This document shows positions 1 through 39,097 of a stretch of DNA of 39,097 nt, one piece after another (position 1 is the first letter of the stretch; the number at the start of each line of letters is the position of its first letter). The notes under the pieces were generated by a model. It was given only the letters and a program-made list of their open reading frames with translations, was not told the DNA's origin and ran no database searches. The DNA is from Deinococcales bacterium (GTDB lineage Bacteria; Deinococcota; Deinococci; Deinococcales; JAAFIG01): contig JAAFIG010000042.1 of assembly GCA_013298595.1 (NCBI GenBank), forward strand, positions 1 through 39,097. The letters run 5' to 3'. The translations under genes were made by a program, and so were the position numbers.

Positions 1-102
1 TCAACTGTTCGAGCTTTTCTCAAGGTTTTTGGTTGTGGCGATCCTGCTACAGGACGAACTCATTGGGTTCTAGCGGCGAACGATCTGCCACATCATTTCT
101 AA
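1..102 (+). CDS. C-terminal fragment of an unknown protein (cut by window edge)
   Basis: Frame 1 is open from the first base to a TAA at 100-102 and gives 33 residues ending in RTHWVLAANDLPHHF. The start lies outside the window. I do not recognise the family. A perfect hairpin follows 18 bases later, which supports this being a real gene end rather than a chance open frame. It contains no CTCGAG. With so few residues, a chance frame or a remnant of a transposase cannot be excluded. Confidence 0.4.
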   Translation, partial: STVRAFLKVFGCGDPATGRTHWVLAANDLPHHF

Positions 103-120
103 CCTCTTTTAATATACAAG

Positions 121-141
121 GGGCGAACCTTGTGTTCGCCC
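121..141 (+). terminator. Hairpin, probable terminator of the upstream partial gene
   Basis: Perfect 8-bp stem GGGCGAAC / GTTCGCCC with loop CTTGT. There is no clear T-run after it. The design (GGGC + AAC, 5-base loop, GTT + GCCC) is very like the stronger terminator at 32243-32272, which supports reading both as terminators. Confidence 0.5.
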
Positions 142-251
142 TGCCCCAAAATCAAAATGAAATGACTTTCGCCCGAGGTCTATTGATGAAAACCGACTGT
201 ATTTTTCGGCAAATCTTGAACTGTAGGTGCCAACAGGTGCTTTGATGTGGT

Positions 252-257
252 TATACT
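252..257 (+). promoter_or_regulatory. -10 box of a leaderless promoter for the carboxyltransferase gene
   Basis: TATACT lies six bases before the ATG at 264, so transcription would begin at or next to the A of the start codon. There is no Shine-Dalgarno sequence. No convincing -35 box is seen. This spacing favours ATG 264 over the TTG at 258 as start. Confidence 0.6.
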
Positions 258-263
258 TTGGCT

Positions 264-1829
264 ATGCCCGACAATGCACTCGAGTTCTTCCAAGCCGCCC
301 TCGCCGAAATGGAAGAACGCCGTAAAGCGGTTCAACTTGGTGGTGGCTTAGAACGCCAGAAAAAACAACGTGAACAAGGCAAACAGACTGCTCGAGAACG
401 CATCGAAGTGCTTTTGGATGAAGGTAGTTTTGTTGAAACCAGTGTCTTTGTTGAACATTTGGATACCAATTTGATGGCAGGGGTCGAGGCACCTGGTGAG
501 GGTGTGGTGACTGGTTTTGGTACAGTGAATGGGCGTAAAATCTGTGTGTTTAGTCAGGATTTTACGGTGCTGGGCGGTAGTCTTGGTAAAATGAATGCTG
601 CCAAAATTGCTAAGGTCATGGATTTAGCGGTCAAAGTAGGTTGCCCCATTGTTGGTTTGAACGATTCGGCTGGGGCGCGGATTCAAGAAGGTGTGGATAG
701 CCTTTCTGGATATGGCGAAATTTTTTATCGCAATGCCATTTACAGCGGTGTCGTACCGCAAATCAGTGCGATTCTTGGTCCGTGTGCTGGTGGTGCGGTG
801 TACAGCCCAGCTTTAACCGATTTTATTGTCATGGCTCGAGGCAGTAGTTATATGTTTATTACGGGTCCAGAAGTGATTAAAAGTGTGACTCGAGAAGATG
901 TGAGTTTTGAAGCTTTGGGTGGCGCGGATGTGCATAGTTCTAAAAGTGGTGTTTGCCATCTTGAAGGTGAGAACGACCGTGATGTGCTCGAGAAAATTAA
1001 ACTTTTGCTTGGGTTTTTACCATCCAATGCCAAAGAAACTGCGCCTTTGCGGACTTCTCGGGATACAAAAAATCGTAAAACCCCACAAATTCTTGAAATT
1101 GTTCATCCAGATCAACGTAAACCATACCCAATGCTTGAGGTGATTCATACGATTGTGGATGATGCTGAATTTCTCGAGATTCAACCTGATTTTGCGAAGA
1201 ATATGATTTGTGGTTTTGCTCATCTTGGTGGGCAAAGTGTGGGGATTGTGGCAAATAATCCGCGTTTTATGGCAGGGGTGTTAAACATAGATGCTTCGGA
1301 TAAAGCTGCGCGATTTATTCGCACTTGCGATTGTTACAACGTGCCGATTGTTACGTTAGTAGATGTCACAGGGTTTTTACCTGGGGTTGCCCAAGAACAC
1401 CAAGGTATTATTCGTCATGGCGCGAAAATGCTGTATGCCTACGCCGAAGCCAGTGTGCCAAAAATTACACTGATTACCCGTAAAAGCTATGGTGGTGCGT
1501 ACCTCGCCATGAACTCTCGAGACATGGGAGCAGATGTGGTTCTGGCATACCCGAATGCAGCCGTGGCAGTTATGGGCGCAGAAGGGGCAGCTAATATTAT
1601 TTATCGCCGAGAAATTCAAAAATCTGAGAATCAAGCGGCTACTCGAGCCGAAAAAATTGCTGAGTACAAAGCAGCCTTTGACAACCCATATGTGGCAGCT
1701 TCTCGGGGCTACATAGATGATGTCATTCATCCAGAGGATACTCGGATTCATCTGATCGCGCACCTTGAAATGTTACATGGCAAACGCGAAGAACGCCCAT
1801 TCAAGAAACACGATAATATCCCGCTTTGA
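264..1829 (+). CDS. Acyl-CoA carboxylase carboxyltransferase (beta) subunit
   Basis: This is a 521-residue carboxyltransferase of the PccB/MmdA family, which moves a carboxyl group from biotin to an acyl-CoA such as propionyl- or acetyl-CoA in the cytoplasm. Family length is about 510-530. The N-terminal half holds the biotin-side crotonase fold with GARIQEGVDSLSGYGEIF and GPCAGGAVYSPALTDF. The C-terminal half holds GFLPGVAQEHQGIIRHGAKM and the acyl-CoA oxyanion loop region KSYGGAYLAMNSR with GAEGAANIIYRREI. The start ATG 264 is chosen because a TATACT box lies six bases upstream. The partner biotin carboxylase/carrier subunit is not in the window, so substrate is open: propionyl-CoA is most likely, methylmalonyl-CoA decarboxylase is an alternative. 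It is followed convergently by the next gene with 25 bases between stops. Confidence 0.95.
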   Translation: MPDNALEFFQAALAEMEERRKAVQLGGGLERQKKQREQGKQTARERIEVLLDEGSFVETSVFVEHLDTNLMAGVEAPGEGVVTGFGTVNGRKICVFSQDFTVLGGSLGKMNAAKIAKVMDLAVKVGCPIVGLNDSAGARIQEGVDSLSGYGEIFYRNAIYSGVVPQISAILGPCAGGAVYSPALTDFIVMARGSSYMFITGPEVIKSVTREDVSFEALGGADVHSSKSGVCHLEGENDRDVLEKIKLLLGFLPSNAKETAPLRTSRDTKNRKTPQILEIVHPDQRKPYPMLEVIHTIVDDAEFLEIQPDFAKNMICGFAHLGGQSVGIVANNPRFMAGVLNIDASDKAARFIRTCDCYNVPIVTLVDVTGFLPGVAQEHQGIIRHGAKMLYAYAEASVPKITLITRKSYGGAYLAMNSRDMGADVVLAYPNAAVAVMGAEGAANIIYRREIQKSENQAATRAEKIAEYKAAFDNPYVAASRGYIDDVIHPEDTRIHLIAHLEMLHGKREERPFKKHDNIPL

Positions 1830-1854
1830 CCCGCATGGGTTTTGCAGCAGTTGC

Positions 1855-2739
1855 CTATCCTTCTTGCGTTTTATTGCCACGTTTACGAAAACGTCTGCGC
1901 TTTTTGCCTTTACCAGCTTCTTCACCTTCAACTCGAGGGGTTTGTAGTGCAGTTTGGTGTTGTACTCGAGGTTGTTGCTGTGCCTTTTGAGCGGCTTCGG
2001 GGTATTTCCCTTGGGGTTTATGTCTGCTTCGCGGGCGTTTATGAGCCTGATTTGATTGGTTTTGTTGGGGGCGTTGCTCGCTGGTACGAGTTAACGTGGA
2101 TTCAAGCACAAAACGCCCAATGGCTTGCACAAATTTTAATGGACGATATGGTGCTTCGGCTTCGATATAAATAAATCCCATGCCAGGACGTAAATAATAA
2201 GCTCGAGCCATGACCTCACCCCAAGGTGTTTCCACTGGCTCGTCATCGAGTCGAGTAACCAGCACTGTGCCACCAATCATTGGCACGCGCACCGTCATGA
2301 TTTCAGGGTCAAGGTCGCGCAACAATTGCACAATCGAAAGTGGATCGTGATAATCCTGAGTTAAAGCTTGGGTTGCTTCATCTCGATTTTGTTTTAAGGT
2401 CACTGTGCCAGCCCGACGATCAAAAATGGTTTCAAAAATTCGCCCATTATCGTTCTCAGAAAACATCATTGGTAAACGCAAATGAGCCGCGAATCTCGAG
2501 ACCTGCACCCGCCGCGACATCCCCAAAGAACCCTGAAAAATTGCTTCACGCCGAATCAGGTATTGTCCCTTATCAAATTGCGTCATCCAACGCTCAGAAC
2601 CCGCTGCTGCCCCAGCATAGACCATACTAAAAAAGAATTCCTCGGCGCGTAATGGCAACGGTTGCCAAGGCTCGAGCGGCACAAGGCTCTGGCTGATAAC
2701 AGCTTCACTCGAGGGGATTTGGTTGATTTCGGCATCCAT
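1855..2739 (-). CDS. DUF3108-like protein with a strongly basic C-terminal tail
   Basis: A protein of 294 residues if it starts at the ATG at 2739. The body (residues ~20-205) carries DPLSIVQLLRDL, similar to the 'DPLSALYYLR' stretch of DUF3108 proteins, so I assign it there tentatively. The last ~75 residues are low complexity, rich in Gln, Arg and Lys, and end in GKGKKRRRFRKRGNK, a probable nucleic-acid or acidic-polymer binding tail. A longer frame reaches 2820, but the upstream part overlaps the small gene at 2753-2929, and a TAGGCT box lies seven bases before ATG 2739, so I prefer 2739. No signal peptide is seen. It is the last gene of a minus-strand run beginning with the ABC permeases; its link to transport is unknown. 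Confidence 0.75.
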   Translation of the reverse strand: MDAEINQIPSSEAVISQSLVPLEPWQPLPLRAEEFFFSMVYAGAAAGSERWMTQFDKGQYLIRREAIFQGSLGMSRRVQVSRFAAHLRLPMMFSENDNGRIFETIFDRRAGTVTLKQNRDEATQALTQDYHDPLSIVQLLRDLDPEIMTVRVPMIGGTVLVTRLDDEPVETPWGEVMARAYYLRPGMGFIYIEAEAPYRPLKFVQAIGRFVLESTLTRTSEQRPQQNQSNQAHKRPRSRHKPQGKYPEAAQKAQQQPRVQHQTALQTPRVEGEEAGKGKKRRRFRKRGNKTQEG

Positions 2740-2752
2740 AAGGCACAGCCTA

Positions 2753-2929
2753 TCAAAAATCGGTTTCAGATGTCTGCTGCCAACCCAACCCAGCATAAAT
2801 ACGTTCTCGAGACCAACCAATTAAAACTTCAAGCTCGAGTAACAACGTTTCGGCAGCAGGGTCTGATGGCTCGAGGGCACGTAAAGCAGCCCATAGCGTA
2901 TTGCGCTGCTCGAGAAATTCGCGGGTCAT
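2753..2929 (-). CDS. Small 58-residue protein, translationally coupled to the ABC permease
   Basis: Read on the minus strand: MTREFLEQRNTLWAAL at the start and QQTSETDF at the end, stop TGA at 2755-2753. Its ATG shares one base with the TAA of the upstream permease gene (TAATG), a classical stop-start coupling. It fills the gap between the permease and the next gene exactly and contains four CTCGAG sites, three of them read as Leu-Glu, like real genes here. The protein is acidic and probably helical, with Leu-Glu repeats in its middle and no membrane segment or signal peptide. I do not recognise a family. It could be an assembly factor or regulator of the permease, or simply an uncharacterised small protein. 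Confidence 0.7.
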   Translation of the reverse strand: MTREFLEQRNTLWAALRALEPSDPAAETLLLELEVLIGWSRERIYAGLGWQQTSETDF

Positions 2930-4044
2930 TAATTTCTGGTTTGTGTGTCGGCTGCGTCACGTAGGGCATCGCCTAAAAAATTAAATGCCAGCACCGAAAT
3001 AATAATCATGCCACCAGGAATCAGTAACCACGGGGTACGTGTCAGCACACCAAAACCACCTTCGCGCACTTCGGCAAGTAAAATACCCCAACTGGTCATG
3101 GGTTCTTTAACACCAAGCCCAAGAAAACTTAGGGCACTTTCGCCAAGGATATACCCTGGGATCGCAAGGCTGGCTGTGACAATCAGATAACTGGTTAAGT
3201 TAGGCACAATATGCCGCAAAATAATGCGTAAATCTGAAGCACCAAGGGCTTTGGCGGCTTGGGTGTAATCAACACTTTTAGCACTCAGCACCAAACCACG
3301 TACTACTCGAGCTAAACCAGCCCAACCAATCAATGCCAGCACTGCAATAATACCAAGGTACACATAGGTACTCGACCAATTGGCAGGAATGACATACGAC
3401 AATGCCAACAGAATTGGTAAGCGTGGAAAGCTCATCAGCACTTCGGTTAAGCGTTGAATCAGCATATCTACCCACCCACCGTAATAACCACTAATTCCAC
3501 CCATGATAATGCCAATGGTAAATGAAATCAGAATACCAATAATACCCACTGTCAAAGAAACTTGTGAACCAACCACCATTCTCGAGAATAAACAACGCCC
3601 AAGTTTATCTGTGCCTAATGGAAAGAAATTACCTTCAGCAATACCAAATAAGTGAATATCGGTTTTAAACCCTAAAAAATTGTACTCCTCGCCTTTAGCA
3701 AATAAATGCAGACCTTGTGGGTTGGTTTTGTCTTCGGCATAGTTTTTTTCAAAAGTCACAGGGTCTCGAGTGACTTTCATTGGGTAAACAAAAGGTAAAC
3801 GCAAACTGCCTTCGTGAACAATATGAATTCCTTGTGGCGGCTGCAATGGCGATTCGCTATGTTGCGTGGCAATTGCGTAAGGTGCAACAAAACCTGCCAA
3901 TAACGTTATTAAATACATAAACGCTAAAATCCAGAATCCGACCACACCAAGACGATTTTTCTTAAAACGCCGCAATGCCAATTGCCATAAACTCAACGAA
4001 ACTTTTTCTTGGATTGCTACCGCACTCGAGGAAATTACAGCCAT
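2929..4044 (-). CDS. ABC transporter permease, DppC/OppC type
   Basis: A 371-residue inner-membrane permease of the peptide/nickel (DppC/OppC) family. It has an N-terminal cytoplasmic stretch, one membrane segment (~30-55), a ~90-residue periplasmic insert between TM1 and TM2 as is usual in this subfamily, then five further segments. The EAA coupling loop reads YTQAAKALGASDLRIILRH and contacts the ATPase. The start ATG 4044 has GAGGTG a few bases upstream. It follows the DppB-type permease by 39 bases on the same strand and is coupled to the 58-residue gene downstream. No ATPase or solute-binding protein lies nearby, so the substrate cannot be named; peptides or oligosaccharides are typical. 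Confidence 0.92.
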   Translation of the reverse strand: MAVISSSAVAIQEKVSLSLWQLALRRFKKNRLGVVGFWILAFMYLITLLAGFVAPYAIATQHSESPLQPPQGIHIVHEGSLRLPFVYPMKVTRDPVTFEKNYAEDKTNPQGLHLFAKGEEYNFLGFKTDIHLFGIAEGNFFPLGTDKLGRCLFSRMVVGSQVSLTVGIIGILISFTIGIIMGGISGYYGGWVDMLIQRLTEVLMSFPRLPILLALSYVIPANWSSTYVYLGIIAVLALIGWAGLARVVRGLVLSAKSVDYTQAAKALGASDLRIILRHIVPNLTSYLIVTASLAIPGYILGESALSFLGLGVKEPMTSWGILLAEVREGGFGVLTRTPWLLIPGGMIIISVLAFNFLGDALRDAADTQTRN

Positions 4045-4083
4045 ACAACACCTCGAGCTAACTTAACTGCTTTTTTATTAGGT

Positions 4084-5055
4084 TTAGTCATAACGAATCC
4101 TTGGGTCTACAGCGGCTAAAGCAATATCGGCAAGTAAATTACCAATCATCAGCATAAATGCCGAAAGTAACAAAATGCTCATGACAACGTACTGGTCTTT
4201 GGCTAACAGACTGCTGTACATAAATGGTCCAATAGTTGGTAAATTCATCACCACAGCACCAATTAATGTGCCACTGACTAACTCGGATAAACTTAAACCT
4301 GCACTCGAGACCAATGGATTGAGTGCATTTCGTACCGCATGACGATAAATCACAATTCTGTCGGCTAAGCCTTTAGAACGGGCGGTTCGTACATAATCTT
4401 GGTTTAAAACATCCAGTAAACTTGCCCGCATTTGGCGTTGCAAACTGGCAATATGGTTTAAGCCAAAGACCAAAATTGCGGGCCAGAGATGATTGAGATG
4501 ATCCCAGAATTTTGCCCATGACCACGGTGCGTCTATAAATTCGTTACTGAATAAACCACCTACATTGGTGCCACCAAAACCCAAAATCAAACTAAATAAT
4601 AGTAATCCCAACAAAAAATCTGGAATGGCTAACCCAATATAGCCAAAAAAACTAGCAACGCTGTCTACAATGCCGTTTTTACGAACCGCTGTAAAAATCC
4701 CTAATGGAATTGCCACCAGCCAACTAAAAATTAAGGATAAACCTGCAACTTCGATTGTCCAACCTAAATACTCGCCAATTAAACTGGTCACAGGGCGATT
4801 ATTAACAAACGAGTAACCCAAATCAAAACGTGTAATAATACCCCACAACCAATTCAAATACTGAATCATAACGGGTTGATCTAAACCATACTGCGCTTTT
4901 AAACGCACCACTGTTTCAGGCGAGAATCGCGGATCCTCGAGGTACGTGTCAATAAAACTAGTGGGTTGTAGTTGAATCACCCAAAAGGAAATAAAGGACA
5001 CCAAAAGTAATGTCGGAATAATGCTCAATGAGCGTTTAAGAAGAAAGGTCAGCAC
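4084..5055 (-). CDS. ABC transporter permease, DppB/OppB type
   Basis: A 323-residue inner-membrane permease with the family hallmark N-terminus (MLTFLLKRSLSIIPTLLLVS as TM1), the GLDQPVMIQYLNWL stretch after TM1, and an EAA loop DYVRTARSKGLADRIVIYRH. It ends in DPRIRYD, the usual C-terminal signature. The start is GTG at 5055. A possible promoter upstream on the minus strand is TTCAAT, 16 bases, TATGAT. It pairs with the DppC-type gene to form the heterodimeric pore. As usual the two are adjacent, but the binding protein normally found just upstream is replaced here by an unrelated gene. Confidence 0.92.
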   Translation of the reverse strand: MLTFLLKRSLSIIPTLLLVSFISFWVIQLQPTSFIDTYLEDPRFSPETVVRLKAQYGLDQPVMIQYLNWLWGIITRFDLGYSFVNNRPVTSLIGEYLGWTIEVAGLSLIFSWLVAIPLGIFTAVRKNGIVDSVASFFGYIGLAIPDFLLGLLLFSLILGFGGTNVGGLFSNEFIDAPWSWAKFWDHLNHLWPAILVFGLNHIASLQRQMRASLLDVLNQDYVRTARSKGLADRIVIYRHAVRNALNPLVSSAGLSLSELVSGTLIGAVVMNLPTIGPFMYSSLLAKDQYVVMSILLLSAFMLMIGNLLADIALAAVDPRIRYD

Positions 5056-5167
5056 AGGAATCAGGTTGAATCATATTACGAAGTGATGTCCATTGAACAC
5101 CCTATTGGCACCAAAACCGCTCGAGTATTTTGTATTTGCGTCAGCAACAGCATTTTAACTACTTTAC

Positions 5168-5593
5168 TCAATTTGGCACTGTCAATCGTAACAAGGCTAA
5201 CAATTTCTCGAGTCGTTGTTGTTCATTTAAAAAACCATAGCCTCGTTTACGGCTCAGCAATTGCTGGATAGCTTTCGTTTGCTCTGGTACACCATACAAT
5301 GCAGCCAATTGCTCGAGTTGATGACCTTCTGGTGGTGTGATAGTACAAGTTGCAAAAGTCGGACTGGAATTATACTCAACTTCAAGAACACCATTTTTGA
5401 AAACCCAGATTTTCAGTGAATCGCTTTCGTACTCGAGTACTGCCATCGCAAGCCCATCTTTTGATAATGCTTTGGCTCGAGTGGCTAATGTACCATTGGT
5501 ATCTGCCAGTAAAACCTCGTGCAAGGTTTTAGGCTCGAGTTCGGGATCCCTGATTATTTGTTTGTTATGCACAATAAAAACTTGTTGATTCAT
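5168..5593 (-). CDS. Conserved-looking hypothetical protein, 141 residues
   Basis: I do not recognise this family. The protein is soluble, with an N-terminal beta-rich part (residues 1-85) and a C-terminal helical part containing LEQLAALYGVPEQTKAIQQL and QQRLEKLLALLRL. It has no signal peptide or membrane segment. The ATG at 5593 is preceded by AAGGG at good distance, and it lies only six bases after the stop of the methyltransferase-like gene, so the two form an operon. Seven CTCGAG sites in 426 bases fit the local gene style. Confidence 0.7.
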   Translation of the reverse strand: MNQQVFIVHNKQIIRDPELEPKTLHEVLLADTNGTLATRAKALSKDGLAMAVLEYESDSLKIWVFKNGVLEVEYNSSPTFATCTITPPEGHQLEQLAALYGVPEQTKAIQQLLSRKRGYGFLNEQQRLEKLLALLRLTVPN

Positions 5594-5599
5594 AAGCCC

Positions 5600-6049
5600 T
5601 TAGTAAATCATGGGGATAAATTTTTTGACACGATCACGATACTCGGCATAGGCAGCAAATTGCTCAAGCAGCCATGCCTCTTCTCGGCGTGATTTTAACT
5701 CGAGCAGCACCGCCAGACAAACACAAAGCCCTAAAGCAATACCATGTCCGCGCTCGAGACTGGCTCCAAATGATAACAGCAGCAATGCTGAATAAATTGG
5801 ATGGCGCATCCAAGCAAACGCTCCAGAAGTAACCAGTTGTGCATCAGTTTTTGGTTTAGGTAATGGTGTTAAGTTGCGTCCTAAACTCAGTGCTGCCCAA
5901 ATCAGTAAAATCCAACCAAAGAATTTCATGACACTACCCAAGAGCAAGCTCGAGAATTGACCAATAGCAACAGCAGGCAAGAAAAAAATGAGAGCAAGTA
6001 ACAAAAATTGCAATACCACAAAAAACTCGCCTCGAGTATTCCACTGCAT
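5600..6049 (-). CDS. Isoprenylcysteine carboxyl methyltransferase-like membrane protein
   Basis: A 149-residue membrane protein of the ICMT/PEMT-like group. Residues ~1-60 form two to three membrane segments; the SAM-binding hallmark region is LVTSGAFAWMRHPIYSALLLL (positions ~82-102), and the C-terminus has AYAEYRDRVKKFIPMIY, matching 'Y..Y...V.RFIP' of the family. In bacteria these proteins methylate unknown small lipophilic substrates. The start ATG 6049 is chosen because TATACT lies six bases upstream on the minus strand (a leaderless promoter); a longer frame to 6184 would run across the divergent gene. The -10 box overlaps a CTCGAG. Confidence 0.85.
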   Translation of the reverse strand: MQWNTRGEFFVVLQFLLLALIFFLPAVAIGQFSSLLLGSVMKFFGWILLIWAALSLGRNLTPLPKPKTDAQLVTSGAFAWMRHPIYSALLLLSFGASLERGHGIALGLCVCLAVLLELKSRREEAWLLEQFAAYAEYRDRVKKFIPMIY

Positions 6050-6055
6050 AACTCG

Positions 6056-6061
6056 AGTATA
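6056..6061 (-). promoter_or_regulatory. -10 box of leaderless promoter for the ICMT-like gene
   Basis: On the minus strand TATACT spans 6061-6056, with six bases before the ATG at 6049. Its last two bases, CT, are the first two bases of a CTCGAG, so the iterated palindrome is woven into the promoter and any modification of it could affect transcription. Confidence 0.55.
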
Positions 6062-6107
6062 AACCCAAATTGAACGTAATTTACTGCAATTGCGTAGGTA
6101 TAGATGA

Positions 6108-7253
6108 ATGAAACAAATAATCTTTTTTCTATTTATTGCAATAACATTCATTGCAGCTTCAAAAGTAGCACCAACCAGTAACATACTATCTTTGTCTCAC
6201 ACAGCTCTTTGGCTAACCACGGATGATAAAAATATTTTTGCCCTTTTAGACTCAGGAGAGGTCCTTCGCGCAGATGGTAAAGCACTGGTGGTAGTTGCAA
6301 AAAATTGGAGTCCCGAAGCTCCAATCAAATTTGCCTATGGGCGATTGCATGGAATCACTGCACAAGGCGAACTGGGTGTTTTAGAAGACACAAAACTTCG
6401 CTCGAGCAATGGAGCAAAACTCTCCTTGAACTCTGGGTTGCTGCCCCTTCCTGCTGGTGTTATTGCTATCACCAAAGCAGGTGATTTAGTCAGATTAGAA
6501 GCGCGTAACGAGCAGTGGGAGATTACAGCTCGTGCTAAACTGAATGTCTTGACAGATGGAAGAATTGCCTTTGCCGACCTTGAAGGAGACAACGATAATG
6601 AAGTGGTAGCACTTATTTCCCCCTCAAATACTCGTTATCAACACGGTATCCTTGGCGATACCACCGAAGCAACTGCGATTGTGGCACTGGAACGGCATTC
6701 ACTCGAAGTTCTATGGCGTTATGATCTACCAGCACCGTATGTTTTTGAAGATTTAACAGTACGCCCAATCAGAATCGGAACTCGAGACCACTTAGCTGTC
6801 GTTCGTTCAAGCCCAACAGGAGGAGCTGCCCTAGCACTACTCAGTTTGAAAGCTGGTAAGCTTGAATTAAATGCAGGACAGGATTTCGGACAAGCTAATC
6901 GGTGGTTAAACCCAATTGTCGGATTTGGCGAAATCTATGCAATTAACACACCACACATTGGTGGGGTGTTACATCAGTACTCAACTCAACTGCAAAGCAC
7001 GAAACAGCTCGAGAATGTATCCAACCACAGCATTGGTTCACGTCATCTCGAACTTGCTTTAACTACTGCTCCAAAACAACTTATTACCTTAAATCAGAGT
7101 TATACAAAACTCGAGAAAATTGATTGCCAAAAATCTTGTATCCGAACTGCTCAGTACAACCTGAATGCAGTTTACTCGAGCAACCTTATTCAACTAAAAA
7201 ACACTGTGTCTATTGCCACAAAAGATAATAAACTCCATTTCTGGCAACCATAA
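6108..7253 (+). CDS. Exported protein, probable beta-propeller (FG-GAP/VCBS-like)
   Basis: A 381-residue protein with a signal peptide (MKQIIFFLFIAITFIAAS) and a beta-rich body. DGRIAFADLEGDNDNEVVAL (~residues 151-170) resembles an FG-GAP/VCBS calcium-binding repeat, and further strands such as HSLEVLWRYDLP fit a propeller of repeated blades. Cys339 and Cys343 (DCQKSC) could form a disulfide. It is divergent from the ICMT-like gene with 58 bases between starts. CTCGAG sites are sparse in the first 300 bases. The function is unknown; binding or sensing outside the cytoplasm is an inference from the fold. Confidence 0.75.
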   Translation: MKQIIFFLFIAITFIAASKVAPTSNILSLSHTALWLTTDDKNIFALLDSGEVLRADGKALVVVAKNWSPEAPIKFAYGRLHGITAQGELGVLEDTKLRSSNGAKLSLNSGLLPLPAGVIAITKAGDLVRLEARNEQWEITARAKLNVLTDGRIAFADLEGDNDNEVVALISPSNTRYQHGILGDTTEATAIVALERHSLEVLWRYDLPAPYVFEDLTVRPIRIGTRDHLAVVRSSPTGGAALALLSLKAGKLELNAGQDFGQANRWLNPIVGFGEIYAINTPHIGGVLHQYSTQLQSTKQLENVSNHSIGSRHLELALTTAPKQLITLNQSYTKLEKIDCQKSCIRTAQYNLNAVYSSNLIQLKNTVSIATKDNKLHFWQP

Positions 7254-7260
7254 ATGCTTT

Positions 7261-7956
7261 TTACTTTTTCAATAAAGCCTCGAGGATTGCTTTGGTTTTC
7301 GACCAGTCTGGGTTAGCTAAGGCTTTATACAGACGCAAATAACGAAAACTTGCACTACCACCAGTCACGGTGAACCCCAAATTGGCTTTTGTTGCCACAA
7401 GTGCTTCGTGTGAACCCAAAGAAACCTTCATTTGCTGCACAGATTCATTACCATCACCAACTAAACGCGCCAGCATTTCCTGACCCGAAAACTCGAGCAC
7501 CATGCCGTACCAGCGCCCAACTTCGAGATTGGTTTTGACCATGTTAAATGGAACAGCTTTATCCGCACCTTTGTGGTCGTGATCGTCTTTACGGGCTTGA
7601 AAACCCGTTGGTGCAATAACCACTCGAGCTAAATGCCCAGTGGCATCATTTAGACTTAAACTGATTTGTTTAGCCCCATTTAATTTGAACTGCACAGCAA
7701 TGATGCCATCTTGAAATTGCAGATTCTGACGAAAAGTGGCAGCGTGCTTATCCGCTGGGATTTCTGTGCCTTGCACAGCACCATCCACAATTTCCCATTT
7801 GCCTTTACCCGCTTTCCAAGCACTCGAGATGGCACTTAAATCATCGGTTAGAACAAGTGTATCTCGAGTTGTCATCAGTGTCTGCGGCTCGAGGCTTTGT
7901 GCACCAGCAAAAGTCAGAGCGGTCAGTGTGGTCAGTAAAAGAATGGTCTTATTCAT
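7261..7956 (-). CDS. Exported LamG/DUF1080-like protein
   Basis: A 231-residue exported protein. Signal peptide MNKTILLLTTLTALTFAGAQ is followed by a jelly-roll-like domain: WKAGKGKWEIVDGAVQGTE, then RQNLQFQDGIIAVQFKL, WYGMVLEFSGQEMLARLVGD and FRYLRLYKA near the end. This order of strands and the 'G.W...DG...G' opening match DUF1080/LamG-type proteins (concanavalin A-like fold), often glycan-related. The ATG at 7956 is chosen for the signal peptide; a longer frame to 8016 adds 20 unlikely residues. It ends eight bases from the convergent upstream gene. Confidence 0.8.
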   Translation of the reverse strand: MNKTILLLTTLTALTFAGAQSLEPQTLMTTRDTLVLTDDLSAISSAWKAGKGKWEIVDGAVQGTEIPADKHAATFRQNLQFQDGIIAVQFKLNGAKQISLSLNDATGHLARVVIAPTGFQARKDDHDHKGADKAVPFNMVKTNLEVGRWYGMVLEFSGQEMLARLVGDGNESVQQMKVSLGSHEALVATKANLGFTVTGGSASFRYLRLYKALANPDWSKTKAILEALLKK

Positions 7957-8027
7957 CTTAAATTTTGGATAGCAAAAAGTTGGATAAAGTTCCCAGCAAT
8001 TAATAAGTCCCTTCACACTTGATGCTT

Positions 8028-8033
8028 TAGAAT
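8028..8033 (+). promoter_or_regulatory. -10 box of leaderless promoter for the VanW gene
   Basis: TAGAAT lies seven bases before the ATG at 8041, with no Shine-Dalgarno between. This follows the window-wide pattern of leaderless starts. Confidence 0.5.
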
Positions 8034-8040
8034 AAAAACC

Positions 8041-8865
8041 ATGCCTCGAGTACCACTGTCTAAACGCTTCCCAATACTTAAACCAATGATTGAAGAATTA
8101 AAAATCCTCGAACGCAACTGGCAAACCCGTCAGGCAGCCTATCAATTACAAAAAACAGCGGCGAGTTTAGCAAAAACAACAGTCTTTTCTAAACATCAAT
8201 CACTCTTACAAAGACGCTTAGGCACAAGCGATATTGCCATGCAAGACGGTAAAATTCATAACTTAAAAATAGCTGCACCAAAATTCTCGCAAGTGCAACT
8301 CGAATCAGGGCAGATCCTGAGTTTCTGGAAAATTCTTGGTCGTGCCTCGAGTCAAAATGGTTTTATTAATGGCATGCTGATTGCCGATGGACATGCTATC
8401 CAAGGCGTTGGTGGTGGGCTTTGCCAACTGGCAAATTTACTTTACTGGATGGCATTACACAGCCCACTCGAGGTACTCGAACATCATCATCACAGCCTTG
8501 ATATCTTCCCAGATTCAGGACGAGTATTACCTTTTGGTAGTGGTGCAAGTGTGTATTACAATTACTTTGATTTACAATTCAAAAATACCACACCGTACAG
8601 CATCGGTTTAGATGTTTGGCTTTCCAAAACACATTTACATGGCATGCTCTGGACAGATGTAGTTTACCCAGAAACCTTTAAAATCCGAGAAGAAGATCAC
8701 TGCTTTTATCGGCATGAAAACGGATCTATTTATCGGCGCAACAGCTTATTCCAACATCGTTTTGAACGAGCCACAGGACGTTTACTCGAGAAACGCTTAA
8801 TCACTGCCAACGACTCGAGGGTACTTTATATCCCAAGCCCTGATGTACCAATCCTCGAGTTATAA
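8041..8865 (+). CDS. VanW family protein
   Basis: A 274-residue protein of the VanW family, named from vancomycin-resistance clusters though its biochemical role is unknown. The VanW core starts at residue ~90: SFWKILGRASSQNGFINGM, then GVGGGLCQLANLLYWMAL, then LDIFPDSGRVLPFGSGAS and VYYNYFDLQFKNTTPYSI. No signal peptide is visible; the N-terminus is basic and helical. The gene ends convergently with the RNHCP gene: the two stop codons lie side by side in a shared TTATAA (8860-8865). Confidence 0.9.
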   Translation: MPRVPLSKRFPILKPMIEELKILERNWQTRQAAYQLQKTAASLAKTTVFSKHQSLLQRRLGTSDIAMQDGKIHNLKIAAPKFSQVQLESGQILSFWKILGRASSQNGFINGMLIADGHAIQGVGGGLCQLANLLYWMALHSPLEVLEHHHHSLDIFPDSGRVLPFGSGASVYYNYFDLQFKNTTPYSIGLDVWLSKTHLHGMLWTDVVYPETFKIREEDHCFYRHENGSIYRRNSLFQHRFERATGRLLEKRLITANDSRVLYIPSPDVPILEL

Positions 8866-9198
8866 ACGCGGTGCTCGAGACAGCATAATAATTTTATCAA
8901 AATCATCAGGCTGATTGGGATCGTCTAGGGCTGCTTTATTGCGTCTTTCTGCACCACATTTTGCACAGCGATGCACAATAATCCAACCTTTTTTACTGTT
9001 ATGTTCAACTCGTACTGGCTCGAGTAAACCTACACACGGGCTGGCTCGGTCACCTGGGAATTCGTCTACATGCACACTATGTAAACATACTGGGCAATGA
9101 TTTCTGACACTGCCATTCTCGAGTGGTTGCACTAAGGTATTGCAATGCAAACAGGTAAAAGCTGTGTTTGTTCCTTGGACTGTGAAACGCCGCGCCAT
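8860..9198 (-). CDS. RNHCP domain zinc-ribbon-like protein
   Basis: A 112-residue protein with two zinc-ribbon-like cysteine pairs, CLHC near residue 17 and RNHCPVC near residue 32, then HRCAKCGAERRNK. RNHCP names the family (conserved in many bacteria, function unknown, probably metal-binding). The start ATG 9198 is supported by TATTTT six bases upstream on the minus strand, i.e. a leaderless promoter; a longer frame to 9267 crosses into the divergent gene. The C-terminus overlaps the VanW gene by six bases. Confidence 0.88.
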   Translation of the reverse strand: MARRFTVQGTNTAFTCLHCNTLVQPLENGSVRNHCPVCLHSVHVDEFPGDRASPCVGLLEPVRVEHNSKKGWIIVHRCAKCGAERRNKAALDDPNQPDDFDKIIMLSRAPRL

Positions 9199-9204
9199 AC
9201 CTTC

Positions 9205-9219
9205 AAAATACACTATGCT
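9205..9219. promoter_or_regulatory. Back-to-back -10 boxes of two divergent leaderless genes
   Basis: On the minus strand TATTTT (9210-9205) sits six bases before ATG 9198. On the plus strand TATGCT (9214-9219) sits seven bases before ATG 9227. The two start codons are only 28 bases apart, so each promoter's -35 region lies inside the other gene. The two polymerases could not bind at the same time. Confidence 0.5.
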
Positions 9220-9226
9220 GGGCAGT

Positions 9227-10396
9227 ATGGAAATTGCTGAACGATATGTGCGCTTAGCGCATGGCATTAACTCACATCATCAAGGGTTTATTGATTCCTA
9301 TGTTGGAAACCCAGTCTGGGCAGAAAACACAGCTAAAACACCAGATGATCTCGAGATGGATTGCTTAGCACTCGAGACAGAAATTGCTGGTATGACGGAT
9401 GCTGCACGTCAAGCATTTTTACAAGTGCAAACTCGAGCCATGCGGACAATACTGCGTTTGGTTCGTGGTGAAAAACTCTCTTACTTAGAAGAAGTTCGTG
9501 GTTTATACGATGTTGTACCAGAACGTGTACCAGAATCAACTTTTCAGACAGCCTTAGCGCAACTCGAGACTGTTTTGCCAGGCTCAGGTGATTTAATGGG
9601 GCGTTGGCAAGCCTTGCGTGAGCAATTTCGTATTGTACCAGAGCACTTAGAACCTTTACTCGAGGTGATTAATACTGAATTGCGAGCACGTACCAAAAAA
9701 ATCTTTAACCTACCCGAACACGAAAACATCCATTTTCAATTGGTGCAAAATAAGCCGTGGGCTGGTTATAACTGGTTTTTAGGACAAGCTGTATCTCGAG
9801 TCGAAATCAACACCGATTTACCAGCGTATCTGCATACCCTACCTGATTTAGTGGCTCATGAAGGTTATCCAGGGCATCATACCGAACGGATTTTCAAGGA
9901 ACAATTAAAAAATAAATATAGTCATGCCGAACACGATTTACAATTACTCAATGCACCCGAAGCTATTTTGGCTGAAGGTATTGCGACCAATGCCCTCGAG
10001 TTTATCTGTACACCTCACGAACTGCCTGCATGGTTACTCGAGTTAGCCCCAAAAGCGGGTTTATCCCTAACGCTTGAGCAATGCGAATTGATGTTTACTG
10101 CCCTAGGTGCCCAAGCAAACCTGCGAGGAGTTCGCACCAATGCTGCTTTGATGCTGCACCAAGATGGTGCAACGGATGATGCTGTTCTCGAGTATTTACA
10201 GCAATTTATGCTAACCAATAGCAAACAAGCCACTAAAGCCCTCGAGTTTATCAAACATGCTCGAGGCTATATTCACACGTACACAGAAGGGTACCAGTTG
10301 GTGCATGGTGCTTTACGGAACGCAGAACGACAAATGGTCTTTGGGCGTTTACTTGCCGAACCCATCACACCAAGCCAGTTACAAGCCATGACTTAA
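9227..10396 (+). CDS. DUF885-like putative metallopeptidase
   Basis: A 389-residue soluble protein. The motif HEGYPGHH at residues 211-218 matches the HE-x-x-PGHH zinc signature of DUF885-type putative metallopeptidases, and LAEGIATNALE (Glu250) fits the downstream glutamate ligand ('EGWA'). No signal peptide is present, so a cytoplasmic peptidase is likely; the natural substrate is unknown. The start ATG 9227 is chosen because TATGCT lies seven bases upstream; ATG 9215 is possible but would be placed directly on a -10-like TACACT. The gene holds 11 CTCGAG sites, eight read as Leu-Glu and three as Thr/Ser/Ala-Arg. Confidence 0.82.
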   Translation: MEIAERYVRLAHGINSHHQGFIDSYVGNPVWAENTAKTPDDLEMDCLALETEIAGMTDAARQAFLQVQTRAMRTILRLVRGEKLSYLEEVRGLYDVVPERVPESTFQTALAQLETVLPGSGDLMGRWQALREQFRIVPEHLEPLLEVINTELRARTKKIFNLPEHENIHFQLVQNKPWAGYNWFLGQAVSRVEINTDLPAYLHTLPDLVAHEGYPGHHTERIFKEQLKNKYSHAEHDLQLLNAPEAILAEGIATNALEFICTPHELPAWLLELAPKAGLSLTLEQCELMFTALGAQANLRGVRTNAALMLHQDGATDDAVLEYLQQFMLTNSKQATKALEFIKHARGYIHTYTEGYQLVHGALRNAERQMVFGRLLAEPITPSQLQAMT

Positions 10397-10427
10397 CAAG
10401 AAACTAGAGGTATATAAAACAAAAAAC

Positions 10428-10444
10428 GCGCCACTTATGGGCGC
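10428..10444 (-). terminator. Hairpin followed by T-run on the minus strand (orphan terminator?)
   Basis: On the minus strand GCGCC and GGCGC pair over a short loop and are followed by G and six T, an intrinsic-terminator layout. No minus-strand gene lies upstream of it, so it may end antisense transcripts entering the DUF885-like gene, or be chance. The rest of 10397-10555 shows only the region just before ybaB. Confidence 0.3.
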
Positions 10445-10555
10445 TGATAGGAAATAGTGTATCACGGTATGCGTTATGCGTCAAGACTATGCACTTGAGA
10501 CTGTGATAGACAACAAATTTTGCACCTCCAAGGATTCTGGTAGACTATTTTGGTT

Positions 10556-10864
10556 ATGAATATTCAAAAAATGATGAAACAAATGCAAAAAGCCCAAGCC
10601 GCTCAAGCCGACATGCAGGACAAACTCGAAGCACTCGAGATCACAGGCAGTGCAGGTGGTGGTATGGTCAAAGCTGTTTGCAGTGGCAGCGGACAAATTA
10701 AAAGCCTTAAACTTGACAAAGTTGTTGTAGACCCAGAAGATGTCGAAGCACTCGAGGATTTAATCTTAGTTGCCCTCCAAGACGCGCAACGCAAAGCCAA
10801 CGAAGCCCAACAAGGCGAAGTCAGCAAACTGATGAGCGGTTTACAAATACCAGGTATGCGTTAA
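10556..10864 (+). CDS. YbaB/EbfC family nucleoid-associated protein
   Basis: A 102-residue YbaB/EbfC DNA-binding protein, usual length for the family. It has the N-terminal helix MNIQKMMKQMQKAQAAQADM, the beta hairpin GSAGGGMVKAVCSGSGQIKSL and the signature DPEDVEALEDLILVALQDA. It works as a dimer that coats DNA. In many bacteria it follows dnaX and precedes recR, but neither is here. Start at ATG 10556; TAGACT and TATTTT boxes lie 9 and 4 bases upstream, consistent with a short or absent leader. TTG 10550 is an alternative start. Confidence 0.95.
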   Translation: MNIQKMMKQMQKAQAAQADMQDKLEALEITGSAGGGMVKAVCSGSGQIKSLKLDKVVVDPEDVEALEDLILVALQDAQRKANEAQQGEVSKLMSGLQIPGMR

Positions 10865-10909
10865 GGCAAGTACCAACATTTATCCTGCGGCAAAGGTGTA
10901 ACCTAAGGT

Positions 10910-11797
10910 GTGAACGCGGTTTCCTCACCGCTCGAGCGATTTAAAACTTACCTCGAGTTGGTCAAATTTGAACACACGATTTTTGCGTTGCCCTTTGCCT
11001 ATTCGGGTTTATTTATTGCATCAAAAAATCAATTGGGTACTTGGTTTCCTGGGTTTGCCATACTTTTTTGGGTCACACTTGCCATGATCGGCGCTCGGAC
11101 AGCCGCGATGGCACTCAACCGAGTTATAGATGCTGCCATAGATGCACGTAATCCACGAACCGCCATGCGTCATGTACCAAAAGGCGCAGTTAAACCGCTC
11201 GAGGGGTACGGTTTAGCCATTATTTCTTTGCTGGTGCTGGCTATTTCGGCTTGGCAACTCAACCCCTTGTGCCTTGCACTAATGCCACTGGCTGTGGTTT
11301 TTTTGGTGCTCTACCCTTATACAAAACGCTTCACTTGGCTTTGTCATGTCTGGCTTGGCATCACCGATGGTGCGGCTGCCAGTGGTGGCTACATTGCCGT
11401 TACAGGGCGTTTTGATGCAGTTGCTTGGATACTTTGGTTAGTGGTTATTTTCTGGATGGTTGGTTTAGATGTTATTTATGCCACCCAAGATTACGATTTT
11501 GACCGAGAAAACGGCGTCAACAGCATCCCACAACGCTTTGGTATCCCACGAGGTCTCGAGATTGCCAAACTGAGCCATGCCATGATGTGGGCATTACTGA
11601 TAGCAGTTGGTATTGTTGCAGGCAGCCACTGGATTTACTACGCAGGTGTGATTGTGATGGGCGCAATTCTTTGGTACGAACACAGCATTGTTAATCCAAA
11701 AGACTTAACCAAAGTCAACGAGGCATTTTTTAATGCCAATACTTGGTTGGCATTAACCATGATTGCCAGTGTCATGCTTGATGTGATTTTGCGTTAA
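10910..11797 (+). CDS. UbiA family prenyltransferase (probably MqnP-type, menaquinone pathway)
   Basis: A 295-residue multi-pass membrane prenyltransferase. The first aspartate-rich motif is NRVIDAAID (Asn70, Asp74, Asp78) and the second is [12 protein letters not shown], both on cytoplasmic loops that bind Mg-prenyl diphosphate. The sequence start ([22 protein letters not shown]) and the [16 protein letters not shown] stretch match 4-hydroxybenzoate-polyprenyltransferase-like proteins of menaquinone-using bacteria (MqnP, futalosine route). The GTG start at 10910 has TAACCT five bases upstream (leaderless) and also an AAGG close by. It lies 45 bases after ybaB and may be co-transcribed. Confidence 0.88.
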
Positions 11798-11838
11798 CGA
11801 ACCGCATGCTCTGGACACTTTTGGTCAACAAACTTAGT

Positions 11839-12534
11839 TTATGCTCGAGATCTGGGTGGCATAAACCGTGTTATTAAACTACCAATCAAATGGCTTTTCA
11901 GTAACCATGCAATACCAAATGCCCAGATCGCAATAAATTCCACCCAATATAATGTACTGTCATTGGGTAAATCTTGTTGTATCAGCGCGTAATAACCAAG
12001 CCGCAAACCATAAAAACCAAGTGCTGCAACAATCACAATGCCACAGATTCGGTACCGCCACGCATTTTGCAACTTGGTTTTATCTGCCATCGGAGTGGCA
12101 TTCTGATTCTTAGGAAACAACACCAATGCTGTAAATGCCATCAAAACCATCAGTAGAACTGCACAAACCAAATGTGCCACAGCAATATTTTTTTCATATT
12201 GAGTCATCAGGTACTTATCCGTATAGGTTGGACACATCGCAACGCCAACAGCCGCCAATCCCATGAGTTTATGCACCCAATTTTCGCTGGGATACCCCGA
12301 GTAACAAAATAAAAATACACCAATTGCACAAAGCACCGCCACAAAAATATCTCGAGTTTGGTCAACGTGATAATACGCACTGATCGAGGGTTGTAACATT
12401 GTCCCGCTTAAATACCCAACAACGTAAACAACAGGTGGTAGTAAAATTGCAAAAATACCAATAGCAGCCCGTAAATTCAAATAAGAAATCAGCATTGAAA
12501 GCTGCTCATTTGGGGGATTTTTTTGCTTGTTCAT
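11839..12534 (-). CDS. Conserved integral membrane protein of unknown function
   Basis: A 231-residue protein with about six membrane segments. The central stretch QPSISAYYHVDQTRDIFV followed by AIGVFLFCYSGYPSENWVHK and then AMCPT looks like a conserved bacterial membrane family (similar proteins are labelled hypothetical or DUF998-like; assignment not certain). On the minus strand TAGAAT (12545-12540) lies five bases before ATG 12534, a leaderless start. It is convergent to the UbiA gene, 41 bases apart. Only two CTCGAG sites occur. Confidence 0.75.
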   Translation of the reverse strand: MNKQKNPPNEQLSMLISYLNLRAAIGIFAILLPPVVYVVGYLSGTMLQPSISAYYHVDQTRDIFVAVLCAIGVFLFCYSGYPSENWVHKLMGLAAVGVAMCPTYTDKYLMTQYEKNIAVAHLVCAVLLMVLMAFTALVLFPKNQNATPMADKTKLQNAWRYRICGIVIVAALGFYGLRLGYYALIQQDLPNDSTLYWVEFIAIWAFGIAWLLKSHLIGSLITRFMPPRSRA

Positions 12535-12663
12535 ACATAATTCTACACAAGTTTAAAAAAACCACACGCTCAAGAAACCGTAGCAACAAGGCGTGCCTCG
12601 CTACTACTACAATCGCATCCCAAAAGATGTTTCAATGACCAAACAAGCTCGAGCACAACAAAC

Positions 12664-15600
12664 CTATATGACATCCACTGTAAATACCAATCGGTGCCAA
12701 CCACCACGGACTTTGTAAGCGTCTCGAGCATCTGGTCCACAACTGCCTGTACCAATGCCTCGCATGGCAGCATCTATGTGCAGAATCACTTCGGCTCGAG
12801 GGGTTAAGTCGGATGTGTGCATGGCTTTGTGTAAGTCCTCGGTAGTGTAATGCAGGGCATTGAAACCAAATGGGGTTTCGCTCGAGATGCGAATACCTTT
12901 GCCGTTGGTGTTGGTCAGTTCAAGCCAACGTGTTTTTTCGTGGTGCCCTGTTTCTTGGGGCATGATATACGGGTAGTACTGCTCGGTGACGGTACTGTTA
13001 TAAATGCCTAGCATGGCACCTGATTGACGGTCAGCGTAGGTCTCCTCTGCTCCTAAGCCAAAGTAACAAAGGTTCTCGAGGCTTTCGTGCAAGTGTAATT
13101 CGATACCAACCCGTGGTAAATCGTGACAAATTGGGTTAACCCAAATATCAAATTCAAATCTCGAGCCAACAAATCGGCTTTTAACAATGGCTAATTCGGC
13201 GATACTATTACTGGAGAATTGTTTGGTTTGCTCGAGTACTGTTATGCCACTCGAGAGGCTGTGTTCGGAGCGTTCTAAGCTTTTGCTGGTTAATTGGTTG
13301 AGTCCCCAAGCCAACCATTTGTTGAGTACCATTTCTGGGCGCAGTGGCACTGTGTAAATACCATCGTTATCTATTGGGGCACGAAATAAACTGAGTTGTG
13401 GTGCTTTTTTCAGGGCACTGATATCACCAATTTGCCATGACATCGGTTTGGGTTGCATTTGGGCATTTGGCATTGAATTACCTTGTAACTCGAGTTGTTG
13501 CCATGCGACTAAGTGCCCAGCTTTTGCCCAAGCATGATTTTCTTGGGTGTAAAAATACACGTTCAAATGATGCTCGAGTGCGACTGATTCGGGTAACTCG
13601 AGGGTTACTAGCATTTTTTGCTGAGCAGCAATCTCGAGGGGTGCAAATTCACCTCGGGCAACCATTTGACCATCAGCGAGTAATTCCCAAGTGCCAATTA
13701 ACCAAGCTAAACTCGAGAACCAATTTTTGTTCTTGATTTCAAATTGAATAGTGTTACCTGTTTGCTCGAGTAAACGCACAGCTACGGGTTGTTGTAAGTA
13801 CATCACTTCACGCATGGCTGGATGTGGTATACGGTCTGGTTGGACTAAACCATCAGCACAAAAATTCCCATCGTGAGGTTGTTCGCCGTAGTCTCCGCCG
13901 TAATTCCAATGTTGTTTTTGTTCATTCCAAATACCATGATCTACCCATTCCCAGATAAAACCACCTTGGATTTTTGGGTGACGCTCGAAGAGTTCCCAGT
14001 ACTCATGCAAACTGCCATTACTGTTGCCCATAGCGTGGCTGTACTCGCAAAGAATAAATGGGCGCTGAGCATCGGGTAAATCTGCCCAAGCTTCCATACG
14101 CTCGAGACTTGGGTACATCAGGCTCATGATATCCGAAGCTTTTTCGCCTGCTTTTCCACCTTGGTTTTCTTCGATAAAACAAGCACTTTCGTAATGCACA
14201 GGGCGCGAATCTGCATGACGCACCCAAGCAGCAGCTGCATCGTGATGTGCACCGTAACCACTTTCGTTGCCAAGCGACCACATGACAATACTTGGGTGGT
14301 TGCGGTCACGCTGCACCATACGAGCGACCCGCTCGAGAAAAGCACTGGCATAACGCGGGTCGTTACAAATCTCGAGGTAGTGCATATGCGATTCAATATT
14401 GGCTTCGTCTATGACATACAAACCCAGTTGATTACAAATTTCCAAAAAACTAGGATGTGGTGGATAATGCGAGGTTCGGACAGCATTAAAATTATGTTGT
14501 TTCATCAGCACAACATCTTCAAGCATTCGTTCAAACGGTAAAGCCCGACCAAGTTTATGATCCGATTCATGACGATTAACGCCGCGCAGCATCACTCGAG
14601 CGCCGTTGATTAAAAAATCTGTACCAATGATTTCGCTGCGACAAAAACCAATTTGTAAAGCTGTGGTTTGCATCACTTTATTGCTTGGATCAAGTAATTC
14701 GATTATTAATGTGTACAAATGCGGCGTTTCGGCATTCCACGCTTTAACATTTTCAAGCACCGCATGGAACTTAGCGCGATTGCGTTTATTTTCAAAATCA
14801 CTCGAGACATAAAAACTCAGGTTTTGTTTAACCAGTACTTCGCTTTTTACCTCGAGCACAGTGTCTTGCCCATCGGATAGAACCGCTCGGATTTGATACC
14901 CATCAGGCGCAATATGCGTTAAAAAACCCAGTGGCACATCCAACTCGAGTACACCCGAATGCTGACCCTCGAGTTTCGCTTTAGCGATCACATCACCAAT
15001 AAAAACAGTTGGTGTGCAATGTAAATGCACACTGCGAGTTAGCCCAGAAAACCACCATTGATCTTGATCTTCGATAACACTGACATCACCCCATTTAATG
15101 ACCACAGCCACCAAGGTATTCGGCGCATCAAAACGCATAAAAGCGGTGATATCAAACTCGGCTGGCAACCTCGAGTCTTTACTCATACCAACGGCTTGCC
15201 CGTTTAAGTAGACCAGTAAAATACTTTCGGCTGCCCCAAAATGCAGTACCACTCGCCGATTACGCCACTCGAGCGGAACCATAAATTGCCGACGATAGAC
15301 TGCCGTAGGATTATTTTCTTTAGGCACAAAAGGCGCTTCATGTGGAAACGGCATTTGCACATTGGTGTACCAAGGTGTGTCTAAGCCGTGCATTTGAATA
15401 CAACTTGGCACTGGAATACTCGAGAAGCCAGCCGCGACTTTATCACCTAGCACATTCTCTGGCACAGCTTCGGGGTTAGGGTAAACAGCAACATCCCAAG
15501 TGCCATCCAGAGATTGCACCCACGGGCTTTCGGCATCTGGCACAGCAAAATACTTTAATTGCAAAGCTCGAGCTGCATTTTTTACAGACCAGAACGTGGT

Positions 15601-15681
15601 GTGCATTGGTAATCTCGAGAGTTGTACAAGTTCAGGGTTTTGCCAAGATGGTTTCCCAGCTATTTGTAGAAGTGGCAACAT
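12664..15681 (-). CDS. lacZ: Beta-galactosidase, GH2 (LacZ type)
   Basis: A 1005-residue glycoside hydrolase family 2 enzyme that hydrolyses beta-galactosides such as lactose; length matches LacZ (~1020). The order is sugar-binding jelly roll (from ~45), Ig-like domain, TIM barrel with RGVNRHESD, RTSHYPPHPSFLEICNQLG and IDEANIES, acid/base Glu473 in WSLGNESGYG, nucleophile Glu546 in ILCEYSHAMGN, GGFIWEWVDHG, then a second Ig-like domain and the C-terminal galactose-binding-type beta-sandwich (bgal small N) with GLGAEETYADR. No signal peptide, so cytoplasmic. No lactose permease or dedicated regulator is adjacent. About 26 CTCGAG sites lie in the gene. Confidence 0.96.
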   Translation of the reverse strand: MLPLLQIAGKPSWQNPELVQLSRLPMHTTFWSVKNAARALQLKYFAVPDAESPWVQSLDGTWDVAVYPNPEAVPENVLGDKVAAGFSSIPVPSCIQMHGLDTPWYTNVQMPFPHEAPFVPKENNPTAVYRRQFMVPLEWRNRRVVLHFGAAESILLVYLNGQAVGMSKDSRLPAEFDITAFMRFDAPNTLVAVVIKWGDVSVIEDQDQWWFSGLTRSVHLHCTPTVFIGDVIAKAKLEGQHSGVLELDVPLGFLTHIAPDGYQIRAVLSDGQDTVLEVKSEVLVKQNLSFYVSSDFENKRNRAKFHAVLENVKAWNAETPHLYTLIIELLDPSNKVMQTTALQIGFCRSEIIGTDFLINGARVMLRGVNRHESDHKLGRALPFERMLEDVVLMKQHNFNAVRTSHYPPHPSFLEICNQLGLYVIDEANIESHMHYLEICNDPRYASAFLERVARMVQRDRNHPSIVMWSLGNESGYGAHHDAAAAWVRHADSRPVHYESACFIEENQGGKAGEKASDIMSLMYPSLERMEAWADLPDAQRPFILCEYSHAMGNSNGSLHEYWELFERHPKIQGGFIWEWVDHGIWNEQKQHWNYGGDYGEQPHDGNFCADGLVQPDRIPHPAMREVMYLQQPVAVRLLEQTGNTIQFEIKNKNWFSSLAWLIGTWELLADGQMVARGEFAPLEIAAQQKMLVTLELPESVALEHHLNVYFYTQENHAWAKAGHLVAWQQLELQGNSMPNAQMQPKPMSWQIGDISALKKAPQLSLFRAPIDNDGIYTVPLRPEMVLNKWLAWGLNQLTSKSLERSEHSLSSGITVLEQTKQFSSNSIAELAIVKSRFVGSRFEFDIWVNPICHDLPRVGIELHLHESLENLCYFGLGAEETYADRQSGAMLGIYNSTVTEQYYPYIMPQETGHHEKTRWLELTNTNGKGIRISSETPFGFNALHYTTEDLHKAMHTSDLTPRAEVILHIDAAMRGIGTGSCGPDARDAYKVRGGWHRLVFTVDVI

Positions 15682-15775
15682 ATGCTTTATTCTGCGACTT
15701 GAAGCCTAGATAACGCAATAGCTAAATGATGCGTTGATGATTCACTCGAGCATTGAGATACACTCGAGTTAGGTT

Positions 15776-15813
15776 AAATGCCAATGATTTCAATAATGAG
15801 ACCATTGGCATTT
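15776..15813. terminator. Inverted repeat between beta-galactosidase and repeat-protein genes
   Basis: An 11-bp perfect stem AAATGCCAATG / CATTGGCATTT around a 16-base loop. It lies downstream of the repeat-protein gene and about 95 bases upstream of lacZ, both on the minus strand. It could end the first transcript; the long loop and symmetrical T/A ends also allow an operator for lacZ. I prefer terminator. Confidence 0.5.
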
Positions 15814-15834
15814 TGCAAATTTTACTGTGACAAA

Positions 15835-16395
15835 TTACTTTTTCAGGTCAAAAGAAACTTTGATTTGGTCTGTACCAACAAGACTTGATTTCAAGGTCAA
15901 TGTTAATTTCTTAAAAGTCAGTGTTGCCTCGAGTCCTTTGTCCATTGCGCCCATTGCATCACCTGGTTTGTCCATTGCGCCAGCGGGTTTATCCATAGCA
16001 CCGCCGGCTGGCTTGTCGCCTGCCATTGCATCGGCTGGTTTATCCATTGCACCAGCGGGTTTATCGCCTGCCATTGCATCAGCGGGCTTATCCATCGCAC
16101 CCCCAGCCATTGCGTCACCGCCCATATTGTGTTCTACTTTCCAACCTTGTTTAGCAAAAGCAGATTCGTGGAACTTAAATGGTTCAGCAGCATCTTTACC
16201 TTTGTAAACCAAAACAATACTCGAGCCAGAGTTACTACGGCTGATAATTGGCAATTGCTTATACGCAGCGATATTAATCACTTCGCCACTGACAACACCA
16301 TTCACATTTGCACTTGAAGTTAAGCGCAACACAGGGGCAGCAAGGGCGAGTCCGGTGAGAGCAACAGCAGCAACAGCTAAAGCAATTTTATTCAT
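15835..16395 (-). CDS. Exported protein with Met-Asp-Lys-Pro/Gly-Asp-Lys-Pro repeat insert
   Basis: A 186-residue protein. It has a signal peptide (MNKIALAVAAVALTGLALAA, cleavage near 20), a globular part to ~90 with ISRSNSGSSIVLVYKG and FHESAFAKQGWKVEH, then residues 92-153 made of repeats of the type AMDKPADAMAGDKPAG, and a beta-rich end (LEATLTFKKLTLTLKSSL). The repeat is Ala, Gly, Met, Asp, Lys and Pro only, so probably extended and flexible. I do not know the family. ATG 16395 is chosen for the signal peptide and GAGGAA upstream; a frame to 16539 is longer but spurious. Confidence 0.75.
   Translation of the reverse strand: MNKIALAVAAVALTGLALAAPVLRLTSSANVNGVVSGEVINIAAYKQLPIISRSNSGSSIVLVYKGKDAAEPFKFHESAFAKQGWKVEHNMGGDAMAGGAMDKPADAMAGDKPAGAMDKPADAMAGDKPAGGAMDKPAGAMDKPGDAMGAMDKGLEATLTFKKLTLTLKSSLVGTDQIKVSFDLKK
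15937..16122 (-). repeat. Tandem repeat region coding for MDKPADAMAGDKPAG-type units
   Basis: About 62 codons of imperfect tandem repeats, units of ~4 to 15 residues (AMDKPADAMAGDKPAG, AMDKPAG, AMDKPGDAMG). DNA copies differ at third positions, so it is an old array, yet unit number could still vary between strains. Confidence 0.75.
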
Positions 16396-16409
16396 AGTTT
16401 CCTCTTTCT

Positions 16410-16431
16410 GACAGGCAATAAAAAGCCTGTC
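16410..16431 (-). promoter_or_regulatory. 5'-UTR hairpin before the repeat-protein gene
   Basis: GACAGGC and GCCTGTC pair perfectly over an 8-base A/T loop, ending 15 bases before the ATG at 16395 on the minus strand and next to its GAGGAA ribosome-binding site. A second short pair, ATCATC/GATGAT (around 16432-16448), sits just beyond. On the message this could control translation or stability. A terminator role is unlikely because no T-run follows the stem on the gene's strand. Confidence 0.4.
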
Positions 16432-16651
16432 ATCATCGCAGTGATGATTACCAAAAAAATTAGGGATCGCCCAAAAGCACCAACGTCTCGAGCCGAGCGC
16501 TTTTGCTTGCGTCGAAAGGAGATACGGAATACAATCCAAAAAAGTTCAATTGAACTCGAGTGGACAAGCCTATCTCATTACCTTGACAGTTTTATCTCCA
16601 TTCCTAAAGACCTGATAAACATCTTTTACATGTTCCATGAAATCTTTTGCG

Positions 16652-16657
16652 TACAAT
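16652..16657 (+). promoter_or_regulatory. -10 box of leaderless promoter for the outer-membrane-like protein
   Basis: TACAAT lies exactly six bases before the GTG at 16664. It decides the start: upstream ATG 16637 lies before the promoter and would add nine residues ahead of a perfect signal peptide. Confidence 0.55.
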
Positions 16658-16663
16658 TGTGCC

Positions 16664-17170
16664 GTGAAAAAATTATTGATCGTATTATTCAGTATTTGTT
16701 TATTGCAGTCAGCTCGAGCCGAAGAATACTTTGGTGTCCGTGGCGAGTTGTTATTTCCATTTGCGGGTGCAAGTACCAGTGCTTGGGCTTTACCCGAAGT
16801 TGGTGTGCAATTTGGTGTGGATTTCCGTGAATTCAATCTGGGCTTCCGCGCCAGTGCTTCTACTTTGTTGGTCACGTACCGTTTAGCTTTTGATGTCTAT
16901 TACTTGTTGCAAATTCCCAACGGTTCAACCGCTTATTTTGGCGGTGGTGGCGGCTTAGTCGGTGCATTTGCCAATGTTGCGGGTTTACAATCTGGTCAAG
17001 CTCTTGCCGAAATTCGCGGCATTATTGGCTATCAAAGCGGTATTAGCGGATTTGGTGGCAGGTTATTCCTCGAGTTCATTCCTAGTTACATGCCAGGGTT
17101 AAATGGTGGCACCTTTGCCTTTACTGTTGGGCTGGGCTTTAATTTCCGAGGGAACATCGGGGGCTTCTAA
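16664..17170 (+). CDS. Exported beta-barrel-like (outer membrane) protein
   Basis: A 168-residue protein starting at GTG with signal peptide MKKLLIVLFSICLLQSARA, cut before EEYFGVRG. The mature part alternates polar and hydrophobic residues with many Gly and aromatic residues (VGVQFGVDFREFNLGFRAS, GGRLFLEFIPSYMPG, TFAFTVGLGFNFRG), typical of small beta-barrels of about eight strands, and ends in Phe as outer membrane proteins often do. Similar short barrels are common in Deinococcus-Thermus. Function unknown. It precedes the ClC gene by 61 bases but that gene has its own promoter. Confidence 0.75.
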   Translation: MKKLLIVLFSICLLQSARAEEYFGVRGELLFPFAGASTSAWALPEVGVQFGVDFREFNLGFRASASTLLVTYRLAFDVYYLLQIPNGSTAYFGGGGGLVGAFANVAGLQSGQALAEIRGIIGYQSGISGFGGRLFLEFIPSYMPGLNGGTFAFTVGLGFNFRGNIGGF

Positions 17171-17231
17171 GTACTACACTCCACCTTTTGTCTTTCACAC
17201 AAAACCAAGCAAGATGATACGCTAACGCCCG

Positions 17232-19028
17232 ATGCAACCAACTAGGCGTGCACTTCCCATTTTTGGCGCTCGACTTGAAACAGGTCGAATTGTTCTGTAC
17301 AGCATTGGTACAGGCATCATGGTTGGTGTACTGGGCACATTACTGGCGTGGTTGCTCGAGAATGTTCAGGAAGTACTTTTAACAGGTTTGACAGGGGTGC
17401 GTCCGCCTGGTTTACCCAACGAAGGTGGTGTGTTGCAATCTTATTCACCACAAGCCGCTTTTTGGCTGATTCCGCTGATGTTACTTGGTTGTGCTGGCGT
17501 AGCCTATTGGTACTCGAGAAATAAAGATGCCGCTCCACTCGAGTCTGACGGTGTCAATGCGTCCTTAAAAGCTTTTCATCAAAACGGTGCAACTGCCGCG
17601 CCACGCCAAACAGCCCTCGAGATTCTACAAGGCATCCTCACTGCAATTGCTGGTGCACCAACAGGTCGGGAAGGTGTTTTCTCGAGTTTAGCCATGTTGT
17701 TATCACCCATTTTTGCTCGAGTGGCACGCTTATCCGACGAGGATCGGCGTTTGATGTTTGTTGCAACTCTTGCCGCGATGCTTAGTTTAGCCTTGCGAGC
17801 ACCACTAGCTGCCGCTGTTTTAGCTGTCGAAATTTTGTATCGGCGTTTTGAATTTGAAATCGAAGCCCTGATGCCCGCCGTGTTATCCAGCGTTATTGCA
17901 TTTGCTGTGTACGGCATTTCTCGAGGTTTCCTACCATTATTTGAATTACCGCAACTCAGCGGACAACCCGCTGCTTTACTACCCGCCTTTTTCTTACTTG
18001 GTTTACTCGAGGCAGCCGCCGCCGCAGGTTTTGTTCTGGCATTGCGTGGTTTGCGGCATGGCTGGCAATTGATTAAAATACCAATCTGGACTCGAGTGGC
18101 ACTAGCTGCTTTATTACTGGGCGGATTAGCCATGTACACACCCTTTGCACTTGGTGATGGTTTAGGTTGGTTGCAATTATCCGTATCAGGGTTTTTACCC
18201 ATTGGCACCGTACTGGCATTACTGGCACTTAGAGCAGGAGCCTTACTCTTATCAGGCTCGAGTGGCGTAGCAGGTGGGTTAATCACCCCAAGTTTAGTAC
18301 TGGGTGGGTTAATTGGTAATTTGTACGCCCAAATCCTAAATATTCTTTTTCCAAATTACCCAATCGAACCAGCGGCATTTACCTTAGCTGGCATGGCAGC
18401 TTTTCTGGCAGGCACAGTCAATGCTCCACTAGCAGCAACCCTGCTGATAACCGAATGGAGTGGTTACGGATTGCTCATCCCATTGCTGCTGACCACACTA
18501 GCAGGGTATATCCTGACAGGACGCGAAAGTGTACTACCCGCCCAAGCCGAATCCCGCTCGAGCAGCCCCGTACACATCAACGAATACCTACAAAGTGCCA
18601 CGGGTTTACGCAACACCCCAGATTTACTCGATTTACTCGAGCAAGACGCGCTGATGGTCTCCGACAACGACGATGAACGCCTTTACCGCTTACCCGTTTC
18701 GGAAACATGGCGTGGACAAATGGTACGTGATCTTGATTGGCACGAAACACTCTTAGTTGCCATTTTACGCGAAGGACACATCCGCGTACCTCGAGGCGAC
18801 ACCACACTCGAAAACAACGACGAATTAGTGGTCATGGCAAGTCGGCAAACCCATGCCAAATTAATTGGTAAACCGCTCGAGGAACCCATTATTGAAGCTG
18901 TGCCAGAAGAAATACTCGAGCCAAGCACACCAAATCTACGCACTCGAGTAATAAGTGCTACCACCAGTTTTTTCAAGCGATTCTCGAGGAAAGAAAAACC
19001 AGTTCAAGACGACTCTCCCTCGAGTTAA
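17232..19028 (+). CDS. ClC-family chloride channel/transporter with TrkA-C domain
   Basis: A 598-residue protein. Residues ~20-440 form the multi-helix ClC core: GAPTGREGVFSSLA corresponds to the G(K/R)EGP anion-binding motif (with Val in place of Pro), and SGVAGGLITPSLVLGGLIG to the GxFxP region (here GLITP). AALAAMLSLALRAPLAAAVLAVEIL is the helix G-H stretch. Residues ~490-535 (GQMVRDLDWHETLLVAILREGHIRVPRGDT) are a TrkA-C/RCK-C ligand-binding domain, a known ClC fusion. A Ser/Lys-rich tail follows. It exchanges or conducts chloride or related anions in the inner membrane. TACGCT lies eight bases before ATG 17232 (leaderless). About 18 CTCGAG sites are present. Confidence 0.9.
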   Translation: MQPTRRALPIFGARLETGRIVLYSIGTGIMVGVLGTLLAWLLENVQEVLLTGLTGVRPPGLPNEGGVLQSYSPQAAFWLIPLMLLGCAGVAYWYSRNKDAAPLESDGVNASLKAFHQNGATAAPRQTALEILQGILTAIAGAPTGREGVFSSLAMLLSPIFARVARLSDEDRRLMFVATLAAMLSLALRAPLAAAVLAVEILYRRFEFEIEALMPAVLSSVIAFAVYGISRGFLPLFELPQLSGQPAALLPAFFLLGLLEAAAAAGFVLALRGLRHGWQLIKIPIWTRVALAALLLGGLAMYTPFALGDGLGWLQLSVSGFLPIGTVLALLALRAGALLLSGSSGVAGGLITPSLVLGGLIGNLYAQILNILFPNYPIEPAAFTLAGMAAFLAGTVNAPLAATLLITEWSGYGLLIPLLLTTLAGYILTGRESVLPAQAESRSSSPVHINEYLQSATGLRNTPDLLDLLEQDALMVSDNDDERLYRLPVSETWRGQMVRDLDWHETLLVAILREGHIRVPRGDTTLENNDELVVMASRQTHAKLIGKPLEEPIIEAVPEEILEPSTPNLRTRVISATTSFFKRFSRKEKPVQDDSPSS

Positions 19029-19037
19029 ATTAGTTTT

Positions 19038-19436
19038 ATGAACACACCATTTTACCCAACCGATTGCAAATTAACATCCGTAAATTATGTCAACGGTTTT
19101 GCCATTGTTGAAGTCATTGACGCTGATGGAAAGACATGGGAAATAAAAGTAAAAAGTCAAACACTGTACATCGCAGCATTAGATTGGACTCAAAAACATC
19201 AATTCAATGGGGTTAGTTTAACAATACACAACCTGAAAGAATCCTTAAAGATCGAAAATGGTTTGTTCCTTCCACCTAACAAAGTATCCGAACTAACTTA
19301 CGATGTTAACAAAGGCTTATCACTAGCTTACGGACATCCGACTTCTGCTTATGAACTTGTTATAACCATCTTTAACTCGAGGCGAATAGCTTCGTTTTTA
19401 GTGGCTCGGGAAGAAGATATTCATTTCAAAACGTGA
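19038..19436 (+). CDS. Hypothetical protein, 132 residues
   Basis: I do not recognise this protein. It is soluble and mostly beta by pattern (NYVNGFAIVEVIDADGKTWE, then ELVITIFNSRRIASFLVARE). The start ATG 19038 comes 10 bases after the ClC stop, and TAAATT lies six bases upstream, so it may have its own leaderless promoter as well as read-through. Only one CTCGAG occurs in 399 bases and the A+T content is higher than next door, which may mean more recent arrival. Confidence 0.65.
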   Translation: MNTPFYPTDCKLTSVNYVNGFAIVEVIDADGKTWEIKVKSQTLYIAALDWTQKHQFNGVSLTIHNLKESLKIENGLFLPPNKVSELTYDVNKGLSLAYGHPTSAYELVITIFNSRRIASFLVAREEDIHFKT

Positions 19437-19475
19437 AATAATCCTTACTGGAAAACGAAAAAATACGTTCAGTAA

Positions 19476-19600
19476 GCCCCTCATCCGACTCGCACCTCAC
19501 CACCTTCCCCACAGTGAAAGGAAAAGCAAAGCCGAAAACTCTCCCCGCACCGAAAAGGGCGCGGGGAGGGTGACGAGCCTATAGCAAGTTAGGTGAGGGC
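19476..19600. repeat. Palindromic intergenic repeat (REP/MITE-like)
   Basis: The outer arms CCTCATCCGACTCGC (19479-19493) and, reversed, CCTCACCTAACTTGC (19584-19598) match at 12 of 15 positions. Inside is a perfect 8-bp stem CTCCCCGC / GCGGGGAG (19541-19548, 19561-19568). The whole is GC-rich in an A+T-rich gap, contains no CTCGAG and looks like the dispersed palindromic intergenic repeats known in many bacteria. Only this copy is in the window. It may also act as a terminator between the plus-strand unknown gene and the minus-strand thioredoxin. Confidence 0.6.
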
Positions 19601-19659
19601 GCACAACATATCAACAAAAATTTATACCTAAGCATCATGTCTTTTGATTGGTAACTACT

Positions 19660-20196
19660 TTATTTTTCTGCTAGTAAATTCTGAATGGTTTTCTCGAGAC
19701 CAGGAATCGCATCTGGGTAACGGCTCGAGAGTTCTCCTGCGTGGGTTTCACGGATTTTGCCTGTTTTATCAACAAAGTAAAAGGCGGGCCAGTAACGGTT
19801 GTTGTAGGCATTCCATGTTTTCTCGAGGTTATCTTGGAATACTGCCCATGTCACTTTGTCTTGGATTAAACTGTTTTTTAAGGCGTTGGCATCTTTGTCG
19901 CTGGCAAATTCTGGGGTGTGGACACCAACAATTTCAAAACCTTGGTCTTTGTATTTTGCATACCAAGCTCGTAGGGTCGGCAAGCTATTATGGCAATTGA
20001 TGCAGGAATGCACCCAGATATTGACCAGTAAAACCTTGCCTTTATAATCCGCGACTTTTTTTGGTGCGCTATTAAGCCAAATGCCGCTAGGTTGAAACTC
20101 AGGAGCTGGTGTTCCAGATTGCTGGGCGCTCGAGAAACCAAAAGCGGCTGCGATTGCTAGAACACCAAGTCCAAGAACTCGAGGAATCATTTTCAT
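19660..20196 (-). CDS. Exported thioredoxin-like (TlpA/DipZ-C type) protein
   Basis: A 178-residue exported thiol-disulfide protein. Signal peptide MKMIPRVLGLGVLAIAAAFGFSSA; thioredoxin fold with WVHSCINCHNSLPTLRAWY as active site (C-x-x-C, here CINC) and VDKTGKIRETHAGE at the strand-turn near the end. The Ile-Asn between the cysteines is as in the thioredoxin-like domain of DipZ proteins. It probably reduces or oxidises envelope proteins. It follows the molybdenum hydroxylase large subunit by 31 bases on the same strand, so it may help mature that enzyme or a cytochrome partner. Confidence 0.9.
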   Translation of the reverse strand: MKMIPRVLGLGVLAIAAAFGFSSAQQSGTPAPEFQPSGIWLNSAPKKVADYKGKVLLVNIWVHSCINCHNSLPTLRAWYAKYKDQGFEIVGVHTPEFASDKDANALKNSLIQDKVTWAVFQDNLEKTWNAYNNRYWPAFYFVDKTGKIRETHAGELSSRYPDAIPGLEKTIQNLLAEK

Positions 20197-20227
20197 GTTG
20201 GAAATACGAAATACTTATGCAAAAAGT

Positions 20228-22399
20228 TCATAGCGCCAAAGGTAATTCTCGTAGGCGCTGACCGTTCAGGGCAAATAAGGCATTGGCAACAGCGGCTGGT
20301 ACTGGTCCTATCACGGGTTCACCCATGCCCGAAGGCGGCTCGGAACTGTCCATAAAATGAACTTCTATGGTTTTAGGCGTGGCTTTCAAGGTCAGAAGCG
20401 GATAGTCCTTAAAATTCGTTTGAACCACCGCCCCATTCTCGATGGTTATTTTCTCGAGCAAGGTCGAACTTAGCCCCATAACCACACTGCCCTTGGCTTG
20501 TAGTGCCGCATTGCTTGGACTGACCACAATGCCTGTGTCTATGCTAACAGTCACACGTTCAACGATAATTTGCTTACCCTCGAGCCGAATTTCCACAACC
20601 ATTGCAACATAGGTGCCAACTGCTGTGCAATACGCTACGCCTCTTGCCGAACCAATTGGCGCTTGGGTAGCCCAACCAGAACGGGTTCGGACATCCTCGA
20701 GCACCGCTTTCATGCGTGGGTTATTGGTGTGTTTTAACCGAAACTCGAGCGGATCGGTTTTAGCTGCCACTGCCAGTTCATCCATGAAACACTCGAGGGC
20801 AAAGACATTAGGCATTAAGCCCACACCACGCCACGGTCCTGTGGGAATCGGTAAATCTACGCGTTGGTTACGCACCTGATAATTAGCGATGTTGTACGGT
20901 AAGAATTGTCCGCTGAGCACACCAAAATCAAAACCAATGGTGTTTTTAATAAAAGCTGGGATAGGAATAACACTAAATAAAATATCGCCGCTGGCAGTAA
21001 CTTGTTGAATAGCTTTAATCGTGCCATTCTCGAGTGTGCCTTGTAGCAGGGTATTTGTTGGTGGGCGGTAAAAACTCTGCTGCATTTCTTCTTCTCGCGT
21101 CCAAGCCACATGAACGGGTTTGCCTACAGCAGCCGATAATCTGGCAGCTTCTGGCGCGGCAGTCTGGCTGCCTTTACGTCCGAAGCTACCACCCATTTGC
21201 ATAGGATAAATTTTAATACTGCGGTCGCCTGGCACAGCTTTTTTAATCGCACTTTCGTCCGAACTCGCGGCTTGCGTACCAACCCAGACATCAATACTTT
21301 TTTCTTTAACATTGGCTAGGGCGGCTAATGGCTCGAGATGAGCATGAGCGGCAAATGGTGTGCGGTACGAAGCTGTAACAACATCGCCTTGTAAGTTGCT
21401 TTGTCCTCGGTTACGAATCACCACACCAGACCCTGCTTTCGCTGTCACCAAGGTGTCTATTTCGGCTTGGGAAATGCTTGTACCACCTGTCCAAGTCAGT
21501 TCTAAGAATTTCAGGGCATTCCGAGCTTGCGTTCGGGTTTGTGCAACCACACCAGCAAAATTATTGGCAACATCCAACACAACTTTGACCACACCCACTT
21601 GGCTTTCGGCTTGACCAGCTCTTGCTGTCTCGAGTTTTGCTCCAAATCTGGGCGCTCGAGCGACTGCACCAAAAAGCATTCCTTTGGCTTGTGCATCCAT
21701 GCTGTACACCGCTTGCCCTGTCACTTTGGATTTGGCATCTAAGCGGCTGAGGGGCTTACCAATGGTGGTGAATTGATTTTTGGCTTTTAAGGCAGGTGGT
21801 GTTTTAGGTAGTACCCATTCACCTTTTTTGGCTGCGACTACAGCGCCGTAAGATAAAGTTTTACTGGAATCGGTTTTTAGGCTGCAAACACCATTTTTAA
21901 TGTCAATACTCGAGGCATCTATACCCATTTGCAAAGCCGCTTCGGTGCGAAGCATTTCACGCAGACTGGCTGCCATTTCCCGAATTGGTTTGAACAAATC
22001 CTTAACCGAAGTACTGCCAAAGGTAAACATAAACGAAGGCGCAAAACCATGTTGCGAATTAGGTTGCCGCAATTCGAGCGACTGCCAATCCACTTCGAGT
22101 TCTTCGGCAGCAATTTGGGCAAGCGCACTTTGAATTCCTTGTCCCATTTCAAATTTTGGTGCATAAAAAATTATGTTACCTTCTTTAATTTCAAACCACA
22201 GATTTGGATTGCTTGGCGCTGGACTGCTGGGCGCTCCACCACCTTCGATTCTGTCCACCAACAACGGACGACCTGCCTCGAGACCAAAGTACCCACCAAT
22301 GGAGAGCACACCAAGGCTACCAGCGGCAATTAAAAAGCGGCGGCGTGTGGTTTTCCAACGCGTAGCAGCATCTGGTTTTGGTTTAGCGGCGCGTTTCAT
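20228..22399 (-). CDS. iorB: Molybdenum hydroxylase large subunit (isoquinoline 1-oxidoreductase beta-like)
   Basis: A 723-residue molybdopterin-binding subunit of the xanthine oxidase family, IorB/membrane aldehyde oxidase type, which oxidises aldehydes or N-heterocycles with water as oxygen donor. Residues ~18-40 (TTRRRFLIAAGSLGVLSIGG) are a twin-arginine signal, so the folded enzyme is exported by Tat. The molybdenum-site motifs include QMGGSFGRKG, PTGPWRGVGLMPN and, near the end, PPSGMGEPVIGPVPAAVANAL. The start overlaps the small subunit's stop by four bases. No FAD subunit is present, as expected for this subgroup, which passes electrons to cytochrome c. The gene symbol is by family similarity only. 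Confidence 0.9.
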   Translation of the reverse strand: MKRAAKPKPDAATRWKTTRRRFLIAAGSLGVLSIGGYFGLEAGRPLLVDRIEGGGAPSSPAPSNPNLWFEIKEGNIIFYAPKFEMGQGIQSALAQIAAEELEVDWQSLELRQPNSQHGFAPSFMFTFGSTSVKDLFKPIREMAASLREMLRTEAALQMGIDASSIDIKNGVCSLKTDSSKTLSYGAVVAAKKGEWVLPKTPPALKAKNQFTTIGKPLSRLDAKSKVTGQAVYSMDAQAKGMLFGAVARAPRFGAKLETARAGQAESQVGVVKVVLDVANNFAGVVAQTRTQARNALKFLELTWTGGTSISQAEIDTLVTAKAGSGVVIRNRGQSNLQGDVVTASYRTPFAAHAHLEPLAALANVKEKSIDVWVGTQAASSDESAIKKAVPGDRSIKIYPMQMGGSFGRKGSQTAAPEAARLSAAVGKPVHVAWTREEEMQQSFYRPPTNTLLQGTLENGTIKAIQQVTASGDILFSVIPIPAFIKNTIGFDFGVLSGQFLPYNIANYQVRNQRVDLPIPTGPWRGVGLMPNVFALECFMDELAVAAKTDPLEFRLKHTNNPRMKAVLEDVRTRSGWATQAPIGSARGVAYCTAVGTYVAMVVEIRLEGKQIIVERVTVSIDTGIVVSPSNAALQAKGSVVMGLSSTLLEKITIENGAVVQTNFKDYPLLTLKATPKTIEVHFMDSSEPPSGMGEPVIGPVPAAVANALFALNGQRLRELPLAL

Positions 22400-22893
22400 G
22401 TTTTTCTCCGAATCACAAGGCGTTTACTGGCTGGTTGCAACGAAGCAATTTCCGAGGCACGTTCAACATTGGCACGAATTGTGTTATAGCCACCACAACG
22501 ACAATAATTATCATTCATCGCATCGTCTATTTGCTCGGGGCTGGGTTGCTTATTTGCCTCGAGCAATTCAACAGCATTCATAATATGCCCCGTCATACAC
22601 CAACAACACTGCAAAGGATTCTCGAGAAAAGCTTGTTGTACAGGGTGTAATTCATCACCAACCGCTAAACCCTCGAGCGTAATGATTGTTTTCCCAATTG
22701 CAGTTTCGGTCATTGTTTGGCAGGAACGTACCACTTTGCCATCCATAAGCACATTACAAGCACCACAAACACCAATGCCACAACCGTAGCGCGTACCAAC
22801 CAAGCCAAGGGTGTCACGCAGCACCCAGACAAGCGGCTCGAGCCGCTGTTCATCGGGAATTGGCACAGATGAATTATTGATTGTTAAGTTCAT
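22396..22893 (-). CDS. iorA: Molybdenum hydroxylase [2Fe-2S] small subunit (IorA-like)
   Basis: A 165-residue two-cluster iron-sulfur subunit. The plant-type cluster cysteines are 38, 43, 46 and 58 (YGCGIGVCGACNVL ... RSC), and the second cluster uses Cys96/97, 99, 131 and 133 (QCCWCMTG ... YCRCGGY). It carries electrons from the molybdenum site of the large subunit. It has no signal of its own and presumably travels with the Tat-signal partner. On the minus strand TAGGCT lies five bases before ATG 22893, a leaderless start for the operon. Confidence 0.93.
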   Translation of the reverse strand: MNLTINNSSVPIPDEQRLEPLVWVLRDTLGLVGTRYGCGIGVCGACNVLMDGKVVRSCQTMTETAIGKTIITLEGLAVGDELHPVQQAFLENPLQCCWCMTGHIMNAVELLEANKQPSPEQIDDAMNDNYCRCGGYNTIRANVERASEIASLQPASKRLVIRRKT

Positions 22894-22969
22894 AATTTAG
22901 CCTACACGGATTTACTCGCTCGAGGTAGCGCCTAAGACACAGTGTACGCAAGTTGGTTATCCATAAAAA

Positions 22970-23000
22970 TCTCTCGAGTCTGCTGGGCAAACTCGAGAGA
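22970..23000 (-). terminator. Terminator built from two CTCGAG palindromes
   Basis: TCTCTCGAGT and ACTCGAGAGA form a 10-bp perfect stem around an 11-base loop, each arm containing one CTCGAG. On the minus strand it is followed directly by TTTTT, so it is a good intrinsic terminator for the dehydrogenase gene ending at 23015. Confidence 0.75.
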
Positions 23001-23014
23001 ACGATTTACTAATT

Positions 23015-24085
23015 TTATTTTACCCAGTCCATCAGGGCAGGTTTATCAAAACTCGAGGTTAGGGTAACTGGTGTATTATTGGTTGCACTGGTATTGACCG
23101 CTTCAAGAATTTCCACCACATGGGCTGCGTGTTCACCTGTCACTCGAGATACCCGATTCTCTGTTATAGCACTGGCTAAATCCTCGAGTCCGCGTGCCCA
23201 ATCCACTTCTTCGGGTGCTGCTTTGACCAGTGGAATTTCGGTGTACGCTTCGGCAAATGGGGCGTACTCAAGTTTAGAATTTGGCATAAACCAACCTGCA
23301 AAACTACTCGAGGATAAGGAACCTTTATCGCCGTGAAATTCGATATTAGAACCTTGTTTATTGCTATGGCTAACATAAAAATTGACAGTTAAACGCACAG
23401 TGATATCGTCTTCAAACTCGAGGTTAGCCACGTAATAATCAAAGGCAGTAATGGTAAAAGGTACACCCTCTTTGGTGATACGGTTTGGATACAAGGTTTT
23501 TGCATATGCCGAAACCCGTTTGACCGCACCAAATAAACTGGTTAACCAAGCTAATGGGTAGACACCAACATCTAAAAACGGACCAACTTCGTAAAAAGGT
23601 TTCGGATTTGGATGCCACCCTTCAATTCGTGCCCAGTTGACTTCGGCATAGACCAAACGAATTTTGCCAATCCCACCATCTAATAAAAACTTCGAGGCGG
23701 TTTGTTGTGCTTCACCAAGAAACGTAATTGGTGCACCAGCTAATCGTAAACCTCGAGCTTTAGCAATGGCTACCAGTTCTTGGGCTTGTGCATATTTCAG
23801 TGCCAAGGGTTTTTCCGAGTAGACATGCTTTCCAGCCTCGAGCGATTGTTTAATGACTGTGTAATGCGCGTCAAAAATTGTTAAATTGACAATTGCATCC
23901 ACATTGGCATCTGCCAGTACAGCCTCGAGTGAAGCATATGCCACACCACCGTATTCTTGTGCAAAGGTTTTTGCCCTAACAACATCAATATCGGAAAAAC
24001 CAACCAATTGCAAATTGCTTTTCTCGAGAATACTTTTGCTGTATGCGGTGGCAATATTGCCGCAACCAACGATCACAACTTTCAT
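23015..24085 (-). CDS. Gfo/Idh/MocA family sugar dehydrogenase
   Basis: A 356-residue NAD(P)-dependent oxidoreductase. The N-terminal Rossmann fold has VIVGCGNIATAYSKSIL (residues 3-19); YSEKPLALKYAQAQELV is the conserved EKP motif, and the C-terminal domain carries GPFLDVGVYPLAWLTSLFG. It probably oxidises or epimerises a sugar or sugar derivative. The start ATG 24085 overlaps the stop of the upstream isomerase gene by four bases and has AAGGAG upstream. Its place beside a LacI regulator and beta-mannosidase suggests a role in mannose/mannoside metabolism. It ends at a strong terminator. Confidence 0.9.
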   Translation of the reverse strand: MKVVIVGCGNIATAYSKSILEKSNLQLVGFSDIDVVRAKTFAQEYGGVAYASLEAVLADANVDAIVNLTIFDAHYTVIKQSLEAGKHVYSEKPLALKYAQAQELVAIAKARGLRLAGAPITFLGEAQQTASKFLLDGGIGKIRLVYAEVNWARIEGWHPNPKPFYEVGPFLDVGVYPLAWLTSLFGAVKRVSAYAKTLYPNRITKEGVPFTITAFDYYVANLEFEDDITVRLTVNFYVSHSNKQGSNIEFHGDKGSLSSSSFAGWFMPNSKLEYAPFAEAYTEIPLVKAAPEEVDWARGLEDLASAITENRVSRVTGEHAAHVVEILEAVNTSATNNTPVTLTSSFDKPALMDWVK

Positions 24086-24819
24086 GAAAACTCCTTATTG
24101 ACTGATTGCTGTTTTAACCATTGATAATTGCGTTCTGCACTTAACATCGGATGCGGACTATGGTCTTGTTCAACAATCAACCACAGGCTAGGTGTTTTTG
24201 CAGCCGCAACCAAGCATTGCTCGAGTGGCACACTGCCTTTGCCAAGTTCCACAGTATTCCAGACTTCGCCATCTAAACGCACATCTTTAATATGTAGTAG
24301 CTGGGCTTTTGCTGCGTTTTGCTCGAGATATTGGGCTGCTTCAAGACCGCCAACTCGCAACCATGCAACATCTATTTCGACATTGCAAATTTCCATAATT
24401 GCATCCATCACACGTTGACCTTGGACTGTTTGGCTGATTTCATGATCGTGATTGTGGTACATAAAATTTATTCCAGCGGCTTTTGCTTGGGCTGTAATGG
24501 TTCGTAAAGACTCGAGAATGTCTTCCCAGGATTGTTCTGGGGTTGGCATACTCCATGCACATATCAGATTGTTTGTACCGATTTCTTTAGTTCGAGCAAC
24601 ACATGCCTCGAAGGTATGTTCGAGTTCTGCCAACACAAAATGATGTCCAATAATCTCGAGTCCGATATTGGCAAATAAGGTTTTGGTTTCGGTGGCAGGT
24701 AGTTGACTACCGTAGACTTCTACGCCTTCATAGCCCATTGCTTTGACTTTACGCAGTGTACCTTCATAATCTGCGTCGAGGGCATCTCGGAGGCTGTATA
24801 TTTGCAATCCTATTTTCAT
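24082..24819 (-). CDS. Sugar phosphate isomerase/epimerase (xylose isomerase-like TIM barrel)
   Basis: A 245-residue TIM-barrel protein of AP endonuclease family 2. It opens with MKIGLQIYSLRDALDADYEG and has YEGVEVYG, MYHNHDHEI (metal ligands), VEIDVAWLRVGG and LHIKDVRLDG. Such proteins isomerise or epimerise sugars with a divalent metal. AAGGAG precedes ATG 24819. It is the first gene of a two-gene operon with the dehydrogenase, whose promoter at ~24948-24977 carries the shared LacI site. Confidence 0.9.
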   Translation of the reverse strand: MKIGLQIYSLRDALDADYEGTLRKVKAMGYEGVEVYGSQLPATETKTLFANIGLEIIGHHFVLAELEHTFEACVARTKEIGTNNLICAWSMPTPEQSWEDILESLRTITAQAKAAGINFMYHNHDHEISQTVQGQRVMDAIMEICNVEIDVAWLRVGGLEAAQYLEQNAAKAQLLHIKDVRLDGEVWNTVELGKGSVPLEQCLVAAAKTPSLWLIVEQDHSPHPMLSAERNYQWLKQQSVNKEFS

Positions 24820-24920
24820 GGTGCTCCTTGGGTTGGGGATACTCTGCGGGGTTAACTCGAGTTTTAGTACGTTTTTAGAATATGTAGATTGGCTCGAGTT
24901 GGGTATTTTGGAAATTTAAA

Positions 24921-24933
24921 TTTGTTTAGTAAA
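24921..24933. promoter_or_regulatory. Operator site TTTGTTTAGTAAA for the LacI regulator
   Basis: The 13-mer TTTGTTTAGTAAA contains the perfect palindrome GTTTAGTAAAC (24924-24934). The same 13-mer occurs in reverse at 26174-26186 before the beta-mannosidase. It lies 14 bases after the -10 box of the minus-strand promoter, about where transcription starts. Confidence 0.7.
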
Positions 24934-24947
24934 CTTATTGCATCCGT

Positions 24948-24977
24948 ATCGTAAATGTGGTCATGGTCATCTGTCAA
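24948..24977 (-). promoter_or_regulatory. Promoter of the isomerase-dehydrogenase operon
   Basis: On the minus strand: -35 TTGACA (24977-24972), 18-base spacer, -10 TACGAT (24953-24948). The design matches the beta-mannosidase promoter (TTGACA, 17, TACGGT). The leader to ATG 24819 is about 120 bases and crosses the operator. Confidence 0.6.
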
Positions 24978-25029
24978 GAGGCTGTAATTAGTCGGTAAAG
25001 CCCATAACAAACCAGCCTGTCAAGCAACC

Positions 25030-26004
25030 TTATTTTTGTGTACTCGAGCGAATAATCAGTTCTGTTGGAATGATTGTATTAGTCTCTTCACGCCCAACCA
25101 GCATCTGCACAGCTCGACGACCAAGTTCTTCTTTGTTTACTCGCAACGTACTTAAAGCAGGTGTGGCATGGGATGCTGCTTCGATATCATCAAAACCAAT
25201 AATTGCTATATCTTCTGGCACCCGCAAACCAGCCTCCAAGCAAAGACGTTGCATCATCAAGGCTGTGGCATCGTTAAACACAAAAAGCGCATCTGGTGGC
25301 ACTGCTAAATTCAATAAATGCTCGAAGGCAATGCGTACACTTTTAGGGTCGTTGAATGGGTCTGTGTCAACCTCGAGATCAGGGTCGGCAGGGATACCCG
25401 CTTCAAATAAGGCTTGGCGGAAACCTCTGGCACGCTCGAGAATTGGATAATGCGCCATACCATTGACAAAAGCAATGCGTTTTTTACCTAACTCGAGTAA
25501 GTGCTGCACAGCTCTTTTGGCTCCGCCAAGATTATCTGTATTGACAGAAAGTAACTTTGGATGAAAATGATCCACCAAAACCATTGGAATCCCTAAATGG
25601 GCAATTTTCTCGAGCAATTTTGGTTCAAAGTATGAAACACAAAGCAGTGCATCCACTTCGTGACGACGAATGATTTCGACAATCTTATCACTGGGACGAA
25701 ATGCAGTGTAGGAAAGCACTATTTCTTCATCGCGGCAAGCTTCTTCTACACCATGCAGCACAAGTGAGTAAAACGGATTGATTGGTAAATCCGAAAGCTT
25801 GGTGGTGAAAAACCCAAGGCGTTTTATTCGTGTTTGACGCAGATTACCTGTGTCATAACCCAAATCTCTGGCTGTATTCAGCACTTGTTGACGGGTTTCT
25901 TCGGATAAGCCACCTTGGTTTTTTAAAGCTCTCGAGACCGTGCCTATCGAGACATCGGCATGATGTGCAACTTCTCGGATGGTAATTTTTTTAGGCAAGT
26001 TCAT
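25030..26004 (-). CDS. LacI family transcriptional regulator of the beta-mannoside locus
   Basis: A 324-residue repressor. The N-terminal helix-turn-helix is TIREVAHHADVSIGTVSRAL (residues 8-27) with the hinge at ~50-60; the periplasmic-binding-protein-like effector domain follows (NPFYSLVLHGVEEACRDE, VNTDNLGGAKRAVQHLLELG, FVFNDATALMMQRL, IGFDDIEAASHATPALSTL). It sits between the two operons that carry the shared 13-bp site, and a related site (TTCGTTAAACAAA, 26033-26045) overlaps its own -35 area, so it probably represses itself too. The inducer is likely a mannoside or mannose derivative (inference). TAGACT lies 13 bases before ATG 26004. Confidence 0.92.
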   Translation of the reverse strand: MNLPKKITIREVAHHADVSIGTVSRALKNQGGLSEETRQQVLNTARDLGYDTGNLRQTRIKRLGFFTTKLSDLPINPFYSLVLHGVEEACRDEEIVLSYTAFRPSDKIVEIIRRHEVDALLCVSYFEPKLLEKIAHLGIPMVLVDHFHPKLLSVNTDNLGGAKRAVQHLLELGKKRIAFVNGMAHYPILERARGFRQALFEAGIPADPDLEVDTDPFNDPKSVRIAFEHLLNLAVPPDALFVFNDATALMMQRLCLEAGLRVPEDIAIIGFDDIEAASHATPALSTLRVNKEELGRRAVQMLVGREETNTIIPTELIIRSSTQK

Positions 26005-26032
26005 GATAACGTGCTCGAGTCTAGCAGAATTG

Positions 26033-26045
26033 TTCGTTAAACAAA
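26033..26045. promoter_or_regulatory. Variant LacI operator before lacI (autoregulation)
   Basis: TTCGTTAAACAAA, whose reverse TTTGTTTAACGAA matches TTTGTTTAGTAAA at 10 of 13 positions. It is located upstream of the TAGACT -10 box of the regulator gene, near the expected -35. Confidence 0.5.
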
Positions 26046-26133
26046 AGTACCCTCGATTTTTAACTCAATAGCCAGAGTGGTTGGTATTTATTTGTTCTGC
26101 AAATGATTTAATCTATTTTTAGCTTGGTTTGCA

Positions 26134-26162
26134 TTGACAGTTTTAATTCGAGATGCTACGGT
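26134..26162 (+). promoter_or_regulatory. Promoter of the beta-mannosidase gene
   Basis: -35 TTGACA (26134-26139), 17-base spacer, -10 TACGGT (26157-26162). The start point would fall near 26169, a few bases before the operator at 26174. Confidence 0.6.
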
Positions 26163-26173
26163 ACTATAAAGAT

Positions 26174-26186
26174 TTTACTAAACAAA
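26174..26186. promoter_or_regulatory. Operator site TTTACTAAACAAA before beta-mannosidase
   Basis: Exact reverse complement of the 13-mer at 24921-24933. It begins 11 bases after the -10 box and ends just before the ribosome-binding site, a position from which a LacI protein would block transcription. Confidence 0.7.
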
Positions 26187-26196
26187 GAGGTGTTTC

Positions 26197-28659
26197 ATGT
26201 CAACATCGAAACTCGAGTTGTCTCGCCAACTGTCTCTAACGCATGGTTGGTTCTTCAAAGAACATCAATCAGCTGTGTCTGTACTTGCCGATTTTGCCAG
26301 CCACAACGGTTGGCTTGCCTGCTCGGCTCCAAGCAGCACGTATCAGAATCTACTCGAGCATGGTTTGATTCCCGACCCATACACCGACTTAAACGAACAT
26401 AGTGTGCAATGGGTTGGCGAAAAAGATTGGTTGTACCGTCTCGAGTTTACTGCCAACACCGATTTGCCCTACAATGAACTCTGCTTTGATGGCTTAGATA
26501 CTTTTGCCAGTGTTTACTTCAATGGCAAGCTGATTCTTGAAAACGAAAATATGTTTGTTGCCCAGAGAATTCCTGTGCAATTAGCAAACCACAATACGCT
26601 GGAAATTCATTTTAAAAGCGCTTGGCACGAAGGTATTACTCGGATGAAGGCTTCTGGTGGCGCACAACCACTCTGGAATGGCGACCCAAGCCGTTTACAT
26701 GTCCGTAAAGCCCAATACCATTATGGTTGGGATTGGGGTCCAAAGCTATTAGACAGTGGTATTTGGCGTGAGATTCGACTTGAGCAATTCAATGCTCGAG
26801 TCAAACATATTCATGTACAAACCAGTCTTAGCGCCGATTTAGCCCATGTTGAAATTCTGGCTGATATTGCATTGCAAGGTAATTACACAAATGCCAATCT
26901 ACGGGTCACACTCTGTGACCCGAATGGTATGCCACTCGAGCAACAAACAATGGCTGCTACAAATCAGTTGCAAGCCAGCTTTCAACTCGAGCAACCTGCA
27001 TTGTGGTATCCACATACACTGGGTTCGCAACCGTTGTATAGCGTCATTATGAGTCTCGAGCAAGACGGTATCAGTGTGGATTACCAAGAAAAAATATTTG
27101 GTATTCGCCAGATTAAAATCATCAACGAAGCAATTAAAAACGAGTTCGGCTCGAGTTTTTATGTAGAAATAAATGGCATTGCCATGTTTATTGCTGGAGC
27201 AAATTGGATTCCCGATGATCTGATGTTAGCTCGAGTCAGTCCAGAGCGTTACCATGACCGAATCACAGCCGCCAAAACTGCCAATATGACCATGCTGCGT
27301 GTTTGGGGCGGTGGTGTTTATGAATCCGATATTTTTTATACACTGTGCGATCAGCTTGGTATTTTTGTCTGGCAAGATTTTATGTTCGCTTGTGGTATTT
27401 ACCCTGCCCATCCAGCGTTTCTCGAGCAAATTCAGACCGAGGCAACTCAGCAAATTGAGCGTTTGCGGCATCATCCTAGCATCATTATTTGGACAGGTAA
27501 TAACGAAGATTATCAATTGGCATATGGGCTAGGGTTATACGATTCAAATATTGCCCCTGATGCTAACTCCAGTTTTGCTGCTCGAGTCATTTACGAGCAA
27601 TTGTTGCCTAGTCTGATTCAAGAATTTTCACCTGATTCGTATTATCAAGCAGGTAGCCCATTTTTTGGCACAGACCCAGACGATCAACACATCGGCGACC
27701 GTCACACTTGGGATGTGTGGGGCAGAATCGCCCGACCGTACCGCGACTATCAGCAGCTTGGTGGGCGTTTTGTTTCTGAATTTGGCATGGCAGCAGCCCC
27801 CAGACTCGAGACATTACGCCAAGTGATTCCAGTTTCTGCGTGGCAACTAAACAACCCAAGTTTTTTACAACACATCAAAGCTGATGACGGCATGATGCGA
27901 CTCGAGAAATATGCCAAGGCTATCAGTAAAAACCTTAGCACTATCGAAGATTTTGCTTTTGCCACACAAATTGTGCAATCCGAAGCTTTAAATGCCGCAT
28001 ACCGCATTTGGCGACGCGCTTGGGGCAACGTTGGTGCTCGAGCTTGTGGTGGCGCACTGGTCTGGCAACTCAACGATTGCTGGCAAGTAACCAGTTGGGC
28101 AATTATGGACTCCAATCATGGGTACAAACCAGCGTTTTACACGGTTAAACGCGCCCTAGAACCAATCACCATTAACCTTTGGGCGGATGGGGCAATCTGG
28201 GCGAGTAACACCAGCCTCGAGCCTCTGAGTGCCACACTCGAGCTTTATGGTTATAACTTGCATGGCAGCAAAATACATTATGAAGCTCGAGAAGTGCACC
28301 TCAGTGCCAATGCCACCACTGAATTTGGCATTGTACCTGCACAACTCGAACCAACGATTTGGAGTGTACGCCTTATAAAAGATAAGAAAATCTTAGCTCG
28401 AGAGAGTTTCTTCCCCGAGCCATATACCCAATATACTTTTCCTGATGCTCAAATCCATATCGAACAACTAGATCAGCATCATCTAAAAATCAGTGCTGAT
28501 AAACCCGTAAAGGCAGTCTGGCTCGAGACAAATGATATCTCGGATAATATGCTTGATCTGATGCCAAACGACCCACAAATTCTCGAATTTCCAAGTATCA
28601 GCCAACAACTGATGGTCTGGTGGCTGGGCGGGAAAGCCACTTACAACTTGCTGTCATAA
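26197..28659 (+). CDS. Beta-mannosidase, GH2
   Basis: An 820-residue glycoside hydrolase of family 2, beta-mannosidase branch, which removes terminal beta-mannose from mannooligosaccharides. The sugar-binding N-terminal domain (LSLTHGWFF, WLYRLEFTAN) is followed by KAQYHYGWDWGPKLLDSGIW, typical of beta-mannosidases, then the TIM barrel with acid/base Glu437 (IIIWTGNNEDYQ) and nucleophile Glu528 (FVSEFGMAA). There is no signal peptide, so it acts on imported sugars. GAGGTG precedes ATG 26197. It is controlled by the adjacent LacI site and followed, 137 bases on, by an aldolase. About 20 CTCGAG sites are present. Confidence 0.95.
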   Translation: MSTSKLELSRQLSLTHGWFFKEHQSAVSVLADFASHNGWLACSAPSSTYQNLLEHGLIPDPYTDLNEHSVQWVGEKDWLYRLEFTANTDLPYNELCFDGLDTFASVYFNGKLILENENMFVAQRIPVQLANHNTLEIHFKSAWHEGITRMKASGGAQPLWNGDPSRLHVRKAQYHYGWDWGPKLLDSGIWREIRLEQFNARVKHIHVQTSLSADLAHVEILADIALQGNYTNANLRVTLCDPNGMPLEQQTMAATNQLQASFQLEQPALWYPHTLGSQPLYSVIMSLEQDGISVDYQEKIFGIRQIKIINEAIKNEFGSSFYVEINGIAMFIAGANWIPDDLMLARVSPERYHDRITAAKTANMTMLRVWGGGVYESDIFYTLCDQLGIFVWQDFMFACGIYPAHPAFLEQIQTEATQQIERLRHHPSIIIWTGNNEDYQLAYGLGLYDSNIAPDANSSFAARVIYEQLLPSLIQEFSPDSYYQAGSPFFGTDPDDQHIGDRHTWDVWGRIARPYRDYQQLGGRFVSEFGMAAAPRLETLRQVIPVSAWQLNNPSFLQHIKADDGMMRLEKYAKAISKNLSTIEDFAFATQIVQSEALNAAYRIWRRAWGNVGARACGGALVWQLNDCWQVTSWAIMDSNHGYKPAFYTVKRALEPITINLWADGAIWASNTSLEPLSATLELYGYNLHGSKIHYEAREVHLSANATTEFGIVPAQLEPTIWSVRLIKDKKILARESFFPEPYTQYTFPDAQIHIEQLDQHHLKISADKPVKAVWLETNDISDNMLDLMPNDPQILEFPSISQQLMVWWLGGKATYNLLS

Positions 28660-28796
28660 GTCATGATTAACCATGTTTTCAGACCTTGATTAGTATTTTT
28701 TTGCTTAACGAGTCTCGAGCCAGACAACTTAACCAAACCCACACGGTATGCTGTGTAAAGCAGTGTCAAAAACCACAATGCTTTTACAGGAGTCCG

Positions 28797-29783
28797 ATGT
28801 TACTCAATGCCACACAAACGAAGCAGCTTTTCCTACATGCCTTGAAGCATCAATACGCCATTCTTGCCATTAACACCGATAGCCCAGCCTGTATCACCGA
28901 TGCACTTGAGGCGGCTCGAGCAGTGGATGCACCAATCATTATTGAAACCAGTTTATGGCAATTAAAAGGGCATTCTTTTGGTTTTGGCGATGCCCATTTG
29001 GGTATGGCACGGTACTTAGCCCAACTGGCTGTGTTGTGTTCCTCGGCGCGTTTCTCGAGCGTACCAGTGGTTTTTCATACCGATCATATCAAAGGAGCAG
29101 GAGCACTCGAGTTATTACAAGCAGCGATTCGTGGTTTTGATGTACAAGGTATAAAGTTGCGTCCCTCGAGTATTTCTTTAGATGCTTCTGAACTAAGCCA
29201 TACCGAAAATATTGCTGCCATTCGTTTGCTTTGCCAAACTGCCCTTGAAGTTGGCGTGGACATTGCCCTCGAGATGGAATCAGGTGTGGATGATGGCATC
29301 ACACCCCTAGCAGATGCCGAAGTGCTACTGGGTGGTGTGGTCAAAGATTTCCCCAAACGGATTGCACTATGGGCGCCTGGGGTTGGCACACAACATGGGC
29401 TTGGTTCGCAAGCTGCGTTTAGCGCCGAAGCTGTACAAAACCATCACAACCTTGCCTCAGGTTTAGCGGGTTCTCGCATTGGTATTGCATTACATGGCTC
29501 GAGCGGATTAAGCACTGAGGCATTACAAGCTGCTGTCAAGGCAGGGGTTTGTAAAGTCAATTGGTCTTCGGAGTCGTTACTGATTCGCAGTCAAACTGCC
29601 CTCGAGTTCTACCAAACACACACAGCAGAACTCGAGAAAACCCATGCCAATTGGAAAAATACTGCTATGGATAATGGTCTGCAAAGTTTTATTGCAACTA
29701 AGTACGTACCCATTGCTCGAGATCGGATTCAGGTACTTGGCGGTGCAGGGCAAGGACAAGCGTTTATTTCGTTGGGACTTTGA
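28797..29783 (+). CDS. Class II fructose/tagatose-bisphosphate aldolase family protein
   Basis: A 328-residue zinc aldolase of the Fba/GatY/KbaY family, which splits ketose (bis)phosphates to triose phosphates. Motifs: TDSPACITDALEAARAVDAPIIIETS near the start, VVFHTDHIKGAGALELLQAA (metal His and catalytic Asp), LEMESGVDDG, GIALHGSSGLSTEALQAAVKAGVCKVNWSSE (phosphate/zinc loop) and GGAGQGQAF at the end. Start ATG 28797 has CAGGAG upstream; the frame extends to 28686 but without a site. Following beta-mannosidase, it likely finishes the breakdown of the released sugar. It overlaps the convergent BMP gene by 20 bases. Confidence 0.88.
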   Translation: MLLNATQTKQLFLHALKHQYAILAINTDSPACITDALEAARAVDAPIIIETSLWQLKGHSFGFGDAHLGMARYLAQLAVLCSSARFSSVPVVFHTDHIKGAGALELLQAAIRGFDVQGIKLRPSSISLDASELSHTENIAAIRLLCQTALEVGVDIALEMESGVDDGITPLADAEVLLGGVVKDFPKRIALWAPGVGTQHGLGSQAAFSAEAVQNHHNLASGLAGSRIGIALHGSSGLSTEALQAAVKAGVCKVNWSSESLLIRSQTALEFYQTHTAELEKTHANWKNTAMDNGLQSFIATKYVPIARDRIQVLGGAGQGQAFISLGL

Positions 29784-30867
29784 TTTTTCTGTTAATAATG
29801 TCTTGCTTAACGCTTTTCACACCTTCAAGTGTGGCAGCAGAAATCAGGGCTTTATTATACGAATCTAAGGCAAAACCAACACCTTCTTCTTTTAAACCAA
29901 AGACTTGTAAATCTGGTTTCCAAGAACCACCTGTATTTAAATCTTTAAGCAACTTAAACACTGCATTATCTAAACGTTTTTCCATAGAAACCAAAACATG
30001 GTTCATGGTTTTTGGATTAGCATCGGTATCGCCAAGGTAATTCTGATTAGAATCCACACCCACAAAAAACAACGGACGGGTATTACCTTTACATTGATTA
30101 GTATAACTACTGGTTTTAGGAATTTTTGCAGCAATATTATTGGCATTAAAACGCACACTACTCGAGGCTTTTAAACACTTAGTTTTTTTGATGTAATCAA
30201 TCACACCAACCCCAGAACCGCCCGCAGCTGCATAAATAATATCCGCACCTTTTTTAACAAATTGTGTGGCAATATCTCGAGCTTTACTTGGGTTATTCCA
30301 AGCACTTGGGTCTTTTCCAATGTATTCAGATAAAATGGTGCAGTTTGGGCAAGCTTGTTTAACACCTGCGGCAAAACCTGCGTCAAACTTATGAATTAAA
30401 TCAATATCCATACCACCAACAAAACCAATCACACCTGTCGCTGTGCTTTTGCCTGCAATATAGCCAACCACATAACTGCCTTCTTCTTCTTTAAACACCA
30501 AACCCAAAGTGTTTTTACCTGTTGGCACAGAATCTAAAATAGCGTATTTGGTATCTGGGAATTCCTTAGCCACTTTGGTCACAGCCGGTTCGGCACTAAA
30601 ACCCACCGCTACAATTAAACTCATTCCAGCTTGCGATAATTCGCGCAAACCTGCTTCGATTTTATCAGAAGAACTTGGTTCGTACTCGAGCATACCAATG
30701 TTGTACGCCATGCTGGCACGGTTCGCACCTTCATAAGCGCGTTGATTAAAACTTTTATCAAATTTATTGGCAGCATTGTAAACAATGCCTAAACTACTCA
30801 TTCGTTGGGCAGAAACCAAACCAATCAGTATGCCAACACCCAGCACAGCCCCTATTATTTTTTTCAT
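29764..30867 (-). CDS. BMP family ABC substrate-binding protein (nucleoside/purine type)
   Basis: A 367-residue exported binding protein of the BMP/Med/PnrA family, usually for purine nucleosides. Signal peptide MKKIIGAVLGVGILIGLVSAQ has no lipobox Cys. Family stretches: LGIVYNAANKFDKSFNQRAYEGA, SLIVAVGFSAEPAVTKVAKEFP, GFVGGMDIDLIHKFDAGFAAGV and FVGVDSNQNYLGDTD. AAAGGG precedes ATG 30867 (a longer frame begins at 30915). No ATPase or permease is next to it, so it may serve a transporter encoded elsewhere. Confidence 0.9.
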   Translation of the reverse strand: MKKIIGAVLGVGILIGLVSAQRMSSLGIVYNAANKFDKSFNQRAYEGANRASMAYNIGMLEYEPSSSDKIEAGLRELSQAGMSLIVAVGFSAEPAVTKVAKEFPDTKYAILDSVPTGKNTLGLVFKEEEGSYVVGYIAGKSTATGVIGFVGGMDIDLIHKFDAGFAAGVKQACPNCTILSEYIGKDPSAWNNPSKARDIATQFVKKGADIIYAAAGGSGVGVIDYIKKTKCLKASSSVRFNANNIAAKIPKTSSYTNQCKGNTRPLFFVGVDSNQNYLGDTDANPKTMNHVLVSMEKRLDNAVFKLLKDLNTGGSWKPDLQVFGLKEEGVGFALDSYNKALISAATLEGVKSVKQDIINRKIKVPTK

Positions 30868-30933
30868 ATGTACCCTTTCGCTTATCCAAAGTTTACAGTG
30901 GTTTGGGCAGGTCATATGTTAAAAAACCGCTCT

Positions 30934-30962
30934 TTGGAGACTAGACTGGTATTGAGTAGACT
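30934..30962 (+). promoter_or_regulatory. Full leaderless promoter of the Yip1-like gene
   Basis: TTGGAG (30934-30939), 17-base spacer, TAGACT (30957-30962), then six bases to ATG 30969. This is the clearest complete example in the window of a promoter placing the transcript start at the start codon. Confidence 0.65.
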
Positions 30963-30968
30963 GTACAA

Positions 30969-31505
30969 ATGAATCTATCCACTCGTCCTCTACTAGCTTT
31001 TACACAATTATTGCGTGCACCATACGACTTTTTTCGACAATTACAACTCGAGTCTGCACAATTACCTATTCCGCTGGCTGCATTAGGCTGCATGTGGTTA
31101 CTGAGTAATGTCATTCCATTAATTGTTGGTCAACTCGAGCAACGTTCATTGCTTGCATCCCTGATTTACACTGGATTTGGTGTGCTTGTTTTTATGGGCA
31201 CAACCTTTTTGCTTGCCCCAAAAGTGCGTGTACTCGAGGTACTTGGTTGGACAGTTTTGCCTTTGCTACTTGGTATGTTGCTGGTATTGGCTTTTTGGTT
31301 TTTAGGCAGTCTTGCCCGTAATATCGCTTCGGTGCTGATGCTTTCGGCTTTGTGGTTAACATGGCACCGCTTATGGATTGGCTTATACGTTTTATCTGGC
31401 TCGAGTGTTGTTGCATGGCGTACTGTCCTAATTTTACCCATTGTTACGATTGTCATGGTTGGTATTGTTTTTGGTTTGTTGGTTCGTTGGCTTGGCTTAG
31501 CCTGA
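30969..31505 (+). CDS. Multi-pass membrane protein, possibly Yip1 family
   Basis: A 178-residue protein with about five membrane segments (from ~35 to the C-terminus: LAALGCMWLLSNVIPLIVG, LIYTGFGVLVFMGTTFLLA, VLGWTVLPLLLGMLLVLAF, VLMLSALWLTWHRLWIGLYV and the end). The amphipathic N-terminus RAPYDFFRQL and overall layout resemble the bacterial Yip1-like family, an assignment I hold weakly. Its promoter places transcription at the ATG. It is divergent from the BMP gene. Confidence 0.7.
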   Translation: MNLSTRPLLAFTQLLRAPYDFFRQLQLESAQLPIPLAALGCMWLLSNVIPLIVGQLEQRSLLASLIYTGFGVLVFMGTTFLLAPKVRVLEVLGWTVLPLLLGMLLVLAFWFLGSLARNIASVLMLSALWLTWHRLWIGLYVLSGSSVVAWRTVLILPIVTIVMVGIVFGLLVRWLGLA

Positions 31506-31669
31506 CCGCTACAAGTTTTAAGCTATGTAGTTTTCGAGTTTTACCAAACGCAACCCCAACAATTTAGCTTTCGTTTTTGCTTTCTTCTTTCTTAACCATT
31601 ACTTCATTGAACATTGAACTTTTCTTAACCCAAGAAACAATTCATCTTTTTTTGCGCTAGGCTATAGAC

Positions 31670-32227
31670 ATGAAAAGAATCTTTGCTATGTCGGCATTGG
31701 CTTTAAGCCTCTCGGGTTGCTTCTTTGTTGTGCCTGACCGTTCAAGCACTCCAGAATATCGTCCTATCACCACAACACCTGCACCAAACCCTGCGCCGAA
31801 TCCTGGACCTGTTGCTGTTTCACCACGTCCTGTCACAGCCAATATTATTCAAGATTTCCAACCAACTCGAGGTAATGGTGGCGCGTACCGAGTTGGCGAA
31901 AGTGTTGTTTTCCGTGCAGCTGTCAACCGTCCTGGGTTTATGACTTTGGTGTTTTACAACGATGGTGCTTTGCCTGATTATGAAGTGCGTAACATTGCTG
32001 TGCAACCTGGTTTGAATCTGATTCCGAATACCAATGTGGTGGTTGCTGCTGAACCAACAGGTGTGACTCGAGTGCGTGGGTTTTTCACACCACAACCCAA
32101 TAATGCCGTTTCGTTCTTGAATGGTTCTGGGGTTTCTTTCCTCGAGAACACCAGCAATACTTACCTCAGTGGTTATCCTGTGGAGTTGCGTGATATTGCT
32201 GATACTTTCTTGGTTGTAACGCGCTAA
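31670..32227 (+). CDS. DUF4384-like lipoprotein
   Basis: A 185-residue lipoprotein. Signal with lipobox LSGC (Cys17), then a Pro/Ala/Asn-rich linker (residues ~30-52), then the beta-sandwich: IIQDFQPTRGNGGAYRVGES, VFRAAVNRPGFMTLVFYNDG and TRVRGFFTPQ, the pattern of DUF4384, which is common in Deinococcus-Thermus. It is probably anchored in the envelope facing the periplasm or outside. TAGGCT lies six bases before ATG 31670 (leaderless). It ends at a strong terminator. Confidence 0.85.
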   Translation: MKRIFAMSALALSLSGCFFVVPDRSSTPEYRPITTTPAPNPAPNPGPVAVSPRPVTANIIQDFQPTRGNGGAYRVGESVVFRAAVNRPGFMTLVFYNDGALPDYEVRNIAVQPGLNLIPNTNVVVAAEPTGVTRVRGFFTPQPNNAVSFLNGSGVSFLENTSNTYLSGYPVELRDIADTFLVVTR

Positions 32228-32242
32228 GTTTTGTTGTGTTTC

Positions 32243-32272
32243 AAAGGGCAAACCATGTGTTTGCCCTTTTTT
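32243..32272 (+). terminator. Intrinsic terminator of the lipoprotein gene
   Basis: Perfect 11-bp stem AAAGGGCAAAC / GTTTGCCCTTT over loop CATGT, followed by further T. It lies 16 bases after the stop codon. Confidence 0.9.
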
Positions 32273-32286
32273 GTTGGTTTGTTTGT

Positions 32287-32292
32287 TAATCT
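32287..32292 (+). promoter_or_regulatory. -10 box of leaderless promoter for the histidine kinase
   Basis: TAATCT lies six bases before the GTG at 32299. It supports GTG 32299 as start, only 27 bases past the preceding terminator. Confidence 0.5.
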
Positions 32293-32298
32293 ATACAG

Positions 32299-35043
32299 GT
32301 GTTATCAGCTTTATCTGATTCAGAAAGTCCATTGGTGTATTTACCTGCCAGTGCACTGGAACGTTTCACATCGCTGCTGATTTCTAATCCGCCGCTCGAG
32401 TTGCTGCTCGAGGAAACATTGCTGGGTTTATCTGAAATTCTGGATATTGAAGCGATGGTTTTGTACACTTTTAGCAGTGATGAATTGCGTCCGTTGGTGG
32501 CAAAACAGCGTTCTCAAAGCAATTTTTTAGCATCGGTAATGGTGCAACGTCGTAGCGCTTGGTGGTCTTCACTCGAGTCTGGTATGCCATTGTTATTTGC
32601 CCTTGGTGTGTCAAATACGCCACGTGGTTTTGAAAGTTTGCCAGGGCAGGCATTGGCATTATTGCCCTTATCTGGTTCTCAAGGCGTGGTACGAGGTGTA
32701 TTAGCTTTAACTCGTCGGCATAAAACAAGTTTTGTGTTATCCGATCAACAAGTCTTAATGGCGATGGCTCGAGTGGTGGCTATTTGTGTAGAAAAACAAT
32801 TGACACCAACTTCGGCGGGCAATGCTGAAATTGTGGCTTTATCTGGTTTGATGCGTTTGCTTGAAAATATCTCGAGCGAAGCGACTTTGCGTCGTTCTGC
32901 GTTGGAAATGCTGCGTCCGCATTTGGCTGGAGTGAGTTTGTGTTTTGTGCGTTTAGACTCCGAGCGTTTGCTGCTACTTGAATTTGATGGTAACGAGCAA
33001 CTGGCACAAACACTACGTGATAGTAGTGCGCCCGATGAAGCTGTATTACTCGAGGCGGTGTTATCCAACAGTACTGGTTTTTTTGATGTGCTCCCCAAAG
33101 ATTTAGGGCGTTTCTCGAGTGTTGGTGTGACAGCTGTCAGTGCCGTACCCTTACCTTCGGGTATGGCGTTGCTGGCATTACGCAGTGCAGTGGCTTCGCG
33201 TTGGTCAGAATCGGAACGGCGTTTATTAGGGGCGGCTGGTCGAATGATCGGCGCTGCTATGGAACGCTTACGGGTAGCCGATGCTTTATTTGAAGCTCGA
33301 GTCCGAGCAGAATTACTGGCAGGTTTATCTGATGCCTTACAAGCGGCTCAAACTGCCGATGAAGTCACCCAAATAACCATGCGTTTGTTGGCTCCACATT
33401 TACGTGCCGAAAATGTTTTCGCACTGCGTATTATCCGCGAACCACAACGCATTATGGTGCGAGGGATGGGAGCTTGGGGAACCATTCCCGAGGCATACCT
33501 CAATCATTTTGCTGCTCCTGGTTTAGCACTCGAGCAAACCAAATTAACCCGTTTGGTGTTTGAAAAAAATCAGGCGTTTTACAACGATGTTTACACTCGA
33601 GGTAAAACAGGTGATGTGATTGCTTTAGGGGTCGAACCTGTACGTGATTCTCGAGGGCAAGTGATTGCTATTATCTCGGTGGGACGCGATCCAAACTTGG
33701 GAGTATGGCGTGCCAGCGAACGGGAATTACTGGCTCGAGCCGCTGCGACAGTGGGTTTGGCTTTGGAGCGCACCGAAGTCCGTGAGGAATTACTGCGCGC
33801 TAAGCAACGTGCCGAAGTTTTATCGCGTTTATCTGATGCTTTACAAGTTGCCCAAAAAGGCGAAGAAGTTGCCGAATTTGCTATGAAATTACTAGCACCC
33901 AATTTACATGCTTTGAATATTATTACTCTGAAAATAGATCAGCGCCCCGAAGGTGTGTTTTTACGTTCAATGGGTGTTTGGGGCGAATTACCCGATTTAT
34001 ACGATGGCTATTTTCGTTCCCCTGGCGTGGCAATTGACACCACCACTATTTCTCGAGAAATTTTTCTAACAGGTAATCCGTATTATCACACGGCTTATGT
34101 TGAAGCTGCTATTCAGGGTTTAGAAAAACGACAAATCAGCATCGGACTTGAACCCATTTCCGATTCGCATGGGCGGGTTCTGGCTATTTTATCGGTTGGG
34201 CGCGAACCCAGTATTGGTGCTTGGATGCCTTCGGAAATGAAATTAATGGCACAAGCCGCCGCAACCGTTGGCTTAGCCTTAGAACGCGCTGCTAACCGCG
34301 AATTACTAGAAACTCGAGCCGCTGCTCTTGAAGAAAATAGTTCTGCCTTAGAAGCTAAAAGTGCCGAGATGGAAGCTTTTGTGTACAGTGTTTCGCATGA
34401 CTTAAAAAGCCCAATGGTTTCGCTTGAAGGCATGAGCGTGCTGCTCGAAGAAAGCCTTGCCAATAAGGAATACGATGAACTCGAGTTCTTTGTTTCGCGT
34501 TTACGCGCCAATGTACAAACCATGACTTCTTTGGTCAATGGTTTACTCGAGTTATCTCGGATTGGTAGGGTTAATGAAAGCATAGATCAAGTGGATGTGG
34601 CTGCTGTTGTGCAAACTGTGCTTAACGAATTTGAAGGGCGTATCCGTGAGAAGAAAATCCTGGTTGAACAAGTGCAGGTTTTTCCGAAAATTTGGTATTC
34701 ACCAGAACGGGTTTATCAAATTTTTGCCAACCTGATTGGTAATGCTGTTAAATTTATGCCCGAAGATCGCCAAGGTATTCTCGAGTTGGGTTTCCGAATT
34801 CGGCAAAACCTCGAGTTTTACGTTGCCGATAATGGGCTTGGCATTGCACCGCACTTAAAACAAAAAGCGCTGGAATTATTCTCGAGATTAAATCCAACTG
34901 TGGATGGTACAGGTGTCGGTTTAGCCATGGTCAAACGCATTGTGGATCATAACGATGGAGCTGTTCGGCTCGAGGATACAGCGGGCGGTGGGTTAACAGT
35001 TGTTTGGACGGTGCCACTTGATCGTTTCATCGAAAACCACTAG
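32299..35043 (+). CDS. Multi-GAF sensor histidine kinase
   Basis: A 914-residue cytoplasmic sensor kinase. Residues ~25-170 and ~180-325 are GAF-like. Residues ~337-500 and ~505-665 are a duplicated GAF pair (both carry LSDALQ.AQ, G.WG..P..Y, the stretch around GLEP/GVEPV..DS.G and ATVGLALER). A short coiled coil (RAAALEENSSALEAKSAEME) leads to the HisKA domain with phospho-acceptor His700 (YSVSHDLKSPM), then the ATPase domain (IFANLIGNAVKFM, DNGLGI, GTGVGLAMVKRI). It has no membrane segment, so it senses an internal or diffusible signal; none of the GAF domains shows a bilin-type cysteine that I can identify. No response regulator lies next to it. Confidence 0.92.
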   Translation: MLSALSDSESPLVYLPASALERFTSLLISNPPLELLLEETLLGLSEILDIEAMVLYTFSSDELRPLVAKQRSQSNFLASVMVQRRSAWWSSLESGMPLLFALGVSNTPRGFESLPGQALALLPLSGSQGVVRGVLALTRRHKTSFVLSDQQVLMAMARVVAICVEKQLTPTSAGNAEIVALSGLMRLLENISSEATLRRSALEMLRPHLAGVSLCFVRLDSERLLLLEFDGNEQLAQTLRDSSAPDEAVLLEAVLSNSTGFFDVLPKDLGRFSSVGVTAVSAVPLPSGMALLALRSAVASRWSESERRLLGAAGRMIGAAMERLRVADALFEARVRAELLAGLSDALQAAQTADEVTQITMRLLAPHLRAENVFALRIIREPQRIMVRGMGAWGTIPEAYLNHFAAPGLALEQTKLTRLVFEKNQAFYNDVYTRGKTGDVIALGVEPVRDSRGQVIAIISVGRDPNLGVWRASERELLARAAATVGLALERTEVREELLRAKQRAEVLSRLSDALQVAQKGEEVAEFAMKLLAPNLHALNIITLKIDQRPEGVFLRSMGVWGELPDLYDGYFRSPGVAIDTTTISREIFLTGNPYYHTAYVEAAIQGLEKRQISIGLEPISDSHGRVLAILSVGREPSIGAWMPSEMKLMAQAAATVGLALERAANRELLETRAAALEENSSALEAKSAEMEAFVYSVSHDLKSPMVSLEGMSVLLEESLANKEYDELEFFVSRLRANVQTMTSLVNGLLELSRIGRVNESIDQVDVAAVVQTVLNEFEGRIREKKILVEQVQVFPKIWYSPERVYQIFANLIGNAVKFMPEDRQGILELGFRIRQNLEFYVADNGLGIAPHLKQKALELFSRLNPTVDGTGVGLAMVKRIVDHNDGAVRLEDTAGGGLTVVWTVPLDRFIENH

Positions 35044-35045
35044 CG

Positions 35046-35069
35046 ATTCTGCCAAGAACAGAATATAAT
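35046..35069 (+). promoter_or_regulatory. Promoter with inverted repeat before the DNA-metabolism gene
   Basis: ATTCTG (35046-35051), seven bases, CAGAAT (35059-35064) form an inverted repeat; its last base starts TATAAT (35064-35069), a perfect -10 box. A regulator bound to it would cover the promoter. AAGGAG (35085-35090) before ATG 35095 shows this gene, unlike many here, has a leader. Confidence 0.55.
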
Positions 35070-35094
35070 AGTTGCATTCCCATGAAGGAGTCTC

Positions 35095-35982
35095 ATGCCC
35101 TTTGATCCACGCCAACATTTACTCAACCTCAAAGGTAAAGATTATTTACCTGTCGCAGCTCGTTTAATCTGGCTGAACGAAGAAGCCAGCCGTTACACCA
35201 TCCGCACCGAAATCCTCAAACTCGAGGATACTTATGCCATTGTCCAAGCGACAATTACTGTGCTCGACGATGCAGGTAACGCCATTAAAACCACCACTGC
35301 TACCAAACGCGAAGATAAAACTCATTTTCCCGATTACCTCGAGAAAGCCGAAACAGGTTCAATCGGACGAGCCTTAGGCATGCTTGGGTACGGTACACAA
35401 TTTGCGCCAGAATTTGATGAACTCAATGGATTACTCGAGGCTCGCGTGGTGGATAAACCACAAGCCCGTGCTGAACCTGTAACACCGACGCGTACTGAAC
35501 CTGTAACACCAGCAGCCCGAGTTGAACCTGTCACACACCCCGCTCGAGCCACCGAACCCACAGAACCAGAAGCCCCACGCCCTAAACTCTCGAGTATCCC
35601 ACTTAAACCAGCTTCGCAATTACAAGCACCGACCAACGCCCGTAAACCAAAACTCGAGGATTTCCCAACACCCAACCCAACTCGAGTCGCCGCCTCTCCT
35701 CTACCCGACATAGATGACGGGTTAGAAGAATACGACCACGCTGCTGTACCCGACGAAGATTTATTCAGCCCAGCCAAAGTCGAACGTTTACTAGCGATTG
35801 GCAGTAACCTCTTTAACTTAAAAGGCGATATGCTCGAGTTACGTTTACTCGAAGCTGCCAGTAAAATCCTTAAACGCAGCATTGCCGATGTTCACGCTTT
35901 ACATTGGCGAGACGGTGGTGAAGTGATGCGGCAACTCGAGGAACAAGCCATTAAACGTGGTGTTTGGGAACGTCGAGGATAA
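35095..35982 (+). CDS. DNA-metabolism protein with 'KAETGSIGRAL' domain (possible recombination/annealing protein)
   Basis: A 295-residue protein. Residues 1-115 form a conserved domain: FDPRQHLLNLKGKDYLPVAARLIWL, then DYLEKAETGSIGRALGMLGYGTQFAPEFDE. From memory this arrangement occurs in Deinococcus/Thermus and many phage proteins annotated as hypothetical; the 'ETGSIGRAL' helix recalls the 'YGRRYAL' region of Erf/Rad52-like ssDNA-annealing proteins. Residues ~120-200 are a Pro/Ala/Glu-rich linker with EPVTP repeats, and ~225-295 a helical C-terminal domain. A role in repair is an inference. The start is supported by AAGGAG. Confidence 0.7.
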   Translation: MPFDPRQHLLNLKGKDYLPVAARLIWLNEEASRYTIRTEILKLEDTYAIVQATITVLDDAGNAIKTTTATKREDKTHFPDYLEKAETGSIGRALGMLGYGTQFAPEFDELNGLLEARVVDKPQARAEPVTPTRTEPVTPAARVEPVTHPARATEPTEPEAPRPKLSSIPLKPASQLQAPTNARKPKLEDFPTPNPTRVAASPLPDIDDGLEEYDHAAVPDEDLFSPAKVERLLAIGSNLFNLKGDMLELRLLEAASKILKRSIADVHALHWRDGGEVMRQLEEQAIKRGVWERRG

Positions 35983-35997
35983 AAACTGAATGACAAA

Positions 35998-36024
35998 GGT
36001 GTTTTATTAAATGCCAAAAACACC
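35998..36024. terminator. Shared hairpin between convergent genes
   Basis: GGTGTTTT and AAAACACC pair over an 11-base loop, exactly between two convergent genes (stops at 35982 and 36029), so it can terminate both. Confidence 0.55.
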
Positions 36025-36028
36025 ATGC

Positions 36029-36565
36029 TCAATTTGGTTGAAAGTACACATACGTAGCAATGTAATCAACTTTAGCTTCTTTACCCAGATTGGTAGTGGC
36101 ATTGCAGGCTGTATTGGGTGCTTTGCCACCCTCTGTCTCGAGGCGTTGCACGTAACTGGCGTTGCTCAGTAATCCTTTGCCTTCACGACTTTTGACTGCT
36201 AATAGCAACCACGGTATTGCATCACTATCAGTGCTATTGACTCGAGCTTTGACTTCTCCAATTATTTTAGAACCATCTTGGTACATCCAAAATGGACCCG
36301 CACCGTGCGTGCCAACTTTTGTATCTTCATCATCGAATAAATCTGCTAATGGCGCTTTAAAAGCCCATTCATAACCGCTGTTATCGGCTTTGGCTTGGCA
36401 AATATACAGTTGCACACCACGAGCCAGCAATTGTAAGTAAGCTTGATACCCAGTTGGTGCTGCCAGTTCAGCGGGTGCTTTAACTGGTGTAAAGACAGTT
36501 CGAGGAGCACACGAAACCATACCAGCAGCAAATAACGAAAGACTGACCATACCTAATTTATTCAT
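36029..36565 (-). CDS. DUF3455 lipoprotein
   Basis: A 178-residue protein. Signal with lipobox-like MVSC (Cys19), then the DUF3455 pattern: LLARGVQLYICQAKAD, YEWAFKAPLADLFDDE, GTHGAGPFWMYQDGSKIIGE, IPWLLLAVKSREGKG, then VQRLETEGGKAP. Function unknown; family members are exported. It begins a minus-strand envelope cluster with Rieske, SOD and CHRD proteins, though its spacing (60 bases from Rieske) leaves co-transcription open. Confidence 0.88.
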   Translation of the reverse strand: MNKLGMVSLSLFAAGMVSCAPRTVFTPVKAPAELAAPTGYQAYLQLLARGVQLYICQAKADNSGYEWAFKAPLADLFDDEDTKVGTHGAGPFWMYQDGSKIIGEVKARVNSTDSDAIPWLLLAVKSREGKGLLSNASYVQRLETEGGKAPNTACNATTNLGKEAKVDYIATYVYFQPN

Positions 36566-36625
36566 ACAGATCTCTTTTCTGACCCGAGTTCATTGGTTTA
36601 CTCGAGTTACGTATTTATTGGTGGT

Positions 36626-37096
36626 TTATGACAGCGTACCAATGGCAAAAACTTTGTTATTTTGGACAACTAATTTGATACCTTTGAGTGGGCTGTTGGC
36701 AGGACCTGCCAGTACTGCACCATCTTGGATTTGAAATTTTGACCCATGACAACCACAACTCAATTCGCGTTGTGGTTTATTAGCAAAAACTGTGCAGCCT
36801 TCGTGGGTACAAGTGAGGGTATAAGCGGTTAAGTAGCTGTCACCTGTTTTGAGGATTCGTTCAGATTTCAGGGCTTCTTCGCTGGGTTTTGGTATGCGTA
36901 TAAGTAAAGCTTCTTCGTAAGGTAATTTAAAAATCACCTGATCCCATTCCTCTTTGAGCACACTTAGTTCTGCTATTTCGATGGGGTTTGTAAAACGATC
37001 CAATTGATTTTTCGCCTGTACCACAAAACCCAAACTGGCAGCACTGATCAAAATGGAACAACCTAAAGCTTCTCGGCGACTGATGTGCGGTGCCAT
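36626..37096 (-). CDS. Rieske [2Fe-2S] protein, Tat-type signal
   Basis: A 156-residue Rieske protein. Cluster ligands Cys96-Thr-His98 and Cys114-x-x-His117, with Cys101 and Cys116 able to form the disulfide of high-potential Rieske proteins (CTHEGC ... CGCHGS). The N-terminus ISRREALGCSILISAASLGF is twin-arginine-like, so it is probably exported folded and anchored. No cytochrome b or c1 gene is next to it, so it is not a standard bc1 subunit. AAGGGGG precedes ATG 37096, 14 bases after the SOD stop; the two form an operon, suggesting a role in superoxide or redox defence. Confidence 0.9.
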   Translation of the reverse strand: MAPHISRREALGCSILISAASLGFVVQAKNQLDRFTNPIEIAELSVLKEEWDQVIFKLPYEEALLIRIPKPSEEALKSERILKTGDSYLTAYTLTCTHEGCTVFANKPQRELSCGCHGSKFQIQDGAVLAGPANSPLKGIKLVVQNNKVFAIGTLS

Positions 37097-37110
37097 TATT
37101 GTAACCCCCT

Positions 37111-37857
37111 TTAGATCAAGGCTTTGGCTTTGAGGTATTCAACCTCGAGTTGAGTCCAATTGAGACTGGCAAGTACTGCTTTTACATAATCAGCTCGACG
37201 GTTTTGAAATTTTAAGTAATATGCGTGTTCCCAGACATCAATACCTAAAACTGGAATTAAACCCTGAGCCAGTGGCGAATCTTGGTTAGCTGTGGAAATC
37301 ACACTGAGTTTGCCCTGAGCATCCAGCACCATCCACGCCCACCCTGAACCAAAGCGTTTATTGGCAGCATCGGTGAGTTTTGTTTGTAGATTCTCGAGTG
37401 AGGCAAATGCTATCTGGATTGCTTCTTTCAGTGTTGCAATTGGTTGTTTAGCACCACCTGGTTGTAGTATGCGCCAGAATAACTGGTGATTGAGTGAGCT
37501 ACCTGCATTATTACGAATTGTTTCACGCACAGTTTCGGGAAGTTGAGCATAATGAGCTGCCAGTTCTGCTAAACCAAGACGGTGCAACTCGGGTTGGTCT
37601 TTAAGAACAGTATTTAGATTGGCTACTGCCGCTGCATGGTGTTTGTTGTGGTGTAAATCAAAGGTTTGCGCGTCGAGAACAGGCTCGAGTGCATCGTTGG
37701 CATATGGCAGACTTGGCAAGGCAAATGGGTAACGTCCGAGTTCGTTTTCAAAATTACTTAAAGGTAAAGTACGAGCCAAAGCACGCACAGGACCAATACC
37801 TGTGTAGGCAGCCAATGTACCAAGTAGCGAGAGCCGAATAACTTGTCGTCGGTTCAT
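37111..37857 (-). CDS. Superoxide dismutase (Fe/Mn), exported
   Basis: A 248-residue Fe/Mn superoxide dismutase with an extra ~40-residue N-terminus, NRRQVIRLSLLGTLAAYTGIG, a Tat-like signal; typical cytosolic enzymes are ~200 residues. The mature part begins YPFALPSLPYANDALEPVLD. Metal ligands are His69 (FDLHHNKHH), His124 (SLNHQLFW), Asp207 and His211 (DVWEHAYYLKF). It turns superoxide into oxygen and peroxide outside the cytoplasm, a location implied by the signal. TAGGAG precedes ATG 37857. It is followed by the Rieske gene. Confidence 0.93.
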   Translation of the reverse strand: MNRRQVIRLSLLGTLAAYTGIGPVRALARTLPLSNFENELGRYPFALPSLPYANDALEPVLDAQTFDLHHNKHHAAAVANLNTVLKDQPELHRLGLAELAAHYAQLPETVRETIRNNAGSSLNHQLFWRILQPGGAKQPIATLKEAIQIAFASLENLQTKLTDAANKRFGSGWAWMVLDAQGKLSVISTANQDSPLAQGLIPVLGIDVWEHAYYLKFQNRRADYVKAVLASLNWTQLEVEYLKAKALI

Positions 37858-37927
37858 GATGTACTCCTAGTAAACATCTTGAGTGAATTGGTCAATTTGT
37901 TTTGAAAAGCGCTGAGTAAACATCATC

Positions 37928-38389
37928 TTATTGCAGTTTTAACTGACCACGTATTTCGCCAGCTTTGTTAGCAGCGGTATGAATATTGATGTAGAATTTG
38001 CCATCTACCAAATTGCTGACCGTTGCTCCTGAAGTGCTGCCATCAAGGTTACAAGTGGCATCTATTGTGCCTGTTCCAGCAGTGGCACTCGCACCCACAG
38101 CAATTTTGTCTGTGAAGTTACAGAGTACTCCGGCGGTACCGTTTTCATCGGCTAGACCGTGAATATGAGCGAGCGTTGGTATGCCACTCAGGTCGCGGTA
38201 CGTAATTTTTAGGTTTAGAGTTGTTCCTTCTACTGTGGCAGTAGCACTCCCTGTACCATTGGTGGTTATGGCTGTTGGACGTTCGTTAGCTCCATTTAAT
38301 GTGGCACTGTATTTTGGTAAAGCTGGTAGCGTATTACATGCGGCTAATGCCAAGAAACCCAGTACCACTGTGCTTAAAACTTTTAACAT
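37928..38389 (-). CDS. CHRD domain lipoprotein
   Basis: A 153-residue lipoprotein. Signal MLKVLSTVVLGFLALAAC with lipobox LAAC (Cys18), then a CHRD (chordin-like) domain: YSATLNGANERPTAITTNGTGSA, LKITYRDLSGIPTLAHIHG, GKFYINIHTAANKAGEIRGQL, the family ending. CHRD domains in bacteria are extracellular with unknown role; His-rich turns suggest metal binding. AAGGAG precedes ATG 38389. It contains no CTCGAG at all, as part of the longest CTCGAG-free stretch of the window. Confidence 0.92.
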   Translation of the reverse strand: MLKVLSTVVLGFLALAACNTLPALPKYSATLNGANERPTAITTNGTGSATATVEGTTLNLKITYRDLSGIPTLAHIHGLADENGTAGVLCNFTDKIAVGASATAGTGTIDATCNLDGSTSGATVSNLVDGKFYINIHTAANKAGEIRGQLKLQ

Positions 38390-38554
38390 AGATAACTCCT
38401 TATTTGGGTTTGCCAACCCGATGAGAGGGCGAAAAAACAACGATGTTCAAGCAGTGCTATTGCCATAGGCACTGGTGAGTCATTGGAATGCAATGACCTG
38501 ATGCGAGCAAACGCCTAAGATGTCGTGCAAAAATGTGGTTAAATATCCACTTAT
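38390..38554. other. Gene-free stretch upstream of the CHRD gene
   Basis: Start of a 413-base gap between the CHRD gene and the sigma factor gene. It must hold the CHRD promoter, but I see no convincing boxes. No open frame, RNA gene or CTCGAG was found in it. The rest of the gap is the inverted-repeat element. Confidence 0.5.
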
Positions 38555-38796
38555 CTCAAGAGACGCATACCCCTAGCAATTGGATGCACCATTGCTTGAG
38601 CAAACCAATTTGATTAAGCTATACCGCATATTTTTACATGAAATTCTCATAAAGTTTTACAGTTCAAATTCTTGTTTTGAATAATAAAATTACGTCAGGG
38701 ACAACATGAATTTATATTTCACTAATACAAAACAAACCTCGAGACTATCGTTTTGCATCCATTGCATCCAAACGTAACAACCATGCGTCTCTTGAG
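38555..38796. repeat. Compound inverted repeats framing 242 bases before the sigma factor gene
   Basis: CTCAAGAGACGCAT, 12 bases, TGGATGCA (38555-38588) is repeated in reverse as TGCATCCA, 12 bases, ATGCGTCTCTTGAG (38763-38796). All 22 conserved bases match and the 12-base spacing is the same. The inside is A+T-rich with one CTCGAG and no gene. It could be terminal repeats of a small mobile element or a pair of binding sites. The right copy ends six bases before ATG 38803 and contains part of its ribosome-binding site. Confidence 0.65.
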
Positions 38797-38802
38797 GTGA
38801 GC

Positions 38803-39072
38803 ATGCCGCTTTCAGATGAAGCCTTACAACAACACCTACTAACCCTCGCACAAGGCGACGAACAAGCTTTGCAGGCATTGTATGCAGCCTTGTCAGGAAA
38901 AGTTTACGCCATCGCTTTACGAATGCTCGAAAGCAAAGAAGAGGCACAAGAAGTGGTTCAAGATACCTTTATACGTCGGGTGCTAGTGGATGACTTGCCA
39001 AAATTGTCTCAAAAGCGGAGGATGCAAATCTATGAGAACCCGCACCCTCCTCGGCAAGTATATCATCTCTGA
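38803..39072 (+). CDS. ECF-type sigma-70 factor, region 2 only (truncated or broken)
   Basis: A frame of 89 residues. Residues 1-55 are the start of an extracytoplasmic-function sigma factor: LTLAQGDEQALQALYAALSGKVYAIALRMLESKEEAQEVVQDTF, region 2 that binds core polymerase. In intact proteins this runs on for ~110 more residues including the DNA-binding region 4. Here, after DTFI, the sequence becomes unrelated (RRVLVDDLPKLSQKRR) and stops at 39072. A deletion, or an assembly join close to the contig end, is likely. GAGG precedes ATG 38803; GTG 38797 is an alternative start. It may be a pseudogene. Confidence 0.6.
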   Translation: MPLSDEALQQHLLTLAQGDEQALQALYAALSGKVYAIALRMLESKEEAQEVVQDTFIRRVLVDDLPKLSQKRRMQIYENPHPPRQVYHL

Positions 39073-39097
39073 CATCTTCATCGCTGTTTTCACAGTC
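39032..39097 (+). CDS. Start of a membrane protein, possibly LptF/LptG-like permease (cut by window edge)
   Basis: From ATG 39032 a frame runs to the window end: MRTRTLLGKYIISDIFIAVF... GGAGG lies ten bases upstream. The short basic start followed by a hydrophobic segment recalls LptF/LptG (YjgP/YjgQ) permeases, but 22 residues are too few to be sure. It overlaps the tail of the broken sigma frame in another phase, which again suggests that tail is not real coding sequence. Confidence 0.4.
   Translation, partial: MRTRTLLGKYIISDIFIAVFTV

Follow-up and report, generated by a model that had tools for sequence, protein, structure and literature searches.

The uptake sequences of Neisseriaceae and Pasteurellaceae are 9–12 bp long, non-palindromic, and present about once per kb. 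What iterated palindromes such as HIP1 do has been an unsettled question for decades. HIP1 occurs in cyanobacteria at 300–2,700 copies per Mb, and its alternates GGCGCC, GGGATCCC, TCGATCGA, rCCGGy, and GCsGC are each accompanied by a matching methyltransferase (PMC4390886); the account by Elhai mentions neither CTCGAG nor Deinococcus (PMC4390886). The palindrome described here resembles HIP1 in that it is genome-wide, has an observed-to-expected ratio (O/E) in the tens to hundreds, is conserved over a clade but missing or substituted in certain lineages, and has no settled role (PMC4390886). It is not HIP1 proper: its core is CTCGAG rather than GCGATCGC, and its hosts are Deinococcota rather than cyanobacteria. 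At about 5,900 copies per Mb it is also denser than the 8-mer HIP1, and no shared matching methyltransferase was found for it in the families compared. Beyond what is described for HIP1, CTCGAG has a 20-bp exclusion zone and leaves an imprint on the proteome. Like the uptake sequences it is a short word spread by a chromosome-wide process, but it is a 6-bp palindrome found once per 169 bp. XhoI/PaeR7I restriction-modification systems recognize the same six bases; XhoI-type nucleases (PF04555) are absent from the genome under study and seven of its relatives (G000–G007).

The window (the whole stretch of DNA that was analyzed, 39,097 bases) contains exactly 249 copies of CTCGAG, compared with 7.6 expected from base composition. 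The original prediction had put these figures at about 249 and about 10.

279..38743, no strand: CTCGAG copies, 249 in coding and non-coding DNA, every position listed
279..284, no strand: first CTCGAG of the window, within a carboxyltransferase gene
38738..38743, no strand: last CTCGAG of the window

Words differing from CTCGAG by one base are few, as had been noticed from the letters, with 0–15 copies each in the window. The genome to which the window belongs (G000, a Deinococcales MAG of 4.58 Mb in 68 contigs) carries 27,159 copies in 4,582,226 bases, that is 5.9/kb; a near-expected count elsewhere in the genome is thus not seen. Its reversal, GAGCTC, is present 15 times in the whole genome. 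The closest named matches of G000 are Deinococcales metagenome genomes, followed by Trueperaceae and Meiothermus, which places the organism in Deinococcota. The CTCGAG O/E was 59 against a dinucleotide model (440-kb sample) and, once the motif was masked, 73 against a trinucleotide model (531-kb sample). An unmasked order-4 Markov model returns about 224 copies trivially and is unusable, because CTCGAG itself generates the counts of CTCGA (273 in the window) and TCGAG (267). Masked trinucleotide ratios in three relatives of the same group (f1, comprising G000–G003) were 73, 54, and 35 for G001, G002, and G003, respectively, and masked ratios span 35–81 across these four genomes and G006.

The density is 6.17/kb within ORFs and 5.47/kb outside them, and coding copies are found in all three codon frames. 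Because the four f1 genomes keep a nearly constant density (∼6.0–6.5/kb) while their GC content runs from 0.45 to 0.59, and from 0.49 to 0.59 among the three relatives, composition cannot explain CTCGAG. An origin in composition, codon use, assembly artifact, or repeats has nothing in its favor beyond general caution on MAGs, and we give it almost no credence. It is already refuted by the masked ratios, by the similar density of coding and non-coding DNA, by the failure of codon use to predict the word (see below), and by the excess of CTCGAG in independent genomes of several genera, including the cultured Calidithermus and Meiothermus. The CTCGAG flood is a real, extreme, genome-wide feature, strongly over-represented in genes and intergenic DNA alike. 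It works like HIP1 and fits the general description of a HIP-like iterated palindrome with a new core, as originally proposed. No report of CTCGAG over-representation in Deinococcota was found in the open-licence papers searched, nor any described CTCGAG equivalent, and the feature is apparently undescribed before.

The word is used close to saturation. In G000, CTCGAG encodes 1,429 of the 2,051 Leu-Glu dipeptides (70%), a share that codon use elsewhere would put at 1.6%, and 65% of the frame-1 and 38% of the frame-2 opportunities are taken; the earlier statement that codon use is not the source of the excess is borne out. The proteome itself is affected: the dipeptide O/E in G000 is 2.34 for Leu-Glu and 0.97 for Glu-Leu, and G001–G003 agree, with 2.2–2.3 for Leu-Glu. 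In G007, which is without the motif, this ratio is 1.05. CTCGAG thus shows a DNA-level force able to bias a proteome, here 2.3-fold in favor of Leu-Glu.

Sites are partially conserved between G000 and G001, two genomes of one genus that we compared over 98 orthologous pairs with 72% nucleotide identity. CTCGAG stands at the aligned place in G001 for 332 of 564 G000 sites (59%), compared with 31% of other conserved dipeptides that keep an identical hexamer. Where Leu-Glu is kept in both proteins, G001 has CTCGAG at 82% of places if G000 does and at 64% if it does not, indicating that shared ancestry matters little and that the sequence returns to CTCGAG whatever its recent past. Each of the four synonymous base changes tested, which alter position 3 or 6 singly, is disfavored in all four genomes, with ln odds of 2.3–5.9, mostly 3–4. 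One-off neighbor words are not exhausted (O/E 0.19–3.1 in f1 and G006), and the transition neighbors of CTCGAG are mostly raised, as decay predicts. These data fit weak selection, or drive, on the exact word CTCGAG and support the earlier view that its upkeep requires one or the other. The weak dependence on ancestry would also be expected under drive, and uniform ln odds could also arise from a drive that treats every mismatch alike.

Distances between neighboring sites are non-random: they seldom fall below 24 bp, are in excess from 60 to 240 bp, and are too few above 480 bp. When codon opportunities were held fixed and the ones used were permuted, z for close sites reached −10.8. Pooled over the four genomes, abutting sites (6 bp) were never observed where 39 were expected, and co-occupancy was ∼0.25–0.45 at 6–17 bp, ∼0.62 at 18–23 bp, ∼0.8 at 24–35 bp, and near 1 past 60–80 bp. 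The exclusion is therefore graded with distance, not a step; a spacing of 7 bp is just mildly depleted (0.73). A Leu-Glu within 6–12 bp of another CTCGAG is occupied 17–39% of the time. Over whole genomes, pairs at 6–17 bp reach 0.32–0.60 of a uniform expectation in f1 and 0.40–0.46 in G005 and G006. In less enriched genomes they are mostly nearer 1, and at moderate enrichment the exclusion is weak or absent (G004, 0.76; G024, 0.85; G102, 1.26). The spread of the word, originally called even, is more regular than random at this short range, but densities per 5 kb are over-dispersed.

Two nearby copies of a self-complementary word such as CTCGAG could fold into a hairpin. We rejected hairpin avoidance as the source of the repulsion, because other 6-nt inverted repeats are undepleted at 9–24 bp. 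A flank rule was also seen in the four genomes: C is avoided three bases outside CTCGAG on both sides, with odds ratios of 0.37–0.47 downstream (p down to 6e-19) and 0.55–0.85 upstream, the latter not significant in G003. Six bases outside there is no consistent C effect, and the avoidance three bases out also holds at non-coding sites. The repulsion below 24 bp, its clean hairpin control, and the avoidance of C in the flanks are new here. Exclusion and flank rule together fit a putative protein reading ∼12 bp and covering ∼20 bp.

The best model, to which we assign an even chance of being right, is selection for dense occupancy by a putative sequence-specific DNA-binding protein. CTCGAG would be the core of the binding site of an abundant, probably dimeric protein that the cell may need along the whole chromosome, for nucleoid organization or another chromosome-wide function. 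Weak selection would keep each site, any one-base change costing about the same small fitness (the ln odds being mostly 3–4), and from such an equal small cost opportunities would fill to 40–70% and amino acids would shift towards Leu-Glu. Two sites within ∼20–24 bp could probably not both be usefully occupied, and the second would then be weakly maintained. The graded form of the exclusion, the mild depletion at 7 bp, and the weakness or absence of exclusion at moderate enrichment count against this model. We tentatively consider it possible, though rather doubtful, that this amounts to a methylation-unrelated, chromosome-wide binding system with a chromatin-like site code, having ∼170-bp spacing and ∼20-bp exclusion and reshaping the proteome. 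Among proteins encoded in the window, a homologue of YbaB/EbfC, a family widespread in bacteria, is one candidate for the CTCGAG binder.

10556..10864, + strand: ybaB/ebfC-like gene of a nucleoid-associated DNA-binding family (Pfam PF02575, E = 6.8e-28)

Just upstream of this gene lies an element of ∼80 nt (window positions 10418–10499) that has 75–83% identity in all four family genomes and is without an Rfam match.

Several processes other than occupancy could spread or keep such a word. The dedicated protein suspected in the original prediction was a methyltransferase, a repair enzyme, or a nucleoid protein. One rival is a methylation-linked ratchet as proposed for HIP1 (Elhai 2015), in which a methyltransferase marks CTCGAG and methyl-directed mismatch repair favors site-creating mutations. 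The matching methyltransferase of each alternate HIP in cyanobacteria speaks for this (PMC4390886), as do the CTCGAG methyltransferases that exist in giant viruses (PMC7253447) and in Halorubrum (PMC8112702) and the presence of at least five DNA methyltransferase genes in G000. Phylum searches with PF01555, PF00145, and PF02384, whose matches were all compared with one another, revealed no DNA methyltransferase common to G000–G003, whose genomes are 91–94% complete, and a PF07669 search added none in G000. Non-orthologous methyltransferases could share one specificity across f1. An exclusion zone of 20 bp does not follow from the ratchet model, whose range is about 1000 nt. Two particular enzymes were rejected as causes. 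The gamma-methyltransferase family A1, widespread in Meiothermus, where it looked promising, and in part of the Trueperaceae, has no member in G000 and G002–G007 and one weak partial match in G001, and is missing from several enriched Meiothermus and Calidithermus genomes, so its presence does not track CTCGAG density. Nor does f1 contain a close relative of the conserved PF01555 methyltransferase of Meiothermus/Calidithermus (L107, L110, and L112). On the families compared, a methyltransferase as cause is not supported, and we regard the ratchet as unlikely.

Drive by DNA uptake and recombination, in which a competence receptor prefers CTCGAG and thereby favors the import and spread of DNA bearing it, as in Neisseria and Haemophilus, is a somewhat poorer prospect still. 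Deinococcota are often naturally competent, uptake sequences are likewise genome-wide, and such a drive would make no distinction among one-off variants, which matches the data. Against this, one CTCGAG per 169 bp exceeds the roughly one per kb of uptake sequences, and the 20-bp exclusion zone is much shorter than the fragments. A Vsr-like or other mismatch-specific enzyme that converted one-off words to CTCGAG would yield an over-represented palindrome without any function. Specific conversion should empty its substrate word, yet no one-off neighbor is exhausted at the ratios given above for f1 and G006, and we consider this explanation highly improbable. The mutual exclusion below 24 bp is more readily reconciled with a bound protein than with an enzyme of repair or conversion. 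Selection for occupancy, rather than drive, is the reading we favor for the maintenance of the sites, and the exclusion would be caused by the bound protein.

We surveyed CTCGAG in a phylum set of 111 genomes, in which Deinococcaceae are absent. CTCGAG is densest, at 6–8/kb, in the four genomes of f1 and in G005 and G006 of f2, and G004, also f2, has 3.6/kb. Genera g10–g12 of f4, which are Meiothermus and Calidithermus by named loci, have 1.4–3.4/kb, Trueperaceae-like genomes mostly 1.2–2.3/kb, and the Thermus-like g13 ∼0.6–1.1/kb, close to the control word. G007, of the same family as G004–G006, has 0.3/kb (O/E 0.9) and is a clear loss of the enrichment. The pattern is one of clade-wide conservation with sporadic loss, f1, most of f2, and many relatives being enriched and G007 and g13 having lost it. 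CTCGAG thus adds an independent and denser HIP-like case from outside the cyanobacteria, and its spacing rule predicts the footprint of a protein. The cultured, milder-enriched relatives (Calidithermus and Meiothermus) together with the natural losses make the question of iterated palindromes directly testable.

XhoI-family nucleases were found only in G012–G014, beside a PF01555 methyltransferase (L396, L397, and L398), and, broken, in G108. CTCGAG stands at 0.7–1.0/kb in G012–G014 versus 1.65–2.0/kb in G009–G011 of the same genus, and the nuclease is a plausible cause of the reduction. XhoI-type nucleases are confined to genomes with reduced CTCGAG; they suppress the word and do not account for its excess. 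The O/E of TCGA is 0.53 in Thermus loci versus 2.49 in Meiothermus, in line with TaqI-like systems, which are a plausible cause of the CTCGAG reduction in Thermus.

Some further features of methyltransferase loci and viruses were observed. Plasmid homologues of A1 have a downstream ORF of 245–357 aa that no Pfam or NCBIfam model matched. The L107/L110/L112-type methyltransferase has a conserved downstream ORF of 284–300 aa, and similar scores were obtained for it in nearly all f4 g10–g12 genomes. Two viral scans for phages sharing CTCGAG gave mostly GC-rich chance matches and one eukaryote-virus-like fragment. This IMG/VR contig (L389; GC 0.38), with a Ras-like GTPase and RING-type proteins recognized by eye, has 3.1 CTCGAG per kb (O/E 26); orphan methyltransferases specific for CTCGAG have been described in giant viruses (PMC7253447).

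G000–G003 and G006 almost lack many other 6-bp palindromes, with 16–25 per f1 genome at an O/E below 0.1, and GGCC occurs 10 times in G000 versus 1342 expected. Most of the non-palindromic words shown as avoided include GGCC, CCGG, CCWGG, or a similar restriction-type site. In f1 this looks like heavy past restriction pressure, and it goes beyond what could be put down to the five methyltransferase genes of G000. G004 and G007 show no such avoidance; because G004 is enriched all the same, palindrome avoidance is not needed for CTCGAG enrichment. Finally, a REP-like inverted repeat, GGGCGAACCTTGTGTTCGCCC, lies at window positions 119–150 and has further copies in G000, G001, and G003.

Follow-up and report, generated by a model that had tools for sequence, protein, structure and literature searches.

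According to PMC8103513, systems built on ECF sigma factors are marked by CGT in the -10 element and AAC in the -35 element of their promoters, by an adjacent anti-sigma gene and by positive autoregulation. The SigK-RskA pairs of Mycobacterium and Yersinia are placed in ECF18/ECF19, and two conserved cysteines, at positions 133 and 183, are given for SigK in PMC7509140.

The locus considered here lies in a 39,097-nucleotide stretch of DNA from a Deinococcales bacterium (the window, by which the whole stretch analysed is meant), where two inverted copies of a compound repeat frame a 242-bp block between a minus-strand gene cluster and a plus-strand sigma factor gene (Table 1). The two sites are like the autoregulated ECF sigma/anti-sigma promoters covered by PMC8103513 in the CGT of the -10 element, the 16-nt spacing, the adjacency of an anti-sigma gene and the position of the promoter directly before the sigma gene. 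They differ from the general ECF promoters of that same text in that the -35 element of the window is GCATCC and not of the AAC type, and the -10 element ends in C in both window copies (CGTC), whereas it ends in A in most relatives (CGTA). With the SigK-RskA systems described in PMC7509140 the locus has in common the RskA C-terminal domain on the anti-sigma factor; it differs in coming from another phylum, Deinococcota, and in its proposed targets, which are CHRD, superoxide dismutase, Rieske and DUF3455 genes as opposed to MPT70/MPT83. The likeness to SigK-RskA also takes in the targets, several of which are secreted proteins or lipoproteins, and the sigma factor itself, which scores against the SigK model but below the cut-off of that model. 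The -35 element of SigK promoters is of the CCATCC type. A literature search on the SigK -35 motif found nothing relevant. Among the NCBIfam models the sigma protein fits PRK13919 ('putative sigma E') best and the anti-sigma protein PRK13920 ('putative anti-sigmaE'), each scoring under the cut-off; these matches are what the locus shares with the sigma-E/anti-sigma-E pair of Thermus thermophilus. That pair was reportedly the subject of work by Sakamoto et al. in 2008, and both models stem from Thermus.

Table 1. Positions of the genes, proposed promoters and insertion sequence at the right-hand end of the window
Feature	Position	Strand	Details
DUF3455 protein gene	36029..36565	-	PF11937
Rieske iron-sulfur protein gene	36626..37096	-	PF00355
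Mn/Fe superoxide dismutase gene, N-terminal extension	37111..37857	-	PF00081, PF02777
CHRD-domain lipoprotein gene, proposed first gene of left transcript	37928..38389	-	PF07452, E 7e-24
Left copy, proposed ECF promoter toward CHRD/SOD/Rieske/DUF3455 cluster	38555..38588	-	-35 GCATCC 38587-38582, N16, -10 CGTC 38565-38562
Right copy, proposed ECF promoter of sigma gene	38763..38796	+	-35 GCATCC 38764-38769, N16, -10 CGTC 38786-38789
ECF sigma factor gene, first part	38803..38972	+	ATG 38803, alternative GTG 38797; interrupted after ~57 codons
Insertion sequence, left end	38973..39097	.	17-bp terminal repeat ACGTCGGGTGCTAGTGG, 5-bp duplication TTTAT; contig stops within element

The interrupted sigma gene

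The gene behind the 242-base block had been named a sigma factor gene in the preliminary description; that identity stands, but the gene is incomplete: a genuine insertion sequence, within which the contig ends, interrupts it at 38973. The final 125 bases of the window reappear at the ends of contigs C62, C15, C23 and C24. Left and right ends of the element are paired by identical 5-bp duplications on C37/C56 (TTTAT), C23/C14 (ATATT), C24/C27 (AAATT) and C15/C3 (AAGAT), which accounts for four of the five left ends; no partner was found for that on C62 (AATTT). Terminal inverted repeats together with target duplications at several sites identify the element as an insertion sequence, and the matching duplications at four sites dispose of the assembly error that had been feared at the contig end. 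The body of this multi-copy element, including the transposase, was not seen in the assembly, where its ends lie, besides 38973-39097, on C62, C15, C23, C24, C14, C27, C3 and C56. Contigs of the assembly are broken by the insertion sequence at multiple copies.

The rest of the sigma gene is found on another contig, together with an RskA-type anti-sigma gene. When the flanks on C37 and C56 are joined across the insertion, they encode one 182-aa sigma factor and then a 238-aa anti-sigma factor that carries an RskA_C domain. The joined sigma reading matches PF04542 and PF04545/PF08281 above their cut-offs, and it holds region 2 and region 4 as its only sigma domains, as is the case for ECF (group IV) factors. 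The anti-sigma gene is adjacent and co-directional (L024:507-1223), with its start at 507 overlapping the sigma stop at 508-510.

Architecture of the compound repeat

The pattern CTCAAGAGACGCAT-N12-TGGATGCA occurs without mismatch at 38555-38588 (+) and 38763-38796 (-), and the inverted copies with equal spacing and 22 of 22 conserved block bases that had been described earlier are thus exact. Over all 34 positions 25 match; the N12 spacer between the blocks is not conserved, with only 3/12 matching across copies. The first block can be followed for 19 nt, with 89% complementarity. Between the starts of the CHRD and sigma genes, a gap of 413 nt, no exact inverted arm is longer than 14 nt; dinucleotide shuffling produced an arm of that length in 1 of 150 trials, and the second block contributes a further match of 8/8 at the same offset. 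A search for the compound repeat throughout the assembly (4,582,226 bases, 68 contigs), as the preliminary description had suggested, returned just the two window copies, with no third at up to 3 mismatches. The block had rightly been called gene-free: it contains short ORFs and an 85-aa antisense ORF extending into the sigma gene, and no convincing gene. No Rfam family reached the gathering cut-off, and a sigma-70 promoter scan of the block gave two weak matches against 1.5 expected.

Read outward from the block, each copy has the form TGCATCC-N16-CGTC-TCTTGAG, the right copy pointing to the sigma gene, whose ORF in the window encodes sigma region 2, and the left copy to the minus-strand CHRD cluster. 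The CGT in the -10 element, the spacer of ~16 nt and the location of a site before its own sigma gene agree, at the level of sequence, with an ECF promoter. The AAC of the -35 element is absent, GCATCC being present in both copies and GCATCC or ACATCT types in relatives, and because this hallmark is lacking the window sites are not classed as canonical AAC-type promoters. The predicted left leader, of ~165 nt to the CHRD start codon, was counted against the promoter reading. Identity between the copies runs beyond the -10 element into TCTTGAG, which is longer than a promoter requires. The right -10 element is close to the start codon (GTG 38797 or ATG 38803), so that a very short or leaderless transcript would result; leaderless transcripts are described as common in Deinococcus-Thermus in PMC12340547. 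As also proposed earlier, the right copy overlaps the ribosome-binding region of the sigma gene (GAGGTGAG before ATG 38803). At the right copy a tandem pair, TTGCATCCA-TTGCATCCA at 38753-38770, places a second -35-like block 9 nt farther upstream.

Recurrence of the motif in relatives and in the same genome

The sigma search covered 111 genomes of the same order, including that of the window, and gave matches at E up to 1e-15 in 54. The ortholog set consists of the best 29 matches from other genomes that had assigned loci (E up to 4e-36, weaker matches excluded), which represent 14 genera, one of them supplying 11/29. No close ortholog was present in the one other genome of the same genus that was searched (G001) or in the two genomes of the same family. 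The only pattern dictated by the window alone, GCATCC-N15..17-CGT, occurs ≤100 nt upstream of 6/29 orthologs, from 4 of the 14 genera (antisense 0/29; shuffle mean 0.018). Looser patterns, drawn up after the relatives were seen, were found within the same distance and again with antisense 0/29: GCATCC-N15..17-C(G/A)T(A/C) at 9/29 (6 genera; shuffle mean 0.02), CATC-N16..18-CGT(A/C) at 19/29 (shuffle mean 0.128) and ATC(C/T)-N16/17-CGTA at 21/29, missing in 8 (shuffle mean 0.082). Both blocks and their spacing are kept in the relatives amid differing sequence. The conservation of these putative -35 and -10 elements upstream of orthologous sigma genes supports the earlier suggestion of a two-part regulatory site, used twice and carrying the sigma promoter.

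When spaced 4-mer pairs were counted without bias, three registers of the motif came top of the list, with 4 genera each; shuffles also reached 4 in 6/60 and the antisense maximum was 4, which makes this count weak taken alone. Scored with a matrix derived solely from relatives, the window copies rank joint 4th-7th in the window, and the short motif is therefore unspecific without position.

Second sites are seen at several of the related loci. A divergent one like that of the window precedes a Lipoprotein_15 gene in G110; in G104 and G105 the second site lies 3' of the anti-sigma gene, the next gene in G105 being Lipoprotein_15; in G021 and G039 it is downstream of the anti-sigma gene, with a cupin gene in the former and an interrupted reading frame in the latter. 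Genome-wide the signal is weak, GCATCC-N16/17-CGTA giving 16 matches in G104 (control 12) and 11 in G110 (control 3); in G021 there are 3 (control 2), two of them at the sigma/anti-sigma locus.

The genome of the window itself contains more sites; they precede genes for ferritin-like proteins and for paralogous sigma and anti-sigma factors, and a gene for a secreted CHRD-like protein. On C27, GCATCC-N17-CGTA, without a TCTTGAG extension past the -10 element, precedes the gene for a secreted 159-aa protein (P0001), and of the 11 homologs of this protein in other genomes 9 carry ATC(C/T)-N16/17-CGTA in the upstream 150 nt, with none in antisense and a shuffle mean of 0.036. On C1 a divergent site pair separates an RskA_C anti-sigma gene from a paralogous sigma gene, and ACATCC-N17-CGTA stands upstream of the paralogous sigma genes on both C1 and C67. 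Among 12 paralogous or other sigma genes of this and family genomes, (A/G)CATC(C/T)-N16/17-CGTA was found in sense in 5 and in antisense only in 1 more. The exact form TGCATCC-N15..17-CGTC has 6 matches in the genome, and the 4 outside the window are all within ORFs. For GCATCC-N16/17-CGT(A/C) there are 20 matches, compared with 9 for a reversed-pattern control; an ORF script placed 18/20 within some ORF, the two window sites being the only exceptions. The C27 site lies within a short antisense ORF and the C1 site within an ORF only through an upstream GTG, and after inspection 4/20 stand before genes. ACATCC-N16/17-CGTA has 19 matches (control 9), of which 9 are not deep within an ORF; an ORF starts near 8 of these, the genes being three Ferritin_2, DUF4394, lipoprotein-like and ATPase-like proteins (the last two called from the sequence by eye) and the C1 and C67 sigma genes. 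At L295, L301, L307, L297 and L300, ACATCC-N17-CGTA precedes genes for three PF13668 ferritin-like, a DUF4394 and lipoprotein-like proteins, a set that is likely to be a paralogous SigK-type regulon.

Turning to the left-hand cluster, the CHRD genes of relatives have a site within 350 nt of the domain in 2/29 (the set being the matches outside this genome with assigned loci; those lacking a locus were not counted), which leaves the idea of a conserved target unsupported. The second CHRD gene of the same genome (C12) has no motif visible in the upstream stretch inspected. Three tandem CHRD copies are present in G002 (L126, C118:21000-28000), one of them 62% identical to the CHRD protein of the window; no such promoter site was found just upstream of them, and this genome is without a close sigma ortholog. 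G003, a genome of the same family that likewise has no close sigma ortholog, carries GCATCC-N16-CGTATACC before a CHRD-like gene (L277, C13), nearly equal to the C27 site. A literature search on CHRD, superoxide dismutase or Rieske regulons governed by sigma factors found nothing relevant.

A proposed divergent promoter pair and its alternatives

The compound repeat is very probably a divergent promoter pair read by the SigK-like ECF sigma factor of its own locus. The repeat pair is most likely an arrangement, ordinary in kind, of divergent SigK-like ECF promoters whose sigma gene has been interrupted. We infer promoter function, recognition by the local sigma, a single transcript for the four left genes and the nature of the releasing signal. 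In the proposed mechanism the RskA-type anti-sigma would release the sigma factor, presumably in response to extracytoplasmic or oxidative stress, and RNA polymerase would then fire from both sites. Rightward transcription would yield sigma and anti-sigma, and so positive feedback, and leftward transcription would serve the CHRD lipoprotein, superoxide dismutase, Rieske and DUF3455 genes. With the sigma gene interrupted, the sites may be silent now or may be served by paralogous sigma factors.

A variant of the divergent-promoter explanation, and not exclusive of it, is that the promoters are as proposed and are now mainly read by the paralogous SigK-like sigmas of C1 or C67, the local sigma being a dead copy. 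The insertion in the local gene is real and the ACATCC-N17-CGTA of C1/C67 is close to the window motif; however, the window sites represent a different variant (G in the first position, N16, CGTC), the C1/C67 paralogs are only 35-37% identical, and the insertion could occur in just part of the sampled population. This variant is possible, if somewhat unlikely.

It is very improbable that the two blocks are instead an operator pair, bound not by a sigma factor but by a separate dimeric transcription factor that might loop the ~175-nt gap. The reach of the identity past -35/-10 into TCTTGAG and the place of the right copy immediately before the start codon would suit such a factor; yet neither copy is a palindrome, each being asymmetric and having a direction, in that direction the motif is met again upstream of sigma orthologs (antisense 0) and before other secreted-protein genes, and no separate regulator gene was seen adjoining.

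Transposon ends, considered in the preliminary description, are rejected. A gene-free block framed by long inverted repeats does resemble a 242-bp non-autonomous, MITE-like transposon with two-block terminal repeats, but the repeat has no further copy in 4.58 Mb at up to 3 mismatches, no direct repeat was found flanking the block, the block would include the ribosome-binding region of the sigma gene, and in relatives the motif persists with its spacing whereas the block does not, which makes this origin highly implausible. A chance repeat or an assembly artefact is scarcely credible: the site is ~300 nt from the contig end and 1/150 shuffles attained the 14-nt arm, but the second block matches 8/8 at the same spacing, the N12 differs between copies, as it would not if one read had been falsely duplicated, and the multi-copy insertion sequence accounts for the contig end.

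For the divergent promoter pair itself a further, rather unlikely step may be put forward tentatively: that the insertion removed the local SigK-like sigma and spared both promoters, that a paralogous SigK-like sigma now drives the superoxide dismutase cluster (promoter capture), and that TCTTGAG is a second, locus-specific control element. If true, this Deinococcota lineage would offer a natural example of one sigma factor capturing the promoters of a paralog with a near-identical -35/-10 code. At a practical level, what looks like the ends of a transposon may turn out to be a pair of promoters, and the break in the contig next to it is the insertion splitting the sigma gene. For the SigK-like sigma family in Deinococcota, the analysis suggests a concrete -35/-10 code, GCATCC-N16/17-CGTA (here CGTC), and it predicts that the regulon consists of secreted proteins of redox type, with CHRD, superoxide dismutase, Rieske and ferritin-like members.
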